DNA of 64,000 nucleotides, taken from Bacteroidota bacterium. Its GTDB lineage: Bacteria; Bacteroidota; Bacteroidia; Bacteroidales; JAAUTT01. The translations under genes and the position numbers were made by a program. The stretch is from assembly GCA_030706405.1 (NCBI GenBank), contig JAUZOO010000007.1:212472-276471 (forward strand), in the 5' to 3' direction. Positions within the stretch are counted from its first letter, which is position 1. Each line of letters opens with the position of its first letter. Shown piece after piece: positions 1 through 64,000 of this stretch. Under the pieces are notes generated by a model. The model made no database searches. It was not told the origin of the DNA and was given only the letters and a program-made list of their open reading frames with translations.

Positions 1-49
1 ATTAATTGGTTTTATCTTTTTTGTTATAAATCTGCAAAAGTATTTAAGA

Positions 50-283
50 TTGGCTTCGAAAATTAAATATAGCAGATTAAACGATGCTTTAAATAATGAA
101 TTACATCAAATCTATAAATACAAATCGTTTTTTTTCGGATTCAAGGTTTTATTGAGTACAATTTGTGTTTTTTTTACAATATCTCTATTTTGTCAAATTT
201 CGGCAAAATTTGTTTGTGAGATTACTTTGTATTTGGGAGTATTATCATCCTTGATAGCTGGATTAGTATATAATAGAGATTAA
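50..283 (+). CDS. Small two-TM membrane protein, cassette gene
   Basis: A 77-residue protein with two hydrophobic segments, about residues 28-49 and 56-72, so it probably sits in the inner membrane. The start shown is TTG; no in-frame ATG gives a fuller product, and the 5' end could lie slightly elsewhere. It ends one base before an XRE-type regulator gene (285-497), so the two are co-translated. Pairs of a short membrane protein and an XRE regulator are common in bacteria, and the regulator often represses its own operon. An attC-like site follows the pair, so I infer both are cargo of one integron-like cassette whose left end is outside the window. No enzymatic motif is visible. Confidence 0.6.
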   Translation: MASKIKYSRLNDALNNELHQIYKYKSFFFGFKVLLSTICVFFTISLFCQISAKFVCEITLYLGVLSSLIAGLVYNRD

Positions 284-284
284 T

Positions 285-497
285 ATGATTGTTTGTGAAT
301 TGCGGAATCAGATAAAGGTTCAGCGTGCGATGAAAAATATAACTCAAGATGAACTTGCTGCAAAGATTGGAGTGACAAGGAAAACCATTAATACAATTGA
401 AAATGGCAAATATGTTCCTTCAACCATTTTAGCAATTAGAATGGCAAGATTTTTTGAGATTAAGGTTGAAGAATTATTTGAATTGATTGAAAAATAA
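285..497 (+). CDS. XRE-family HTH transcriptional regulator
   Basis: A 70-residue single-domain helix-turn-helix protein. The core QDELAAKIGVTRKTINTIE (about residues 21-39) is the classic Cro/CI-type HTH with its recognition helix, followed by the NGKYVPS and FEIKVEELF segments typical of short XRE regulators such as the YozG type. It is a DNA-binding protein and likely autorepresses the pair it forms with the membrane protein directly upstream. The stop codon lies 7 bases before an attC-like site, so it is the last gene of its cassette. It could also be an antitoxin-like partner of the upstream protein, but no toxin motif is visible there. Confidence 0.85.
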   Translation: MIVCELRNQIKVQRAMKNITQDELAAKIGVTRKTINTIENGKYVPSTILAIRMARFFEIKVEELFELIEK

Positions 498-503
498 AAT
501 ACT

Positions 504-638
504 GGCTACAACACGCGGTATAGCCAATAAGGGTTTCAGTAGTATGCGTAGTTCATCACCCGCATCAGTCTTTCGTCTCGGTTGATAGGAACGTCGCTCC
601 GCAATCCCTTACTGGCCATACCGCCACCGTTAGCGGTA
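504..638 (+). repeat. attC-like cassette site, left array (site L1)
   Basis: A 135-bp imperfect palindrome. The left core is GGCTACAAC (504-512) and the right core GTTAGCGGTA (629-638). Inner arms GCGGTATAGCCAATAAGGG and CCCTTACTGGCCATACCGC pair with A.C mismatches on the top strand that become G.T on the bottom strand. The loop holds the family motif CGGTTGATAGG. It closely resembles the site at 61759-61893, so the left array and the main array share one attC family. Confidence 0.85.
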
Positions 639-788
639 AATGTATAACGACGCACTCGGCAGTAAAATATTTTAACAGAATCATTGAAATCATATTTGAG
701 CTTATTATCTCATGGCTTTTACTTTGGATTGTTGAAAGAAAACATCTTTACTAACAAAAGCTCACCAAATGTTGACCAACAGAACAAC
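639..788. other. Geneless cassette body
   Basis: About 150 bases between two attC-like sites with no open reading frame of plausible length and no recognised RNA. It appears to be an empty or decayed cassette. Confidence 0.5.
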
Positions 789-919
789 TACCGCGAGCAT
801 GCAATATAGCCAATAAGTGTTTCAGTAATTTGCAAGCTCAGTGCCCGAAGACAAGTTTGCAACGGCGGCTAGTGATGCATCTCGCAATCCCTTCCTGGCC
901 TTAGCCGTAAACGTTTAAT
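789..919 (+). repeat. Degenerate attC-like site ending the left array (site L2)
   Basis: Left core TACCGCGAGC (789-798) still matches the first six bases of the reverse complement of the previous site's GTTAGCGGTA. The right core has decayed to GTTTAAT (913-919). The inner arms (GCAATATAGCCAATAAG against CCTTCCTGGCCTTAGC) pair imperfectly. It looks like the worn terminal site of a cassette array; ordinary genes follow. Confidence 0.6.
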
Positions 920-974
920 GGAAATTCAATGAAAATTTAGTTATATTTATATAAAACATTACGATATCAGGATT

Positions 975-1844
975 ATGGTTTCAAGTATTCAAAAAGAAAA
1001 AGCTGAAATGTTCCTGAAATTTCATCATGACAAAGAAATTTTGGTTCTGTTAAACTCATGGGACATTGGAAGTTCTAAATTAATAGAAGCTTGTGGCTAC
1101 AAGGCAATTGCGACAACAAGTATGGGAATAGCTGCCTCTTTAGGTTATCCCGACTGTCAGATCATACAATTGTCGGAAATGATTCAGGTTATAACGGGAA
1201 TCGTAAATGCAGTAAAAGTTCCGGTAACTGTTGATATTGAAGCCGGATACGGAAGTAATTTGAATGAAATAATTGAGTCGGTTAAGAAGATCATTGCCAC
1301 AGGAATTGTTGGAATAAACATCGAAGACAGCATCGATTTAAGTGCGGTGTTAATTGACGAGATGGAATTTTGTGAGAGAATATCGGCTATTCGAGCATTA
1401 TCAGATTCTCTGGGCTTTCATTTAGTAATTAACGCAAGGACTGATTCGTTTTACACTTCGTCAGGTTCCACACGTGAAAAATTATCGGAATCAATAAGGC
1501 GTGGCAATAAATACCGGGAAGCAGGGGCCGACTGCATTTTTGTACAACCTGTGTGGGAAAAAGAAACGATTTCAACACTGGTTAAGGAAATTAATGCGCC
1601 AATCAATATTCTTTCAAACCCTGCAATTGGGGCAGGGTTACCTCCATCTGTTCGTGAACTTCAGGATTTAGGTGTCGCCCGATTAAGCCTTGGCTCAAGC
1701 TTGATGAAAGCTACTTTGGCCCTAATTAAAAAAGTTGCGGACGAACTATCGGAAAAAGGAACTTACACTGTTTTATCAGAAACAATGACACCACGTCCCG
1801 AAGCTGCATTGGCCTATAAAATGGCAATAGGGTTAAATAAATGA
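975..1844 (+). CDS. Isocitrate lyase / PEP mutase family protein
   Basis: A 289-residue TIM-barrel protein of the PEP mutase/methylisocitrate lyase superfamily, cytoplasmic. Family motifs are the Mg-binding VDIEAGYG (residues 86-93), NIEDS (115-119) and INARTDSF (152-159). The KKCGH catalytic loop of isocitrate/methylisocitrate lyase is not seen, so it is probably not a true PrpB; members of this type act as oxaloacetate or 2-oxo-acid C-C lyases or phosphonate enzymes. It starts with ATG and is followed 26 bases later by the SDR-DUF2867 gene and then a photolyase, all on the same strand, which suggests one transcript. The substrate cannot be told from sequence. Confidence 0.8.
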   Translation: MVSSIQKEKAEMFLKFHHDKEILVLLNSWDIGSSKLIEACGYKAIATTSMGIAASLGYPDCQIIQLSEMIQVITGIVNAVKVPVTVDIEAGYGSNLNEIIESVKKIIATGIVGINIEDSIDLSAVLIDEMEFCERISAIRALSDSLGFHLVINARTDSFYTSSGSTREKLSESIRRGNKYREAGADCIFVQPVWEKETISTLVKEINAPINILSNPAIGAGLPPSVRELQDLGVARLSLGSSLMKATLALIKKVADELSEKGTYTVLSETMTPRPEAALAYKMAIGLNK

Positions 1845-1870
1845 CGAACAGTATAACACTGTAATAAATA

Positions 1871-3310
1871 ATGAAGATTCTTTTAACGGGTGCTACCGGA
1901 TATATTGCAAAAATATTATTACCAGTTTTGTTGGACAACGACCATCAAGTGGTATGCTGTGTAAGAGATAAAAACAGGTTTAATATACGCAAATATAATT
2001 CTGATAAAATAAGTGTTATTGAAGTTGATTTTTTAGATAAAAAAAGTTTACAAAATATACCTGATGATATTGATATTGCATTTTATTTTATCCATTCAAT
2101 GTCTTCTCAATCGGGCGACTTTGAAGATATGGAAAGTCAATGTGCAACAAACTTCAAAGAAAGAATTCAAAATACAAATACGAAACAAGTTATTTATTTA
2201 AGTGGTATTGCCAATGAAGTTAAATTGTCTAAGCATTTATCATCCCGAAAAAATGTAGAAAGTATCTTAACCGATTCAGCTTTTGCATTAACAACATTAA
2301 AAGCAGGTATTATTGTTGGTTCAGGAAGTGCGTCGTTTGAGATTATTCGCGACTTGGTTGAGAAACTTCCAATAATGATTACGCCTCGTTGGCTTAAAAC
2401 CAAATGTCAACCAATTGCTATTCGCAATGTAATTGAAATATTAAATGGCGTAATTGGTAACATCGAAACCTATAACAAAAGTTATGATATTGGCGGACCA
2501 GATATTCTTAGTTATAAAGAAATGCTTTTGCGATTTGCGAAAATCAGAGGTCTTAAAAGAAGAATAATTATTGTGCCCGTAATGACGCCCAGGATTTCAT
2601 CTTATTGGTTGTATTTTGTTACGTCAACCTCCTATAGTCTGGCTAAAAATCTGGTTAATAGCATGAAAGTTGAGGTGATTTGCAAACCCAACGAGTTAAT
2701 AGCATTGCTCAACATTTCATTAATTGATTACGACACTTCGATAAAACGTGCATTCGATAAGATTGAACAGAATCAGGTATTATCGAGCTGGAAGGATGCA
2801 CAGACAAGTGAAATTATTCAAAAAGGAATTTCGAAATACATTGAAGTGCCGGTAGATGGTTGCTTTAAAGATATTCGTAAGAAAAAAGTTGAAAGCAGAG
2901 AAATAGCACTTCAAAAAATTTGGTCAATCGGCGGAAAAACAGGTTGGTATTACTGCAACTGGCTTTGGGAGATTCGTGGTTTTATAGACCAAATGTTTGG
3001 CGGTGTAGGAATGAGAAGGGGACGCAAAAGTGAAACCGACATTTTTCCCGGCGAAGCGCTTGATTTTTGGAGAGTACTGGTCGCCAGCAAAGATGAAAAA
3101 CGATTATTATTATATGCTGAGATGAAATTACCGGGAGAAGCATGGTTGGAATTCAAAATAGATGAAAAAGACATATTAATACAAACTGCAACTTTCAGAC
3201 CTTTAGGTTTACTGGGAAGGCTATATTGGTACAGTGTTTACCCTTTTCATACAATAATATTTAATGGGTTGATAAATAGAATTTCAGCCAGCGGACAGGG
3301 AAAGCTATAA
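1871..3310 (+). CDS. SDR-family NAD(P)-binding protein with C-terminal DUF2867
   Basis: 479 residues. The N-terminal half is an atypical short-chain dehydrogenase/NmrA-like Rossmann domain with GATGYIAKILLP at residues 7-18 and a D/E-rich second strand. The C-terminal part (about residues 320-475, from the WSIGGKTGWYY segment to the LGRLYWYSVYPFH segment) matches the DUF2867 architecture often fused to such SDRs. The role is unknown; it is likely a cytoplasmic redox or quinone/sugar-nucleotide-like enzyme. It lies between the PEP mutase-like gene and, 15 bases downstream, the photolyase. SDR-DUF2867 genes often neighbour photolyases, which suggests a link to a light or oxidative response, but that is inference. 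Confidence 0.8.
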   Translation: MKILLTGATGYIAKILLPVLLDNDHQVVCCVRDKNRFNIRKYNSDKISVIEVDFLDKKSLQNIPDDIDIAFYFIHSMSSQSGDFEDMESQCATNFKERIQNTNTKQVIYLSGIANEVKLSKHLSSRKNVESILTDSAFALTTLKAGIIVGSGSASFEIIRDLVEKLPIMITPRWLKTKCQPIAIRNVIEILNGVIGNIETYNKSYDIGGPDILSYKEMLLRFAKIRGLKRRIIIVPVMTPRISSYWLYFVTSTSYSLAKNLVNSMKVEVICKPNELIALLNISLIDYDTSIKRAFDKIEQNQVLSSWKDAQTSEIIQKGISKYIEVPVDGCFKDIRKKKVESREIALQKIWSIGGKTGWYYCNWLWEIRGFIDQMFGGVGMRRGRKSETDIFPGEALDFWRVLVASKDEKRLLLYAEMKLPGEAWLEFKIDEKDILIQTATFRPLGLLGRLYWYSVYPFHTIIFNGLINRISASGQGKL

Positions 3311-3325
3311 AAATTATTATTGAAT

Positions 3326-4663
3326 ATGACAAGGAATATAGATGGCCATAAAAAAACTGAAATTAGCATCTTTTGGTTTAGAAGGGATTTTAGGCTTAAT
3401 GACAATGCTGGTTTATTTGAAGCATTGAAAAATAGCGATTCGGTTGTACCCTTGTTTATTTTTGACACAGAAATACTTGAAAAATTACCAGGCAAAGAGG
3501 ATAAAAGAGTTGTTTTTATTCATAGAGCTATTTCTAAATTACAAAACGAATTATTGAAAATTGGTAGCTCAATCCTGGTTATGCATGGAAACTCATTGAC
3601 CATTTTTAATGAGTTACTTACTAAATATGCTATTACCTCGGTATTTGCAAATTCAGATTATGAGCCATCAACGATAGAACGTGATAATAAAATTTTAGAT
3701 TTATTAAAAAGTAAAGGCGTAACATTTAAGTTGTTAAAAGATCATGTGATTTTCGAAAAATCTGAGATATTAAAAGAAGATGGCTGTCCGTTTAAAATGT
3801 TTACACCTTATTCAAAAGCTTGGAAACATAAATTAAATGAAGAGAAAATCAAGACGTTTGCAAGTGAAGGTTTGCTGCACAATTTTTGCAAAACAAAACC
3901 AATTCAAATTCCTACCCTTGATGAAATCGGTTTTAAAAACATTGAAATCAATATTCCCCAGCCAATTATCGATAAAAATATAATTCGTCACTATCATGAA
4001 ACACGCAATTCCCCATTCTTAAAAGGAACATCAAATTTAAGTGTGCATCTTCGCTTTGGCACTATAAGCATTAGAGAGCTTGTTAAAATATCCTTAGATT
4101 TGAATGAGCAATTCTTAAACGAACTAATTTGGAGAGAATTTTTTATGATGATTTTATATCATCATCCATATGTTGCAAATGAATGTTTTAAGAAACAATA
4201 TAATAACATTGTTTGGAGAAATAATGAAGAAGAATTTAAAAGATGGTGTTTAGGTGAAACAGGTTATCCAATTGTTGATGCCGGAATGCGTGAATTGAAT
4301 GAAACCGGGTTTATGCATAACAGAGTCAGAATGATAGTTGCAAGCTTTCTTACTAAGCATTTATTAATTGACTGGCGCTGGGGCGAAGCCTATTTTGCCG
4401 AAAAACTTCTCGACTTTGAATTGTCCTCTAATAATGGCAATTGGCAATGGGCTGCAGGTTGTGGATGCGATGCAGCTCCATACTTTAGAATATTTAATCC
4501 TTACGAACAAATAAAAAAATTTGATGCAAATTTAATATACACTAAAAAATGGGTAAAAAATCTCAATAAAACAGATTATCCAACTCCAATTATTGAGCAC
4601 AAATATGCACGAGAGCGGTTTTTGAAATTATACAAAACTACTTTAGAGAGCTATAAAAAATGA
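3326..4663 (+). CDS. phr: Deoxyribodipyrimidine photolyase (cryptochrome/photolyase family)
   Basis: Cytoplasmic flavoprotein that splits UV pyrimidine dimers with blue light, 445 residues from the ATG at 3326 (an upstream in-frame TTG at 3320 is less likely). The N-terminal antenna domain opens with IFWFRRDFRLND. The C-terminal FAD domain carries ELIWREFF, YPIVDAGMREL, NRVRMIVASFL and NGNWQWAAGCGCDAAPYFR, which are the FAD and lesion pocket motifs of class I CPD photolyases. Length is as expected. It is the last gene of a three-gene run with the PEP mutase-like and SDR-DUF2867 genes. A cryptochrome-like sensor is an alternative, but the motifs fit a repair enzyme. Confidence 0.93.
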   Translation: MTRNIDGHKKTEISIFWFRRDFRLNDNAGLFEALKNSDSVVPLFIFDTEILEKLPGKEDKRVVFIHRAISKLQNELLKIGSSILVMHGNSLTIFNELLTKYAITSVFANSDYEPSTIERDNKILDLLKSKGVTFKLLKDHVIFEKSEILKEDGCPFKMFTPYSKAWKHKLNEEKIKTFASEGLLHNFCKTKPIQIPTLDEIGFKNIEINIPQPIIDKNIIRHYHETRNSPFLKGTSNLSVHLRFGTISIRELVKISLDLNEQFLNELIWREFFMMILYHHPYVANECFKKQYNNIVWRNNEEEFKRWCLGETGYPIVDAGMRELNETGFMHNRVRMIVASFLTKHLLIDWRWGEAYFAEKLLDFELSSNNGNWQWAAGCGCDAAPYFRIFNPYEQIKKFDANLIYTKKWVKNLNKTDYPTPIIEHKYARERFLKLYKTTLESYKK

Positions 4664-4896
4664 AAAGGAATGATTTTTTAGGACTAATTAAAAATTGATA
4701 CAAGTCATACAATACATTTTTACACATCACATCATCACTTATTGCTTTTTTAAAATGAAACTCGATTCAAACGTATTCGCATTTTTTTTTCTTAACAATA
4801 TCCTTGCTAATGCTGGCTTTTGCCAATCGGTTTATGGTTTTAAGAAAATTGTACAGTCAATATAGGAAGAATGCATTAGTGTCACATTTGCGATCC

Positions 4897-6288
4897 ATGA
4901 TAATGTGGTTACTCCTGCTTACGCTGTCAACTACTTCCTGGGCTGCAACGGGCAACTGGACCAGCAAGGTTACAGGAGGTGATATCGCTTACTTATCAAC
5001 CGAAGCCTGTTCGCCCGTCAAGGATTTTGCAGGCAATTACGTTACAGTCGTCTATCTCGAGAATGTGGGTTTTAGCAAAATCGGAAGAAATAGCAATGCC
5101 ACTGATGTGGCCTGGTTACTTTCACAGGGCTATCGTGTTGTCGAACTAAACTATGCCAACAACGTTAACGCCGTCACACCAGCGATCAACGCAGATGTTA
5201 TCGCGATAAATGCCGCAATCGCTGCCGGATCGTTCTGTGGGCACTCCAATTGTTCGCAAAGCAAATCCTATGTTCTGTTTGAAGGATTCCGGATCTTACG
5301 CAACGTGCCCTACTTCAGGGACGAGCCAACAGTCTACAATACCCCTGCACAGTATACCATAGGAGATACGCTGCACATGGACATCATCTATCCGGCAAAT
5401 GCCCCTGTGACCGTGCCGGTTATTTTATCTTTTTCGTATAGTAACAGTTATGCTACCTATGATCCTGACAAGAAGATGCTCACGGATGCCAATAAAGACC
5501 AACGGTTGAATCTTGGAAATTCATTGGCCGGTTTTAACGATTCGTTTTTGGAAGGCGCACCAGCCAACGGCATTGCCTGGGCAATCGCCGACCACCCGAA
5601 ATACTGTCCTTGGGGAAAAGGCAAGCCCGTTAATGGAGCCAATGATACATATAAATCATACGAAACGAATCCGGATGCAGCCCGCAAAGTGAAATCGGCC
5701 GTTCGTACCCTGAGTGCAATGGGGGCCGGATTGGGTCTTTCGGGCAAGATCGGTATCTTCGGATTTTCTCGAGGATCGACTGCCGGGTCAATGGCCATCG
5801 GCGACCGAATCGTTCCAGATTTTGAAAATGCCGGTTTTAACATTGGCATCTCCGACCATGTACAGGCGGCAGCGCTCGGCCCGGGAGTTTTCGATTACAC
5901 TCAAATCTATAACACTTTTGGAGACGGCGATTCAAACTTGGAAACCCGATGCCCATGGGTTTGGGGTCCTTTGGCAAACAATTATGACCTCTGGCAATCC
6001 ATGGGTTCCGCCTATCTGGCTCAATCTTCAGCTACGGCACCAGTGCTCTTCTTCTACAACACTAATGACGAACATTATTATCAAGATCAAATAGCCCATT
6101 TCAAGGCTAAGTTAGATTCGCTGGGCGTCCCCACTTCCACACTGGTAAACTACGGCACCGGGCATGCAATTCCCCAAACCAGTGCTTCATTATCCACGCT
6201 CTATAACTTCTTCAATCAGTACCTGGCCCCACCGACACCGATAATAGGGAAGGATATTTATCCTCACAGAGCGGTGACTAAGCCATGA
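4897..6288 (+). CDS. Secreted alpha/beta hydrolase-like protein
   Basis: An exported protein of about 463 residues. I place the start at the ATG at 4897 because it gives a clean signal peptide (MIMWLLLLTLSTTSWAA); an in-frame ATG exists upstream at 4804. The mature part has a nucleophile elbow GFSRGS (Gly-x-Ser-x-Gly), a late acidic segment NTNDEHYY and a final GTGHAIP histidine, consistent with a Ser-Asp-His esterase or peptidase-like fold acting in the periplasm or outside. The substrate is unknown. The gene is visibly richer in GC than its neighbours, is flanked by AT-rich DNA and has no operon partner, so it may have been acquired by transfer. Confidence 0.65.
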   Translation: MIMWLLLLTLSTTSWAATGNWTSKVTGGDIAYLSTEACSPVKDFAGNYVTVVYLENVGFSKIGRNSNATDVAWLLSQGYRVVELNYANNVNAVTPAINADVIAINAAIAAGSFCGHSNCSQSKSYVLFEGFRILRNVPYFRDEPTVYNTPAQYTIGDTLHMDIIYPANAPVTVPVILSFSYSNSYATYDPDKKMLTDANKDQRLNLGNSLAGFNDSFLEGAPANGIAWAIADHPKYCPWGKGKPVNGANDTYKSYETNPDAARKVKSAVRTLSAMGAGLGLSGKIGIFGFSRGSTAGSMAIGDRIVPDFENAGFNIGISDHVQAAALGPGVFDYTQIYNTFGDGDSNLETRCPWVWGPLANNYDLWQSMGSAYLAQSSATAPVLFFYNTNDEHYYQDQIAHFKAKLDSLGVPTSTLVNYGTGHAIPQTSASLSTLYNFFNQYLAPPTPIIGKDIYPHRAVTKP

Positions 6289-6404
6289 AGCCGTTTGCCG
6301 AACGTAACTTTGAGAAATGCATCAAAAGAAATGAAGGATTCTGATAATTTATTCCCTATATACCATAAATAGCGCGTACTACAAATTATTAACGATAACC
6401 AGAT

Positions 6405-6872
6405 ATGAACAACACCATACGACGACAGGACCGAAAGATAAGCGACAGTGAAGCGATTGCGATTCTACAAAAAGGCGAATTTGGAATCCTCTCCATGTGT
6501 ACCCCCGACAATGAGGGTTATGGCATTCCTTTAAATTTTGCATTGCAAGGTAATGCTATTTATTTTCATTGTGCTATTGAGGGGTCTAAGTTAGAGTACT
6601 TGAGAAACAACAATAAGGTTTCGTTTTGTGTAGTTGGAAAAACCGAGGTGCTGCCCTCTAAATTTGGGACCATTTACGAGAGTGCTATCGCCTCTGGAAC
6701 GGCCTCCGTGGTTGACGGCAACGAAAAATACGATGCTTTAATGCATATCATCCAAAAATACTCGGGCAATTACATAGAGGAAGGGAAGGGGTATATTCAA
6801 AAATTTTACGACAAGGTAAATGTTATAAAGTTGTCGATAGAATCAATCACCGCCAAAGCCCGGAAGCAGTAA
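6405..6872 (+). CDS. NimA-like pyridoxamine 5'-phosphate oxidase family flavoprotein
   Basis: 155-residue split-barrel FMN-binding protein. The N-terminal RRQDRKISDSEAIAILQKGE and GYGIPLNFAL segments, then IYFHCAIEGSKLEYLRNN and VSFCVVG, are typical of the NimA/5-nitroimidazole-reductase-like branch of the PNPOx family common in Bacteroidota. Members bind FMN or heme and reduce or sequester small molecules in the cytoplasm; the substrate here is unknown and nitroimidazole resistance should not be assumed. It is a single gene with an AT-rich intergenic region on each side and starts with ATG. Confidence 0.85.
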   Translation: MNNTIRRQDRKISDSEAIAILQKGEFGILSMCTPDNEGYGIPLNFALQGNAIYFHCAIEGSKLEYLRNNNKVSFCVVGKTEVLPSKFGTIYESAIASGTASVVDGNEKYDALMHIIQKYSGNYIEEGKGYIQKFYDKVNVIKLSIESITAKARKQ

Positions 6873-7138
6873 ATGGGCAATTAGCTATTGGTGGTTAGAC
6901 AAAAAATGTAGTTTTTATTTGTTTGTTAAACAAACCGTTTTAATTTTGGACAATTAAATAATCGTTGAAAATAATAGTGTCAGATAAAGGAAATAGCTAT
7001 GGGGCATTTGGAGTCCATTCGTTAGTATTTATTTTGTAATGAATTAATTATGATGTGTTTTTGGTAATTTTATCCAGTCCGTTGTGTAAAATAATTTTTT
7101 ATTAAATAAATGTTAAACTTTAAATCGTAAAATTCAAA

Positions 7139-7573
7139 ATGATGAAAAATTTAAAAGCAATTCTGTTAATCGTATTAGTTTCAATGAGTGTAAACAGTTA
7201 TTCCCAAATTGGGATAACAGGTTATTCAATCAATGCGTTGGGCGTTAACACGACTCAGAACAAACCTCTTAGCTGTGAATTAAAAGTATTTGCCAATCGT
7301 GGCGAGTTCAATAATACTTTTGGCGAATTTGATGTGTTTTACAATTTTAAACCAGGCCAATATCATCGGTTCTCATTAGGTGCTGGATTTCGCGCAATGC
7401 CATTTAATTCCAACAATACACAAACAGCAATAACAATACCGGCAGCTATTGAAATTTACCCGTTAAAAGATTTCAAAAAAATATCTGTATTATTTGAGCT
7501 GGCTCCCGAATTCTACGAGAACAGCACAAACCTGCGGAGCCTATGGGGACTCCGTTATACTTTTGGTGAATAA
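7139..7573 (+). CDS. Small secreted, beta-barrel-like protein
   Basis: 144 residues with a clear Sec signal peptide (MMKNLKAILLIVLVSMSVNSYS, cut before Q-I-G). The mature part alternates hydrophobic and polar residues and ends with LRSLWGLRYTFGE, the aromatic C-terminus expected of an outer-membrane beta-barrel. It is short for a full barrel (about 120 mature residues, room for about eight strands). Its function is unknown. It stands alone, followed by a hairpin terminator at 7663-7699. Confidence 0.6.
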   Translation: MMKNLKAILLIVLVSMSVNSYSQIGITGYSINALGVNTTQNKPLSCELKVFANRGEFNNTFGEFDVFYNFKPGQYHRFSLGAGFRAMPFNSNNTQTAITIPAAIEIYPLKDFKKISVLFELAPEFYENSTNLRSLWGLRYTFGE

Positions 7574-7662
7574 ATAATCTTATGAAGGACTTCTAGGAAA
7601 GACGATGAAAGACGAAATTGAAAAGAAATATAAGTAATTACAGTTTCTAAGAACATTTTCCT

Positions 7663-7699
7663 CCCCGTGCATAACCTCGCTTATGTACGGGGTTTTTTC
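7663..7699 (+). terminator. Rho-independent terminator
   Basis: Arms CCCCGTGCATA (7663-7673) and TATGTACGGGG (7682-7692) pair with one mismatch and are followed by TTTTTT. It ends the 7139-7573 transcript and insulates the nuo operon. Confidence 0.75.
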
Positions 7700-8001
7700 T
7701 ACCTTCCTGCGGATATCGATAAATCCGCAAAAGCAATAAGAGCCCCCAATTATTCTCCCTTTAATCTAATTTGTAAACCGATACTTGCTATTAGCAGTTA
7801 TGTAAAAGTTGCTCCAGACTGAAATTGGAAAAGAAATAATCCCTGAGTGTTGGTTACTTATTGGAACAGTTTTCTAAAATGAGTCAAAATAAAAAGCAAT
7901 ATTTTTGCTTTAATATTTTGAGCAATAAGCTATTGCTAAAATGTTGCCCTATAACATATATAAAAATGAATTCTAAAGTAACAACGGACAGTTTGTTATA
8001 T

Positions 8002-8009
8002 TACATTTG
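8002..8009 (+). promoter_or_regulatory. Candidate nuo promoter (-7 box)
   Basis: TACATTTG matches the Bacteroidota -7 consensus TAnnTTTG, 25 bases before the nuoA ATG. No clear -33 TTG lies at standard distance, so this is tentative. Confidence 0.4.
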
Positions 8010-8034
8010 CGCACTCAATGAAAAAGTTTTAATT

Positions 8035-8385
8035 ATGGGAAGTGTCTCTATTATAGTGTTATTGTTTAGCGCATTAGGGTTTGCTGCTCTCGTTCTTGCC
8101 ATTGGTAAAATCTTCGGGCTTTCATCAACTAATCCCGAAAAAGGCCAGCCTTACGAGTGTGGTATCGAAACCAAAGGGGTAACCTGGATTCAGTTCAATG
8201 TTGGATATTACCTCTATTCGCTGGTGTTTCTTGTGTTCGATGTCGAGATCGTGTTCCTCTACCCTTGGGCAACTGTGCTGAAGGAAGTTGGAATGGTTGC
8301 TTTTGTCGAAATATTGTTTTTTACGTTGTTCCTTTTCATGGGACTTTTATACGCATATAAAAAGAAAGCGCTTACATGGATGTAA
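8035..8385 (+). CDS. nuoA: NADH-quinone oxidoreductase subunit A
   Basis: Membrane subunit of respiratory complex I, three TM helices, 116 residues. The ATG at 8035 is chosen because the reading frame upstream lacks family similarity, and this start gives the standard NuoA length. Diagnostic features are the loop [11 protein letters not shown] with its conserved Cys, near the quinone site, and the segment [14 protein letters not shown]. It is the first gene of nuoABCDHIJKLMN and overlaps nuoB by 10 bases, suggesting translational coupling. Confidence 0.95.
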
Positions 8386-8930
8386 AGAAGGATTTTCTCC
8401 CAGACTATCCGGGAGAAGCATATAAAGACGAAAACGGTAAAACCAGTTTTATCGTTACCAGTGTTGATGCTTTAGCAAACTGGGGCCGCAGCAATTCGCT
8501 ATGGCCTTTGTCGTTTGGTACCAGCTGTTGTGCAATCGAACTTATGTCTACCGTATCGGCCAAATACGACTGGTCGCGGTTCGGGTTCGAAGTTATGCGC
8601 GCCAGCCCTCGCCAGTGTGACCTTATTGTTGTAGCAGGTACCATCACTTATAAAATGGCCCCTGTGCTCAAACGATTGTACAATCAAATGCCTGAACCTA
8701 GATACGTGATAGCAATGGGCGCATGTGCCATTTCCGGCGGTCCGTTTTTCTACAATTCGTATTCGGTGGTTAAAGGGGTTGACAATATCATCCCGGTTGA
8801 TGTTTACATCCCCGGATGCCCGCCTCGTCCCGAAGCTCTGATTCACGGGATGATGTCTCTTCAGAAGAAGATTATGCTCTCCAAAGCCTACGTCATCGAG
8901 AAAAAACCTAAAGAGGAGGAAGATAAATGA
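8376..8930 (+). CDS. nuoB: NADH-quinone oxidoreductase subunit B
   Basis: Peripheral-arm subunit that holds the N2 [4Fe-4S] cluster next to the quinone pocket; 184 residues. The cluster ligands are visible in [25 protein letters not shown] and [10 protein letters not shown]. The start ATG lies inside the end of nuoA, and the stop overlaps the nuoC start in ATGA. Confidence 0.97.
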
Positions 8931-9385
8931 ACCGCGAAGAACTCAAATCATATCTGGAAAGTAATTTTTCCAACTGTCAGGTAAGCGAAACTTTCGATTT
9001 TCCTTTACTGATCGTACCTAAAGAAGAACTGTTGAGTGTCGCCGGCAAATTGAAAAATTCTTCCGAAACACTTTTCGATTTCCTTTTCTGCGAAACTGCC
9101 GTTGACCGCAATCCTAATCTCGAGGTTGTTTATCACCTCACGTCAACCACGTTCCGCCATGATATGGAAATGAAGGTAATCCTCGAAGATCGCGAGAATC
9201 CGGAAGTTGAATCGGTTTACTCTCTTTGGCAGGCAGCCGATTTATTCGAAGACGAAATCTACGACATGTTCGGGATTCGTTTCGCCAACCATCCTAACCT
9301 GCGCCGCATCATGCTTGGTGACGAATGGCAAGGCTTCCCGCTTCGTAAGGATTATAAAGATGATGTAAATATTGTAACCTTGTAA
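8927..9385 (+). CDS. nuoC: NADH-quinone oxidoreductase subunit C
   Basis: The 30-kDa subunit of complex I, 152 residues, which scaffolds the hydrophilic arm next to NuoD. The signature region holds [19 protein letters not shown] and GFPLRKDY near the C-terminus. NuoC is separate here, not fused to NuoD as in Bacteroides and E. coli. It overlaps nuoB by four bases, and nuoD starts 17 bases downstream. Confidence 0.95.
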
Positions 9386-9402
9386 TTAGGGGCTAATCAA
9401 TT

Positions 9403-10530
9403 ATGGAAAATCAAGATATTTCACTCCCCCTCGAAGAGCAAACCGAAGAATTTGTGGTCAATATCGGGCCACAGCACCCTTCCACCCACGGAGTACTCCG
9501 CCTGGAAGCCACGCTCGACGGGGAAACTATTAAAGACATTCTGCCTCACCTGGGCTACATCCACCGCGGTATCGAAAAGATGACCGAATCGCTTGGCTAC
9601 AAGCAGTCGATTTATCTGACCAGCCGTATGGATTATCTTTCGGCTCACATCAACAACCAGGCATGTTCTTTGGCGGTTGAAAAAGCCCTTCAGGTGGAAG
9701 TTCCTGAACGTGCCAAAGCAATCCGTATCATCATGGCCGAACTCCAACGCCTTACCTCGCACGAATTGTGGTGGGGTTCCTGCGCTATGGACATCGGAGC
9801 GGTAACCCCGTTCTTCCTCGGCTTCCGTGACCGTGAACGCATCCTCGAAATTTTTGAAGCAAACACCGGTAACCGTCTTACCATGAATTATATCACTCCC
9901 GGTGGTGTAATGCAGGACGTTCTTCCTTCGTTTGTTTCAGACCTGAAAACTTTATTAGTTAAAGTAAAAGGCTACCTAGCCGAATACGATACTCTTATCA
10001 CCGGAAATATCATCTTCCAGCGTCGTTTGCAAGGAGTTGGTGTTCTTCCGAAAGAAATGGCTATTTCGCTCGGCTGTACCGGTCCAACCGCCCGTGCATC
10101 GGGGGTAAGCTGCGACGTTCGTAAATATCATCCTTACGATGGTTACGAAAAACTCGAATTTAAGGAAATCCTTAATGACGGTTGTGACTCCTGGGCTCGT
10201 TACCTGGTTCGCATGGAAGAGATGAGAGAATCTATTTACATCATCGAACAGTTGCTCGACAACTTACCTGAAGGTGAGTATCGTGCCAAGATGAAAGGTG
10301 TCATTAAACTTCCTGCCGGTGAATATTATCAGCGTGTTGAAACAGCCCGCGGTGAACTTGGTGTTTATATCGTGAGTGACGGAACCAACAAGCCTTACCG
10401 TATGAAGTTCCGGACTCCGTGCTATTCGAACCTTGCCGCTGTAAAACCCATCAATGTTGGCGCTAAAATCGGCGACCTGATGGCAAGTATGGCAACCATC
10501 GACTTGGTAATCCCGGATATTGACAGATAA
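9403..10530 (+). CDS. nuoD: NADH-quinone oxidoreductase subunit D
   Basis: The 49-kDa subunit of complex I, homologous to the large subunit of NiFe hydrogenases; it forms the quinone-reduction chamber with NuoB. 375 residues with GPQHPSTHGVLRL near the N-terminus (quinone-binding His), the HRGIEKM segment and a C-terminus ending DLVIPDIDR. ATG start. A gap of about 70 bases precedes nuoH. Confidence 0.97.
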   Translation: MENQDISLPLEEQTEEFVVNIGPQHPSTHGVLRLEATLDGETIKDILPHLGYIHRGIEKMTESLGYKQSIYLTSRMDYLSAHINNQACSLAVEKALQVEVPERAKAIRIIMAELQRLTSHELWWGSCAMDIGAVTPFFLGFRDRERILEIFEANTGNRLTMNYITPGGVMQDVLPSFVSDLKTLLVKVKGYLAEYDTLITGNIIFQRRLQGVGVLPKEMAISLGCTGPTARASGVSCDVRKYHPYDGYEKLEFKEILNDGCDSWARYLVRMEEMRESIYIIEQLLDNLPEGEYRAKMKGVIKLPAGEYYQRVETARGELGVYIVSDGTNKPYRMKFRTPCYSNLAAVKPINVGAKIGDLMASMATIDLVIPDIDR

Positions 10531-10603
10531 ATGAGCCAATGATCAATGTGCTAATGTGTCAATTATTTGCGGCGCAGCGGTGCATTAAAATTTGATAAAT
10601 AAT

Positions 10604-11680
10604 ATGATTCAGTTTTCAGACATAACAAGTTGGATACACGAAACCCTTTCGGGACTATTGTCGCCGGGGCTGACATTCCTCGCTGAGCTCGTCCTCGCCG
10701 GGGTTGCTGTGTTAGCCATGGTTTTGGTTTTTGTAGTAATCTTTGTGTATATGGAACGTAAAGTTGCAGGTTTCATGCAGCTTCGTTACGGTCCTAACCG
10801 CGTAGGTATCTGGGGGTCCTTGCAGGTAATTGCCGACGTTTTTAAACTTCTGTTAAAAGAAAGCTTTGCGCCGGATAGCGTAGATAAACTTCTTTTTAAC
10901 CTTGCGCCTTATCTGGTGCTTGCCGTTTCGTTTATGGCGCTGGCTCCTATTTCGTGGGCACCTGGTTTACAGATGTGGGATACCAACATCGGCGTTCTTT
11001 TCATTTCTGCCGTATCATCAATTGGGGTTATCGGTATCCTGATGGCCGGATGGTCGAGTAACAACAAGTATTCGTTGATTGGGGCCATGCGTAGTGGTGC
11101 ACAGATTGTAAGTTACGAGCTTTCGGCCGGACTTTCGATCCTTGCGGTTGTAGCCATGTGCGGAAGCCTTTCGGTACACGACATCATTCAGTCGCAAGCC
11201 GATGGTTGGTGGATCTTTAAAGGTCACCTTCCGATCATCTTCTCGTTTGTAGTTTATGTAATTGCCAGTACTGCTGAATGTAACCGCGCTCCCTTCGACT
11301 TAGCCGAAGCTGAATCGGAGCTTACCGCTGGTTACCACACCGAATATTCGGGTATGGGCTTTGGTATTTTCTACCTTACTGAGTATATCAATATGTTGGT
11401 GGTTGCAATGGTTGCTTCGACCGTGTTCCTTGGCGGATGGCTGCCTTTCCATATTTATGGATTCGAGGCCTTTAACCATGTGATGAATTTTATCCCTTCG
11501 TGGATTTGGTTCTTTGGTAAGATTTTCTTCATCATCTTCCTGATTATGTGGTTCCGGTGGACTTTCCCCCGTTTACGTATCGACCAGCTGCTTAAGCTTG
11601 AATGGAAGTATCTGTTGCCGCTTAGCATCGTCAATCTGGTGATTGTAGCTTTCATCACCATCATGGGCTGGCATTTTTAA
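10604..11680 (+). CDS. nuoH: NADH-quinone oxidoreductase subunit H
   Basis: Membrane subunit linking the quinone cavity to the proton channels, about eight TM helices, 358 residues. I use the ATG at 10604 rather than the in-frame TTG at 10592. Signatures are MERKVAGFMQLRYGPNRVG and the acidic loop FDLAEAESELTAGYHTEYSG. It lies within the nuo operon, followed 22 bases later by nuoI. Confidence 0.95.
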   Translation: MIQFSDITSWIHETLSGLLSPGLTFLAELVLAGVAVLAMVLVFVVIFVYMERKVAGFMQLRYGPNRVGIWGSLQVIADVFKLLLKESFAPDSVDKLLFNLAPYLVLAVSFMALAPISWAPGLQMWDTNIGVLFISAVSSIGVIGILMAGWSSNNKYSLIGAMRSGAQIVSYELSAGLSILAVVAMCGSLSVHDIIQSQADGWWIFKGHLPIIFSFVVYVIASTAECNRAPFDLAEAESELTAGYHTEYSGMGFGIFYLTEYINMLVVAMVASTVFLGGWLPFHIYGFEAFNHVMNFIPSWIWFFGKIFFIIFLIMWFRWTFPRLRIDQLLKLEWKYLLPLSIVNLVIVAFITIMGWHF

Positions 11681-11702
11681 TCGTATAAAATAAGGATTTT
11701 CA

Positions 11703-12185
11703 ATGAAAACAGTATTACGATATCTTCAGGAAGTTGCTTTGGCATTTCGTTCGTTGTGGAGCGGTTTAAGGCTTACGCTTTACTTCTTTACCCACCCGCG
11801 CAAGGAAATCATCACCGAGCAATATCCCGAAAACAGGACAACCTCCATCAACATTCCGGAACGTTTTGCCGGTGAGGTAGTGCTTACCCACGACGAAAAC
11901 AACGAGCATAAATGTACCGCTTGTACCCTTTGCGAAATGGCTTGTCCGAACGGTACCATCAAAATCATTTCTGCCCAGGTTGAAACCGAAGACGGCAAGA
12001 AGAAAAAGGTGCTCGACAAATGGGTTTATAACCTTGGCATGTGTACTTTCTGTGCCCAGTGTATCGATGCTTGTCCGCAGAACGCCATTACGATGAAAAA
12101 CTCGTTTGAGCTTAGCGTGTACAATCGCAGCGATTTAATAAAGACTCTCAATAAACCTGGTTCGAAACTTAAAGAAAAATCATAA
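11703..12185 (+). CDS. nuoI: NADH-quinone oxidoreductase subunit I
   Basis: 8Fe ferredoxin-like subunit that carries clusters N6a and N6b and passes electrons to NuoB; 160 residues. Two CxxCxxCxxxCP motifs are present: CTACTLCEMACP and CTFCAQCIDACP. The stop overlaps the nuoJ start by one base. In this operon NuoI would be the entry point for electrons because NuoE, F and G are absent. Confidence 0.96.
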   Translation: MKTVLRYLQEVALAFRSLWSGLRLTLYFFTHPRKEIITEQYPENRTTSINIPERFAGEVVLTHDENNEHKCTACTLCEMACPNGTIKIISAQVETEDGKKKKVLDKWVYNLGMCTFCAQCIDACPQNAITMKNSFELSVYNRSDLIKTLNKPGSKLKEKS

Positions 12186-12697
12186 TGAGCGCATCGACCA
12201 TTATATTTTACATTTTAGCGGCTTTAACGCTTACTTTCGGGGCGTTAACAGTTTTTTCGCGTAAAATTTTCAGGGCAGCGGTATTCTTGCTGTTGTCGCT
12301 TATCTGCATTGCCGGTATCTATATCCTCATGGAAATGGATTTTGTGGCAGCCCTTCAAATCGTCATTTATGTAGGCGGTATTGTGGTTCTTATCATCTTC
12401 TCGATATTCCTGACCCAAAAGGCTGGAGAACGGTTGCCTTCGCGACTGCCCAAAAGACTTTTGTGGGCGATACTGTTGCCCGTTGCCGGTTTGGCTTTTT
12501 CGAGCTGGGTGATTTTTAACCATCCGTTTGCACAAACAGGAACAGCGCCTATCGAACCAACGGTTCATAATATCGGGTTGCAGTTGCTTAATTATGATCA
12601 ATATGGTTATGTGCTTCCTTTCGAAGCGGTGAGTATTTTGTTGCTTGCTTCGCTGGTAGGTAGTATCATCATCGCCATGAAGAAAAAACAGCAATAA
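12185..12697 (+). CDS. nuoJ: NADH-quinone oxidoreductase subunit J
   Basis: Membrane subunit with about five TM helices, 170 residues. The pi-bulge region of the third helix, ALQIVIYVGGIVVLIIFSI, is the family hallmark. It is translationally coupled to nuoI (one-base overlap) and followed by nuoK. Confidence 0.94.
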   Translation: MSASTIIFYILAALTLTFGALTVFSRKIFRAAVFLLLSLICIAGIYILMEMDFVAALQIVIYVGGIVVLIIFSIFLTQKAGERLPSRLPKRLLWAILLPVAGLAFSSWVIFNHPFAQTGTAPIEPTVHNIGLQLLNYDQYGYVLPFEAVSILLLASLVGSIIIAMKKKQQ

Positions 12698-12724
12698 TCT
12701 CAGTACTGAGAAAACGAAAAAACT

Positions 12725-13039
12725 ATGGAACAAGTACCATTGACTCACGTTTTAATATTAAGCTCCACCCTGTTCTTTCTGGGTATCTACGGTTTCTTTT
12801 CGCGCCGTAACCTCATTACCATGTTAATGTCGATAGAGCTTATCCTTAATAGCATCAATATCAATTTTGTGGCATTCAACAAATACCTGTATCCGCACCA
12901 GCTGGAAGGTGTATTCTTTACCCTTTTCATTATTACGGTTGCGGCTGCCGAGGTTTCGCTGTCTATCGCCATCATCATAAACCTCTTCCGCAGGTTTAAC
13001 ACCATTGATATTGAAGATACCAACACCTTGAAATTCTAA
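12725..13039 (+). CDS. nuoK: NADH-quinone oxidoreductase subunit K
   Basis: Three-TM, 104-residue subunit homologous to MrpC, with the conserved glutamates in MLMSIELILNSININ and the second membrane Glu in VAAAEVSLSIAI that form part of the central proton path. nuoL follows four bases after the stop. Confidence 0.95.
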   Translation: MEQVPLTHVLILSSTLFFLGIYGFFSRRNLITMLMSIELILNSININFVAFNKYLYPHQLEGVFFTLFIITVAAAEVSLSIAIIINLFRRFNTIDIEDTNTLKF

Positions 13040-13043
13040 GCTT

Positions 13044-14978
13044 ATGAGCAGTTACGATTTATCGTCTATTCTAATTGTGCTTTTACCCATCGTAAGTTTC
13101 GTTACACTTTCGGTTTTCGGTAAAAGAATAAAACCCAGTATTTCCGGAGTACTCGGAACCATGTCATTGGCCATTACCTTAGTCTTGGCGCTTTATGTGG
13201 CTTACGGTTACTTTTTCGATTTTGGCATGCAGGCCGGAGCTCACGTAAAACATATTGCTTTGCAGTTTCAGTGGCTCAAGTTTAACGAAAACCTTTCCAT
13301 CGATTTAGGTATCGTCCTCGATCCTATTTCGGTAATGATGCTTGTTGTGATTACCGCAGTTTCTACGATGGTTCACCTTTACAGTATCAACTACATGCAC
13401 GGTGAAGAACGTTTTACCATGTATTATGCCTATCTGTCGTTGTTTACCTTTTCGATGTTAGGTTTGGTGGTTGCTGTTAACATTTTCCAGATGTATATTT
13501 TCTGGGAGTTGGTAGGGGTTTCCTCTTTCTTGTTGATTGGTTATTACTATACCAAACCTTCGGCCATCGCCGCTGCCAAGAAAGCTTTCATCGTTACCCG
13601 GTTTGCCGACCTCGGTTTCCTGATCGGTATCCTGATGTTGAGCTACGGTGCAAAAACACTCGATTTCTTTACACTCATTGAACGTCTTACCCAACCCAAT
13701 TCAGTTTACCTCGCTTCGTTTGCCGGTTCTTCCTTCTTAGGATTGTCGGCACTTTCGTGGGCATTGCTTTTGGTATTTACCGGTGGTGCTGGTAAATCGG
13801 CCATGTTCCCGTTGCATATCTGGCTGCCCGATGCTATGGAAGGTCCGACGCCGGTTTCTGCGTTAATCCACGCTGCTACCATGGTTGTTGCCGGAGTATT
13901 TTTGGTTGGACGTTTGTTCCCGATATTCGCTATTTCCGCTCCCGATGCGCTTCATATCGTGGGTTACATCGGTGGGTTCACTGCATTGTTTGCAGCCATC
14001 ATCGCTTGTACACAAACCGATATTAAACGTGTTTTGGCATATTCGACCATCTCGCAGATTGCCTTTATGATGTTTGCCCTCGGGGTTTCCGGCTGGGGCG
14101 AAGAAAGCGAAGGTTTCACTGCTTCGATGTTCCACCTCTTTACCCACGCATTCTTTAAAGCGTTGTTGTTCCTCGGTGCCGGTGCAGTTATCCACGCTGT
14201 TCACAGCAACGAAATGGAAGATATGGGCGGTTTGCGCAAAGCTTTACCGATTACGCACATCACCTTCCTTTTAGCTTGTTTGGCGATTGCAGGGGTTCCG
14301 CCGTTTGCAGGGTTTTTCAGTAAGGAAGCGATCCTTTCGGCTGCTTTCCACGGTAATTCGTTGATTTTTTACGTAGGTCTTTTTACCAGCTGTTTAACAG
14401 CTTTCTATATGTTCCGTCTGTATTTCCGTATCTTCTGGTACAATCCTGTTAAAGAAGACCATCACAACCACGAAGGCCATACCTGGCCGATGAACATTGC
14501 GCTCATCATCCTTGCTTTCGGGGCTGTATTTGCCGGATTAATTCCTTTCGGACACTTCGTAAGCGCCGATGGCAAGCCCATTGAACTTCCGTTCCACCTT
14601 ACCTTCTCTATTGCTCCGGTATTGCTTGGGATTGCAGGTATTCTGCTTGCTTACGTAATGTATGGTGAGAAAAACGAAATGCCTGATAAGCTTACAGCTT
14701 CAATAAGCGGACTTTATCGCGCGGCTTATCGCAAATTCTATATCGACGAAGTGTATTTGTTCGTTACCAAGAAGGTTTTATTCAACTTGGTTGGACGTCC
14801 GGCCGCTTGGTTCGACCGCAACGTGGTTGACGGCATGATTAACGGTTATGCTTCGATTACCACCATGAGTTCCGAATCTATCAAACCTATGCAGTCCGGA
14901 AGGTTGCAATCGTACACCATGTTCTTCCTTGGAGGCGTTTTGCTTGTAGCTGCATTATTAGTAATTAAATTCATGTAA
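13044..14978 (+). CDS. nuoL: NADH-quinone oxidoreductase subunit L
   Basis: Antiporter-like proton-pumping subunit, 644 residues with many TM helices. Visible signatures are MYIFWELVGVSSFLLIGYY (key Glu), GGAGKSAMFPLHIWLPDAM (key Lys), PVSALIHAATMV and a C-terminal region long enough for the lateral helix. It is followed by nuoM six bases later. Confidence 0.96.
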   Translation: MSSYDLSSILIVLLPIVSFVTLSVFGKRIKPSISGVLGTMSLAITLVLALYVAYGYFFDFGMQAGAHVKHIALQFQWLKFNENLSIDLGIVLDPISVMMLVVITAVSTMVHLYSINYMHGEERFTMYYAYLSLFTFSMLGLVVAVNIFQMYIFWELVGVSSFLLIGYYYTKPSAIAAAKKAFIVTRFADLGFLIGILMLSYGAKTLDFFTLIERLTQPNSVYLASFAGSSFLGLSALSWALLLVFTGGAGKSAMFPLHIWLPDAMEGPTPVSALIHAATMVVAGVFLVGRLFPIFAISAPDALHIVGYIGGFTALFAAIIACTQTDIKRVLAYSTISQIAFMMFALGVSGWGEESEGFTASMFHLFTHAFFKALLFLGAGAVIHAVHSNEMEDMGGLRKALPITHITFLLACLAIAGVPPFAGFFSKEAILSAAFHGNSLIFYVGLFTSCLTAFYMFRLYFRIFWYNPVKEDHHNHEGHTWPMNIALIILAFGAVFAGLIPFGHFVSADGKPIELPFHLTFSIAPVLLGIAGILLAYVMYGEKNEMPDKLTASISGLYRAAYRKFYIDEVYLFVTKKVLFNLVGRPAAWFDRNVVDGMINGYASITTMSSESIKPMQSGRLQSYTMFFLGGVLLVAALLVIKFM

Positions 14979-14984
14979 CAGCCA

Positions 14985-16496
14985 ATGGATACTTTATCAT
15001 TATTAATTCTTATTCCGCTTGTTACAGCACTGGGCGTTTTGGTTTCGAAAAAAGACCAAACGATTAAACTGGTTGCCTTAGCCGGAAGTATTTTACAGCT
15101 TGGATTTTCGGTGTGGCTCACCTTGTTTTATGTTGGGCTTCGTAATGCCGGCATCTCCGGAATGTTTTTGATGCAGAACAGCATCGAATGGTTTGCTCCG
15201 CTTCACATTTATTTCCGTTCGGGAGTTGATGGTATTTCGCTGTCGATGATCCTGCTGACGGCTTTTGTTGTGGTTGGGGGTATCCTCGTTTCGTGGAGGA
15301 TTGAAAAACAGGTTAAAGAATTTTTCTTTCTCCTCATATTCCTGAGTTTGGGAGCCTATGGGTTCTTCATTTCCACCGATTTGTTCATGATGTTCTTCTT
15401 CCTCGAAATTGCCGTAATCCCTAAATATCTGTTGATTGGCATCTGGGGAAGCGGAAAGAAAGATTACAGCGCCATGAAACTTGCCCTGATGCTCATGGGA
15501 GGTTCTGCCTTGGTATTTTTAGGAATCGTTGGTATGTATTATGCAGCCGGCGTTTACGGAAGCGCTCCTACCTGGGATTTGCAGGCTCTGTCTCAAATCA
15601 AACTTCCAATTGAAATTCAGCGTGTACTTTACATCCTTATATTTACCGGGTTTGGTATTTTTACTGCAATGTTCCCGTTTCACACCTGGGCTCCCGATGG
15701 TCACTCTTCGGCTCCTACTGCTGCATCGATGTTCCTCGCAGGTATTTCGATGAAACTTGGAGGTTACGGTTGTTTGCGCGTGGCAACCTATCTTTTGCCC
15801 GACGCCGCTCAGGAACTCTCGTGGATATTTATCATTTTGGCTTCGATTGCTATCATCTACGGTGCTTTTGCCACGATGATGCAGAAAGACCTTAAGTATA
15901 TGAACGCATACTCGTCGGTAAGTCACTGCGGGTTTGTGATCCTCGGTATAGCCATGCTTACCAAGACGGCTATCACGGGTGCCGTTATCCAGATGGTTTC
16001 GCACGGTGTGATGACAGCCCTTTTCTTTGCCACCATCGGGATGATTTACGATCGTGCTCATACCCGTCAGGCCGATGAACTGGGAGGTGTGCTCAAGCAA
16101 ATACCTTTTATCGGAACAACCTTCATCATTGTAGGTTTATGTTCGCTTGGTCTGCCCGGTTTCAGCGGTTTCGTTTCCGAAATGACTGTTTTTGTTGGTT
16201 CGTGGGAACATCCCGGCGTATGGTACAAAGTTGCTACCATCCTGGCTTGTGCTTCTATCGTGGTAACTGCCGTTTATATTCTTCGTGCTGTTGGTCTCGC
16301 CATCTGGGGAACCATCAAAAACAAAGAATTTGAACAGCTTAAAGATGCCCGTTGGAACGAACGTCTGGCCACGGTGCTGTTGGTTGTCGGTATTCTTATC
16401 ATCGGGTTGTGTCCGTTCTGGATTACCAAGTTGGTCGATAGCGATTCGCTCATCATATTTAATAAACTAATTTCAGTGGCCTCGCTGGCCCACTAA
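14985..16496 (+). CDS. nuoM: NADH-quinone oxidoreductase subunit M
   Basis: Second antiporter-like subunit, 503 residues. Signatures are MMFFFLEIAVIPKYLLIG (key Glu), FPFHTWAPDGHSSAPTAAS, YMNAYSSVSHCGFVILG and GLCSLGLPGFSGFVSE. ATG start six bases after nuoL. Confidence 0.96.
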   Translation: MDTLSLLILIPLVTALGVLVSKKDQTIKLVALAGSILQLGFSVWLTLFYVGLRNAGISGMFLMQNSIEWFAPLHIYFRSGVDGISLSMILLTAFVVVGGILVSWRIEKQVKEFFFLLIFLSLGAYGFFISTDLFMMFFFLEIAVIPKYLLIGIWGSGKKDYSAMKLALMLMGGSALVFLGIVGMYYAAGVYGSAPTWDLQALSQIKLPIEIQRVLYILIFTGFGIFTAMFPFHTWAPDGHSSAPTAASMFLAGISMKLGGYGCLRVATYLLPDAAQELSWIFIILASIAIIYGAFATMMQKDLKYMNAYSSVSHCGFVILGIAMLTKTAITGAVIQMVSHGVMTALFFATIGMIYDRAHTRQADELGGVLKQIPFIGTTFIIVGLCSLGLPGFSGFVSEMTVFVGSWEHPGVWYKVATILACASIVVTAVYILRAVGLAIWGTIKNKEFEQLKDARWNERLATVLLVVGILIIGLCPFWITKLVDSDSLIIFNKLISVASLAH

Positions 16497-16515
16497 TCCT
16501 GTTAATGATTAAGCT

Positions 16516-17931
16516 ATGAGTTTAGACTCCATTTTGTTATTACGGTTTGAGTGGATAATCACCCTGATTATCTTCATTCTGCTGGTCTTGAAACTTAGCG
16601 ATGCCGATAATAAAGTCGGTGCGTTGATGAAGGCCATCAATGTATTATTGTTTGTGAATTTTGCAGCAGGATTATTGCCTATTGGTGAAGGTTCACTGTT
16701 TAACGGGTTCTTTAAAACCTCCGAACTGATTGTTCTCGAAAAGAACATTCTTAACCTCGGGGTGCTTTTAATCTCACTGGCATCGTTTACCTGGCTTACC
16801 AACCATAAGCACCGCATCGAATTCTATATTCTTATGCTCAGTAGTATGCTTGGGGTTTATGTGATGCTTTCCAGCGGTCATCTTCTGATGTTGTACCTTG
16901 GTTTGGAAATGTCGACCATTCCGGTTGCTGCCTTAGCCAACTTTAACAAGACAGAAAAGCGTTCGTCTGAAGCCGGTGTGAAGTTTATCCTTTCATCTAC
17001 TTTCTCAACAGGTATTATGCTGTTTGGTATTTCCCTGTTGTATGGTGCTGTAGGTAACCTGAGCTTCGAATCGATCATTGCAAACCTGCATCCCGATGCG
17101 CTCACTTTGTTTGCTTTTGCATTCATCCTGGGAGGTTTCGGTTTCAAGATGTCGATGGTGCCTTTCCATCTTTGGACAGCCGATGTTTACGAAGGTTCTC
17201 CCGTTGGCGTCACCAATTATCTTTCGGTAATCTCCAAAGGTTCGGTAATCTTCATCTTCATCACGGTGTTATATACTGTTTTTGGAGGAATGAAAGATGC
17301 CTGGCTGCTGGCTGTCGGCGTTTTAGCTGTGTTAAGCATGACCATTGGTAACCTTTTCGCTTTGCGTCAGGATAACATCAAACGGTTACTTGCTTTTTCT
17401 TCCATCTCGCAGGTTGGTTTTGTGCTGGTGGGTATTGCCGGAGCTGCCAAAGTGGGTGTAACTGCCGTAGTTTATTTCGTATTGATTTACATGCTTAGTA
17501 ATATCGCAGCCTTCGGTGTTGCCGGTGCTATTGCCGATACTACCGGGAAGGAATCGCTTAATAAAGCTTACAAAGGTCTTTATAAATCGAATCCTTTCTA
17601 TGCGCTTATCCTCGCCCTCGCGTTGTTCTCCCTTGCCGGGGTTCCGCCTACTGCCGGTTTCTTCGGAAAATTGTTCCTTTTAACCTCGGGTATGGGTACT
17701 GCCATGTACGTTGTGCTGGGTATTGCCGGGATTAATCTGGTAATTTCGCTTTACAACTACCTGCGTGTGGTTAAATACATGTTTATCGACGAAGCCGAAG
17801 AAGTCCTTCCGGTTGTTGATAAAAACAAAGCCCTAACCACTGCCCTTATCGTTTGTATCATCGGTTTATTGGTGATTGGTTTTGTAACACCGATTTACCA
17901 GTACATCGACTCGATAAGCTTTGGAATGTAA
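16516..17931 (+). CDS. nuoN: NADH-quinone oxidoreductase subunit N
   Basis: Third antiporter-like subunit, 471 residues, closing the membrane arm. Signatures are MLYLGLEMSTIPVAALA, KMSMVPFHLWTADVYEGSP, IKRLLAFSSISQVGFVLVG and LAGVPPTAGFFGKL. It is the last recognised nuo gene, followed 20 bases later by a small unknown gene on the same transcript. Confidence 0.96.
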   Translation: MSLDSILLLRFEWIITLIIFILLVLKLSDADNKVGALMKAINVLLFVNFAAGLLPIGEGSLFNGFFKTSELIVLEKNILNLGVLLISLASFTWLTNHKHRIEFYILMLSSMLGVYVMLSSGHLLMLYLGLEMSTIPVAALANFNKTEKRSSEAGVKFILSSTFSTGIMLFGISLLYGAVGNLSFESIIANLHPDALTLFAFAFILGGFGFKMSMVPFHLWTADVYEGSPVGVTNYLSVISKGSVIFIFITVLYTVFGGMKDAWLLAVGVLAVLSMTIGNLFALRQDNIKRLLAFSSISQVGFVLVGIAGAAKVGVTAVVYFVLIYMLSNIAAFGVAGAIADTTGKESLNKAYKGLYKSNPFYALILALALFSLAGVPPTAGFFGKLFLLTSGMGTAMYVVLGIAGINLVISLYNYLRVVKYMFIDEAEEVLPVVDKNKALTTALIVCIIGLLVIGFVTPIYQYIDSISFGM

Positions 17932-17951
17932 TTATCTGAAAATTTGAACTT

Positions 17952-18257
17952 ATGGCAATTAATCCATATCATACTGTAGAAGAAATCAACGGAACGCGTT
18001 GTTCGGTTGTTGAGAAGAAGGTTTCTGCCGAACGGGCTGCTTTTATTAAAGGCATCCTTGTAAACAGCGGTCTTACGGTTGAAGTTGCTACCGATGCCGA
18101 AGGAGTTTCCACCGTTGGGGTTACTGACGTTACCTTTAATGCGCTTCATGCGTTGTATGCCCGTAAACTTTTTACTGCCGACAAGAAAGTTATTATTCCT
18201 TCCGTCTGGTATCAGAAAGAACAAACCGGCGATTACTATTGGGATTATAAGAAATAG
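17952..18257 (+). CDS. Conserved small protein at end of nuo operon
   Basis: A soluble 101-residue protein without signal peptide or TM segment; I do not recognise a family. It is rich in aromatic residues at the C-terminus (WYQKEQTGDYYWDYKK). It lies 20 bases after nuoN and before the terminator at 18288-18336, so it is co-transcribed with complex I. Its codon use matches the nuo genes. A role in complex I assembly or electron input is possible but only inferred from position. Confidence 0.7.
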   Translation: MAINPYHTVEEINGTRCSVVEKKVSAERAAFIKGILVNSGLTVEVATDAEGVSTVGVTDVTFNALHALYARKLFTADKKVIIPSVWYQKEQTGDYYWDYKK

Positions 18258-18287
18258 TACTGAGTAGATAGTATTAAGTACTTAGAC

Positions 18288-18336
18288 AAACGCCCATTGG
18301 TTTATTTTTGGATAAATCAATGGGCGTTTTGTTTTT
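18288..18336 (+). terminator. Terminator of nuo operon, copy 1 of a duplicated element
   Basis: Arms CGCCCATTGGTTTAT (18291-18305) and ATAAATCAATGGGCG (18312-18326) form a 15-bp stem with one G.U pair, then TTTTGTTTTT. The element from 18249 to 18337, including the AAGAAATAG that contains the stop codon, recurs at 21290-21385 with compensating stem changes. Confidence 0.85.
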
Positions 18337-18422
18337 AATGTTGCAGTTTGCTTATCGAAGTTATGCTATCGTTAAACTTCGTCGAGCTTGGGGTTTTTTG
18401 TAGAAATAATCCCACCTGGTGT

Positions 18423-18457
18423 CATTTTATGTAAATTAAAAGCCATTTTATGTAAAT
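18423..18457 (+). promoter_or_regulatory. Direct repeat CATTTTATGTAAAT x2
   Basis: CATTTTATGTAAAT occurs at 18423-18436 and 18444-18457, exactly 21 bases apart (two helical turns). The core TATGTAAA recurs in the palindrome at 18492-18535. Together these look like operator sites controlling the rhamnosidase gene. Confidence 0.5.
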
Positions 18458-18491
18458 AAGAAGGCATGTTCATTAATAATGTTACTTTTAT

Positions 18492-18535
18492 TTTTACATA
18501 GTTCAACTAAAAGCTTTTAGCTGAACTATGTAAAA
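18492..18535. promoter_or_regulatory. 44-bp near-perfect palindrome upstream of rhamnosidase
   Basis: Arms of 22 bases (18492-18513 and 18514-18535) are complementary at 21 positions with no loop, centred on AAAAGCTTTTAG. It could be an operator for a dimeric regulator or the stem of an RNA hairpin in the 5' leader. The gene starts 41 bases downstream. Confidence 0.55.
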
Positions 18536-18575
18536 GGAATTCACTAACAAATTACTAATTAGAAGGAGTTGTAAA

Positions 18576-21299
18576 ATGACAAAACCACACGGAGTATTAA
18601 TATTACTCATAGTTCTTTGCACGCCATGTGCATTCGGAAAAATCAAAGTAGAGAAACCGGTTACCGAGTATAATGCCAATCCAATAGGAATTGACATAGC
18701 TAAACCTCGTTTAAGCTGGCAGCTGATTTCGGACGTCAACAACAGTTTGCAAACAGCCTACGAGATACATGCCGCCGATTCCCCGGAATTATTAAAAGGG
18801 AACAAAAAACTGCTCTGGAACTCGGGAAAAGTTACCAGCGACCAGTCCGTAAATATAGAATACGCCGGCCCGGCTTTGAAGTCGGCTCAACGGGTATGGT
18901 GGCAGGTGAGAGTTTGGGACAACAAAGGCAATGCGTCAGCCTGGAGTGAGCCTGCTTACTGGGAAATGGGTATACTTAGCCCTACAGAATGGACAGCTCA
19001 ATGGATAAGCCGTAAAGAGGAAAAAGGCTCTCATCCTTGTCAGTATTTCCGCAAAGATTTCTCACCCACAAAAAAAATAAGTTCAGCCAGGGTATACATA
19101 ACATCGCTGGGCTTATACCAGTTATTCCTTAACGGGAAGAAGGTAAGCAACGATTTGTTCACCCCGGGTTGGACCAGCTATAACAAACGACTTCAGTACC
19201 AAACTTACGACGTGAGCGCCCTCCTTGGTAAGGACAATGCCATTGGCGTTATCCTTGGCGATGGTTGGTATCGCGGTAAAATAGGATGGTCCAGCCAGGA
19301 CGGATATTATGGCAACAAACTCGCACTGCTGTTCCAATTGCAGATTAAATATACGGATGGGACTTCCGAAACCATCGCATCAAACAACGACTGGAAGGTT
19401 ACTACCGGCCCCATTCTTGCCTCAGGCATTTACGATGGCGAAACTTATGATGCCCGGTTGGAACTTCCCGGCTGGAATCAACCCGGCTTCAAGGACAATA
19501 ATTGGGAGATGGTGGAAATTCTTCAACACTCCAAAGATATGCTAACCGCTCCCCAAGGAGTCCCGGTGAAAGCCATTCAGGAAATACACCCCGTGAAAAT
19601 AATTACCACCCCCAAAGGCGAAACCGTTTACGACATGGGCCAGAACATGGTGGGTTGGGTGCGACTGAATGTTCGTGGCAACAAAGGCGACAAGGTGATT
19701 TTAAAATTTGCCGAAGTGCTCGATAAACAAGGCAACTTCTACACCGATAACCTTCGAAGCGCTAAATCTACAGATACTTATATCCTGAAAGGAAATGAAG
19801 AGGAAGTGTTTGAGCCACATTTTACCTTTCACGGCTTTCGCTTTGTAAAACTCGAAGGATTTCCGGGTACACCGGCATTAAATAACATCACCGGAGTTGT
19901 TATTCACTCTGCGATGGAGCCTACCGGTTCATTCTCGTGTTCCAATGCATTGATTAATCAGTTACAACACAATATCCAGTGGGGACAACGTGGTAACTTT
20001 CTCGATGTTCCTACCGATTGCCCTCAACGTGACGAACGGCTCGGATGGACCGGCGATGCACAGGTGTTTAGTATGACAGCGGCTTATAATTTTAACGTGG
20101 CTCCGTTCTTTACCAAATGGACGAAAGATATTGCCGCCGATCAACTTCCCAATGGCAAGGTTCCGCATGTAATACCGGATGTTTTGAAAGGTGAAGGCGG
20201 CTCAACTGCTTGGGCCGATGTCTCCATTATCATTCCCTGGACGGTTTACCGGGTTTATGGCGATACCCGCATACTGGAAACCCAATATCCCAGCATGAAA
20301 GCCTGGGTCGATTACATGAAAAACAGAGCCGGCGACGACTATCTCTGGACTGAAGATGGTCATTTTGGTGATTGGCTGGCGTTTGCTTCTACAAATTCCG
20401 ATTACACGGGAGCTACCACCGAAAAGGATTTAATTGCGACTGCTTATTTTGAATACTCCACCAAGCTTTTAAGTAAGATTGCGCGGATTATCGGCCGTAC
20501 CCAGGATGCTGATGAGTACGAAAAGTTGGCTCAAAAGATAAAAAATGCGTTTATCGAAGAATATGTTACTCCTAAAGGAAGGTTGGTTTCGCATACACAA
20601 ACGGCCTATGCCCTTGCGTTATCATTTGATTTATTACCAGAGCAACTAAAAGGGAAAGCTGCCGAATACTTTGCAAACGATGTGAAGAAATTTGGGCATC
20701 TTACCACCGGGTTTGTGGGGACTCCATTATTGTGCAGTACACTATCTTCGATCGATCGCGACGATCTGGCATTCATGCTCCTTACCCGGCAGCAATATCC
20801 ATCGTGGCTTTACCCGGTTACCCAGGGCGCTACCACCATTTGGGAACGCTGGGATGGCCAAAAACCTGACGGGACCTTCCAGGATGTGGGCATGAACAGC
20901 TTTAACCACTATGCCTACGGAGCCATTGGCGAGTGGCTGTACTCCCATGTAAGCGGAATCAATTACGATCTGGCATATCCGGGATACAAGCATATCCTCT
21001 TTATACCTCACGTCGGAGGTGGCCTCACTCAAGCTACCGGAGATTTTACGTCCATGTATGGGAAAATAACTTCGAGCTGGAAACTGGAAAACGACGTCTT
21101 TACCTACGAAGTGTCGGTACCCGCCAATACTACGGCTACGGCAGTATTGCCCAACGCAACCCTCAAAGATGTTCTCATAAATGCGGTTCCTGCCGAGAAA
21201 GCGCTAAAAGACGCCATAAAGTTGGATGGAAACCAGCTATCAGTTGAGTTGGGCTCCGGCAATTATAAATTTCAATACCCCATGCCGATTAAGAAATAG
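18576..21299 (+). CDS. Alpha-L-rhamnosidase, GH78
   Basis: A 907-residue secreted glycoside hydrolase that removes terminal alpha-L-rhamnose from glycosides or pectic and glycan chains. It has a signal peptide (ends CTPCAFG), an N-terminal beta-sandwich (PRLSWQLISD, TAYEIHAADS, VWWQVRVWDNKGNASAWS), a jelly-roll domain with the SLGLYQLFLNGKKVSNDLFTPG-type region, then the (alpha/alpha)6 catalytic barrel with DCPQRDERLGWTGDAQVF, which holds the conserved acidic residues, and a C-terminal beta-domain. The length fits family 78. It is a single gene behind an operator-like repeat cluster and ended by a terminator at 21336-21384. The cysteines near the signal end could also allow a lipobox, but the fit is weak. 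Confidence 0.93.
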   Translation: MTKPHGVLILLIVLCTPCAFGKIKVEKPVTEYNANPIGIDIAKPRLSWQLISDVNNSLQTAYEIHAADSPELLKGNKKLLWNSGKVTSDQSVNIEYAGPALKSAQRVWWQVRVWDNKGNASAWSEPAYWEMGILSPTEWTAQWISRKEEKGSHPCQYFRKDFSPTKKISSARVYITSLGLYQLFLNGKKVSNDLFTPGWTSYNKRLQYQTYDVSALLGKDNAIGVILGDGWYRGKIGWSSQDGYYGNKLALLFQLQIKYTDGTSETIASNNDWKVTTGPILASGIYDGETYDARLELPGWNQPGFKDNNWEMVEILQHSKDMLTAPQGVPVKAIQEIHPVKIITTPKGETVYDMGQNMVGWVRLNVRGNKGDKVILKFAEVLDKQGNFYTDNLRSAKSTDTYILKGNEEEVFEPHFTFHGFRFVKLEGFPGTPALNNITGVVIHSAMEPTGSFSCSNALINQLQHNIQWGQRGNFLDVPTDCPQRDERLGWTGDAQVFSMTAAYNFNVAPFFTKWTKDIAADQLPNGKVPHVIPDVLKGEGGSTAWADVSIIIPWTVYRVYGDTRILETQYPSMKAWVDYMKNRAGDDYLWTEDGHFGDWLAFASTNSDYTGATTEKDLIATAYFEYSTKLLSKIARIIGRTQDADEYEKLAQKIKNAFIEEYVTPKGRLVSHTQTAYALALSFDLLPEQLKGKAAEYFANDVKKFGHLTTGFVGTPLLCSTLSSIDRDDLAFMLLTRQQYPSWLYPVTQGATTIWERWDGQKPDGTFQDVGMNSFNHYAYGAIGEWLYSHVSGINYDLAYPGYKHILFIPHVGGGLTQATGDFTSMYGKITSSWKLENDVFTYEVSVPANTTATAVLPNATLKDVLINAVPAEKALKDAIKLDGNQLSVELGSGNYKFQYPMPIKK

Positions 21300-21335
21300 C
21301 AGTACTCAGTAGAACGTATTGAGTACTTAGACAAA

Positions 21336-21384
21336 CGACGCCCTTAGGTTTATTTTGGATAAATCTAAGGGCGTTTTGTTTTTG
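21336..21384 (+). terminator. Terminator, copy 2 of a duplicated element
   Basis: Arms CGCCCTTAGGTTTAT (21339-21353) and ATAAATCTAAGGGCG (21359-21373), then TTTTGTTTTT. Same architecture as 18288-18336, but ATT/AAT in the stem is replaced by TTA/TAA, so pairing is kept. Confidence 0.85.
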
Positions 21385-21385
21385 A

Positions 21386-21854
21386 ATATGTAACTATTTG
21401 AAAATATATAAATTAGGTTATTGGGTGGGTGAAAATAAAGAAAGAGTAGTAATGAGAAAAGATACTATTATACATAACCTTAATGTCTTGAGATATACTA
21501 ACACCATCCTTTTAATTGGCGTTAAATAACTACAAAATAAAAGTTAATCTCCAACTTTGTATTTCATAGTTTCGAACTAACGGGGGGGAATATGAATAAT
21601 TAACCGGTTACTGACAATATTAATTTTTGAACAATTATGCACCAAAACATAAACAATAATTAAAAAGAAAATTAAATTAGCAGGATAAATAATATACTGT
21701 ACTAGCTATAGGTGAAATTGAGTAATTGTTGTTGATTGCGGTTGCCGGTTTATTAGCGGCAGTCATGTTGGGATAATTTTGATTGAAAATAGCTCATTAT
21801 TATTTAAAAAACAGACTCTTATAATTTTTAATATTGATTATCATTTAAAAAAGG
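21386..21854. other. Intergenic region with no recognised gene
   Basis: About 470 AT-rich bases. I see no open reading frame of useful length, no RNA gene and no strong hairpin. It presumably contains the promoter of the DUF3857 gene. Confidence 0.5.
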
Positions 21855-24800
21855 ATGCTTATGCTTAAGAAACTATTATTTACAGGGTTACTCTTATTTA
21901 TTGTCTCAAAAGTTATTCCCAACGAGCTGACGGAAGGGTATAAGTCATTTATTGACAATGACATCAAACAAGCTTATCAGCATTTTACAGCCGCTACCTT
22001 AATTCCTGAAACAAAAGCCGAGGCCTATCTGATGCTTTCGCTCCTATCAACCACAGATAAGGATCAGGCTACCTCGTTTGGCTATTTCATGGACTTTTAT
22101 AAAAATTCCGAAACCCCCGATCCTTATGTAATAGCACTGTTTAATCATAAGAGTGTGTTAAGTTACTCCACGTTGAAATCAAATGCTCAGATAGCCTGGT
22201 TAGAGGAGCTAAACAAACGGCCTAACCTTAATTCTACCTTGAAAGCCTATATAAATGAAGTTTTGGCTAAACATTATGAATATACTTATGACTTGAAACG
22301 GGCTAAAGAATATTTTTCAAATATTGGAGCCGTTATGAATTGGCAGATTGTCGGGGATTTCGAAAATATTTCTTCCAGTGGGTACGACAAAGAGTATGCA
22401 CCGGTTAGTCATCCGGAGCCTGAATCCGTTTTTAAAAACAAGCTCAATGCCGATGTTAAATGGTTTAATCTATACAATCAGTTGCCAGGCAAATGGATTG
22501 ATCTTACGTATAATTTTTATTGTAATAATTCATTAATATACGCTCAAACCTTTTGTGAAAGCCCCATAGATCAAACTGTTTATTTCAGGATAGGAACCTC
22601 CGGGTCGTTGAAATTATGGGTAAACGACCAGTTACTTTTTCATGAAGAAGAAGAGCGCAATAATGGGTTAGATACTTACATTATTCCTGTTAAAGTTACC
22701 AAGGGTAATAACCGCATTTTATTACAACTCGGGTGCAGTAAAATTGAACAATGTAATTTTTTGTTTCGAGCAACGGATAAATTGGGTAATTTATCAAAGG
22801 ACCTGACCTTTTCGAATACTTTCAAAACATACAATAAAAATGTTCAGGATATTCCTAAACCAGCAGTTTCATACGCAGAAGAATGTCTGTTGCAAAAGAT
22901 TAACGAAAATCCAGACAAGCTGGTCAACTATCTGGTTCTTGCGAATGCCTACTTGGCCAATGATAAGATTCATGATGCTATGCAGATCCTGTTAAATGCT
23001 CAGAAAATGGCCCCCAATTGCAGTTTTATTCTCCGGCAACTATCAGAGCTTTATACCCGTGACCAGAACAGAACATTAAACAGCCTGACCTGGGAAAAAT
23101 TAAAACAGGTCGATCCTGACAATCCTAATGTTTTGGATTACGTTATAGATAATGCTTTTGAAGCTAAAAATTACACTGAAGCCCGGAAGTATATCGAAAA
23201 GAGAGAAAAATTATACGGAGAGAATAGAGAATTAGCTTATTATAAATTAAAATTAGCATCCTCGGATAACAAAACCGAAGAATATACTGCATTATTAGAA
23301 AAGTATTATGCTGCTTATTCCGATGACTATGAGTTTGTTTATGATAAATATCAGTTTGAGAAAGAATATAAACAGGATAAAAAAACGGCAATAAAAGTAT
23401 TGAAACAGTTTACCCGGAAATTTTTTAATAAAACAGCCCTTAAATTACTATCCGATGAATATGTTGAAGCCGGGATGTTTAATGAAGGGTATGAAACCAT
23501 GAAGAAATTGGCCGACTACTATTCGTTTAATGATTCATACTATAAACTGTTAGGATTGTATGACTTAAAAAACAAAAATTACAATTCGGCCAGGCATTAT
23601 TTTGAGGAAATTATAAAGATTGCACCGTATTATGGCCCATACCATGGCAATTTGGCCAAAGTTTTCGAGGAATCCGGAGAAACGGATAAAGCAATAAACG
23701 AATATAAATCGAATATTGTATATAAACCGGACGATTACGAGGCTATTGCCAAGTTGCGAAGCTTACAGTCGAAAAAGGAGGTATTCGAATATTTCCCCAC
23801 AAAAGATTATTATAAGATATATGAGAATTCGCCCTCTGCCTCTGATTTTCCTTCGGATAATTTTTTATCATTATCCGAAGACCGGCAAGTTGTTTTATAT
23901 GAAAATGGAGGCTGCGAATTGCGTCAGATTCTTTTGCTGAAAGCTTTAACTTTAAAAGGCATTGATTATCTGAAAGAGTATAAAATCAGTTATGCCTCAA
24001 ATGAAGAATATACCGTTGAAAAGGCAGAAGTGCTTAAAAAGAATGGCAACCGTTTGAAAGCCGAAGTAAATGATAATCATATTGTATATACTTCTCTTGA
24101 ACCGGGCGATGCCGTATTCTTGATTTTTAAAAAAAGCAGGGGTGTCTCCGATCAAATGACCAAACAGTTCTATGAAAAATGGCTGATGAATAATTGGTAT
24201 GCTACTCAAAATTTAGAGTATAATTTATTGGTGTCTAAAAATGTAAAGTTTAATTACAAAATGGATAATTCCAACATTGAACCTACTGTGGCGGATGTGG
24301 ATGATTATAAGCTTTATTCGTGGAAAACAACTGCCAATAAATCGTTGCAACTTGAATCCTACATGCCAGCTATGGTCGATATCGGACAAGTGTTAAGTAT
24401 ATCAACTTTGCCGGATTGGGATTATGTTTCAAAATGGTATTATGACATTTCTTATACAAAATCAAAACCAGATAAGGAAGTTGTAGAAGTTGTCAACGAT
24501 TTGCTTAAAGGAAAAGAAAACCTTTCGCAAACTCAAAAAGCCCGTGTTTTTTATAATTATATTGAACAAAATATTCGATATAGCTCCGTTTCATTTCGTC
24601 AGAGTCCCACTGTTCCTCAAAAAGCCTCCCAGGTTCTTGTAACCAAGATAGGCGATTGTAAGGATCTTTCAATCCTTTTTACCTCTATGTGTAAGGTTGC
24701 CGGAATCAATGCAAATGTCGAATTGGTTATTCGTCGTCAAAATGGAACTAATTGGATGAGTTTGCCATCATTTGATTTTGACCATGCCATAGCAAAAGCA

Positions 24801-25598
24801 AATCTGGATGGGAAGGATTATTATATAGAGCTCACATCGAGTTATTATCCGTTTGCAGCTTTAGGTGAGGCTCATATCAACGCTATAACGCTTGATGTCA
24901 ACAATGACCATGCTGCGAAAGTTGTTCCCCAGGCATTGACTTCGAATACCCGTCTCCAAAATAATACGTATAGAGAATCCAGGGTTTCCTTTACCGGAGA
25001 TGTCATGAATAGCACTATTTCCACCAAAAGAACTGGCGTTATGGCGGCTAATACCCGTTCATACTATCGGGATTTAGGGAAAGAAGAACGTGAAAAAGAA
25101 TTCAATAAATCGTTAACAACCGATTATTCTAATATCAAGCTTTTAGCCTTAACGTTTGATCCTAATCTTTACAATTGTGCGGATACGCTTAGTTATAACT
25201 ATACTTTTACTGCACCTAAAGTGTTTACAAAACTTAATGATTTGTCCATCGTTAAGCTTCCTCTTGTTGATAAATTAGATCCGATGCAATTTCTTTCGTT
25301 AGAAGAACGTATTTATCCAATTGAGTCATGGAAATACAATACCTGTGACACGCTCATCGAAAAACTTAACATTATGATTCCCGAAAATAAAAAATTGGTT
25401 GAAGTGCCAAAGACGGTCAATTATTCTTGTAAACAAGCTGATTATGCGTTAACATTTAATCTTTCCGGAAAAGAATTGATGGTAACAAGAACGATGGTTA
25501 ATAAATTGAATTATGTACCTGTACAGGATTATGCTCAATACCGAAGTTTCATCGAGTCTGTTGTTAGTTCGGATAACCAACAAATAGGGTTTAAGTAA
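21855..25598 (+). CDS. TPR / DUF3857 / transglutaminase-domain exported protein
   Basis: 1247 residues with an N-terminal signal sequence (KKLLFTGLLLFIVSKVIP). The first 650 residues are largely helical with TPR-like repeats (for example the KNYNSARHYFEEIIKIAP segment). A DUF3857 domain follows, then a transglutaminase-like core near residues 890-990 with the catalytic Cys935 in GDCKD, His977 in FDHAIA and a following acidic position in YYIELTSS. Such proteins are periplasmic in Bacteroidota, and their reaction (protease or transglutaminase) is unknown. Start ATG at 21855; the ATG at 21861 is equally possible. It is a single gene converging on the DUF922-like gene across a perfect palindrome. 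Confidence 0.85.
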   Translation: MLMLKKLLFTGLLLFIVSKVIPNELTEGYKSFIDNDIKQAYQHFTAATLIPETKAEAYLMLSLLSTTDKDQATSFGYFMDFYKNSETPDPYVIALFNHKSVLSYSTLKSNAQIAWLEELNKRPNLNSTLKAYINEVLAKHYEYTYDLKRAKEYFSNIGAVMNWQIVGDFENISSSGYDKEYAPVSHPEPESVFKNKLNADVKWFNLYNQLPGKWIDLTYNFYCNNSLIYAQTFCESPIDQTVYFRIGTSGSLKLWVNDQLLFHEEEERNNGLDTYIIPVKVTKGNNRILLQLGCSKIEQCNFLFRATDKLGNLSKDLTFSNTFKTYNKNVQDIPKPAVSYAEECLLQKINENPDKLVNYLVLANAYLANDKIHDAMQILLNAQKMAPNCSFILRQLSELYTRDQNRTLNSLTWEKLKQVDPDNPNVLDYVIDNAFEAKNYTEARKYIEKREKLYGENRELAYYKLKLASSDNKTEEYTALLEKYYAAYSDDYEFVYDKYQFEKEYKQDKKTAIKVLKQFTRKFFNKTALKLLSDEYVEAGMFNEGYETMKKLADYYSFNDSYYKLLGLYDLKNKNYNSARHYFEEIIKIAPYYGPYHGNLAKVFEESGETDKAINEYKSNIVYKPDDYEAIAKLRSLQSKKEVFEYFPTKDYYKIYENSPSASDFPSDNFLSLSEDRQVVLYENGGCELRQILLLKALTLKGIDYLKEYKISYASNEEYTVEKAEVLKKNGNRLKAEVNDNHIVYTSLEPGDAVFLIFKKSRGVSDQMTKQFYEKWLMNNWYATQNLEYNLLVSKNVKFNYKMDNSNIEPTVADVDDYKLYSWKTTANKSLQLESYMPAMVDIGQVLSISTLPDWDYVSKWYYDISYTKSKPDKEVVEVVNDLLKGKENLSQTQKARVFYNYIEQNIRYSSVSFRQSPTVPQKASQVLVTKIGDCKDLSILFTSMCKVAGINANVELVIRRQNGTNWMSLPSFDFDHAIAKANLDGKDYYIELTSSYYPFAALGEAHINAITLDVNNDHAAKVVPQALTSNTRLQNNTYRESRVSFTGDVMNSTISTKRTGVMAANTRSYYRDLGKEEREKEFNKSLTTDYSNIKLLALTFDPNLYNCADTLSYNYTFTAPKVFTKLNDLSIVKLPLVDKLDPMQFLSLEERIYPIESWKYNTCDTLIEKLNIMIPENKKLVEVPKTVNYSCKQADYALTFNLSGKELMVTRTMVNKLNYVPVQDYAQYRSFIESVVSSDNQQIGFK

Positions 25599-25633
25599 TG
25601 ATTTGAACCAATAATATACTGGGCATTTTCACA

Positions 25634-25669
25634 AGGGCTTCATGTTGGCAGCTGCCAACATGAAGCCCT
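25634..25669. terminator. Bidirectional terminator, perfect loopless palindrome
   Basis: AGGGCTTCATGTTGGCAG and its exact reverse complement lie back to back (18-bp arms) between two convergent genes. The stem can serve both directions. Confidence 0.75.
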
Positions 25670-25687
25670 ATTCATTAGCGGGAATGC

Positions 25688-26284
25688 TCATTTGAGCGCT
25701 TCAAGCTTACTTTCTTCATTTTTAACATCATATTCATTCAGTTGCTCGAGTTCTTCGTTAATAAGATTATTCCACTCTGCTTGCTTGGTCTTTAATTTAC
25801 CGTGTTCCGTTTCTTCATCATATTTTCCCTGGAATACATCGGCTTCCAGCGTAAGCAGGTTAATACCCGATTCAAGGACTTGGACAGATTGCTTCGGATT
25901 GAAATTTTGAAGAAACTTGCGCAGTTTTCGGGCATATAATTCGGAAATGTCAAAATGTCCCTGTTCGTGTTTTAGCAGAATTTCGGAGATAGTATCTCTC
26001 GTCCACGATTTATTCTTTCTAAAATAGCTCACGACTTTAAAAGTTAATCGTTTACCTGTATTCTCGTACAAAATAGATATGTCAGTAGAGGCTATTGCTA
26101 CATTATCGGTGGCAGAATCCAATGGAGAGACCTTCCCTCTGAAATCGCTCCACGTAAGACGTTTATGTTTGTTCCAGTAAATAATTGCATCATTGGTATT
26201 CTGCGAAAACATAGGAGCACTTATAAAGAGCAGTATAATCCCTGTCTGAATATAGCGCAGTAAAAATCGCATTTTCAATATCAT
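25688..26284 (-). CDS. DUF922-like exported putative zincin
   Basis: A 198-residue exported protein with a signal peptide (RYIQTGIILLFISAPMFSQ). An early LTWSDFRG and a later LLKHEQGHFDI match the DUF922 pattern; HEQGH is an HExxH zinc-metalloprotease motif, with the C-terminal helical region (EEQLNEYDVKNEESKLEA type, acidic and Lys-rich) after it. A protease activity is therefore plausible but not established for the family. An ATG four codons in (MRFLLRYIQ) is an alternative start. It is transcribed towards the DUF3857 gene and lies just downstream of the MBL-fold gene on the same strand. Confidence 0.75.
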   Translation of the reverse strand: MILKMRFLLRYIQTGIILLFISAPMFSQNTNDAIIYWNKHKRLTWSDFRGKVSPLDSATDNVAIASTDISILYENTGKRLTFKVVSYFRKNKSWTRDTISEILLKHEQGHFDISELYARKLRKFLQNFNPKQSVQVLESGINLLTLEADVFQGKYDEETEHGKLKTKQAEWNNLINEELEQLNEYDVKNEESKLEALK

Positions 26285-26338
26285 ATCGAGTTGGTCTGTA
26301 TTAACCAGTGTCTTGGTTGTTGGTGCTAATTGGGATGG

Positions 26339-27163
26339 TTACTTGATTTTAGAAGGTTCATACACAATACTTACGCCATTGAGTGTGGCTATAGTCGGAT
26401 CTGGTCCCCCTATTTTAGGAACCTTTATGTTATAAGGTTTGGGCGAGGGGGCATTTTCGTTGTTAATAGCCTCGGAAAGCATCCGCATATTTTTGATATA
26501 GTCGATATTGAAAGCCTTTTTTACGTACGGATAATGTCCGCAATAAATTTTACTGATACCTTTGTTCATCAGTTGCTCCATTTTCCGGCACGATTGAATA
26601 TAGGTCTCCATAGGCGAGAATGGCCACAGTTGAAGCCATACTAACCCCGAGCCAAATGCGTCGCCCGAAAAACAATTACCGGCAGCGCGGTCAAGAAGCA
26701 CGATAGAGCCCGGCGTATGACCCGGCATGTGTTTTACTTCAATTTTTTTATCTCCAAGATCGAAAACATCCCCGTCGTTCACAAAGTGAGTCTTCCCTTT
26801 ATAGGGTTTAATGCGGCTTAATAATACGGTGTCTGCGGCATGATAATAAATGTCCGGGAAAGGCTCGATATTTCCCGCATGGTCAATATGGATATGAGTA
26901 ATGACGACATAAAGGGGCTTTTGCGTAATATGCTGAACTACCTCATCCAGCTTTTCGCATTTGGTTCCGGTATCGATAAGCATCGCCTTTTTGCTTCCTT
27001 CAATGATATACATCGTAGTTTTATCGGTAGTTTCAACTACCCATAACTTGTCTTCGAGCTTGGTAATTGTTAAGTCGGCATTACTAAATACCTGTGCCGA
27101 GATGCTTGAGAACATTCCGATTGTTAACAAAAGTGTAAATAATAAGTAGTTTCTGTTTTTCAT
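26339..27163 (-). CDS. Exported metallo-beta-lactamase-fold hydrolase
   Basis: 274 residues from the ATG at 27163, chosen because it gives a signal peptide (MKNRNYLLFTLLLTIGMFSSISA); a longer in-frame start exists at 27208. The MBL zinc motif THIHIDHAGN, then HMPGHTPGSI and an Asp in FSGDAFGSG, give the full set of two-zinc ligands. It is a glyoxalase-II-like/general MBL hydrolase acting in the periplasm. The substrate is unknown and a role in antibiotic resistance is not indicated. It is followed on the same strand by the DUF922-like gene, with about 54 bases between them. Confidence 0.85.
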   Translation of the reverse strand: MKNRNYLLFTLLLTIGMFSSISAQVFSNADLTITKLEDKLWVVETTDKTTMYIIEGSKKAMLIDTGTKCEKLDEVVQHITQKPLYVVITHIHIDHAGNIEPFPDIYYHAADTVLLSRIKPYKGKTHFVNDGDVFDLGDKKIEVKHMPGHTPGSIVLLDRAAGNCFSGDAFGSGLVWLQLWPFSPMETYIQSCRKMEQLMNKGISKIYCGHYPYVKKAFNIDYIKNMRMLSEAINNENAPSPKPYNIKVPKIGGPDPTIATLNGVSIVYEPSKIK

Positions 27164-27346
27164 GTTATTGGAAATTAATTCAACAATTTTTATAATAATC
27201 AACGTCAAGTGTTATTGTTATTAACTATTCGATTAGCGGGCAACAAAAGTAAACTCTCCCTGAAATAACCGGGCGGAATTAAAATTTTGCTCATCGATAC
27301 GGTTATAAGAAATGACAAGCAAAGGTTGAGGTGTGTTTTGTAGTGG

Positions 27347-28117
27347 TTATTTCAAAAAAAATAAAACAGGTATTGTTACTAATGATCTAACTTTTTGTCC
27401 ATCTTTAATTGCAGGAGTCCAATTAGGCATTAATTTGACGACTCTTAATGCTTCTTCGTTCAGCTCACTACATAAATTACGGATTAATTTAAAATTACTT
27501 AATTTCCCATCGCATTCTACGATACATTGGACAAAGACAAATCCAGCACAATCTGCTTCAATATCCGGCCAAATTAGTTTGCTGTTTATAAAATTATTAA
27601 TTCTATCTCTTTTAGTTATTCCTTCAAATCCTCTAAAATCTGGTAATACATCAACATCTTTACATACTGAATCATCTGTTTTATATTGCAAACATTTAAA
27701 ATGTGTATATGGTATTTTTATTATTATTGACATTTTAGTCTCAATCTTTTTCCCATTTTGAAGAGGAGGTTTCCATTTGGGTGCCAATTTAAATACTCTC
27801 ATAATTTCGTATTCAACAAGGGTATCTTTAACCAGCCCTTTTACCCTTGATAAATATTGTGGATTAATATTTATATTTACCACGTTACCTAACGTATCAA
27901 TTTCAAATTGAACAATTACTCTTCCTGTAGAATCTCCTAAATTTAATCGCTCATAATTAAAAGAGCTTTCTAAAAAACAGGAGAAGGCTTCTTCTCCTCC
28001 AGTGAATACAGGATATTGTTCAATAGGATCAATAATAAGATCATCGTTTATGTTTTTATTCTGGCTGTATATATTAATTGAAACAAATAAAATAAATATT
28101 ACAGATAAACTTTTCAT
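27347..28117 (-). CDS. Exported protein with two TonB C-terminal-like domains
   Basis: About 256 residues from the ATG at 28117, which gives a signal peptide (MKSLSVIFILFVSINIYSQ); a longer reading frame runs upstream but has no such signal. Two copies of the TonB C-terminal fold are visible: GRVIVQFEIDTLGNVVNIN with KWKPPLQNGKKIETKMSI, and FVFVQCIVECDGKLSNFKL with NWTPAIKDGQKVRSLVTIP. It lacks the N-terminal TM anchor and Pro-rich linker of true TonB, so it is a periplasmic TonB-like protein of unknown role. An IS5-family element is inserted 20 bases upstream of this start, so its original promoter is probably lost. Confidence 0.8.
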   Translation of the reverse strand: MKSLSVIFILFVSINIYSQNKNINDDLIIDPIEQYPVFTGGEEAFSCFLESSFNYERLNLGDSTGRVIVQFEIDTLGNVVNININPQYLSRVKGLVKDTLVEYEIMRVFKLAPKWKPPLQNGKKIETKMSIIIKIPYTHFKCLQYKTDDSVCKDVDVLPDFRGFEGITKRDRINNFINSKLIWPDIEADCAGFVFVQCIVECDGKLSNFKLIRNLCSELNEEALRVVKLMPNWTPAIKDGQKVRSLVTIPVLFFLK

Positions 28118-28140
28118 AGAGGCTTTTTTAAATTGATTAA

Positions 28141-29005
28141 GAGTATGTTTTGGTTTTAAAGTATTATTATTCAATTTATTATACTCAGAATCACGGCGCA
28201 GTTGGCTAATAAAAGCACAGATTCGGCACATTTAGTTGAATGCTCGTAATCTTTGGAGAGTCTGCGAAAGAAATTAAACCACCCAAAAGTTCGCTCACTA
28301 ACCCATCGTTTTGCAACAGGAATAAACCCTTTTTCACTGGGAGGTTTTGATGTAACCTCCACAGTTATTTCAAAGCATTTTTGAGCTTCTTCGATGAATG
28401 TTCCTTTGTATCCTCCATCGACTAATATCTTTTCAAGCCGCAATAGCCTGTCTTTTATTTTTTCAAACAAATTACACCCCATCACTGTATCCGAAAGATG
28501 GGCTGCATGAACAGAACAAGACCAGACAAGCCCCAAAGTATCTACTAATACCTGACGTTTTCGTCCGTTTATCTTCTTATTTCCATCTATGCCTTTATCT
28601 TCATAAATCATAGGAGCTAATTTAATCGACAGGCTATCAACACAACCTAAACTTGGCGTTTCTTCCCGGTTGGATTGTTTACGAAGATGCCCGTTCAATG
28701 AAAAAGTAAGAGCTTCAAAGGTTCCATCATTGGTCCATCGATAAAAATAGTAGTAAACACTATGCCACCGCGGGCATATTTTACCAGGAAGGTTGCGCCA
28801 TTGACAACCCGTTCTGAGGATATAAAATATTCCGTTTACTACATTTCTCAACGAATTCTTCCGTTTCCTTTGGTTATTTAACACGGGTGATATAATTCCC
28901 CACTGGGAATCTGTAAGCTCATTAAATTGAGTGACCATAATTTTAGTTTGTCGTTATTCCAAAATTATGAACAGATTCCTTATTTCAAAATTTCAAAACG
29001 TGCTC
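28141..29005 (-). mobile_element. IS5-family insertion sequence (IS1031-like)
   Basis: An 865-bp element bounded by imperfect inverted repeats that read inward GAGTATGTTTTG (left) and GAGCACGTTTTG (right, reverse complement). It is flanked by the 3-bp target duplication TAA at 28138-28140 and 29006-29008, which fits the TNA targets of the IS1031 group. It contains one intact transposase gene. Confidence 0.85.
28171..28938 (-). CDS. IS5-family transposase
   Basis: 255-residue DDE transposase. An N-terminal DUF4096-like domain (LTDSQWGIISPVLN, YILRTGCQWRNLPG) is followed by the DDE core: CVDSLSIKL, KGIDGNKKINGRKRQVLVD, LVDGGYKG and RWVSERTFGWF (the E). It is undisrupted and fills nearly all of the 865-bp element, so the element may still be mobile. 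ATG start, on the minus strand. Confidence 0.95.
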   Translation of the reverse strand: MVTQFNELTDSQWGIISPVLNNQRKRKNSLRNVVNGIFYILRTGCQWRNLPGKICPRWHSVYYYFYRWTNDGTFEALTFSLNGHLRKQSNREETPSLGCVDSLSIKLAPMIYEDKGIDGNKKINGRKRQVLVDTLGLVWSCSVHAAHLSDTVMGCNLFEKIKDRLLRLEKILVDGGYKGTFIEEAQKCFEITVEVTSKPPSEKGFIPVAKRWVSERTFGWFNFFRRLSKDYEHSTKCAESVLLLANCAVILSIIN

Positions 29006-29017
29006 TAAAGGATGCTA

Positions 29018-29176
29018 TTGGATATTCATCATTGCATCAGGCCTGAGTTTCTGCAGAGTTATCTAAACGAATTTTGCTACAAGTTCAATGGACGATATTT
29101 CGTAGAAGTTCTGTTTGATAGGTTTTTAGTGGCATCGGTCGCTTCGAAAAATGAATTTAGGTACAGGGTACAATAA
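29018..29176 (+). pseudogene. 3' remnant of an ISXO2/IS1595-type transposase
   Basis: A 52-codon open frame without a start encodes HHCIRPEFLQSYLNEFCYKF and NGRYFVEVLFDRFLVAS, the conserved C-terminal tail of ISXO2-like (IS1595 family) transposases. Everything upstream is gone; the right end of the IS5-family element lies 13 bases before it. It is a relic of an older insertion at the same place. Confidence 0.75.
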
Positions 29177-29416
29177 TCATAAAATATAATTTTAAGTCTT
29201 TAAAATCAAAACATGTTCTAAGAAAAATAATTTGACCAAACAAGACAATGCGAATTATCTCAATAAAAATTTGTCCAATAATATTAATGGTTATTGTAAA
29301 CAAATTCGTCGCCATAATAATATATGCAACAAAAAGTTCGAAGGGGGATTTTGTTGTCAAATTTTTTGGTTGTTCTTAAACTCGTGCAAATTGTATACTA
29401 AATAAAATCACAAAAT

Positions 29417-29453
29417 AAGCCCGGCAAAATTATAAAAAATTTATGCCGGGCTT
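29417..29453 (-). terminator. Terminator
   Basis: AAGCCCGGCA (29417-29426) pairs with TGCCGGGCTT (29444-29453); on the minus strand it is followed by a T-rich stretch. It ends the 29490-29885 transcript. Confidence 0.75.
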
Positions 29454-29489
29454 TACAATCTTTAGCTTAGTCAACCAAATTTTAATAAA

Positions 29490-29885
29490 TTATATGTTCC
29501 ACGAAACTTTAGCTTCGCAATAGCACTCATACCAACCATCCGTTTCTAAAAAAAGACGAATGATTCCTGTGTATCGTAGTTCACAATTTTCCATCTGGTA
29601 TCTATCATACGTAGAAGTTCCGTCATAATTCCATGCATAGGTCCAGTAAATAGGGGAATTATTGACAGGATTGCCATTTGCTTCTATTTCGACGCACTGA
29701 ACATCTCCCCAACAATATTGTCCGCTTCCAGAAAAAGTACAATCAAGGCTTACATTATAGGTGTCTGTATTGATATTTATATCCGTATATACAACATTAC
29801 CACATGCTGTCAGGGTTTGCTCATATGCAAAACTGCTTGATATTGAAACAAAAAGAACGGTTAATACTAAAAGTATTTTTTTCAT
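29490..29885 (-). CDS. Small secreted Cys-rich protein
   Basis: 131 residues with a signal peptide (MKKILLVLTVLFVSISSSFAYE). The mature part has about eight cysteines (for example LDCTFSGSGQYCWGDVQC and the C-terminal WYECYCEAK), which suggests disulfide bonds and an extracellular or periplasmic location. No family is recognised. It is a single gene with its own terminator. Confidence 0.65.
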   Translation of the reverse strand: MKKILLVLTVLFVSISSSFAYEQTLTACGNVVYTDININTDTYNVSLDCTFSGSGQYCWGDVQCVEIEANGNPVNNSPIYWTYAWNYDGTSTYDRYQMENCELRYTGIIRLFLETDGWYECYCEAKVSWNI

Positions 29886-30022
29886 AATTTTAAATTTTAT
29901 ATGATTAATAATTAAACATAAAGGTTGACTAAATCTGTAGAAGGATTGTTCGTGAATATTTTTTAGTTTGTTTCTTCGCGCGTAAAACCAGCAAAGAACA
30001 CGTTTTTATTATTGTTACTTTT

Positions 30023-31702
30023 CTATTTTTTATGTATGTATTCTTTCAGCCGATTTACTTTTACCGGATATTTTGCTTTAAGCTCGTCCATTAATTTATC
30101 GTATAATTTCTTTTCTTCCATCTGCAGCAATTTGCGCCTAATCTCTTCTTTTACATAATTATAAGGCAAGGTTGCTTCCCCGTTTTTTTTCAACAGGTTA
30201 ATTGCCGACATTTCTCCATTAACTTCAATTGGCATAGATAGCTGTCCTTCGTTCATTTGAACAATAACCCTGATAAAGTTTATATTATTGCCAGATGTAT
30301 CTGAAACCACCAGTTTAACCTTTTCGCTTACTGATAAAAGACCTGAAATTTTCTTGGAATCAATTTTAGCATTTGGACTTAGTTTCAAATGCTGCCGTAT
30401 TTGATTCATCCCGGAAAACGCAGACTGTTTATCCTTAAACTTATAAATGGATACAATGGCAGATTCAAAACTTTTAAAAAGGCTTCTATTCTCTTCGTAA
30501 TATTTTTTTATCATCTCCTCTCCAAAGGATAAACGGGACATATTTTTTTCTTTGTAATACTGAATATAAATTTTGTTTAAGTATTGCCTTCTGAAGAGCT
30601 GATACTGATTGTCGGCATCGATATTTAATTTTTGGGCTTCTTCAAACAAATAAATATCAAACAAATAATTTTTCATCATACCCTTAACATCTTTGTCATT
30701 CGAAAGGGATCCTAAAAACATAGGCTGACATTGGGTAAACTCTATAAAATCGGATACCCTGTAAGATAAACGTTTCCCTTGAAACATGTAATCCATGAGT
30801 ACCTTCCGCTTATCCACACCTGGCCATTCTTTCTTGTCCGGTTTATATTTTGAAACCATTTCTAATATTTCGGGATCATGCCAATAGGGATTTGCTTTAC
30901 TCAAAATATCTTTTTGACTTTCCCAAATATATTTTTCAGTCAGGCTATTTAACAATTCTTCCTCTATTTTAGATTTTTCTTTTTCAAAGGCAGGTTGGGT
31001 AATTTTTTTTATTCCGGCTAAATAAACATCATAATACCCGTTTAAAGTTTCTACCGGCCCCCATACATGTCCTATTTTTGCATTATTTAAATCCTTGATG
31101 TAATTTCCAATTGGGTAGAATGGGTAACATTTACGATAAGTTATAAATTTAATATCTGGGTTTGTTGCTACACGGTTTTTCAGCAAAAAAAAATCGGAAG
31201 CTGATTTTATTTTTACCTCTTCGTTGAAATGTTTATCCGACAAACTCTTTTGGGGAAAATAAATCAGATTTAATTCATATTCGGAGCTCCTTTTATTAAA
31301 GGCCTCTTGAACTTCCTCTTTACTAACTTTAAGGAATGGTTTAACTTTGTGGTTCCATACAAACCCATTAACTTCAGAAGCATAAAGGCGGGAAGCATAC
31401 TTTAACCTATTTTTTAATAAGGCAATCGTGTCGAACCGGTTATCCAAAGCATAAGCAAGGATATATCCATCTTCTGTTATTCTTTTTTCAATTTGGTCTT
31501 CACTAATAGCTTGTTTTCTTTTTTCAAAGTCACTCTTTAGTTTTTGATAATCATCAACTACAAATTTGTATTTCCCAATTTCGAGGAGAACCTCATTCCC
31601 AATATTGGTTTTACAACTCAAAATAAAGATTGTGAGTAATGATAAAATACATGCAACTCCTGATTGTACAAGTGTTTCTGATGGTTTTTTTATTTTTGGC
31701 AT
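30023..31702 (-). CDS. SurA/PrsA-like peptidyl-prolyl isomerase lipoprotein
   Basis: 559 residues. The N-terminus has a TM stretch ending in a lipobox (LTIFILSCK), so it is probably a lipoprotein facing the periplasm. The layout is that of SurA-type chaperones: an N-terminal helical SurA-N-like region (about 40-130), a parvulin-like region (DFFLLKNRVATNPDIKFITY, NAKIGHVWGPVETLNGYYDV), a second helical and isomerase-like half, and the closing YNYVKEEIRRKLLQMEEKKL region. It probably helps fold outer-membrane proteins. Parvulin active-site residues are poorly conserved, so isomerase activity is uncertain. It is a single gene. Confidence 0.7.
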   Translation of the reverse strand: MPKIKKPSETLVQSGVACILSLLTIFILSCKTNIGNEVLLEIGKYKFVVDDYQKLKSDFEKRKQAISEDQIEKRITEDGYILAYALDNRFDTIALLKNRLKYASRLYASEVNGFVWNHKVKPFLKVSKEEVQEAFNKRSSEYELNLIYFPQKSLSDKHFNEEVKIKSASDFFLLKNRVATNPDIKFITYRKCYPFYPIGNYIKDLNNAKIGHVWGPVETLNGYYDVYLAGIKKITQPAFEKEKSKIEEELLNSLTEKYIWESQKDILSKANPYWHDPEILEMVSKYKPDKKEWPGVDKRKVLMDYMFQGKRLSYRVSDFIEFTQCQPMFLGSLSNDKDVKGMMKNYLFDIYLFEEAQKLNIDADNQYQLFRRQYLNKIYIQYYKEKNMSRLSFGEEMIKKYYEENRSLFKSFESAIVSIYKFKDKQSAFSGMNQIRQHLKLSPNAKIDSKKISGLLSVSEKVKLVVSDTSGNNINFIRVIVQMNEGQLSMPIEVNGEMSAINLLKKNGEATLPYNYVKEEIRRKLLQMEEKKLYDKLMDELKAKYPVKVNRLKEYIHKK

Positions 31703-32292
31703 ATTAAAAATGTATAGGATAGTGGTAATTTTATAACGTATATTTACTTTCTATAATTAAAATTTAAACAAATATTCAATACCAACTTACTTGTATTAAG
31801 CCAACAGTTTCTTTGGTAGTTTCAATTTTTAGCATGATACTTTCCCAAGACAGGTAAATATTATGTAAGTTTGATTAAATACGAAAGTATTTGTTAGTTG
31901 AAATAATTTTTTCATAATGATGGAATTTATGAAGTTAGTAAGTGAATTCGTAATTTGATGTAATTATAGTTTTTTGCGTGTAGTACATTAAACTATTTTT
32001 CCCTGTGTCTATTTTAAAGTTATTATATGTGATAAAAGTAATTATGCCTAAACAAAAGCACTGATCAATAAGTAACAATGTTTAGTAAATGTGTAACAAT
32101 AATTTTATTCTATTTACAATGTGTATTATTAATACATTGTAAATCAATATTTTGTTTTTGTTACTATTGTGGATTTAGGATATTTTGGAGTATGCTTATA
32201 TACTTCAGTAAGCAGAAAGTTAACCATTATGTTTTAAAATGTGGTTCCTTTTAAACTAACAAGCCAAGGATGTTTTACCAATTTTTCTGACA
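31703..32292. other. Intergenic region with one small inverted repeat
   Basis: About 590 AT-rich bases between two minus-strand genes. ATTTACAATGT (32112-32122) and ACATTGTAAAT (32134-32144) form a perfect 11-bp inverted repeat with an AT-rich loop. No reading frame or RNA gene is supported. Confidence 0.45.
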
Positions 32293-32330
32293 AAATAAAC
32301 GACGCAACCACTTGGCTACGTCGTTTATTT
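32293..32330 (-). terminator. Terminator of glgB
   Basis: AAATAAACGACG (32293-32304) and CGTCGTTTATTT (32319-32330) are exact complements, 22 bases past the glgB stop. Confidence 0.75.
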
Positions 32331-32351
32331 GTAATGAAGGTTTTGAGTCAA

Positions 32352-34376
32352 TTATAAATCGTACACGCTTTTTGAAGGAGTGCGTTTAAAGACCAATCCC
32401 GTCCGGCTGGGGATGTAGATTATCAGTCGGTTGTTTACCATCAGGTGATTGTCGGGATGGTTGGTGTAATAAGTCATTTTTTCGTCTACCAGTCCGTTTC
32501 CCCCGTATTCCTTCGAGTCGGTATTCAGTACAATCGAATATTTTCCGGGATCGATTTCAATAATATAGTCGTGGTATGAATTTTTTGGGTTAAGGTTAAA
32601 CACAAATAACAGATCGTTGCGTTTGAAAGCGATAATCTGTGCCGGTTTGTTTTCGTGTATCATATAAATTTCAGGATGTTCAAGGGTATTGTGCTCCTTA
32701 ATTAAATGAAGCATGGCCTTGTCAAAATCCGACAGGTAGTGATATTTCAGTTCTTTGTTGTCCACAAGGCTCCACTGCCGTCGCGCGTATTGGTACGACC
32801 AGTTGTTCCCTTCCCTTGGAAAGTCGATCCATTCGGGGTGGCCAAATTCATTTCCCATGAAGTTGAGATAGCCATTCCCGGTAGTGGCAATTGTCATTAA
32901 CCGGATTATTTTATGCAGTGCAATGGCCCGGTCTACAACCAGATTGGGCTGGGCCTTGTTCATGTGAAAATAAATCTCTTTATCCATCAACCGGAAAACG
33001 AGCGTTTTGTCGCCCACTAAGGCCTGATCGTGCGATTCGGCATAACCCACGGTCTTTTCGTCGTGCCGTTTGCGGCTTAATTCGTAGAAAAGCTCACCGA
33101 CATCCCATTTTTCATCGGGCAATTCCTTGATGATTTTAATCCAGTAATCGGGAGTCCCCATGGCCAGACGGAAGTCGAACCCAAAACCACCGTCGTCGAA
33201 CGGAGAGGCTGTTCCGGGCATGCCGCTTACCTCTTCGGCAATGGTAATGGCGTCAGGTCGTATCGAGTGTATTAAACGATTGGCTAACATTAGGTAGGTG
33301 ATGGCGTCTTCATCCTGGTTTTTGTCAAAGTATTGCTCGTAACTGGTAAAGTGTTTGGATAAGCCATGGTCGAGGTACAACATGCTGGTTATCCCGTCGA
33401 ACCTAAAACCGTCGAAATGATATTCGTCGAGCCAGAATTTGCAGTTCGAGAGCAGAAAATGCAGCACTTCGTTTTTGCTGTAATTGAAACAGAGCGAATC
33501 CCATGCCGGGTGGTTTCGTCGTGCCCCGCTGTGAAAGTATTGATAGGTTGTTCCGTCGAAGCAATTTAGCCCTTCCAGTTCGTTTTTAACGGCGTGCGAG
33601 TGTACCAGGTCCATGATAACAGCAATGCCGTGTTGATGGGCTGTGTCGATAAGCTCTTTCAGCTCGTCGGGTGTCCCAAACCGCGACGAAGCAGCAAAAA
33701 AGTTTGATACATGGTAACCGAACGAACCATAATACGGGTGTTCCTGAACGGCCATCAGCTGAATGGTGTTGTATCCGCCCCCGATGATTCGAGGAAGTGT
33801 GTTGTCGATGAATTCGCGGATCGTTCCCACCCTGCGCTCCTCGGTGGCCATGCCGATATGGGCTTCGTAGATGATCGGAGTTGTTGATTTTACGTTGAAG
33901 TTTGGAACTTTCCATTGGTAAGGCGCATCCGGGGCCCATGCCTGAGCGCTGAAAATCATGGTTTGCGGGTCTTGCACTACGCGTCGTATCCATGCTGGGA
34001 GGCGCTCACCTTGTCCTTTGGGCCAGGTAATTAAAAGCTTGAATAAATCGCCGTGTTTGATGGCTTGTGGGGGTAGTTTTAATTCCCAGATGCCTTTCCC
34101 GGGCGACGAAAAGGCCCAACCGTCAGACTTCTTCCATTCGTTGAAGTCGCCAATCAGCCAGATGCCTGTTGCATTCGGCGCCCATTCGCGGATTACCCAT
34201 CCTTCGTCCGTTTTGTGCAGGCCAAAGTACAAATAGCCCGAAGCAAAATCTGAAAGGTTTTGCGTGCTTCCGGTAAGTTCAGTTTCTTTTTTTAAGGTGT
34301 TTAGATGCCGTTGCAGTATAATTTCTTCGTAAGGCTTTAAGCCTTGGTCGTTTTTTATAAGGTTTAATTTATTCAT
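32352..34376 (-). CDS. glgB: 1,4-alpha-glucan branching enzyme
   Basis: GH13 enzyme that introduces alpha-1,6 branches in glycogen; cytoplasmic; 674 residues. A CBM48 domain covers about residues 55-150 (WAPNATGIWLIGDFNEW), then the TIM barrel with DLVHSHAVKN, DGFRFDGITSMLYLDHG (nucleophile Asp), AEEVSGMPG (acid Glu) and YAESHDQALVGDKT, then a C-terminal beta domain. These motifs and the length are those of the eukaryote-like (GBE1-type) branching enzymes common in Bacteroidota rather than the E. coli type. It is divergent from gmd. Confidence 0.95.
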   Translation of the reverse strand: MNKLNLIKNDQGLKPYEEIILQRHLNTLKKETELTGSTQNLSDFASGYLYFGLHKTDEGWVIREWAPNATGIWLIGDFNEWKKSDGWAFSSPGKGIWELKLPPQAIKHGDLFKLLITWPKGQGERLPAWIRRVVQDPQTMIFSAQAWAPDAPYQWKVPNFNVKSTTPIIYEAHIGMATEERRVGTIREFIDNTLPRIIGGGYNTIQLMAVQEHPYYGSFGYHVSNFFAASSRFGTPDELKELIDTAHQHGIAVIMDLVHSHAVKNELEGLNCFDGTTYQYFHSGARRNHPAWDSLCFNYSKNEVLHFLLSNCKFWLDEYHFDGFRFDGITSMLYLDHGLSKHFTSYEQYFDKNQDEDAITYLMLANRLIHSIRPDAITIAEEVSGMPGTASPFDDGGFGFDFRLAMGTPDYWIKIIKELPDEKWDVGELFYELSRKRHDEKTVGYAESHDQALVGDKTLVFRLMDKEIYFHMNKAQPNLVVDRAIALHKIIRLMTIATTGNGYLNFMGNEFGHPEWIDFPREGNNWSYQYARRQWSLVDNKELKYHYLSDFDKAMLHLIKEHNTLEHPEIYMIHENKPAQIIAFKRNDLLFVFNLNPKNSYHDYIIEIDPGKYSIVLNTDSKEYGGNGLVDEKMTYYTNHPDNHLMVNNRLIIYIPSRTGLVFKRTPSKSVYDL

Positions 34377-34556
34377 GAACTATAACTTTCAGGGTTTATC
34401 GAATTTGATGCTTCTTAAAATTACCATTTTATTTACAACATTCATCAGCTTATTTTGTAATCAAATTGTTAAATTTGATATGGGTGAATTCAAATTTAGG
34501 GATTTATTTGTTTTATTTGCATCCTCAAAACGATCAGCACAATTAATTAAATAATT

Positions 34557-35672
34557 ATGAGTAAAATAGCTTTAATTACGGGAGTTACAGGACAGGACGG
34601 TGCTTATCTCGCAGAATTTCTTTTAAAGAAGAATTATATTGTTCATGGTATTAAACGTCGCAGTTCGTTGTTTAACACCGATCGTATAGATCACTTATAT
34701 CAGGATCCACACGATGAGAATAAGAATTTTTTTCTTCATTATGGCGATCTTACTGATTCGTCCAATTTAATTCGCATCATACAGGAAGTTCAACCCGACG
34801 AAATTTATAACCTGGCAGCAATGAGCCATGTTGGAGTGAGTTTTGAAACACCCGAATACACCGCCAATGCCGACGGTATCGGAACCCTGCGTATTCTCGA
34901 AGCTGTTCGTCTTTTGGGGCTTGTTAATAAGACCAAGGTTTATCAGGCTTCAACCAGCGAACTTTACGGTTTGGTTCAGGAGATTCCACAAAGCGAAAAA
35001 ACTCCCTTTTATCCGCGTAGCCCTTACGCCTGCGCTAAACTTTACGCGTACTGGATTACGGTTAACTATCGTGAAGCTTATAAGATGTTTGCCTGTAACG
35101 GGATTTTGTTTAATCACGAATCGCCTATCCGTGGCGAGACTTTCGTGACCCGTAAAATTACCCGCGCGGCAGCACGCATTGCTTTGGGTATGCAGGATAA
35201 GATCTATCTCGGTAATTTATCAGCACAGCGCGACTGGGGTCATGCTAAAGATTACATCGAGGCAATGTATCTTATTCTTCAACAACCCGAACCGGACGAT
35301 TATGTTATCGCAACCGGTATTACTACCGAAGTTCGTGAGTTTGTCCGTATGGCTTTTGCCGAGTTGGGTATTGAACTCGAATTCAAAGGCGAAAATGAAG
35401 AGGAAAAAGGCTATGTGGCAAAATGTAATAATCCCGAATTTCAGCTTGAGATCGGTAAAAACGTGGTAGCTGTTGATAAACGGTACTTCCGTCCTACCGA
35501 AGTAGAATTGCTTATTGGGAATCCGTCTAAAGCCCGAACTAAATTAAACTGGACGCCTAAATATGATCTCCCTGCTTTGGTCAAAGATATGATGCAAGGC
35601 GATCTTAAACTGATGAAAAAGGAACGTTACCTGCGCGATGGCGGCTACAAAATCATGAATTATTTTGAATAA
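34557..35672 (+). CDS. gmd: GDP-mannose 4,6-dehydratase
   Basis: First step from GDP-mannose to GDP-L-fucose; extended SDR; 371 residues. NADP-binding [15 protein letters not shown], the [14 protein letters not shown] segment, the active-site TSELYGL and [10 protein letters not shown] (YxxxK), and [17 protein letters not shown] are all present. ATG start. It is followed by fcl 81 bases downstream, making the two-gene GDP-fucose pathway. Confidence 0.97.
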
Positions 35673-35753
35673 CAAATCGTTGATATAAAATACAGAGTCA
35701 TTCTAAATATCGGGATGGCTCTTTGTTTATTATCAAACTATACCGTTTTAATT

Positions 35754-36845
35754 ATGAATAAAGATGCCAAAATATTCGTGGCCGGTCATCGTGGCCTGGT
35801 TGGAAGTGCTATTGTGAAGGCTTTGCAACAACAAGGTTATCAGAATTTAGTGCTTAAAACTTCGTCGGAACTGGATTTGCGCGACCAAAAGGCTACGGCT
35901 GCCTTTTTTGCCGAAGAAAAACCTGAGTACGTTTTTCTGGCTGCTGCCAAAGTGGGTGGGATTATGGCCAACAATACGTATCGGGCTGAGTTTATCTTCG
36001 AAAATATACAGATTCAGAATAATATCATCCATAATTCCTACCTCACGGGCGTAAAAAAACTATTGTTTCTTGGGAGTTCGTGCATTTATCCTAAAAATGC
36101 GCCTCAGCCCATGAAGGAGGAACACCTGCTCACTTCGCCGCTCGAATATACCAACGAACCTTATGCCATTGCTAAGATTGCCGGCATCAAGATGAGCGAA
36201 AGCTATAACCTGCAATACGGGACCAATTATATTTCGGTGATGCCTACCAATCTTTACGGGCATAACGATAATTTCGATCTCGAAAAATCGCACGTACTGC
36301 CAGCGCTTATCCGCAAGATGCACCTCGGGAAGGCATTGCAAAATAACGACTGGACAGCCATTCGTAAAGATTTTGATCGTAATCCGGTCGAAAAGGTTGA
36401 CGGGAAAGCTTCCGATGAACAAATTCTTGAGAAATTGGCTAAATACGGTATTCGTAAAAATGGTTCTTCTGTCGATGTTACCTTGTGGGGAACAGGAAAA
36501 CCGCTTCGCGAATTTCTATTCTCGGACGATTTGGCCGCAGCTTGCGTATTTTTGATGGAAAAGGTCGATTTTAAGGAGTTGGTAGCAATCTCTACCGATA
36601 CTGCCAAAGAAGTGCGGAATACCCACATCAATATTGGCTCGGGCGTTGATTTGCCTATTGGCGAACTGGCCGAACTGGTGAAAAAGATTGTTGGTTTTGA
36701 AGGAAATATCGTTTGGGATTCAACCAAACCCGACGGTACATTCAAAAAACTTCTGGATGTTTCAAAACTTAAGAAACTTGGATGGGAGTATAAAGTGAAG
36801 CTTCCGGAAGGAATCGCCAAAGTATATGAGAATTATCAGCAATAA
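35754..36845 (+). CDS. fcl: GDP-L-fucose synthase
   Basis: Epimerase/reductase that converts the gmd product to GDP-L-fucose, used for fucosylated surface glycans; 363 residues from the ATG at 35754 (an upstream in-frame start at 35715 lacks support). [14 protein letters not shown] is the NADP site, [10 protein letters not shown] and YAIAKIAG give Ser and YxxxK, and YGHNDNFD follows. An insertion of about 40 residues (from [14 protein letters not shown] to KYGIRKNG) is also seen in other Bacteroidota homologues. Confidence 0.96.
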
Positions 36846-36849
36846 AATG

Positions 36850-36880
36850 AAAAGTCCGGCTAACCAAACCGGACTTTTTC
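36850..36880 (+). terminator. Terminator of gmd-fcl
   Basis: AAAAGTCCGG (36850-36859) and CCGGACTTTT (36869-36878), then T-rich, directly after the fcl stop. Confidence 0.85.
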
Positions 36881-36926
36881 GTTTTGAGAATGAACTGCTT
36901 TAGCTCTGTTATCGTAAATCTTTTAT

Positions 36927-36934
36927 TATTTTTG
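36927..36934 (+). promoter_or_regulatory. Candidate ribF -7 box
   Basis: TATTTTTG matches TAnnTTTG, 25 bases before the TTG start of ribF, leaving a short leader. A matching -33 element is not obvious. Confidence 0.4.
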
Positions 36935-36958
36935 CAGCCTGTTTAAATTTCTTGACAA

Positions 36959-37888
36959 TTGGAAGTTCATTTCGATTATAAAAGCTACAACGTTGAAAAT
37001 GCCGTAGTTACTACCGGGGTTTTTGACGGTGTGCATAAAGGTCATCTCGAAATACTGGAGCGTTTGAAAAAAGCGGCCAGTGCTATTCATGGCAGCCCGG
37101 TGGTTATTACGTTTTGGCCTCATCCGCGTCTTGTGCTCCATCTCGATCCTGCCATTAAATTGTTAAATACGCTTGATGAGAAGCTCGAACTACTCGAAAA
37201 GGCCGGCATTGAACATGTTGTGGTGATACCTTTTACCGAGGAGTTCTCTCAATTGTCGTCTGACGATTTTATTACTAAGATTCTTGTTGAAAAATTAAAT
37301 GTCAGGCATTTGATTGTTGGCTTTAACCATCATTTTGGGAAGGGCAGGGAAGGCGATTTTGATCAGATGCTTACTTATGGCGAACGTTTTGGGTTTTCGG
37401 TTGAGAAACTCGAAGCTCAGATTGTTGAAAACGAAAAAGTAAGCTCCACCCTCATTCGTAAAGCGCTTGTTAGTGGCGAAGTTGATGTAGCTTCCCGGTA
37501 CCTGGGGTACGACTACTCCATTACCGGTACCGTTATTGTTGGTAATCGCATCGGTCGCACCATTGGTTTTCCAACCGCCAACCTTAGAATAAATCACGAT
37601 TTCAAACTCATCCCCAAAGAAGGTGTTTATGCCGTGAATGTTGATGTTTGCGGTATTCGCTATGCCGGAATGTTGAATATGGGCTATCGGCCTACCATCA
37701 ACGCTAATCCGGCACCTATGTCAATTGAGGTTCATTTAATAAATTTTGAAGGCGACCTCTATGAGAAGGATATTACATTGCATTTTAAACAGCGCATCCG
37801 CGACGAGGTGAAGTTTAACGGGATTGAGGCATTAAAACAACAACTAAATGCCGATAAGGCTGCGGTTATGAAAATTCTCGAATCGTAG
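36959..37888 (+). CDS. ribF: Bifunctional riboflavin kinase / FMN adenylyltransferase
   Basis: Makes FMN and FAD from riboflavin in the cytoplasm; 309 residues. The N-terminal adenylyltransferase domain has TTGVFDGVHKGHLEIL and VGFNHHFGKGREGD; SSTLIRKAL joins to the C-terminal kinase domain with GNRIGRTIGFPTANLRI and MNMGYRPTIN. The start appears to be TTG at 36959 because no in-frame ATG lies before the conserved N-terminus. Single gene upstream of ahcY. Confidence 0.95.
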   Translation: MEVHFDYKSYNVENAVVTTGVFDGVHKGHLEILERLKKAASAIHGSPVVITFWPHPRLVLHLDPAIKLLNTLDEKLELLEKAGIEHVVVIPFTEEFSQLSSDDFITKILVEKLNVRHLIVGFNHHFGKGREGDFDQMLTYGERFGFSVEKLEAQIVENEKVSSTLIRKALVSGEVDVASRYLGYDYSITGTVIVGNRIGRTIGFPTANLRINHDFKLIPKEGVYAVNVDVCGIRYAGMLNMGYRPTINANPAPMSIEVHLINFEGDLYEKDITLHFKQRIRDEVKFNGIEALKQQLNADKAAVMKILES

Positions 37889-37937
37889 TCTGATCTTATA
37901 TTTTATAAATAGTTTAAATTAAATAAAACAGAACACA

Positions 37938-39347
37938 ATGACTCAACAAACGTTACCATACAAAGTGGCCGACATCAGTTTGGCTGATTTTGGTCGTAAG
38001 GAAATTGATATTGCCGAAAAGGAAATGCCAGGTTTGATGGCTGTCCGTCAACGTTATGCTGCTCAAAAACCGCTAAAAGGCGCCCGTATTATGGGTTCGC
38101 TGCACATGACCATTCAAACGGCTGTATTAATCGAAACCCTCAAAGAACTCGGCGCTGAAGTTCGTTGGGTAAGCTGTAATATCTTTTCAACTCAGGATCA
38201 TGCAGCTGCTGCCATTGCTGCTGCCGGAATTCCTGTTTTTGCTTGGAAGGGCGAGTCCCTCGAAGAATACTGGTGGTGCACCGAACAGGCTCTTTCGTTC
38301 CCTAACGGACAAGGTCCCAACCTGATTGTGGACGATGGTGGCGACGCTACCCTTCTCGTTCATTTGGGTTATAAAGCCGAAAATGATCCTTCAGTTCTCG
38401 ATAAAACTCCTGATAACAAAGAAGAAGGAATTATTCTCGATTTGCTGAAGAAAATTTTGGCAGAAGATAACGGAAAATGGCACCGGATGGTAAAAGAGAT
38501 TCGTGGTGTTTCGGAAGAGACTACTACCGGAGTTCATCGTCTGTACCAGATGATGGAAAAAGGCGAATTGCTTTTCCCTGCTATCAATGTTAACGATTCT
38601 GTTACCAAATCGAAATTCGATAACCTTTATGGTTGCCGCGAATCATTGGCCGACGGTATCAAACGTGCTACCGACGTAATGATTGCCGGTAAGGTTGTGG
38701 TAGTGCTTGGTTATGGCGATGTTGGTAAAGGCTGTGCTCGTTCCATGCGTGCTTACGGAGCCCGCGTTTTGGTTACCGAAGTTGATCCTATTTGCGCACT
38801 TCAGGCATCGATGGAAGGATTCGAGGTTACCACCATGGAGGACGCTGTAAAAGAAGGAAATATTTATGTAACAACTACCGGAAACAAAGATGTGATAACT
38901 ATCGAAAATCTTGAAAAAATGAAAGATCAGTCGATTGTTTGCAACATCGGCCATTTCGATAATGAAATTCAGGTGGATAAGCTGGTTAACTTCCCCGGAA
39001 TTAAACATGTAAACATCAAACCTCAGGTAGATAAATATATTTTCCCTGCCGGAAATGCTATTTTCCTTTTGGCCGAAGGTCGTCTTGTAAATCTTGGCTG
39101 TGCTACCGGGCACCCTTCGTTTGTAATGAGTAATTCATTCACGAATCAAACCCTTGCACAGCTCGACTTGTGGAAAAATGACTATAAAGTTGATGTTTAT
39201 CGTCTTTCCAAAAAGCTGGACGAAGAAGTGGCTCGCCTGCATCTCGACCAGCTTGGTGTTAAGCTTACTACGTTAACACAGGAACAAGCCGATTATATTG
39301 GGGTGTCGGTTGACGGTCCGTATAAACCGGAACATTACAGGTATTAA
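37938..39347 (+). CDS. ahcY: Adenosylhomocysteinase
   Basis: Hydrolyses S-adenosylhomocysteine to homocysteine and adenosine, clearing the methylation by-product; cytoplasmic, NAD-dependent; 469 residues. Motifs include [34 protein letters not shown], the NAD site [20 protein letters not shown], and [21 protein letters not shown] start 49 bases after ribF, ended by a terminator at 39374-39403. Confidence 0.97.
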
Positions 39348-39373
39348 AATTTTTAGGATAGAAATGATATAAT

Positions 39374-39403
39374 AAACGCCGCACTGTTGAAGTTGCGGCG
39401 TTT
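39374..39403 (+). terminator. Terminator of ahcY
   Basis: AAACGCCGCA (39374-39383) and TGCGGCGTTT (39394-39403) pair exactly, followed by ATTGTTT. It may serve the convergent gene as well. Confidence 0.8.
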
Positions 39404-39408
39404 ATTGT

Positions 39409-39840
39409 TTAATTTGATATTATTAGTCTGCCACTAGTGTAGTACGTTACCCGGTAAGGCCTTAAACTATACTTAGCTGGTCCCTTGGTTACCATACCAC
39501 TTAGGGGGAGACTGAACTTTGAACCACACTTCGGACATGTTGCCGAGTTTGTGCCTTTGTCAAAGACAAGAGTTGCCGTGTCACTTGGATAATTGGTGCA
39601 TAATTTGTCGTAAGCCTGGTATTCTCCTGGCATACTTTGATAAACAACTATTCCTTTTACACCTCCTGAATATTCATCGTAAGAACCGACCCCAATACGC
39701 GCCAAAACAGCAGCGTCTAACGATACATATACACTAACGTTAGGAAATATTTGATAATCGTCACTTTTACAGCCATTAACGGTAGATGTAAAAATAAATA
39801 GTAAAAAAACTTTTTTTAACTTTGGGGTGTTTATTCTCAT
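39409..39840 (-). CDS. Rieske-fold-like lipoprotein lacking cluster histidines
   Basis: 143 residues from the ATG at 39840 (an upstream TTG is possible). The signal peptide ends in a lipobox (FTSTVNGCK). The C-terminal half has the shape of a Rieske domain (YDKLCTNYPS, CPKCGSKFSLPLSG, GPAKYSLRPYRV), but the CxH...CxxH ligands are replaced by C-T-N and CPKC, so a 2Fe-2S Rieske cluster is unlikely; the remaining cysteines might bind zinc or a different centre. Bacteroidota genomes carry many such small Rieske-like lipoproteins. Role unknown. It converges with ahcY. Confidence 0.65.
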   Translation of the reverse strand: MRINTPKLKKVFLLFIFTSTVNGCKSDDYQIFPNVSVYVSLDAAVLARIGVGSYDEYSGGVKGIVVYQSMPGEYQAYDKLCTNYPSDTATLVFDKGTNSATCPKCGSKFSLPLSGMVTKGPAKYSLRPYRVTYYTSGRLIISN

Positions 39841-39876
39841 TACTACCAATTATTTAACCCTTCAAAATTACCTAAA

Positions 39877-40149
39877 ATGTCAATCAAATCAATTTCTCTG
39901 GCTATCATTTTTATTTTAGTAACGTTATCTTTTCCTATATTTGAACTGTCCGGTTACGGGAAACCCGTCACGCCGGATTATGAAGCTCCTAAACTGGAGC
40001 GGAATAAAGCTTATGAGAAAGCTAAAAAAAGTAATCTCCGAAATCGGACATTTTTGGGATTCTTCAAAAAAAGTAAATCTTCGCATTCTAGTGGAAATTT
40101 CCAGGCAAGTTCCTGTGCTCGTGTATCGTCAAAATCTAAACGAAAATAA
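39877..40149 (+). CDS. Small secreted basic protein
   Basis: 90 residues. A signal sequence or single TM helix (ISLAIIFILVTLSFPIF) is followed by a Lys/Ser-rich, probably disordered tail (KAKKSNLRNRTFLGFFKKSK). No family recognised. It is followed 12 bases later by the 40162-40581 gene on the same strand, so the two are likely co-expressed. Confidence 0.5.
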   Translation: MSIKSISLAIIFILVTLSFPIFELSGYGKPVTPDYEAPKLERNKAYEKAKKSNLRNRTFLGFFKKSKSSHSSGNFQASSCARVSSKSKRK

Positions 40150-40161
40150 ATAACAAAAATT

Positions 40162-40581
40162 ATGAAAGCCGACTCTAGCACTTTAGTTTATATCATTATT
40201 AGTGTTGTTTTGTTGGTTGTTAGCGCTTTTAATAAGAATAAAAAAAAGACCTCCTCGGATGAACAGGGTGGAGGCCTTCCTGAGAATATACCCCGCGCAA
40301 ATCCCTGGGAAAAAGAATTGGAAGATATTTTTGGCAAGGTGTTGGGCCAGGAGCCGGAACCGGTTCCCAAAAGAGAGTTTGTGCCAGAGCCTGTCACTCA
40401 GTCTGAAGCTTTAAAAAACGAGCCACCCCGGCTCAAACAGCCTCAAACAGTCGTACCTCATTCATCGTCTTCGTTTATTTATAACGATGAAGAACCTGAA
40501 GAAAGACGTATTGAACTTTCCGGACAGGAGTTTGAAAAGGCCGTTATTTACGCGGAAATTCTTAACCGGAAATATTTTTAG
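40162..40581 (+). CDS. Single-TM protein with Pro/Glu-rich cytoplasmic tail
   Basis: 139 residues. An N-terminal TM helix (TLVYIIISVVLLVVSAF) is followed by a basic KNKKK stop-transfer and a long linker rich in Pro, Glu and Gln, then a short C-terminal helix (ELSGQEFEKAVIYAEILN). Similar tail-linker proteins occur next to greA-like housekeeping genes in Bacteroidota; no function is known to me. It follows a small secreted protein gene. Confidence 0.6.
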   Translation: MKADSSTLVYIIISVVLLVVSAFNKNKKKTSSDEQGGGLPENIPRANPWEKELEDIFGKVLGQEPEPVPKREFVPEPVTQSEALKNEPPRLKQPQTVVPHSSSSFIYNDEEPEERRIELSGQEFEKAVIYAEILNRKYF

Positions 40582-40791
40582 TTTTTCTTTTAAAAAAACC
40601 TTTTGTACCTTCGGTATAAATCCATTTTAAATCATTTGTTATAATGTACCCCCGCTTGTGGGTTATGAACTATAACGCCTGATGTAACTATTGTTATTAA
40701 AAAATGCTATTTTTGTAGCAGAAAAGGGTTTCGGGCAACCGGAATTCTTTTTTGTTTTATATTGGTCTAAATGTCTTGGAGGTAATTAATT

Positions 40792-41262
40792 ATGGCTATT
40801 TCATATTTAACTGAAGAAGGGTTACAAAAACTAAAAAGCGAACTGGAACATTTGACATCTGTTGAACGTCCCAGTATTTCGAGGCAGATTGCTGAAGCTC
40901 GCGATAAGGGCGACTTGTCTGAAAATGCAGAGTATGATGCTGCAAAGGAGGCCCAGGGGATGCTCGAAGCCCGTATAGCTAAGCTGGAGGGGATTGTGGC
41001 AAATTCCAGGATTATTGATGAATCCCGTATCGATACTTCAAAGGTTCAAATTCTTAACCGTGTTAAAATTAAGAATTTAAAGACGAATGCGGTAATGGAA
41101 TATATGTTGGTTGCTGAACAAGAAGCTAACCTTAAAGAAGGAAAGCTGTCGGTAAGTACACCTATTGCTAAGGGGTTGATTGGAAAGAAACTTGGCGATG
41201 TGGTCGAAATTCATGTTCCTTCGGGGAAAATGCAGTTCGAAATTATGGAAATTTCCAAATAA
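40792..41262 (+). CDS. greA: Transcription elongation factor GreA
   Basis: Rescues backtracked RNA polymerase by stimulating transcript cleavage; 156 residues. The N-terminal coiled coil carries the acidic tip region DKGDLSENAEYDAAKEAQ; the C-terminal FKBP-like domain ends TPIAKGLIGKKLGDVVEIHV. A strong Shine-Dalgarno-like GGAGG lies at 40778-40782. The HIT gene follows six bases after the stop. Confidence 0.96.
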   Translation: MAISYLTEEGLQKLKSELEHLTSVERPSISRQIAEARDKGDLSENAEYDAAKEAQGMLEARIAKLEGIVANSRIIDESRIDTSKVQILNRVKIKNLKTNAVMEYMLVAEQEANLKEGKLSVSTPIAKGLIGKKLGDVVEIHVPSGKMQFEIMEISK

Positions 41263-41268
41263 AAAGCT

Positions 41269-41667
41269 ATGGCATCGATATTTACACGGATAATTAACGG
41301 AGAAATCCCCTCGTACAAGGTTGCCGAAGATGATAATTATTATGCATTTCTCGATATAAACCCTTTGGTTAAGGGGCATACGTTAGTGGTTCCCAAAAAG
41401 GAGGTGGATTATCTTTTTGATGTTGATGACGCGACCTTAGGCGGAATGGCTGTTTTTTCGAAGAAAGTGGCTAAGGCCATCGAAACGGTTATTCCTTGCA
41501 AACGGGTAGGCGTAGCCGTGCTGGGACTGGACGTTCCTCATGCGCATATTCATCTTATTCCGATTAATTCTGGTACAGATATTGAGTTCTCGAGGCCAAA
41601 GCTCAAACTTAGCCCTGAGGAATTTAAAGAAATAGCTTCCGGTATAAGCAAAGCATTCAATAAATAA
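41269..41667 (+). CDS. HIT-family nucleotide hydrolase
   Basis: 132-residue cytoplasmic histidine-triad protein, Hint/Fhit-like phosphoramidase or nucleotide hydrolase. The N-terminal IFTRIINGEIPSYKVAEDD and catalytic HAHIHLIPI (H-x-H-x-H-xx) are present. It forms an operon with greA, a common arrangement in Bacteroidota. Confidence 0.93.
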   Translation: MASIFTRIINGEIPSYKVAEDDNYYAFLDINPLVKGHTLVVPKKEVDYLFDVDDATLGGMAVFSKKVAKAIETVIPCKRVGVAVLGLDVPHAHIHLIPINSGTDIEFSRPKLKLSPEEFKEIASGISKAFNK

Positions 41668-41693
41668 AAAAGAGGCTCTCAGGCCTCTTTTTT
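41665..41693. terminator. Bidirectional terminator between HIT gene and ruvC
   Basis: AAAAAGAGGC and GCCTCTTTTTT flank a TCTCAG loop. The stem overlaps the end of ruvC on the other strand and can serve both convergent genes. Confidence 0.8.
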
Positions 41694-42243
41694 ATTTTAG
41701 TTTACCGGGATTTTTATTGATAAAATCTTTCCAGCTGTTCACTTCTTTTGTTCCCGAGGATAGTTTGTTTTGGTAGAAATGGCATACCGCAGCAGCCAGT
41801 CCGTCGGTGGCGTCGAGGTCATCGGGAATTTCCTTAATGTTTAACATTTTTTGAAGAATGGCCGCTACTTGTTCTTTCGAAGCATTTCCCTGCCCGGTGA
41901 TGGCCATTTTTATTTTACGCGGAGCATATTCATAAATGGGTATCGAACGCGATAATCCGGCTGATATAGCGGTTCCCTGTGCCCGCCCCAGTTTAAGCAT
42001 AGATTGCACGTTTTTTCCGAAAAAAGGGGCTTCAATAGCCAGTTCGTCGGGTTTAAATTCATCGATAAGCGAAACCGTACGGTCGAATATTTTCTTGAGT
42101 TTTACGAAATGATCGTCAAATTTATGAAGTTCAATGATGCCTAAGGCAAGTAGCTCCGGCGTTTTCCCCACAGCACGGATGAGGCCGTAACCCATGATGG
42201 TTGTTCCAGGGTCGATGCCCAGTATGATGCGTTCTTTTTCCAA
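41692..42243 (-). CDS. ruvC: Holliday junction resolvase RuvC
   Basis: Endonuclease that resolves Holliday junctions with RuvAB; 183 residues. [16 protein letters not shown] contains the first catalytic Asp, [10 protein letters not shown] the Glu, and [14 protein letters not shown] the last acidic pair. ATG start; upstream on the same strand is the radical SAM gene, with a short gap. Confidence 0.95.
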
Positions 42244-42306
42244 AATAATTTATTTATGCTGCAAAGGTCGCAAAGTTTTCATGCGAAGGTGTGGCTATGC
42301 CCGAAA

Positions 42307-43239
42307 TTATAACTCAAAAGGCTGTTCGTTGGAAAAGTCGGGGCGATATGTTGCATGGCTTATCAATTCCTGCACCCAGCCGCGATAAAAGCCAAAATCA
42401 TAAAAAGCATCGACAATCTGTTGATATTCTTCTTTATAAATAGTTCGCGATAATTGTGGATGTTTAGAAACATCGTGGGTGGGGAAATATTGCGACATCA
42501 GGGATATTTGGAGCTTGGGCGAAATTTCTTCGGCAATAAATTGAAGAACGTCGAGACTATTTTGTACAGCTCCTGGCAAAACCAGATGACGAACAATTAT
42601 TCCGGATTCGGCAATGCCGTTTTCATTAACAATGAGGCTGGAGCCTTTTTGACGGTACATTTCTTTTAGGGCTGCGGCCGCTGCCATTGGGTAATCCCGC
42701 GCTTGCGAATAAGCAAAGGCTATATTTTCGTCCCGATACTTAAAGTCGGGGAGGTAAATGTCGATATATCCTTCGAGTATTTGCAGGGTTTCGACTTTGT
42801 CGTAGCCGTTGGTGTTGTAAACGAAAACGGGATTTTTCCCGGCTTGGCGTATTCCCTGGATAATAGCTATCATCTGCGGAATAAAATGCGACGGGGATAC
42901 AAACCCAACGATGTTTTCGGTTTGGTCGAGCATTTGGCAGATACGGGAAACGACCATCTCTAGCGGAAGCTCTGTGTGTTGTGAGCTATTCCGTGAAATG
43001 TCATGATTCTGACAATAAATGCATTGAAGATTGCAATGCGAAAAAAATACATTGCAGATGCCTTTACTTCCTGAAATAACAGGTTCTTCTCCTTTATGGA
43101 TGCAAATGGAAGAAACGGAAATTTCGGCTCTGCTATTACAATAGCCAAATTCTCCATTTAATCTGTCGGCACCGCATTCTCGGGGGCAGAGGGTACAATG
43201 GGATAATTCCTCAAATACAGGTAAAGGAAGTTTGCTCAA
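42307..43239 (-). CDS. Radical SAM protein, PflA-like activating enzyme family
   Basis: 310 residues. An N-terminal Cys cluster (CTLCPRECGADRL, FGYCNS) precedes the radical SAM motif CNLQCIYCQN (CxxxCxxC) at about residue 72. This matches the YgiQ-unrelated PflA-like group (COG1313) that resembles pyruvate formate-lyase activating enzyme, a 4Fe-4S SAM enzyme; no glycyl radical enzyme is next to it, so the substrate is unknown. Cytoplasmic. It lies between lepA and ruvC on the same strand. Confidence 0.85.
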   Translation of the reverse strand: MSKLPLPVFEELSHCTLCPRECGADRLNGEFGYCNSRAEISVSSICIHKGEEPVISGSKGICNVFFSHCNLQCIYCQNHDISRNSSQHTELPLEMVVSRICQMLDQTENIVGFVSPSHFIPQMIAIIQGIRQAGKNPVFVYNTNGYDKVETLQILEGYIDIYLPDFKYRDENIAFAYSQARDYPMAAAAALKEMYRQKGSSLIVNENGIAESGIIVRHLVLPGAVQNSLDVLQFIAEEISPKLQISLMSQYFPTHDVSKHPQLSRTIYKEEYQQIVDAFYDFGFYRGWVQELISHATYRPDFSNEQPFEL

Positions 43240-43257
43240 TCCTGATCCGTTAAATCG

Positions 43258-45048
43258 TTAATCGCCAAGTTTAAGTACAGCGAGGAAGGCGCTTTGGGGT
43301 ACTTCCACGTTTCCTACCTGACGCATACGTTTTTTGCCTTTTTTCTGTTTTTCGAGCAGTTTGCGTTTACGCGAGATGTCGCCGCCGTAACATTTGGCGG
43401 TAACGTCTTTACGGACGGCTTTGATGGTTTCGCGGGCGATGATTTTAGCTCCGATAGCTGCCTGTATGGCAATGTCAAATTGCTGGCGGGGAATGAGTTC
43501 TTTGAGCTTTTCGCAAATTTTACGTCCAAAGTCGTAAGCAATGTCGCGGTGGATAAGGGTAGAAAGGGCATCGACACTTTCACTGTTCAGAAGAATATCG
43601 AGTTTTACGAGTTGGGCTTGTTGATAACCAATCAGGTGATAATCGAATGAAGCATAGCCTTTGGAGATACTTTTAAGTTTATCATAAAAGTCGAAAACAA
43701 TTTCAGCCAAAGGCATTTCAAAGGTAACTTCAACACGGTCGGTGGTGAGAAATACCTGATTTTTCAGGATGCCGCGCTTGTCGATGCAGAGTTTCATGAT
43801 CGATCCCAGATAGTCGGAATGAGTAATAACCTGAGCGTAGATATAAGGTTCTTCTATATAATCGATGAGTGTTGGTGCGGGCAGTCCAGAGGGGTTATGT
43901 ACGTCAATTTCTTCGCCTTTGGTGGTGAATACTTTGTACGAAACGTTGGGCATGGTAGTGATTACGTCCATGTCGAACTCGCGGTCGAGGCGTTCCTGTA
44001 TAATTTCCATGTGCAGTAATCCAAGGAAGCCGCAACGAAATCCAAATCCAAGAGCCGCCGATGATTCAGGCTCGAATGTCAGCGAGGCATCGTTAAGTTG
44101 TAGTTTTTCGATCGAAGCACGTAAGTCTTCATAGTCGTCGGCATCAATCGGATAGATACCGGCAAACACCATCGGTTTTACTTCTTCAAAACCTTCGATA
44201 CCTTTAGCACATGGGTTTTCAACGTGTGTGATGGTGTCGCCCACTTTCACTTCGCGGGCCGATTTAATTCCGGAGATAATGTATCCTACTTCGCCACAAC
44301 CAAGGGTTTGGTGGGGTTCGAGTTTCATTTTCATTACCCCGATTTCATCGGCACGGTAGTCTTTTTTGGTGTTTACAAATTTAACCCAGTCGCTGGAATT
44401 CATTGTTCCGTTCAAAATTTTGAAGTAGGCAATAATTCCACGGAAAGAGTTGAATACCGAGTCGAAGATAAGCGCTTGTAGCGGTGCGTTCGGGTCTCCT
44501 TTGGGAGCCGGTATTCTTGTTATGATGCTGTCGAGAATCTCCTGGACGCCCATGCCTGTTTTTCCGCTGGCTTCGAGGATGGAGTCGCGGTCGCAACCGA
44601 TGAGGTCAACAATTTGGTCTTTTACCACTTCCGGGTTAGCGGCGGGCATGTCCATTTTATTGAGGACGGGGATGATTTCGAGGTTATGTTCAATGGCCTG
44701 ATAAAGTACTGAAATGGTCTGTGCCTGGATTCCCTGCGTGGCGTCGACAATGAGCAGTGCGCCTTCGCAGGCAGCAATCGAACGCGATACTTCGTACGAG
44801 AAGTCTACGTGTCCGGGGGTATCAATCAGGTTGAGGATATATTTTTTACCCTGAAAGACGTAATCCATTTGAATGGCATGGCTTTTAATGGTGATGCCGC
44901 GTTCGCGTTCCAAATCCATATCGTCGAGCAGCTGGTTCTGAAATTCTCGATCGGTCACTGAATTAGTAGCTTGAATGAGTCGGTCGGCAAGCGTGCTTTT
45001 ACCGTGGTCGATGTGTGCAATAATGCAGAAATTTCTGATGAGCTCCAT
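43258..45048 (-). CDS. lepA: Elongation factor 4 (LepA)
   Basis: Ribosome-associated translational GTPase that can back-translocate or aid initiation; 596 residues from the ATG at 45048 (a TTG two codons upstream is in frame). GTPase motifs are [15 protein letters not shown] (P-loop), [15 protein letters not shown] and [10 protein letters not shown]; the LepA-specific C-terminal domain ends [20 protein letters not shown]. It is oriented with ruvC and the radical SAM gene. Confidence 0.96.
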
Positions 45049-45166
45049 GTACAAATTTTCTAATTAGGGTGCAAAGATATTTATTTCGAGTGAATAATTG
45101 TAATTGGTAATAGTGGATTAATATACGTTATATGTATCTGTTTATGAGTGATATTTTCTTCTTTCG

Positions 45167-45970
45167 TCAGTTTGTTGCAATAATTTTGGCGCATCCGGTA
45201 TGATCTGTTGGAATCACGAGCGAATCGCTTATGGGGTTGCCGAATTCAATTCCAAAGGCAACGATTAGCGTGTCTGTTTCTAAAAGGTCTTCAATACTCT
45301 CTATTGCGATTGGAATGGTTTGCTGGTCAATGCTGCTTTTTATGGAGTACCATGGGGTTGAGTTGTAAAAACATTGGCTATGTAGTTGGTCGTGTATCGG
45401 TTCGTACGTTTTATGTTTAAGGTTGTATTGTAAATCCGAGACTACACCCAGTGAGACAATAAATCGAAACATGGTATTGTTGCCGTATTGTTTCAGGTTA
45501 ACATCCGGGATAATACGAGGTATTGTAACCTCTGCAGTTTTTTTAGGACGGTCGATATTCGCCACTACCGGGGTGCGCAGGACAGAGTCGGTTAGTCTTC
45601 GACGGTTAAAGCTAAACCCGGGGAGCATATCTTTGTTGGTAGATATATCTATGGCGCGTTGCCCTCTGGCTCCTTTCCTGTCGGTTGTTTGAATCACTTT
45701 TGCTATTGCATTGAGCGGTGCTGAAATGTTATAATCGGACAGGTGGCGTACGGCATTGGTCGCCATTCGAATAGCAGTACCAGCTTTGCTACACCCTCCA
45801 AATTCAGCGTTTATTTCGCGCGTCCCTTTCATCGAGGGTAATTGGGCTATTTGTTTTTTACTGGGCCCGCCTTTTTTCCTTACGTAGTATTTGTCCAAGT
45901 CTTTTCGTTTAACGATTGAAAAATCACCAATCGAACCTTCTATTTTAAGGTCTCCTTTGTATTCTGCCAT
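45167..45970 (-). CDS. Uncharacterised protein
   Basis: 267 residues, soluble, no signal peptide. I do not recognise the family. Visible traits are a basic N-terminal part (YYVRKKGGPSKKQIAQLP, GTREINAEFGGCSKAGTAIR) with the look of a nucleic-acid-binding or structural protein, and a hydrophobic beta-rich C-terminus. Similar proteins occur in Bacteroidota prophages and islands, but that is a loose impression. It is the last gene before the recombinase-cassette region, transcribed away from it. Confidence 0.5.
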   Translation of the reverse strand: MAEYKGDLKIEGSIGDFSIVKRKDLDKYYVRKKGGPSKKQIAQLPSMKGTREINAEFGGCSKAGTAIRMATNAVRHLSDYNISAPLNAIAKVIQTTDRKGARGQRAIDISTNKDMLPGFSFNRRRLTDSVLRTPVVANIDRPKKTAEVTIPRIIPDVNLKQYGNNTMFRFIVSLGVVSDLQYNLKHKTYEPIHDQLHSQCFYNSTPWYSIKSSIDQQTIPIAIESIEDLLETDTLIVAFGIEFGNPISDSLVIPTDHTGCAKIIATN

Positions 45971-46350
45971 TGTTGAAATAAGTAGTTGAGGGTTATATAT
46001 TGTAAAAGTAAATTATTTATAAAATTAAAACAAATCTTAAAAGGATATATTATACATTTTGTTAGTCTTTAATATATCTATTATAAATGTGAGGTATATG
46101 TGTTTTATATGTGGATTATATTTATGAAATGATTGTCATGAGTGGACGGATGAAGATGTTGTGTGGTCTGTTTTTCAATAGATAACAAGGCTGTTTGGCG
46201 GGAGGTAATGGACGGATGCGTTTTATTGAGGCTGTTTATGTTTTTTAATAATGCTGGGATCGGGACCAATAAAATTATTTATTGTTTTATTTTCTGATGG
46301 AGTTGCGATTATTTGCTAATTTAAGGTCTGTAATTGCAACTACGTGAGTT
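45971..46350. other. AT-rich leader region of the recombinase gene
   Basis: About 380 bases between divergent genes. It is AT-rich, with no reading frame or repeat I can support. It should contain the recombinase promoter. Confidence 0.4.
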
Positions 46351-47974
46351 ATGAAAATATGTAAAGTTTTGCACCGCAATGAAGAGCGTATTAAAATAGA
46401 TGCGCCGTTTAATCGCGAAATAATCACGCAGCTCCGCCAAATACCTGATGCCCGTTGGAGCAAAACCCTTCGCGCATGGCATATCCCGTATACTCAGGCA
46501 GCGTTTAATCAGCTTAAAATTTTGTTCCCGGATGTTGAGTATCCGGTTAAGAAAACGGAGATTAACAGTGCTCATATTATTTCGTCGGAAAAAGTATTGT
46601 CGATTTACGATTCTCGAAAGGGTATTTTTATTGAAGTGGTTGGCCGCCGTATCTTTCTGAAAATGTCTAAAAATGATACTGACGTTCAGTTTGTGAAGTC
46701 ATTTCGATTTTCGCGATGGAACCAGTCTGTATTTTGCTGGATTATTCCCAATTATCCCGGTAACCTTGAGCTGCTAAAGGATTATTTCAAGGAACGACTA
46801 ACCCTGTTGAACGTTCATCCTACCTACGAGGTGGAAACTTTTGTTAATGAAAAAAGGCAGATTGGCAACAATCAGATTTTGATGGTTAAAACATTATCGG
46901 GCCGGGTGAAGGTTGTCTTTGGATACAATAAAGTATTGTCGCAGGCGCTTCGCAAGGTTCCGTACAGTCAGTGGAGTGCTCCCAATAGATGGTGGAGTAT
47001 TCCATATGCTCCGGCCTGGGTCGAAAAAATTACAGCTCTGGCTCGTGACCAACAGCTTGAGGTGATTTATGAGGAAGAAAAAATCGTGTCGGATCGAAAA
47101 CCCCGCCTTACGCCTTACGACATTCCTAATTATCGGCTTTGTCCTTCCTCGTTTGTGATGAAATTGAAGGAACTAAGGTATAGCGAAAATACGTTGAAGA
47201 CCTATGTTGGTATGTTTGAGGAGTTTATTAATTTTTATCATAAATATGATATTGATGCTATTGATGAAGGGATGATTACGGCTTTTTTTACGTTACCTGG
47301 TGATGGAGCGGAAGGTGTCGGCGTCTTATCAGAACCAGTCTATCAATGCAATCAAGTTCTATTATGAGCGGGTTCTTGGTGGTCAACGGAAAATATATAC
47401 TGTAGACCGCCCACGCATGGAGAAAACACTTCCAGAAGTGTTTAGTGAAAAAGAAGTTGCAGATTTATTGCGTGTAACCGAAAATGTTAAACATAAGTGC
47501 ATATTGATGGCGAGTTACTCAGCCGGACTGCGTTTGAGCGAGATTGTAAATCTTAAACTAAAGGATATAGACTCGAAGCGTATGCAAATTCGTATAGAAC
47601 AGGCTAAAGGTAAAAAGGATCGGTATACTATTTTGTCGCCCAAGTTTTTAGAGCTGCTGCGAAAGTATTTTATTGAATATAAACCAAAGGAATATCTTTT
47701 TGAAGGGCCTCTGCCTGGCAATAAATACTCGCCAAGTAGCGTACAAATGATTTTTAAAGAAGCTGTACGGAAGGTTGGCATTACGAAGAAAGTTACGGTA
47801 CATACCTTGAGACACTCGTTTGCTACTCACCTGCTTGAGAGTGGTACCGATTTACGCTATATTCAAAGTTTATTAGGACATGAGAGTACAAAGACTACAG
47901 AAGTGTACACTCACGTTACAACCAAAGGGTTTGATCAGATAAAGAGCCCATTGGATAAGCTTGATATTTTTTAA
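46351..47974 (+). pseudogene. Tyrosine recombinase of the cassette system, frameshifted, with three HARP-like repeats
   Basis: Two overlapping frames, 46351-47367 and 47300-47974, make one recombinase of about 540 residues when one T is removed from the T7 run at 47283-47289. Residues 1-250 hold three copies of W-x6-W-x-I-P (W36, W123, W208) resembling HARP domains of SMARCAL1-like annealing helicases. A SAM-like core-binding domain follows (LKELRYSENTLKTYVGMFEE, then FLRYLVMERKVSASYQNQ across the shift). The catalytic domain has all active-site residues: Arg in SAGLRLSEIVNL, Lys in GKKDRYT, HTLRHSF, LLGH and Tyr in YTHV. The end, IKSPLDKLDIF, resembles the IRSPLD tail of integron integrases, but the IntI-specific insert before HTLRH is absent. 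It is 5' of and in line with the cassettes. As written it cannot make a full protein without slippage; a sequencing error is possible. Confidence 0.8.
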
Positions 47975-48206
47975 TAAAAGGATAAACAAACTTGAAAATA
48001 TATCAAAAAAATGTAATTTAGCAAAACCACAGATTGGGAATTTTTATTTCCAATCTGGTTAAAAACAGCCAACGCGATGCGCAACCCAGTGATCCAAGTT
48101 AGCTTGAAGGAGATGCTTTATAAATATGAATTTAGCAGAACCATCGTGCATGCAAATAAGGCGGATATAATTGCAACCAGTTGCGATTACTGAGATGTTA
48201 GCGGGC
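47975..48206 (+). other. Candidate attI-like primary insertion region
   Basis: This 230-base stretch between the recombinase stop and the first cassette ends in GTTAGCGGGC (48197-48206), which matches exactly the reverse complement of the left core GCCCGCTAAC of the first attC (48821). A second GTTAGC occurs at 48108-48113. It lacks the long palindrome of the attC sites, as expected of an attI. No gene is seen. Confidence 0.65.
48025..48062 (+). terminator. Terminator-like hairpin after the recombinase
   Basis: ACCACAGATTGGGAA and TTCCAATCTGGTT pair with one or two mismatches. It probably ends the recombinase transcript before the cassette array, so cassettes need their own promoters. Confidence 0.6.
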
Positions 48207-48240
48207 ATTTTAAAAGAATACTCGGCACTAAGATAAAATT

Positions 48241-48510
48241 ATGAATAGATTATATTTCAAACGTAGATGGGAAGAGAATCGTGGTGATGACTTTGATGAT
48301 TGGGGATTTTCAACTTGGTTTTTTGAAACAGATTCAAATGGGTTGCCACTAAGACAGATTGAATGCTATGATAATGGTAAAGTATTAAAATATGATAGCA
48401 ACAATCAATTTGATGATTACGGACAATTAGGAGAACATGAGCTTGATCTAATAGAGTTTAAAGAATTTGAGATAACGAAAGAGATTTTTGAAAATGTCTG
48501 GAACAATTGA
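48241..48510 (+). CDS. Cassette 1 protein, DUF6881-like
   Basis: 89 residues, soluble and acidic. The pattern of a Trp-rich start (RRWEENRGDDFDDWGFS), FFETDSNGLPLRQIECYDNG and the closing EFEITKEIFENVW resembles the DUF6881 family, some members of which lie near polymorphic toxins and may be immunity proteins. It begins 35 bases after the core GTTAGCGGGC and overlaps the next gene by 17 bases, so both are co-translated. Function inferred only. Confidence 0.6.
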   Translation: MNRLYFKRRWEENRGDDFDDWGFSTWFFETDSNGLPLRQIECYDNGKVLKYDSNNQFDDYGQLGEHELDLIEFKEFEITKEIFENVWNN

Positions 48511-48829
48511 TATTTCTATTGTTAGGGATTACTTCAAGGACAAACCTTGGCAATATAGATTAAAACTTGTTGATATGGATCTTCCAACAAATTGGAGTAA
48601 ATGGATAATTAATCCATCTGGAAATTATGTTGAAACCGAAACTTGTGAACCTATATTGATTTCTGAGATTGATTGGATTGAGATAAATCCAATTGAAAGC
48701 AAAAGGATTGGTAAATTAGTGGTAGATAAAAAAATTGACCATTCCTCTGAAATTTGTAGATTATTGGATAGTTTGATTGTTGAATATTTGATGGATAACG
48801 GAATGATAAGAATAAAAAACGCCCGCTAA
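48494..48829 (+). CDS. Cassette 1 second protein, unknown
   Basis: 111 residues from the ATG at 48494, which overlaps the end of the DUF6881-like gene. No family is recognised. It is acidic and hydrophilic with a Trp-rich start (KPWQYRLKLVDMDLPTNWSKW). The stop codon TAA (48827-48829) is part of the left core GCCCGCTAAC of the following attC-like site, so the site sets the end of the protein. Possible small immunity-type protein; uncertain. Confidence 0.6.
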   Translation: MSGTIDISIVRDYFKDKPWQYRLKLVDMDLPTNWSKWIINPSGNYVETETCEPILISEIDWIEINPIESKRIGKLVVDKKIDHSSEICRLLDSLIVEYLMDNGMIRIKNAR

Positions 48830-48957
48830 CACATGGTATAGTGCATGCGGGTTTCAGTGGGTTGCCAATGTTTGTGGCACGTAAAAAAGCCTAGTGTAGC
48901 TTGATAGGAAACCGCCTCGTAATCCCGCACGACACCATACCATCAACGTTAGTTGCA
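48821..48957 (+). repeat. attC-like site 1
   Basis: 137 bp. Left core GCCCGCTAAC (48821-48830) is the exact reverse complement of GTTAGCGGGC at 48197. Right core GTTAGTTGCA (48948-48957). Inner arms ATGGTATAGTGCATGCGGG and CCCGCACGACACCATACCAT pair with A.C mismatches. Confidence 0.9.
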
Positions 48958-49215
48958 ATGCTGTGAAATTCGCAGTGTATCACCAACATTCCAATTTTCA
49001 TTAGTTCTAATTAATATTTTACCAAAGTCATCTCTAACTTCATATTTCCATTTACCATAATCTCTATCATTTTGTGATTTAGATTCAATTATCATTCCAT
49101 GACTTCCATACCACACTCTATGTAATGGTTGTTTGTCGCAAGAGCAAAAAAGCACAGCAACTAACAATATGTAACCAAAATAGCGGGTTACTCGCTGTAA
49201 TTTAATTGTTTTCAT
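48949..49215 (-). CDS. Cassette 2 lipoprotein, reversed
   Basis: 88 residues with a signal peptide and lipobox (LLVAVLFCSC). No family recognised; KWKYEVRDDFGKILIRTNE suggests a small beta-rich envelope protein. It is the only clear cassette gene on the minus strand. Its stop codon lies in the right core of site 1, and its start and signal peptide are encoded inside site 2, so almost the whole cassette is coding. Expression would need a minus-strand promoter inside or beyond site 2. Confidence 0.55.
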   Translation of the reverse strand: MKTIKLQRVTRYFGYILLVAVLFCSCDKQPLHRVWYGSHGMIIESKSQNDRDYGKWKYEVRDDFGKILIRTNENWNVGDTLRISQHCN

Positions 49216-49291
49216 ATTTATAAAGTTTAGTGTATTTTGATAATTTTATGCTTTCTATACCCGCTACTTCGGTTACATTTACGTTAGCAGC
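49157..49291 (+). repeat. attC-like site 2
   Basis: 135 bp. Left core GCAACTAAC (49157-49165) is the reverse complement of GTTAGTTGC at 48948. Right core GTTAGCAGC (49283-49291). Arms ATATGTAACCAAAATAGCGGG and CCCGCTACTTCGGTTACAT pair imperfectly. The centre differs from other sites and overlaps the start of the reversed lipoprotein gene. Confidence 0.75.
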
Positions 49292-49318
49292 AAATTTGAA
49301 AAACGCAACTGACAGCTT

Positions 49319-49984
49319 ATGAGAAAAGGAAATAGGATTATTTTATTTTTGATAATTTCTTCATTGATAGCTTGCAAATCAAATGATAGTAAATCACAAA
49401 CTGATAACCCTCCAGCTCCTTGCGAAGAACGAGCTTCTCCTCTTGATATAGTTGGGCTCAAGGATACTCTTAAGATTTTAATTGAGTTTTCGGATTGTGG
49501 AGAATGGGGCGGACATAAAGAATTGATTTATCTGCAAAGGAATAAGGAACAAAAGGTTTTCGCTCGGTTTATAAAGGATATTGTTTCATGTGGTAAAATA
49601 GTCGAAAGAAATGGTGTTGGAGTTTTAGATGACAAAAACAGACTCATTCTGATTGATACAGTAAAGGTGCTTTCTATCGGTGATGAAAAATTAATTAGTA
49701 AATTTCTTCAAAGACTATTAGAGCTATATTTAAAAAATGAAATATATTCAAACGCTGGTGCGATGTATCATGTGATAAATACAGACAAAACTTTAGATTT
49801 TCAATATTGGAATAGTGGTGATTGTCGAGATACTTATTATGGTGATATTCGCAAGCAAGTATTTGGAGATATAATGAAAAAAAATAAAAATCTGCTGCTA
49901 ACACCGCATATAATTTATTGGGGTTTAAGAGCAAATTGCAAAGGCTTTGCTTTTATTCAAGTTCATTTGTACCATGAAAGATAA
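49319..49984 (+). CDS. Cassette 3 lipoprotein, reads through its attC site
   Basis: 221 residues with signal peptide and lipobox (ILFLIISSLIACK). Mature part contains five Cys and DCGEWGGHKELIYLQRNKEQ and HVINTDKTLDFQYW segments; no family recognised. There is no stop before the attC-like site at 49894, so the last 30 or so residues (from NLLLTPHIIYWG onward) are encoded by the site itself. Either the original stop was lost or the site doubles as coding sequence. Confidence 0.6.
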   Translation: MRKGNRIILFLIISSLIACKSNDSKSQTDNPPAPCEERASPLDIVGLKDTLKILIEFSDCGEWGGHKELIYLQRNKEQKVFARFIKDIVSCGKIVERNGVGVLDDKNRLILIDTVKVLSIGDEKLISKFLQRLLELYLKNEIYSNAGAMYHVINTDKTLDFQYWNSGDCRDTYYGDIRKQVFGDIMKKNKNLLLTPHIIYWGLRANCKGFAFIQVHLYHER

Positions 49985-50029
49985 GTGCTCCGAACCTCCC
50001 CAACAAATCATATGCGCAACGTTATGCGC
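49894..50029 (+). repeat. attC-like site 3
   Basis: 136 bp. Left core GCTGCTAAC (49894-49902) exactly matches the GTTAGCAGC of site 2. Right core GTTATGCGC (50021-50029). Arms CGCATATAATTTATTGGGG and CCCCAACAAATCATATGCG. The centre is nearly identical to site 6 and unlike the other sites. Confidence 0.9.
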
Positions 50030-50064
50030 AAGGCAAGAAAAACCACGTTGACAAATAGTACTCA

Positions 50065-50637
50065 ATGGAAAAGAAAGATTTATTACTGATTATTATAGCC
50101 TTCCTTGGTTGGACTTGGGGAATTATTCAATTTCTGATTAATAGACACAGCCAAAGAAAGGATAAGTTGATTGATAGAAAATTTGAAGCTTATTCACGTT
50201 ACATGAAAAAGGCGGATGAAATCATGAATAATGTTCGTAATAATCCAAATCAGATTTATGGTATTCCTTCTGACTTTGTCAAGACTGCCCTTACAGGAGA
50301 TACTGAACAATTGAATGCAGCATTAATTCAACTTAATGAAAAACTCCTTGATACAGTCAAAAAATCCACAGAACCATTGTTGATTATTAAACAAGAATTG
50401 AATTCGTTATTGATTATATGTTCCAGTGAATTATTGACAAGGATTGAAGAAATGAATTTATTGATTACTGATTTTAATAATGAAGTTCAACGGACTCTAA
50501 GCCTTATTTCACCTAATGATTCTGAAAACATGGTTAGACATTTAAAAACATTAGCTCATAACGAACGATGGTTAAGATTTGTAAATTTGAATCAGGAAAT
50601 AATTGTTTTGATGCGTAAAGAACTTGGAAATAATTAA
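50065..50637 (+). CDS. Cassette 4 membrane-anchored helical protein
   Basis: 190 residues. One N-terminal TM helix (LLLIIIAFLGWTWGIIQFLI) then a long helical, coiled-coil-like soluble part on the cytoplasmic side, by the positive-inside rule (NRHSQRKDKLIDRKFEAYSR). No catalytic motif. Architecture resembles small membrane effectors or sensors of defence modules, but no family is recognised. Confidence 0.6.
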   Translation: MEKKDLLLIIIAFLGWTWGIIQFLINRHSQRKDKLIDRKFEAYSRYMKKADEIMNNVRNNPNQIYGIPSDFVKTALTGDTEQLNAALIQLNEKLLDTVKKSTEPLLIIKQELNSLLIICSSELLTRIEEMNLLITDFNNEVQRTLSLISPNDSENMVRHLKTLAHNERWLRFVNLNQEIIVLMRKELGNN

Positions 50638-50650
50638 TAAAAAATGCCCA

Positions 50651-50786
50651 GCGCACAACACAGTGTATACATCATGCGGGTTACAGAGCAATTGGCAAGT
50701 TCATCACTCACTGGCAAGGGCAGTAACGGTGGATAGTGAAGTGGCCACGAAAACCCGCACGCTGCATACACTCAACGTTGCCAGCC
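50651..50786 (+). repeat. attC-like site 4
   Basis: 136 bp. Left core GCGCACAAC (50651-50659) matches GTTATGCGC of site 3 with one change. Right core GTTGCCAGCC (50777-50786). Arms AGTGTATACATCATGCGGG and CCCGCACGCTGCATACACT. Same subfamily as sites 7 and 15. Confidence 0.88.
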
Positions 50787-50845
50787 ATTATAAAAAATCG
50801 CTATCGTATGATATTTTCTGGGTTAAATGATTTAAAAACTATAGA

Positions 50846-51568
50846 TTGAAAAATAGGCTTTCAAAAATATACTATGCAAGTGGAATGATAAGTCTAATAT
50901 TAATTCCGCTACTTGGATATTGGATTATTGATAGACAGGTAAAGAAAAAAAACAATCAACGCTGCATAGAGATTGCAATGTGCAGCAAGGATACATCTTG
51001 TAACATTTGCTTTAAATGTAAACCGCCTTTTCGAATTTATAAAACTATTCACTTAACAGGCGATAAGTTTAATGATACAAAAAGCCTATTATTGATTGAT
51101 TCGATTGCTAATTCATATTTCCTTACGAATGATACTGTAAATGGATTAGATGTTGTATTTCACGATAAATCTCAATACGAATCCCTAATAAAAGTTATCG
51201 ATATTTGTAAGATTCGGCACATTCCCAAGTATATGCTTTATGAATCACATTTTTGGTTGCTATTTGATTATGTTGACTTAAGGCTTGGTGATAAAATTTA
51301 TAAAACTAAAAATATTGGTTCACGCCGAAGACTATTAGAGGGTACAGATTATGATTATGAAATTCAAATAAAGGATAAGTTGCATAATGATTATTTGTAT
51401 TCCGACATAGTAGGATTCGAAGATTATGTAAAAAAACAGGAAATTGAACAACGTCAAAAAGATTATTATAATTACATTTATGAGAGACGCTATTTATTTG
51501 GATTATTGTCTTTGATTTATCTTGTAATGTTAATTTTGACAATCACCCAGATGATTAGAAAAAAATAA
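50846..51568 (+). CDS. Cassette 5 protein with N- and C-terminal TM helices
   Basis: 240 residues. TM helices at about 13-30 (MISLILIPLLGYWIID) and 215-236 (LFGLLSLIYLVMLILTI) flank an extracytoplasmic domain with a Cys cluster (CSKDTSCNICFKCKPP). The start shown is TTG because the next ATG removes part of the first helix. No family is recognised. It might be a membrane-disrupting or sensor cassette; inference only. Confidence 0.55.
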   Translation: MKNRLSKIYYASGMISLILIPLLGYWIIDRQVKKKNNQRCIEIAMCSKDTSCNICFKCKPPFRIYKTIHLTGDKFNDTKSLLLIDSIANSYFLTNDTVNGLDVVFHDKSQYESLIKVIDICKIRHIPKYMLYESHFWLLFDYVDLRLGDKIYKTKNIGSRRRLLEGTDYDYEIQIKDKLHNDYLYSDIVGFEDYVKKQEIEQRQKDYYNYIYERRYLFGLLSLIYLVMLILTITQMIRKK

Positions 51569-51569
51569 C

Positions 51570-51707
51570 GGCTGGCAACACGCGGTCATACAAAACTGGG
51601 GTTTAAGTGGTAAGGCAAGTGTGGTTCTCGCTGGCAAGTTTCTTACCGGCGGATAGTTTCGCTTCCACGTCGTCCCCAGCTTCGCATACCGCCATCCGTT
51701 AGGGGCA
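51570..51707 (+). repeat. attC-like site 5
   Basis: 138 bp. Left core GGCTGGCAAC (51570-51579) is the exact complement of GTTGCCAGCC of site 4. Right core GTTAGGGGCA (51698-51707). Close relative of site 12 (both have GCGGTCATACAAAA). Confidence 0.9.
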
Positions 51708-51767
51708 ATTTTAAAATGAAAGGTGCCACCCAATTTGACAAGCTATTAAATAATAAATATAAATAAT

Positions 51768-52301
51768 ATGAAGAGGTTTTGTTTTTTTTTGATTTTCGTC
51801 TTTTTGTTGATAACAAATACTGTTGCATTTGCTCAAGACAGCCAGACTTCAGGCTGGAGAAGTTGGCATAGTTCTGATAAACAAATCCAGATTAACTATA
51901 AGAATGACTGGCGTTTTACACAACCAAACGAAGTTATGGTTGCTAAATTCATGCCAGTGGATGAATACCCAGATGGGAAATTCACTAGTATCTCCTTAAT
52001 TATAAGTTTATCTGATAAAAGTGTAAAGACTTTGGAAGATATTAAGACTTTCATGCGTGGTTATGTCTCAAATTTTGAAAATGGAAAGTTAATATCATTT
52101 GAGAGTATTAAAGAAAGTAATAAAGATGTATTAGTTACTATTATTTCTCTTACTAGAAATTCTAAACCGACTATTTATAAATCTTATGTTTTCTTGTACA
52201 AAAATAAAATGTACAATTTAATGTTGATTTCCAGTAAAGATGAATTTGAAAGAAATGAAGTTATTCTTAAAACAATGCATGAATCATTAGTAATAAAATA
52301 A
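51768..52301 (+). CDS. Cassette 6 exported PsbP-like protein
   Basis: 177 residues with a signal peptide (FFLIFVFLLITNTVAFAQ). The mature part (GWRSWHSSDKQIQINYKNDW, VSLIIS-like strands, TMHESLVI end) resembles small PsbP/DUF1795-like periplasmic domains, which usually assist envelope complexes. Weak assignment. ATG start 60 bases after the site core. Confidence 0.55.
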   Translation: MKRFCFFLIFVFLLITNTVAFAQDSQTSGWRSWHSSDKQIQINYKNDWRFTQPNEVMVAKFMPVDEYPDGKFTSISLIISLSDKSVKTLEDIKTFMRGYVSNFENGKLISFESIKESNKDVLVTIISLTRNSKPTIYKSYVFLYKNKMYNLMLISSKDEFERNEVILKTMHESLVIK

Positions 52302-52305
52302 AAAC

Positions 52306-52443
52306 TGCCCCTAACACCGCATATAATTTATTGGGGTTGAAGAGCAAATTGCAAAGGCTTTGCTTTTATTCAAGTTCAAGTGTACCATGAAAGATAAGTG
52401 CTCCGAACCTCCCCAACAAATCATATGCGCAACGTTAGGCTGC
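52306..52443 (+). repeat. attC-like site 6
   Basis: 138 bp. Left core TGCCCCTAAC (52306-52315) is the exact complement of GTTAGGGGCA of site 5. Right core GTTAGGCTGC (52434-52443). Interior differs from site 3 at about three positions only, although the neighbouring genes are unrelated. Confidence 0.92.
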
Positions 52444-52493
52444 ATTAAAAAAAAACCGCACTGCGACAATGATTAACTTAGAATAATTGACAA

Positions 52494-53090
52494 ATGAACA
52501 ATGAAAAAAATCAAAGGAAAGTGATTCAGTTTTCAATAACTGGAGTTGCAATTGTTTTAGCGATTGTTCATTTAAAATGTCCTGATTTGAAGATTGATTT
52601 AATTACAATTTTACTTCTGGTTATTTCAATTTTACCTTGGTTATCTCCATTATTTAAATCCATTGAATTACCCGGTGGATTAAAAGTCGAATTCAGTGAA
52701 TTAAAGAATGCAGAAGCAAAAGCAAAAAAAGCTGGATTAATAAAGGACACTCCACTGGATAAAGAAGTAAAATATTCATTTTTAAAGGTTGCTTCTATTG
52801 ACCCAAATCTAGCATTGGCTGGACTAAGAATTGAAATCGAAAAAGCATTGATTCAGATTTGTGAAAAACATAATATTCCAGCAGAAAGGCAAGGAGTTGG
52901 ACAATTAATGCGAATTCTTTCCGAAAGACAAATTATAAATCGACAAGAAAATGCGGCTTTACTTGATATGCTTTCAACATTGAATAGAGCTGCACATGGA
53001 CATGGTTATGATGAAAGAATTGGGGATTGGGCAATTGAGTTTGGCCCCAAACTATTAGAAACTTTGAATGAAAAAATTAACGCAGCCTAA
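52494..53090 (+). CDS. Cassette 7 membrane protein with DUF4145-like domain
   Basis: 198 residues. Two TM helices near the N-terminus (SITGVAIVLAIVHL, IDLITILLLVISILPWLSPL), then a helical domain with LRIEIEKALIQICEKHNI and RAAHGHGYDERIGDWAIEFG, the spacing seen in DUF4145/HEPN-like helical proteins. The stop codon TAA falls in the left core GCAGCCTAAC of site 7. A defence-type effector is possible. Uncertain. Confidence 0.55.
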   Translation: MNNEKNQRKVIQFSITGVAIVLAIVHLKCPDLKIDLITILLLVISILPWLSPLFKSIELPGGLKVEFSELKNAEAKAKKAGLIKDTPLDKEVKYSFLKVASIDPNLALAGLRIEIEKALIQICEKHNIPAERQGVGQLMRILSERQIINRQENAALLDMLSTLNRAAHGHGYDERIGDWAIEFGPKLLETLNEKINAA

Positions 53091-53217
53091 CACAGGGTAT
53101 ACATCATGCGGGTTTCAGTGCAATTTGCAAGCTTTAAGCTCGCTGGCAAGGGCAGTATCGGTGGATAAGGAAGCGTCCACGAACTCCCGCACGCTGCATA
53201 CCCTAAACGTTATGGGC
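53083..53217 (+). repeat. attC-like site 7
   Basis: 135 bp. Left core GCAGCCTAAC (53083-53092) is the exact complement of GTTAGGCTGC of site 6. Right core GTTATGGGC (53209-53217). Arms AGGGTATACATCATGCGGG and CCCGCACGCTGCATACCCT differ only at A.C positions 8 and 13 and one more. Confidence 0.92.
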
Positions 53218-53283
53218 AAGGCTAAAAAAACGCTACTACGATTGATAATTACTTATGAAATAATTAATAGATAAATTGAAATC

Positions 53284-53790
53284 ATGAAAAAACAATTACT
53301 CCTGATTCTTATTCTCGGACTGACAAGCTTAAATTTATTTTCGCAAAACGAGAATCCATATCGTCAAGAATTTGTTCTAAATCTACCAGTTAATGGAGAT
53401 CAGTATTATGAGCAAAAGGTAGGAAAGTCACCTTATTTTGTACATGACAATGTCCTTCAAATTTACCCTGGAGAAAAACTTTTCATAGAAGTCAAGAAAA
53501 CGGGAAATTCTATTGATTCCATGAAAGTTGTAAAAGTAAATATCAATCCTGAAAAGACTATTATTGTTGAATTTACTCAAAATGTAAAAGATAGAAAAAG
53601 TGAATCTATGTTTTTAAATATTGTAAATCCATTTGATAAGGATTTAGAATACAAAGCAATGATGTATATTGTTGGACAAAATAAATGGATTAAAACACAT
53701 GTATTGCCTGTTAAATCAAAACTAACTGGAATAGAGATGTGGAGTGATGTCATTATAACACTTGTATTATCTGATTGGAAATTGAATTAA
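53284..53790 (+). CDS. Cassette 8 secreted protein, unknown
   Basis: 168 residues with a signal peptide (LLLILILGLTSLNLFSQ). Beta-rich mature region, no family recognised. The C-terminal part (LEYKAMMYIVGQNKWIKTHV) suggests a small periplasmic beta-sandwich. ATG start 67 bases after the site core. Confidence 0.55.
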   Translation: MKKQLLLILILGLTSLNLFSQNENPYRQEFVLNLPVNGDQYYEQKVGKSPYFVHDNVLQIYPGEKLFIEVKKTGNSIDSMKVVKVNINPEKTIIVEFTQNVKDRKSESMFLNIVNPFDKDLEYKAMMYIVGQNKWIKTHVLPVKSKLTGIEMWSDVIITLVLSDWKLN

Positions 53791-53799
53791 AAAAGCCCA

Positions 53800-53934
53800 G
53801 CCCATAACACGCGGTATAAAATATTGGGGGTTCATTGGTTTGTCAAGCACATCACCCGCTGGCAAGGTCTCTATCGGTTGATAGAGAAGCGTCCACGAAA
53901 TCCCCAACATTTCATACCGCCAACGTTATGTGGC
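53800..53934 (+). repeat. attC-like site 8
   Basis: 135 bp. Left core GCCCATAAC (53800-53808) is the exact complement of GTTATGGGC of site 7. Right core GTTATGTGGC (53925-53934). Arms GCGGTATAAAATATTGGGG and CCCCAACATTTCATACCGC; the two non-pairs are A.C. Confidence 0.92.
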
Positions 53935-53957
53935 ATATTAAAAAAAATCTCCGACCA

Positions 53958-54893
53958 ATGAGAATAGTGAAAAGTATAATTTTAGTAACTTCTTTAAGTT
54001 TTTTTATTAGTTGTAACTCGCCGCAGACCTATCTGAATAAAGCGGTTGATATTATTAAAGCGAATTCAATCAATAAAAACTCGATAGATTGGGTGCAATT
54101 TAGAAAAGATGTATTAGAAAAGGGTAAAGAGGCTGAAAACATCAAAGAGACATATCCAGCTATTCAATATGCTTTAAGACAACTGGGAGATCATCATAGC
54201 TTTTTTATGACACCAGAACAATGTAAAACTTTTAATGATCCTAATTTGCCATTACCCAAAGTGTCATCAGAATTAATTGACAATAGAATAGGATACATTA
54301 AAATCCCTGGATTTATGGGAAACCGAAATGAACGTGCTTATAAGTTTGCACAGCAAATTCAGGATAAAATTAGAGAATTAGATAAAAATAATATTCAGTA
54401 TTGGATTGTAGATTTAGGAGACGATACTGGTGGAAATATGTGGCCAATGCTAACAGGATTAGGTCCAATTCTTGGAGATGGAATAGCTGGGTATTTTGCA
54501 AATAACGATAGCGTTTATATAAGCTGGGGATATTCTAAAGGAACTGTCTTTTGTGATAAAAATCAGTTAATGAAATTAAATAATCCTTATAAATTAAAAA
54601 ATGATATAAAGAAACTTGCAATAATTATCAGCAATCATACGTGTAGTTCAGGTGAAGCAACTGCAGTATCATTTATAGGTATTAAAAATTCTTGTTTTAT
54701 TGGAGAGCCTTCTTATGGCAATTCGACCTCTAACGCAGGATTTAAGTTAAGCGATGGCGCTATGATTTTTTTGACTGTAAGTAAATTTGCTGACAGAAAT
54801 AAAAAAACTTATGGAGTTCCAATTAATCCTGATATTGTTGATTATAATGGGACAGCTAAGAAAACGGCTATTGAATGGATAAATAAAAAATAA
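53958..54893 (+). CDS. Cassette 9 S41-family peptidase lipoprotein
   Basis: 311 residues from the ATG at 53958, which gives a lipobox (LVTSLSFFISCN); the open frame extends upstream but only through the attC-like site. The C-terminal S41 (tail-specific protease-like) domain shows IGYIKIPGFMG, YWIVDLGDDTGGNMWPMLTG and the nucleophile region HTCSSGEATAVSF (catalytic Ser in the S-S-G-E loop), then GNSTSNAGFKLSDG. The PDZ domain of CtpA is absent. It would act in the periplasm or at the cell surface. Confidence 0.8.
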   Translation: MRIVKSIILVTSLSFFISCNSPQTYLNKAVDIIKANSINKNSIDWVQFRKDVLEKGKEAENIKETYPAIQYALRQLGDHHSFFMTPEQCKTFNDPNLPLPKVSSELIDNRIGYIKIPGFMGNRNERAYKFAQQIQDKIRELDKNNIQYWIVDLGDDTGGNMWPMLTGLGPILGDGIAGYFANNDSVYISWGYSKGTVFCDKNQLMKLNNPYKLKNDIKKLAIIISNHTCSSGEATAVSFIGIKNSCFIGEPSYGNSTSNAGFKLSDGAMIFLTVSKFADRNKKTYGVPINPDIVDYNGTAKKTAIEWINKK

Positions 54894-54897
54894 ATAC

Positions 54898-55035
54898 GCC
54901 ACATAACAAGCGGTCATAAAACATAGCGGTTTCAGTGCAACTTGTAAGCTCACTTCCCGCTGGCAAGGTCAGTAACGTGGGATAGGTTCGCAGCCACGCA
55001 ATCCGCTACGTTTCATACCGCCGTCCGTTAGCAGC
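54898..55035 (+). repeat. attC-like site 9
   Basis: 138 bp. Left core GCCACATAAC (54898-54907) is the exact complement of GTTATGTGGC of site 8. Right core GTTAGCAGC (55027-55035). Arms GCGGTCATAAAACATAGCGG and CCGCTACGTTTCATACCGCC. Confidence 0.9.
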
Positions 55036-55229
55036 AAGGTTAAAACCGCTCCGGTGAAAGGTTTCTGATGATTTGATAAGAAATAAGATAAAAAAATCCC
55101 TTTTGACAAACCAACCGCACATTGCAGCACATTTGCAAGCCCCCACGAGCCAACGCTCAATCCAAAGGCTTGCAAAAGAGCTGCAATTTTCCCACCGCAC
55201 CCGTGCCAATTTGTTATATCTTTGCTTCG
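55036..55229 (+). other. Leader of cassette 10 with a degenerate repeat
   Basis: Non-coding leader of the restriction-modification genes. The segment at about 55130-55200 (AGCACATTTGCAA ... GCAAAAGAGCT) is similar, in the same orientation, to about 58074-58130 downstream of the genes. Confidence 0.4.
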
Positions 55230-56825
55230 ATGAAAAGTTTTGAAAAAATATTATTACACGATAATGAACTGCCTGTCGATTATGCAGATAGGATAGGATT
55301 GTCATATTCTGTATTTGTTACTCAAAACCACAAGAAAAATAAAGGACAATTTCTTACCCCTTCTGCAATTGCTCGATTTATGGGAAGTTTGGCAAAATCA
55401 GATAAAAGCCATATCTCGATACTTGACCCAGGATGTGGAACAGCTATATTGAGTTGTGCAATTGTTGAGAGTTTAGTAGGTTCAAACTCAAATTTAAAAT
55501 CAATTAGCCTTGATTCATACGAGATAGATAACGATATACTACCATTTACAACAAGTGTATTAGATTTTTTAAAGGATTGGTTAAACAGTAAGGATATTTC
55601 ATTTCAATACAATCTGATTAAGGACGACTTTATTTTAAAAAATGCAAGCGTGTTAAAAAGCGAAAAATTGCTTTTTAACAATCCGGCAACCAAAGAGTAT
55701 GACTTTGTAATTTCAAATCCGCCTTATTTCAAACTTAACAAAGAAGATAATCGTGCTAAAGCAGCCGAATCAATAACCAGTGGACAGCCTAACATTTATG
55801 CTTTGTTCATGGCAGTTTCTTCTAAAATGCTTTCCCTAAACGGACAATTAATATTTATAACCCCCCGAAGCTACGCTTCGGGCAGTTATTTTAAGTCGTT
55901 TAGGGAGTTTTTCTTTAATAATGTTGCAATTAATCAAATTCATCTTTTCGATTCCCGAAAAGATACTTTTAATCGTGACAATGTATTACAGGAGACTTTG
56001 ATTATAAAAGCTACAAAAGGAATCAATTCAATAACAGATTCTTTAGTTGCAATAACCAGTACAAAAGGGATAAATGACTTGGCAACTCCAAGGATAAAAA
56101 CCTATCCACAAAATCAAATTTTGAATTTAAAAAGCAAAGAAAAGATTTTGCATATTCCTGTTAACGATGAAGAAGAAGAAATCGTAGATTTGTTTCGTAG
56201 TTGGAATGGCTCGCTAAATAAATATAACATTCAAATTTCTACTGGCCCAGTTGTCGCTTTCAGGGCAACCGAATATCTAAGGGAGGTTTACGAAAATGGT
56301 ACTGTTTTTCTTGCCCCTCTGATTTGGTTACACAATGTTTACAAAATGCGCATTGACTGGCCTATTCACAAACCTAACAAAGCTCAATATATTCAAATTT
56401 GCTCTGGTAGTATGTCTTTGTTACTTGCCAATAAAAATTATATCCTTTTGCGCCGTTTTAGTGCAAAGGACGATAAAAGCAGGCTAATAGCTTCCCCATA
56501 TTTTGCAAAACTTCAAGATGCCGAATTTATTGGAGTAGAAAATAAGGTTAATTATATTTATCGTCCCAAAGGAGAATTAGAGAGGAACGAAGTTATTGGC
56601 TTGGCTGCTGTATTAAATAGTAAATTATTTGACAACTATTTTAGGATTTTCAACGGAAACGTAAACGTGAGCGCAACTGAGTTGAGAGAAATGCCCTTAC
56701 CTCCATTAGAGTTAATTAAACAAATAGGCGACCAATTGATTTTAAATAATACTGATTTCTCACAAGAACTGATTGACGACCTTGTTGCCCAAACCCTGAC
56801 AAATAAAAACGAACTTGCTATATGA
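55230..56825 (+). CDS. Cassette 10 N6-adenine DNA methyltransferase, PstI type
   Basis: 531 residues from the ATG at 55230 (the frame is open further upstream but without start support). SAM-binding motif I DPGCGTAIL (66-74), preceded by the target-type FLTP, and catalytic motif IV NPPY (163-166) identify an Eco57I/PstI-type N6-adenine methyltransferase; the C-terminal half is a target-recognition region. Together with the following endonuclease gene, whose ATG lies four bases before the stop, it forms a type II restriction-modification pair. The family's known sites are CTGCAG-like; the specificity here is inferred. Confidence 0.93.
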   Translation: MKSFEKILLHDNELPVDYADRIGLSYSVFVTQNHKKNKGQFLTPSAIARFMGSLAKSDKSHISILDPGCGTAILSCAIVESLVGSNSNLKSISLDSYEIDNDILPFTTSVLDFLKDWLNSKDISFQYNLIKDDFILKNASVLKSEKLLFNNPATKEYDFVISNPPYFKLNKEDNRAKAAESITSGQPNIYALFMAVSSKMLSLNGQLIFITPRSYASGSYFKSFREFFFNNVAINQIHLFDSRKDTFNRDNVLQETLIIKATKGINSITDSLVAITSTKGINDLATPRIKTYPQNQILNLKSKEKILHIPVNDEEEEIVDLFRSWNGSLNKYNIQISTGPVVAFRATEYLREVYENGTVFLAPLIWLHNVYKMRIDWPIHKPNKAQYIQICSGSMSLLLANKNYILLRRFSAKDDKSRLIASPYFAKLQDAEFIGVENKVNYIYRPKGELERNEVIGLAAVLNSKLFDNYFRIFNGNVNVSATELREMPLPPLELIKQIGDQLILNNTDFSQELIDDLVAQTLTNKNELAI

Positions 56826-57781
56826 GTAAGCTAACCGAAGCACAACAAATTCTTGCAGCATTTGGATTACCCAAACAACAACAAAATGAACGCTCTGCAT
56901 TAACCCTTCTTGCATTATGTAACCTTAAAGAGTCTGACACTTGGAAATCTTCCCAGAAAATCAGTATGGCTGTTGTTGGCAACAAGGACAATGCAAAATA
57001 TGAAGGTGTAATGCGGTTTATAGCTGAACATTATAATAAAAAGTATGCGGAAAATAGTCGGGAAACGTTTCGCCGTCAAACATTACACCAATTTGTTCAA
57101 GCAGGAATTGTAGAGCACAATCCTGAAAATCCACAACTGCCAACCAATAGTAAGGACAATCATTACAGGCTTACCGATGCAGCCCTAAAAGTTATTCGTG
57201 CATTTGGTACAAAAAAATGGAACGAAGAAGTTAAGGTTTTCGGTAAAAATGTTGGTTCATTGCAGGAAACGTATAATAAAAGCAGGAACTTACAAATGAT
57301 ACCTGTCAAACTTTCCAATGGAAAGGAATTAAAGTTTTCCCCCGGAAAACATAATCAGGTTCAGGTTGCAATTATAAAAGAATTTGCATCAAGGTTTGCT
57401 CAGGGTAGCGAACTTTTATACGTTGGAGATACTGCAAATAAAGACCTATATGTTGATACTGTATCTTTAAAGGCATTGGGAATTCCCATCAATGAACACA
57501 GCAAATTACCCGATGTTGTTTTGTACGACAAAAAACATAACTGGCTCTTTCTTATCGAAGCGGTTACATCTCATGGCCCCGTTTCTCCCAAACGAATTGT
57601 TGAACTCGAAAAGTTTCTGAAAGATTGTAAAGCTGGTAAGGTTTATATCTCAGCCTTCCCCGATTTCAAAGAATTCAAAAAACATACGGCTGATATTGCA
57701 TGGGATACCGAAGTCTGGTTAATGGATTCTCCTGAACACATGATACATTTTAACGGAGACCGTTTTATAGGGCCAAGATAA
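56822..57781 (+). CDS. Cassette 10 restriction endonuclease, BsuBI/PstI family
   Basis: 319 residues. An N-terminal helical/winged region is followed by the catalytic domain with LPDVVLYDKKHNWLFLIEAV (Asp and the E-x-V core of the PD-(D/E)xK fold) and TSHGPVSPKRIVELEKFL. This pattern is the BsuBI/PstI (CTGCAG) family. Overlap of four bases with the methyltransferase means coupled translation. Presence of CTGCAG in this window, for example near 29052, fits methylation protecting the host. Confidence 0.92.
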   Translation: MSKLTEAQQILAAFGLPKQQQNERSALTLLALCNLKESDTWKSSQKISMAVVGNKDNAKYEGVMRFIAEHYNKKYAENSRETFRRQTLHQFVQAGIVEHNPENPQLPTNSKDNHYRLTDAALKVIRAFGTKKWNEEVKVFGKNVGSLQETYNKSRNLQMIPVKLSNGKELKFSPGKHNQVQVAIIKEFASRFAQGSELLYVGDTANKDLYVDTVSLKALGIPINEHSKLPDVVLYDKKHNWLFLIEAVTSHGPVSPKRIVELEKFLKDCKAGKVYISAFPDFKEFKKHTADIAWDTEVWLMDSPEHMIHFNGDRFIGPR

Positions 57782-57845
57782 AAAGCAGCAACATGTTACT
57801 ATTAAAAATAAAAACGATAAAGTATCAAGAGTGTCTAAAATATGA

Positions 57846-58206
57846 ACGGAAGGGGCTGACGTTTTTATTAAAGGGACTGAAATATTAAGCGGAGGGTTTC
57901 AAATATTTGTAAAAGGGTTTGGAGTTTATATCAAAGAGCTTGATACTTTTAACGAAGGATTTGAAATAATAAGCGAAGGGTTTGAAGATTTTAACAAAGG
58001 GTTTCATGTAATTGTTGAAGGGATTAAAAAAACGAGTAAAGCAAAGTTTGTAGCAAGCCCACACACAAGGTCAAGCACATTTGCAATTCGCACAAAACCC
58101 ACCCGTAAACCCAAAATTGCAAAAGAGCTTGCCCTTCTTGCCCCCCGCTTGGATACATTCTGCCACCTTGAAACGTTTGATAATAAGACAATTAAAAATA
58201 AAACCC
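57846..58206 (+). pseudogene. Remnant reading frame with 21-bp (heptad) repeats
   Basis: From 57846 an open frame without a start codon runs past 58206. From 57851 to 58039 it consists of nine 21-bp units, mostly beginning AGGGTTTG or AGGGTTTC, which in that frame read as a heptad pattern G-F-x-x-F/I-x-E/K (such as KGFGVYI, EGFEIIS, EGFEDFN, KGFHVIV). It may be a broken repeat gene or a coding-like satellite. The tail 58074-58130 resembles the RM leader. Confidence 0.45.
57851..58039 (+). repeat. Nine tandem 21-bp degenerate repeats
   Basis: Nine consecutive 21-base units, each beginning AGGG or AGAG/AGGA (57851, 57872, 57893, 57914, 57935, 57956, 57977, 57998, 58019). The period is exact although the units have diverged, which suggests selection on a 7-codon protein repeat in the past. 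Confidence 0.75.
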
Positions 58207-58207
58207 A

Positions 58208-58344
58208 GCTGCTAACAACAGCTCATACGCAATGCGGGTTTCAGAGGTTTTGCAAGTGCAGTTCCCGCAGGCTACGTCTGTCTCGGTTGATACAGACGTA
58301 GCCACGCAATCCCGCACTGCGCATAGCTGCGACCGTTATGCGGC
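58208..58344 (+). repeat. attC-like site 10
   Basis: 137 bp. Left core GCTGCTAAC (58208-58216) is the exact complement of GTTAGCAGC of site 9, 3.2 kb upstream, so the whole restriction-modification block is one cassette. Right core GTTATGCGGC (58335-58344). Its loop contains its own GGCTACGTCTG...CAGACGTAGCC hairpin. Confidence 0.92.
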
Positions 58345-58363
58345 AGCTTAAAAAAACGGCAAC

Positions 58364-58936
58364 ATGAAATTTAAATATTACATAATGACTTTTTTAACTC
58401 TGAACCTTTTTTCTTGTGGGACAGACCAATCACAGACAACAGAAAATACAAATAAAATGATTAAACTTTACAAACTGATTGACAACCAGCTGAACTACTG
58501 GGAAACTTGGGATAAGGACAATAAAACTGCGATTGTTCATTGGGGAATAGTTGGTCAACGTGGACAGGACAAAGAAATAAAAGGTGGACTTTTTTCAAAT
58601 TTCAGAAAGTCTGTTCAAAAAGAAATAGATGAAAAACTAAAGGAAGGCTATGCGGAATTTGATGAAAGCAAAATGTCTTTTTTAGAAATAGAGTATAAAA
58701 TTGATGGATTCGGCACTGAACAAGATTTAGATAAAAGACACAGACTCGAAGAGCGCATGGATCAGGTATTGGGTTGGACTGGACTTGGACATACCGATGG
58801 TGGAAGTTCTGGAAGTGGAACAATGGAGGCTGGTTGTGTTGTTGTGGATTTTGATATTGCTAAGAAAGTGATTGAAGAGAACTTGAAAAATACAGAATTT
58901 GCTAATTATACAAGGATTTTTAAAATGAATGAATAA
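58364..58936 (+). CDS. Cassette 11 WGR-domain lipoprotein
   Basis: 190 residues with a lipobox (LTLNLFSCG). A WGR-like domain follows: YWETWDKDNKTAIVHWGIVG and GQRGQDKEIKG, which is the Trp-Gly-Arg-type fold found in PARP and MolR-like proteins. The C-terminal part is GSGTMEAGCVVVDFDIAKK. Its role as a cell-surface protein is unknown. Confidence 0.7.
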   Translation: MKFKYYIMTFLTLNLFSCGTDQSQTTENTNKMIKLYKLIDNQLNYWETWDKDNKTAIVHWGIVGQRGQDKEIKGGLFSNFRKSVQKEIDEKLKEGYAEFDESKMSFLEIEYKIDGFGTEQDLDKRHRLEERMDQVLGWTGLGHTDGGSSGSGTMEAGCVVVDFDIAKKVIEENLKNTEFANYTRIFKMNE

Positions 58937-58943
58937 AAAAGCC

Positions 58944-59079
58944 GCCGCATAACACAGTATATACTCCATAGGGGTTTCAGAGGTATGCCAAGCGCATCAC
59001 TCGCTGGCAAGGTACTTATCGGTGGATAGGGAAGCGTCCACGAAATCCCCTACGTAGCATATACTCAACGTTGGGTGCA
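58944..59079 (+). repeat. attC-like site 11
   Basis: 136 bp. Left core GCCGCATAAC (58944-58953) is the exact complement of GTTATGCGGC of site 10. Right core GTTGGGTGCA (59070-59079). Arms AGTATATACTCCATAGGGG and CCCCTACGTAGCATATACT. Confidence 0.92.
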
Positions 59080-59097
59080 ACCTAAAAAAAACTGACT

Positions 59098-59832
59098 ATG
59101 GACAATTTAGAGATAATTAATCGCTATAATGAGATTGTTTTTGGGTTACAAGAAAAATTAGAAATTCAATCTTTCTTGGATTTTACTAAAAAAGACTCTT
59201 TATCTTCTAAATATGATGAAACAGTAAACGTTAAGCGTTTAATTAATCCTAATTTAGATTTTAAAAAAAAGTTTAATGACCTTCGATATTGTTCATTAGA
59301 ATTAATCTATAGCATTTGCAATGTACATCTTTATTTTCCTTACATAAATAATCCAATAGAAGATAGTTTTATTCACGCTGGTAAGATTGTCTATCCTTAT
59401 TATGAAAATGTTGCAACATTGAGATTTTATACATATTTTCATTCAGCCCTTGAAAAACTATATAATTATTGGGATAGAATTGGCGATATAATAGGCATGT
59501 TTTTTACTGAAAAAATTAACGATTCCAATATTAACTTTTCAAATTCATTAAAATTAATACCTATCGATTATCAAGGAACTGAAAATTATAAATGGTTTGC
59601 AGATTTTAAAGAAAATGATTACAATGTCTTTAATGAAAAACGTAGGAATATTGTTCATCACACCCTTTTAAGTACTGATGCTGTAGATAAATCATTAAAA
59701 AATGTTACAAATCAAATTAGTGTTAGGGAATTAATTAGGGAAAGACAACTGGTACTTGATTTTTTGTGTGACCAACAAAGAAAAACAAACATAGGCTTTG
59801 AAAAAATGATAAACTTAATGAATAAAAAATAG
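59098..59832 (+). CDS. Cassette 12 HEPN-like protein (Cthe_2314 type)
   Basis: 244-residue soluble helical protein. KRRNIVHHTL carries R183-N184-x-x-x-H188, the RNxxxH motif of HEPN ribonucleases, and the surrounding helices (ATLRFYTYFHSALEKLYNYW) fit the Cthe_2314-like HEPN group. HEPN proteins often cut RNA in abortive infection or toxin-antitoxin systems. No antitoxin such as an MNT-type nucleotidyltransferase is next to it; a solo cassette toxin would need a partner elsewhere or have another role. Confidence 0.7.
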   Translation: MDNLEIINRYNEIVFGLQEKLEIQSFLDFTKKDSLSSKYDETVNVKRLINPNLDFKKKFNDLRYCSLELIYSICNVHLYFPYINNPIEDSFIHAGKIVYPYYENVATLRFYTYFHSALEKLYNYWDRIGDIIGMFFTEKINDSNINFSNSLKLIPIDYQGTENYKWFADFKENDYNVFNEKRRNIVHHTLLSTDAVDKSLKNVTNQISVRELIRERQLVLDFLCDQQRKTNIGFEKMINLMNKK

Positions 59833-59834
59833 GC

Positions 59835-59971
59835 TGCACCCAACACGCGGTCATACAAAATTGGGGTTTAAGTGGTTAGGCAAGCGTGGCTCTCGCTGGC
59901 AAGTTTCTTATCGGCGGATAGTTTCGCACTCCGGTTTCCCCAACTTCGTATACCGCCATCCGTTAGCCCCC
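59835..59971 (+). repeat. attC-like site 12
   Basis: 137 bp. Left core TGCACCCAAC (59835-59844) is the exact complement of GTTGGGTGCA of site 11. Right core GTTAGCCCCC (59962-59971). Arms GCGGTCATACAAAATTGGGG and CCCCAACTTCGTATACCGC. Confidence 0.92.
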
Positions 59972-59993
59972 ATTTTATAAAACAGACAGCGCA

Positions 59994-60809
59994 ATGAATA
60001 CACATCTTTTATCATGGAATCCTGACAAGTGGGATTGGATTGACATAGATTCAGCAATTAATGATTTACGAGTAACTGGAGAGTATCGTGATAGCTGGAG
60101 TTGTGGAGTAAATAAATCAATTCAGATTGGAGATAGATTATTCTTAATTCGATTAGGTAAGGAACCAAAAGGGATTTGTGCTTCTGGATATGCGATTTCT
60201 AATGTTTACCAGGGAGCACATTGGAGCGGAGATAAAAATAAATTAGCCAATTATATATCATTTGAATACGATGTTTTGCTAAACCCATCAAATGACAAGA
60301 TTCTCGAAATGGATATTTTAAAAACGGGGATTTTATCTGAGCAACATTGGTCAACACAGAATTCTGGTATAATGATTCGTCCCAATGTTGCTGAGGAATT
60401 AGAAAAAGTTTGGTTTAATTTCATACTTGATAACCACCACATTCAGATTGACGAACAATTACAAAATGATTCTGATTCATTGAGTCGAACATTTGAGGAA
60501 GGAGATGCTAAACAGATTACTTCTACAAAATATGAGCGAAATCCTTATGCAAGACAAGTTTGTATTGATTATTATGGATTAAAGTGTTCTGTTTGTGGAT
60601 TTGATTTTAGTAAATTTTATGGCAATTTAGGGACTGGATTTATTCATGTTCATCACATAAAACCAGTAGCGAATAGAAAAGGTAAGTATGAGATAAATCC
60701 AATAAATGATTTAAGACCAGTTTGTCCAAATTGTCATGCAATGATTCATCGGAAAAAGCAAGAATTGACAATTGATGAACTTAAAGAAAAAATAAAAAAC
60801 GGGGGCTAA
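59994..60809 (+). CDS. Cassette 13 EVE/PUA-like plus HNH nuclease
   Basis: 271 residues. The N-terminal half (LLSWNPDKWDW, WSCGVNKSIQIGDRLFLIRL) has the look of an EVE/PUA-like modified-base reader. The C-terminal HNH domain has C198 and C201, H220/H221 in HVHHIKP, N238, C244 and C247, and H248/H252, with spacing of a zinc-containing HNH nuclease. This architecture is that of modification-dependent restriction enzymes that cut methylated or modified phage DNA. The stop codon is part of the left core GGGGGCTAAC of site 13. Confidence 0.85.
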   Translation: MNTHLLSWNPDKWDWIDIDSAINDLRVTGEYRDSWSCGVNKSIQIGDRLFLIRLGKEPKGICASGYAISNVYQGAHWSGDKNKLANYISFEYDVLLNPSNDKILEMDILKTGILSEQHWSTQNSGIMIRPNVAEELEKVWFNFILDNHHIQIDEQLQNDSDSLSRTFEEGDAKQITSTKYERNPYARQVCIDYYGLKCSVCGFDFSKFYGNLGTGFIHVHHIKPVANRKGKYEINPINDLRPVCPNCHAMIHRKKQELTIDELKEKIKNGG

Positions 60810-60936
60810 CACGCGGTATAAAATATTGGGGTTTAAGTGGTATGCCAAGCGCATCGCTCGCTGGCAAGATTCTTATCGGTTGATAAGTTCGCAGCTCCGA
60901 AATCCCCAACATTTCATACCGCCACCGTTAGCGGGC
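60801..60936 (+). repeat. attC-like site 13
   Basis: 136 bp. Left core GGGGGCTAAC (60801-60810) is the exact complement of GTTAGCCCCC of site 12. Right core GTTAGCGGGC (60927-60936). Loop shows CGCTGGCAAG and TATCGGTTGATA. Sister of site 8. Confidence 0.93.
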
Positions 60937-60958
60937 ATTTTAAAAAAACGATACAGCT

Positions 60959-61177
60959 ATGAAGATTATCAGAGCCATATTGATTATTTTGTATATCCCA
61001 TTTGGATTGCTGATATTGATTACTCTATTGGGTTTGATTCATCACTGGACTAATACTGGATATAAAAGCATTAGTAATCTTGATTTACAGCAAATTTCGA
61101 TTGTGATGTTTTTTAATTTAATACTAATTGGCATAATAATAGGGTTTAAGCGATTTTTAAAAAACAGACAGCGATAA
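60959..61177 (+). CDS. Cassette 14 small two-TM protein
   Basis: 72 residues with two TM helices (about 5-25, LILITLLGLIHHW region, and 45-63, IVMFFNLILIGIIIGF). No family recognised; probably an inner-membrane peptide. It precedes the 61185 gene by seven bases, so the two share a transcript. Confidence 0.55.
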   Translation: MKIIRAILIILYIPFGLLILITLLGLIHHWTNTGYKSISNLDLQQISIVMFFNLILIGIIIGFKRFLKNRQR

Positions 61178-61184
61178 GATTGAT

Positions 61185-61739
61185 ATGGAATCACAAATAA
61201 AATATGTAGAATTAAAAACAGGCTATGCTAACAAAGGGCCAGCATGGATTGGAAAAGTAGAATTCTTAAAATCAGGGAAAACGATTTACTTTAATGGACA
61301 TGCGTTTAAAGGAAATGGGCATGGTGTAAGCAGTGATTTAGAAACTGGCGAGATTTATTGGATTTCGGGTGTCAAAAAGAACGGACAAGACCGACACTGG
61401 GCTGGGAATGGGAAAATTATGATTGATAGAACGATTGTTGTGGATTACTTAAAAATTATGGATTTAGTAGGTCTTGACCCAAAAAAATATGTATTAGTTG
61501 ACATCGAAAAAACAGATAATCAACGATTCGTTGACATTGAGAATGGAACGATTGATTCTGTAAACATTTTAGACAAATATCAGGACTTAGGCGGATTGTC
61601 AATAGACGATTTGAAAAGTATTATCCAAGACCTAAAGAGAGAAGAGAGCTATACAAATCCGAATAATGGTCGGAAATTTTTGACTATAAAGCGACTTGAA
61701 GCTGAGAAACTTTTAGAGAATTTACAAAGTGACAACTGA
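61185..61739 (+). CDS. Cassette 14 soluble protein, unknown
   Basis: 184 residues, no signal peptide. The N-terminal half contains GPAWIGKVEFLKSGKTIYFN and GEIYWISGVKKNGQDRHWAG, a compact beta-rich domain with Gly/Trp spacing that I have seen in unannotated Bacteroidota proteins. The C-terminal part is a helical, charged region. The function is unknown. Confidence 0.6.
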   Translation: MESQIKYVELKTGYANKGPAWIGKVEFLKSGKTIYFNGHAFKGNGHGVSSDLETGEIYWISGVKKNGQDRHWAGNGKIMIDRTIVVDYLKIMDLVGLDPKKYVLVDIEKTDNQRFVDIENGTIDSVNILDKYQDLGGLSIDDLKSIIQDLKREESYTNPNNGRKFLTIKRLEAEKLLENLQSDN

Positions 61740-61758
61740 TTGAATGACAAATAAAAAC

Positions 61759-61893
61759 GCCCGCTAACACACACTATAGCCAATAAAGGTTTCAGTGGTT
61801 TGCGAAGTTTTTCACCCGCATCAATTTTTGTATCGGTTGATAGGTTTGTAACTCTGCAATCCTTTACTGGCCATAGCGTCAACGTTAGCGCCA
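61759..61893 (+). repeat. attC-like site 14
   Basis: 135 bp. Left core GCCCGCTAAC (61759-61768) is the exact complement of GTTAGCGGGC of site 13. Right core GTTAGCGCCA (61884-61893). Very similar in the interior to site L1 at 504-638. Confidence 0.92.
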
Positions 61894-61907
61894 ATAAAAA
61901 AACAGAA

Positions 61908-62507
61908 ATGAGACATTTGATAGCATTGATTATTCTCATTATGGTGATTATTTCCTGTACAAGGAAAAATGTACCAACTGTTGATAAATTAGTAATAGTT
62001 GGAATTGGCAATAATTTGACTTATGATAGTTTAGGCAAACCTCAATTGAGCCTTAGGACTTATGTTGAATTCAATAAAAGTAGCGAATTGAAAATTGCAT
62101 TGGGTGATTATAAATATGTACTTGAAAAAAAGGCTCCATTATATAGTCTTGATAAATTCTATCTCCTTGAAAATGTTGATACAATTAAGCAATTAATAGA
62201 GAGAGCACTTATAAATAAAACATACGATAGCTTATATATTGACAAAGGAGAAGGTGTTTTTTATGCTTTGATTTATCAAATTGCAGACTCAACAAGACAG
62301 ATTATATATAAACCTAAATATTTACCCAAAGACTTATATTTCCTTGATTCGTTATTACGGTCTAAGATAAATTCAAACAAATTGGTCAAAACAAAACCAT
62401 TCTCCGTTGATAGGTTACTGCCTGAATTTGAAAAACATTTATTCAAAATTCATCCACCGCCACCTCCGCCAATGGTGATTGATTCGATAAAGTTCTCAGA
62501 ATTTTGA
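61908..62507 (+). CDS. Cassette 15 lipoprotein, proline-rich tail
   Basis: 199 residues from the ATG at 61908, with a lipobox (LIMVIISCTR); the open frame extends upstream only through the attC-like site. The C-terminal HPPPPPPMVIDSIKFSEF has a polyproline stretch. Otherwise beta-rich; no family. Presumed envelope lipoprotein. Confidence 0.6.
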   Translation: MRHLIALIILIMVIISCTRKNVPTVDKLVIVGIGNNLTYDSLGKPQLSLRTYVEFNKSSELKIALGDYKYVLEKKAPLYSLDKFYLLENVDTIKQLIERALINKTYDSLYIDKGEGVFYALIYQIADSTRQIIYKPKYLPKDLYFLDSLLRSKINSNKLVKTKPFSVDRLLPEFEKHLFKIHPPPPPPMVIDSIKFSEF

Positions 62508-62536
62508 TTGAAATGATAACAAAAAATAAAATTTAC

Positions 62537-62673
62537 TGGCGCTAACACAGTGTATACATCATGCGGGTTTCAGAGCAATTTGCAAGTCCAGAGCTCGCTA
62601 GCAATGGCAGTAACAGTGGATAACGAAGTGGCCACGAACTCCCGCCCGCTGCATACACTCAACGTTAGCGGGC
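62537..62673 (+). repeat. attC-like site 15
   Basis: 137 bp. Left core TGGCGCTAAC (62537-62546) is the exact complement of GTTAGCGCCA of site 14. Right core GTTAGCGGGC (62664-62673). Member of the AGTGTATACATCATGCGGG subfamily with sites 4 and 7. Confidence 0.92.
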
Positions 62674-62716
62674 ATTGTAAAAAGACACGCTACCAGATAA
62701 TTAACACGGATAAACA

Positions 62717-63382
62717 ATGAATTATTTACAAATTTTACTTTTGATTCTCGTATTGATATTTTCCGGTTGTACCCAAAATAGTCAATCTACTTTGAAAGCT
62801 GATAATCAGACGGACAATACGAAATCGAATGATAAGGAAGAGATTCTAAAATTGATTAAACAGGTAATAATTTGGGGAGACTCCAAAGAGTCAATTGGAT
62901 TGTTGCCAGTCTTAACTGATAGTAAAGACAGTGTATATATTGGTTTTGATATGATTGAACTCAAATCAAATCTGGATAAACTAAAAGAAACAAATTATTT
63001 TGCTACTGAGTTTATCGAAAATTACAGACAAATTATCGTGACACTTGACAAGAAATTGAGGAACGGAGAATATGAAAAATGGTTCGTAGGAGACCTTCCT
63101 ACATTTATTTTTGCAAATGATTATAGCCCTTGGTGGAACGGTCAAGAAAGTTTTCCAATAGAAAAAGGCATGGTTGAGCTGATTAATTTGGATAAAGACA
63201 AAGGTGAATTTGATTTTGCTTGCGGTGATAAAGGGCATGGTTGTGATGGATTGGAAAATTACAAAATGAGGTTCAGAGTTGTTAAAGAAGATAATAAATG
63301 GAAAATTTCATATTTGGAAGGTTTTAATTTCAAAGAAAGTACGAGAAAAGATGGAGTTCCTGAAAAAACAACGACCCGCTAA
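62717..63382 (+). CDS. Cassette 16 lipoprotein, unknown
   Basis: 221 residues with a lipobox (LVLIFSGCT). The mature domain has EEILKLIKQVIIWGDSKESI and FACGDKGHGCDGLENYKMRF, like small periplasmic lipoproteins; no family recognised. The stop codon TAA is inside the left core CCCGCTAAC of site 16. Confidence 0.6.
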   Translation: MNYLQILLLILVLIFSGCTQNSQSTLKADNQTDNTKSNDKEEILKLIKQVIIWGDSKESIGLLPVLTDSKDSVYIGFDMIELKSNLDKLKETNYFATEFIENYRQIIVTLDKKLRNGEYEKWFVGDLPTFIFANDYSPWWNGQESFPIEKGMVELINLDKDKGEFDFACGDKGHGCDGLENYKMRFRVVKEDNKWKISYLEGFNFKESTRKDGVPEKTTTR

Positions 63383-63510
63383 CAAAGGGTCACACAAAAT
63401 GCGGGCTTCATCGCAGGTTCAATCGTGCTGCTCGTAGCAAATTTCGTAACGGTTGATAGGTGCGTGGCTTCGATTTCCCGCACTTCGTGTACCCTCGACC
63501 GTTAGCAGCC
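63375..63510 (+). repeat. attC-like site 16
   Basis: 136 bp. Left core CCCGCTAAC (63375-63383) complements GTTAGCGGG of site 15. Right core GTTAGCAGCC (63501-63510). Arms AGGGTCACACAAAATGCGGG and CCCGCACTTCGTGTACCCT. Loop keeps ACGGTTGATAGG. Confidence 0.88.
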
Positions 63511-63532
63511 ATTATAAAACACCCATCGAGAC

Positions 63533-63862
63533 ATGATAAATGAAGATGAATTTAACGACTTGGAGGAAATAAGTTTTTGGGATTTGAGCCAACTAGACTT
63601 GAGAACAATTGACGAAAATATTGTTTATAGCATATTTGAGGATAATTTTCCACAATTTACCATAACTCGTCTTGGTGATAATTTGCTCATAAGGATTGAG
63701 GAACATATTTATACTAAATATTGGTTTCATAAATATCATGCTTCTGTTTTTGCAGAGGCAATGATTAAAGCCATTAAAAGACTCAGCATTGAGGGTGTCC
63801 CATTTACTGATGAAGAACTTGACGAAGATGATGAAGTTCATATTTTCGTTAGGTGGGACTGA
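63533..63862 (+). CDS. Cassette 17 acidic protein, unknown
   Basis: 109 residues, strongly acidic (ENDLEE-type N-terminus, DEELDEDDEVHIF end), no signal peptide. No family recognised. Its cassette starts at GTTAGCAGCC (63501); the matching left core GGCTGCTAAC of the next site is not seen before the window ends, so this cassette is incomplete. Confidence 0.55.
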   Translation: MINEDEFNDLEEISFWDLSQLDLRTIDENIVYSIFEDNFPQFTITRLGDNLLIRIEEHIYTKYWFHKYHASVFAEAMIKAIKRLSIEGVPFTDEELDEDDEVHIFVRWD

Positions 63863-64000
63863 CTTGACCTAAATTAGCTTGACAGATTATTACTGTTTTT
63901 ATAGAAGAGATAACAAACATAATTTATAATCCTGTTATCTCCAACTGTGTTTTATTTAATACGGATTTAATTAACCGTCTTACTGGCAAACTGCTGATTA

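What the first reader, a model, noticed from the sequence alone, without database searches (positions are those of the whole stretch)
48197..64000. Sixteen-site integron-like gene-cassette array in a Bacteroidota chromosome
Seen directly: 16 imperfect palindromes of 135-138 bp at nearly regular gene-sized intervals, each between one or two short unrelated genes. Each has a 5' core ending in AAC and a 3' core beginning with GTT, as in integron attC (R'' RYYYAAC, R' GTTRRRY), but several cores depart from that consensus (GTTATGC, GTTGCCA, GTTAGGG). Known: integrons store and shuffle cassettes with IntI. Inference: this is a working or recently working integron-like system based on a non-IntI recombinase. 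I cannot tell from sequence alone whether it has been described.
Basis: partly seen in the sequence, partly recalled or inferred. Interest (0 to 1): 0.97.

Follow-up and report, generated by a model that had tools for sequence, protein, structure and literature searches.

The report
Second integron system in Bacteroidota
This bacterial chromosome carries a row of sixteen small gene cassettes, each ending in a palindromic DNA mark whose outer end mirrors that cassette's own start, beside a gene for a DNA-joining enzyme from outside the known integron integrase family; because many relatives in the phylum share this layout, it is likely a second, separate integron-type system for capturing and swapping genes.

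Summary
Sixteen homologous 133-137 bp palindromic sites lie at 48822-63509, all with AAC/GTT ends, with compensatory changes in 14 of 21 stem pairs. The decisive feature is a cassette code: each cassette's first nucleotides pair with the outer end of its own terminal site (95 of 96 variable positions), not with its neighbour's (47 of 96; permutation maximum 77). The code is perfect in 33 of 41 parsed cassettes from other genera.

A tyrosine recombinase (46351-47974, split between two frames here) lies just upstream, with an attI-like dyad directly before the first cassette. It lacks the IntI-specific insertion, misses the IntI cut-off and falls outside the IntI clade. Its three N-terminal repeats are HARP-like in many relatives.

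A model built only from these 16 sites hit 35 of 80 relatives' loci, 82 times, 81 downstream of the recombinase on its strand. Across 296 genomes the sites follow this recombinase (odds ratio 12), not IntI (0.9 outside the window's class). I read it as a widespread integron-type system with a non-IntI recombinase, and found no description of it in the open-access papers searched. Recombination itself is untested.

The parts
46351..47367 (+). Tyrosine recombinase, first open frame: three W-rich N-terminal repeats (HARP-like in relatives) and start of the core-binding domain
   Evidence: weak SAM-like domain match at 271-314; 298 homologs, 110 of the 120 listed are 530-574 aa proteins; repeats in models
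47300..47974 (+). Tyrosine recombinase, second open frame: rest of core-binding domain and catalytic domain; the frame breaks in a T-run just before it, intact relatives exist
   Evidence: Phage_integrase 1.6e-40; TIGR02249 188.4 bits, cut-off 265
48168..48205 (+). attI-like site: imperfect dyad 48168-48189, 7 nt, then first GTT core at 48197
   Evidence: the core matches the own end of cassette 1
48822..48956 (+). attC-like site 1
49157..49291 (+). attC-like site 2 (most divergent)
49894..50029 (+). attC-like site 3
50651..50785 (+). attC-like site 4 (only one with a mismatch in the code, 5 of 6)
51571..51706 (+). attC-like site 5
52307..52442 (+). attC-like site 6
53083..53217 (+). attC-like site 7
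53800..53933 (+). attC-like site 8
54899..55035 (+). attC-like site 9
55027..58334 (+). Cassette 10, largest: Eco57I-type methylase plus BsuBI/PstI-type endonuclease
58208..58343 (+). attC-like site 10
58945..59078 (+). attC-like site 11
59836..59970 (+). attC-like site 12
60802..60935 (+). attC-like site 13
61760..61892 (+). attC-like site 14
62538..62672 (+). attC-like site 15
63375..63509 (+). attC-like site 16
63501..64000 (+). Start of an open cassette 17, cut by the contig end; its code matches the first site at the end of contig C13
498..643 (+). Dispersed site of the same family, away from the array
784..927 (+). Second dispersed site, degenerate

Best explanation
Window 46351-63509 holds a tyrosine recombinase gene (split between two frames), an attI-like dyad and sixteen gene cassettes ending in attC-like palindromes, which together likely form an integron-type gene-capture system run by a recombinase family that is related to, but lies outside, the IntI integrases. 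Shown in sequence: each cassette runs from one GTT to the next; its first 9-10 nt, and mostly 4 more after a mismatch, are the reverse complement of the outer end of its own terminal palindrome; the identity switch therefore falls at the GTT core. Shown by comparison: in most relatives that could be read, the array begins beside the recombinase, at a GTT that often follows a short dyad. Inferred: the recombinase excises a cassette as a circle by joining two GTT cores; in the circle the two complementary ends meet and rebuild the full stem; that stem, probably folded from one strand as in integrons, is recognised by shape because its outer arm varies widely in sequence; it is then inserted at the attI-like site. 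Speculative: the HARP-like repeats grip the folded hairpin, in place of the extra domain that IntI uses. In this genome the recombinase frame is broken, either an assembly error in a T-run or a real lesion, so present activity here is open.
For: Code: 95 of 96 in the window; in other genera 33 of 41 parsed consecutive pairs perfect (whose 44 pairs include 3 of the same genus; all 44 together 239 of 264 positions, maximum of 20,000 shuffles 147); in the same genus and the genome's own dispersed arrays 24 of 39 testable pairs, the window's own stretch left out, 18 more not parsed. Covariation: 14 of 21 pairs. Linkage: window-only model R1, 82 hits in 35 of 80 recombinase loci, all on the recombinase strand, 81 downstream; model R2, 107 downstream in 311,776 bases against 1 upstream in 633,310; 33 of 39 loci with at least 2 kb downstream have a site. 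attI: the predicted partner of the first detected site was found exactly in 37 of 41 parsed loci, window included, 34 within 700 nt of the recombinase match. Genomes: 83 of 95 with the recombinase have sites, 73 of 201 without; within class 40 of 44 against 17 of 32; other classes 43 of 51 against 56 of 169; IntI 38 of 87 against 61 of 133. Recombinase: closest solved structures are integron integrase 2a3v and XerA, but no IntI insertion. Movement: sites 92-97% identical in different genera whose recombinases are 40-62% identical; arrays differ behind a 91% identical flank.
Against: No recombination product was seen. The recombinase is in two frames here. 73 of 201 genomes without the recombinase at the cut used carry sites, and same-genus G002 and G004 have 21 and 15 sites but only XerD-type hits. 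R1 hit only 35 of 80 loci, and 6 of 39 loci with at least 2 kb downstream show no site even with R2. Eight of 41 and 15 of 39 consecutive pairs are not perfect, perhaps because a site in between was missed. Four of 41 loci gave no attI partner. Four of 16 sites do not fold better than shuffles. R2 was built partly from the loci it was then run on; with R1 is the independent count. The HARP assignment is weak for the window protein itself (no hit at E <= 1; fold match E 0.5).
Confidence: 0.9

Rival explanations
1. A classical IntI integron with unusual attC sites and a diverged integrase: the recombinase would be an IntI that lost its extra domain.
For: Best profile and structure neighbours include integron integrases (TIGR02249 188-224 bits; 2a3v top); the tree groups it with IntI away from the hosts' XerC/XerD-type proteins (100/99).
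Against: IntI forms its own clade without it (100/99) and the 37-column IntI insertion is absent; below the curated IntI cut-off; sites do not track IntI in genomes (odds ratio 0.92) and none was found in 12 IntI loci; only 12 of 168 parsed sites fit GTTRRRY.
Confidence: 0.06
2. A relic: an old cassette array, once built by this system, now frozen because the recombinase is broken in this strain.
For: Recombinase in two frames; single copy of its N-terminal part in the genome; degenerate dispersed sites.
Against: 15 of 16 cassettes keep a perfect code and the sites stay alike; the break lies in a homopolymer run, a common assembly error (recalled); intact relatives are common. This rival concerns this genome, not the system.
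Confidence: 0.3
3. Dispersed palindromic repeats (REP- or terminator-like, or non-autonomous mobile elements) inserted between genes, with no cassette function.
For: Sites also occur singly and far from any recombinase; hairpins after genes could end transcription.
Against: A repeat would not carry an outer end that mirrors the start of the upstream segment; nor lie almost always downstream of one recombinase family on its strand.
Confidence: 0.02
4. Host XerC/XerD act on the sites, as with pdif modules on Acinetobacter plasmids.
For: The genome has its own XerD and a second Xer-type gene; the recombinases are related.
Against: Sites are 133-137 bp palindromes, not 28-bp pdif sites; they track the new recombinase within and outside the class, though Xer genes are near universal (recalled).
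Confidence: 0.03

Closest known systems
Integrons (IntI/attI/attC), sedentary chromosomal type such as the Vibrio superintegron
   Same: Tandem one- or two-gene cassettes, mostly one direction, palindromic site at each cassette end, own-end complementarity, boundary at GTT, attI-like site by the recombinase, dispersed arrays without recombinase, mostly unknown genes (integron side partly recalled).
   Different: Recombinase outside IntI and without its extra domain, with N-terminal repeats; outer arm of about 10 bp plus mismatch plus 4 bp with variable sequence; GTTRRRY in 12 of 168 parsed sites; here the array lies downstream of, and runs with, the recombinase.
Treponema chromosomal integrons (recalled; PMC3607928 seen only as a listing with the start of its abstract)
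   Same: Array placed on the 3' side of the integrase gene (recalled).
   Different: Treponema uses IntI (recalled).
Xer/dif and pdif modules (passages of PMC7530245)
   Same: Tyrosine recombinase moving gene modules.
   Different: pdif sites are 28 bp for host XerC/XerD; here long palindromes and a linked recombinase of its own.
XerA/archaeal Xer (NF040815, 5hxy, 4a8e)
   Same: Catalytic part scores 193-234 bits against the model.
   Different: Cut-off 220 met by 2 of 4 intact relatives tested and not by the window; no cassette arrays known for XerA (recalled).
HARP domain of SMARCAL1 (PF07443, 4o66)
   Same: Pfam HARP matches 24 of 35 family members at E <= 1, best 4.4e-7.
   Different: Fused to a recombinase, in three predicted repeats; structural match weak (E 0.5).

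Membership tests
Integron with IntI | Integrase with the IntI-specific additional domain around patch III (feature as stated in a passage of PMC9668308) | tested here: not met
   37 alignment columns present in IntI, absent in the new family; TIGR02249 matched in two pieces; the pieces shown end at profile 178-179 or start at 239
Integron with IntI | Score over the curated IntI model cut-off (TIGR02249, 265 bits) | tested here: not met
   188.4 bits for the window's second frame, 216-224 for four intact relatives
Integron with IntI | Recombinase nested in the IntI clade | tested here: not met
   IntI one clade, 100/99, without the new family; 13 IntI rows, long branches warned
Integron with IntI | attC cores RYYYAAC / GTTRRRY (consensus from the finding; not confirmed in a paper, one search found no such string) | tested here: not met
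   20 and 12 of 168 parsed sites (of 216 distinct site sequences); AAC(A) and GTT were required by the parser; all 16 window sites have AAC and GTT
Integron with IntI | Cassette start complementary to the outer end of its own site (recalled) | tested here: met
Integron with IntI | attI site beside the integrase at the array start | tested here: met
   37 of 41 parsed loci, 34 within 700 nt
Integron with IntI | Match to the IntegronFinder attC covariance model | not tested
   model not available here
Integron with IntI | Recombination through folded single-stranded bottom strand | not testable with these tools
   folding only
Integron-type function (works like) | Cassette gain, loss or transfer | tested here: inconclusive
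   near-identical sites across genera; differing arrays behind a conserved flank; no strain series
Xer/dif | Curated XerC, XerD or XerA cut-offs | tested here: inconclusive
   XerC/D not met; XerA 220 met by P0076 and P0117 only, not P0002, P0063 or the window
HARP domain | Pfam PF07443 gathering score 25 | tested here: inconclusive
   P0002 14.9 bits; 24 of 35 at E <= 1, scores of the others not listed; window none at E <= 1

The most novel reading that the evidence does not exclude
A second integron class, built without IntI, spans the Bacteroidota: a HARP-armed tyrosine recombinase reads hairpin sites by shape, checks only that a cassette's two ends match each other, and has traded cassettes across genera and orders; the tet(X3) tigecycline-resistance gene of Acinetobacter plasmids is one of its former cassettes, carried out with the tail of the recombinase gene.
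Probability: 0.6. Interest if true: 0.97.

Novelty: new variant of a known kind. Interest (0 to 1): 0.92.

Why it matters
Integrons are treated as one system defined by IntI, and surveys search for IntI plus attC; IntegronFinder 2.0 names a single complete integron in Bacteroidetes proper, in Salinibacter ruber (passage of PMC9024848). Here 95 of 296 sampled Bacteroidota genomes carry a different recombinase, and 83 of them also carry its type of site, so a large cassette pool has likely gone uncounted. It makes testable whether folded-site cassette capture arose more than once, and what IntI's extra domain is really needed for. It also offers a source for the 'xerD' noted beside tet(X): the copy beside tet(X3) is a truncated member of this family (66% identity over the C-terminal part), with an attI-like dyad before tet(X3) and half of a family site after it.

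Tried and rejected
Classical IntI: rejected on insertion, cut-off, tree and genome association. Simple repeat family: rejected by the cassette code. Rfam: no match in the window at gathering scores; tRNA none. Shared cassettes between this genome and the array stretches fetched from G001-G004: none at DNA level (alignments of 180 nt or more, E <= 1e-10, parsed cassettes only). A protein-level search over 139 cassettes gave 26 similar pairs, one near-identical (96.9% over 393 aa, Aquiflexum/Cognataquiflexum), but its left edge is not a clean GTT boundary, so I do not use it as proof of transfer as a unit. tet(X3) as a clean cassette: its start core and the end core after it differ at 3 of 10 positions, so it is at best a rearranged cassette. 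Foldseek for the N-terminal repeats alone: nothing at E <= 0.001; HARP 4o66 at rank 27, E 0.5. PADLOC: only the restriction-modification pair and a weak type IV hit (10 of the 20 cassette ORFs given to Pfam). Phages: only distant integrases, 29-41% identity over the catalytic part. Literature: searches of an open-access library (no preprints), of which I saw the listings and passages of nine papers, gave no paper joining integrons with HARP or describing a non-IntI integron in Bacteroidota; that is absence in those searches only.
Full report
The thing itself. The region 48197-64000 is an array of 16 cassettes. Each runs from a GTT to the next GTT and ends in a 133-137 bp palindromic site. The sites align to each other over their whole length; site 2 scores lowest of the 16 (87.5 bits). 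RNAalifold on the 16 gives a long stem with 21 pairs, 14 of them with compensatory changes. As single DNA strands, 12 of 16 fold at z <= -2 against dinucleotide shuffles and 4 do not.

The cassette code. Over the six variable bases beside AAC and GTT, each cassette's start is the reverse complement of the outer end of its own terminal site in 95 of 96 positions. Within a site as it stands in the array, where left and right arms come from neighbouring cassettes, agreement is 47 of 96. In 100,000 permutations the best total was 77. In the window pairing usually reaches 13-14 of 15 nt, with a mismatch at position 11. Of 216 distinct site sequences from all loci, 168 could be parsed; in these A stands at +11 in 159, C at -11 in 125 (both in 116), and C stands before GTT in 166; the parser required AACA and GTT, so those letters are not results. 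Outside the window, parsed 44 consecutive pairs: 41 in other genera (33 perfect) and 3 in the same genus. One search parsed 40 of 58 pairs in the same genus and in this genome's other arrays; one is the window itself; of the other 39, 24 are perfect. This is what circular cassettes inserted at the GTT core would leave. The code also made a prediction: the open cassette cut off by the contig end at 64000 starts with a core whose partner is the first site at the end of contig C13, 14 of 15 nt in the family pattern. The contigs do not overlap, so the link is inferred.

The recombinase. It lies at 46351-47974, in two overlapping frames. The break is in a T-run; intact relatives exist. Of 298 homologs of the first frame at E <= 1e-5, 120 were listed and 110 of these are 530-574 aa long. 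The 35 aligned are 53-64% identical to the first row. The second frame is Phage_integrase. Predicted structures show three strand-strand-helix repeats ahead of the core-binding and catalytic domains. Pfam HARP matches 24 of 35 members at E <= 1, best 4.4e-7, but not the window protein at that limit, and the fold match to the solved HARP domain is weak (E 0.5). Four intact relatives score 216-224 bits on the IntI model, in two pieces, below its cut-off of 265; two of the four pass the XerA-type cut-off of 220. In a tree of 51 rows the family sits with IntI and away from XerC/XerD-type proteins of the window's relatives (100/99), but IntI is its own clade (100/99) and has a 37-column insertion that the family lacks; long branches were flagged and the new family's own unity is weakly supported (64/15). 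The genome has a XerD over its cut-off and a second Xer-type gene.

Linkage. With R1, built only from the 16 window sites, 82 hits at E <= 0.1 fell in 35 loci, all on the recombinase strand, 81 of 82 downstream (exception L054:7303). With R2 there were 110 hits, 108 on that strand and 2 antisense to stronger ones; 107 were downstream in 311,776 bases and 1 upstream in 633,310; 33 of 39 loci with 2 kb or more downstream had a site; 30 of 80 loci end within 1 kb after the recombinase, as if repeats broke the assembly there. R2 was trained partly on these loci. For loci with a site, the partner of the first detected site's own end was found exactly between recombinase and site in 37 of 41 (window included), 34 within 700 nt of the recombinase match; four had none and one more locus could not be parsed. 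In many of the 34 it follows a short dyad, about TTGCGTATA plus some 7 nt plus GTT; the dyad is clear in roughly half. In the window it is 48168-48189, then GTT at 48197.

Phylum survey. In 296 Bacteroidota genomes (minimum completeness 95 asked for), the family profile hit 95 at E <= 1e-60, R2 hit 156 at E <= 1e-4 with only 10 candidates scored per genome, and classical IntI exceeded its cut-off in 86 (88 at E <= 1e-50, the set used below). Sites occur in 83 of 95 genomes with the recombinase and 73 of 201 without (odds ratio 12, p 1.8e-17). In the window's class: 40 of 44 against 17 of 32, with IntI in 1 of 76. In other classes: 43 of 51 against 56 of 169, while for IntI it is 38 of 87 against 61 of 133 (odds ratio 0.92, p 0.78). 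R2 found nothing in 42.7 kb around 12 IntI genes. These p-values ignore relatedness. In every such pair the site points away from the recombinase.

Movement. Sites 92-97% identical occur in different genera whose recombinases are only 40-62% identical (one same-genus pair: 70%). The cross-order pairs in that range have a MAG on one side, where misbinning is possible; between isolates of two orders (orders recalled) the best is Belliella aquatica and Eudoraea adriatica, site 88.7%, recombinase 47%. Between Aquiflexum and Cognataquiflexum the upstream flank is 91% identical, the recombinase region 78%, and the arrays differ apart from shared pieces. No parsed cassette of this genome matched one of the array stretches fetched from four same-genus genomes at DNA level. 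Two of those four have more distant family members (G001, G003); G002 and G004 have sites but only XerD-type hits.

Cargo. Of 20 cassette ORFs given to Pfam, 8 had a match at E <= 0.01: a methylase-endonuclease pair, an HNH endonuclease, an S41 peptidase, DUF6678 and three weak matches below the curated cut-offs (defence models).

A link outward. The best plasmid relatives are the C-terminal part only (66% identity); in the three records opened it lies upstream of tet(X3). Papers call it xerD; one says that its role in moving tet(X) is to be validated (passages of PMC7473080, PMC7530245, PMC7494873). In L130, just before tet(X3), stands an attI-like dyad with GTT, and after the gene the left half of a family site (R2: E 1.6e-4 in L129, where the record ends, 0.019 in L130 and L131). 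The two cores do not pair, so tet(X3) is not a clean cassette there. I describe this only.

Known or new. [quoted passage not shown] None describes this recombinase or these sites in the passages seen. I conclude: works like an integron, is not an IntI integron by tested features, likely a second class.

Noticed in passing
L129 2967-4988; L130 6052-8250; L131 5037-7167: A truncated member of this recombinase family lies upstream of tet(X3) on three Acinetobacter-type plasmids opened; in L130 an attI-like dyad precedes the gene, and all three show part of a family site after it (E 1.6e-4 to 0.019).
   Followed up: partly
window 55121-55187 and 58067-58136: Two similar short hairpins flank the restriction-modification pair inside cassette 10; they look like a second, nested repeat and are unexplained.
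   Followed up: no
G000 contigs C9, C13, C15, C17, C20, C4, C11, C12; window 498-643, 784-927: 31 further sites in the same genome, in smaller clusters or alone, away from the recombinase (47 in all at E <= 1e-3).
   Followed up: partly
G199:C7, G178:C17, G011:C2, G049:C44, G041:C33: Five family members with frames of 246-335 aa have sites upstream on the opposite strand, the layout of classical integrons (recalled), unlike the window; whether all short members do was not tested.
   Followed up: partly
296 Bacteroidota genomes: Classical IntI exceeds its cut-off in 86 genomes, nearly all outside the window's class (1 of 76 inside).
   Followed up: partly
window 63501-64000 and G000:C13 end: The cassette code predicts that the array goes on from contig C19 into contig C13.
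   Followed up: partly
L103 (G001:C169 1-5443): A 289-aa family member lies among sites of the opposite strand; it may be cargo.
   Followed up: no
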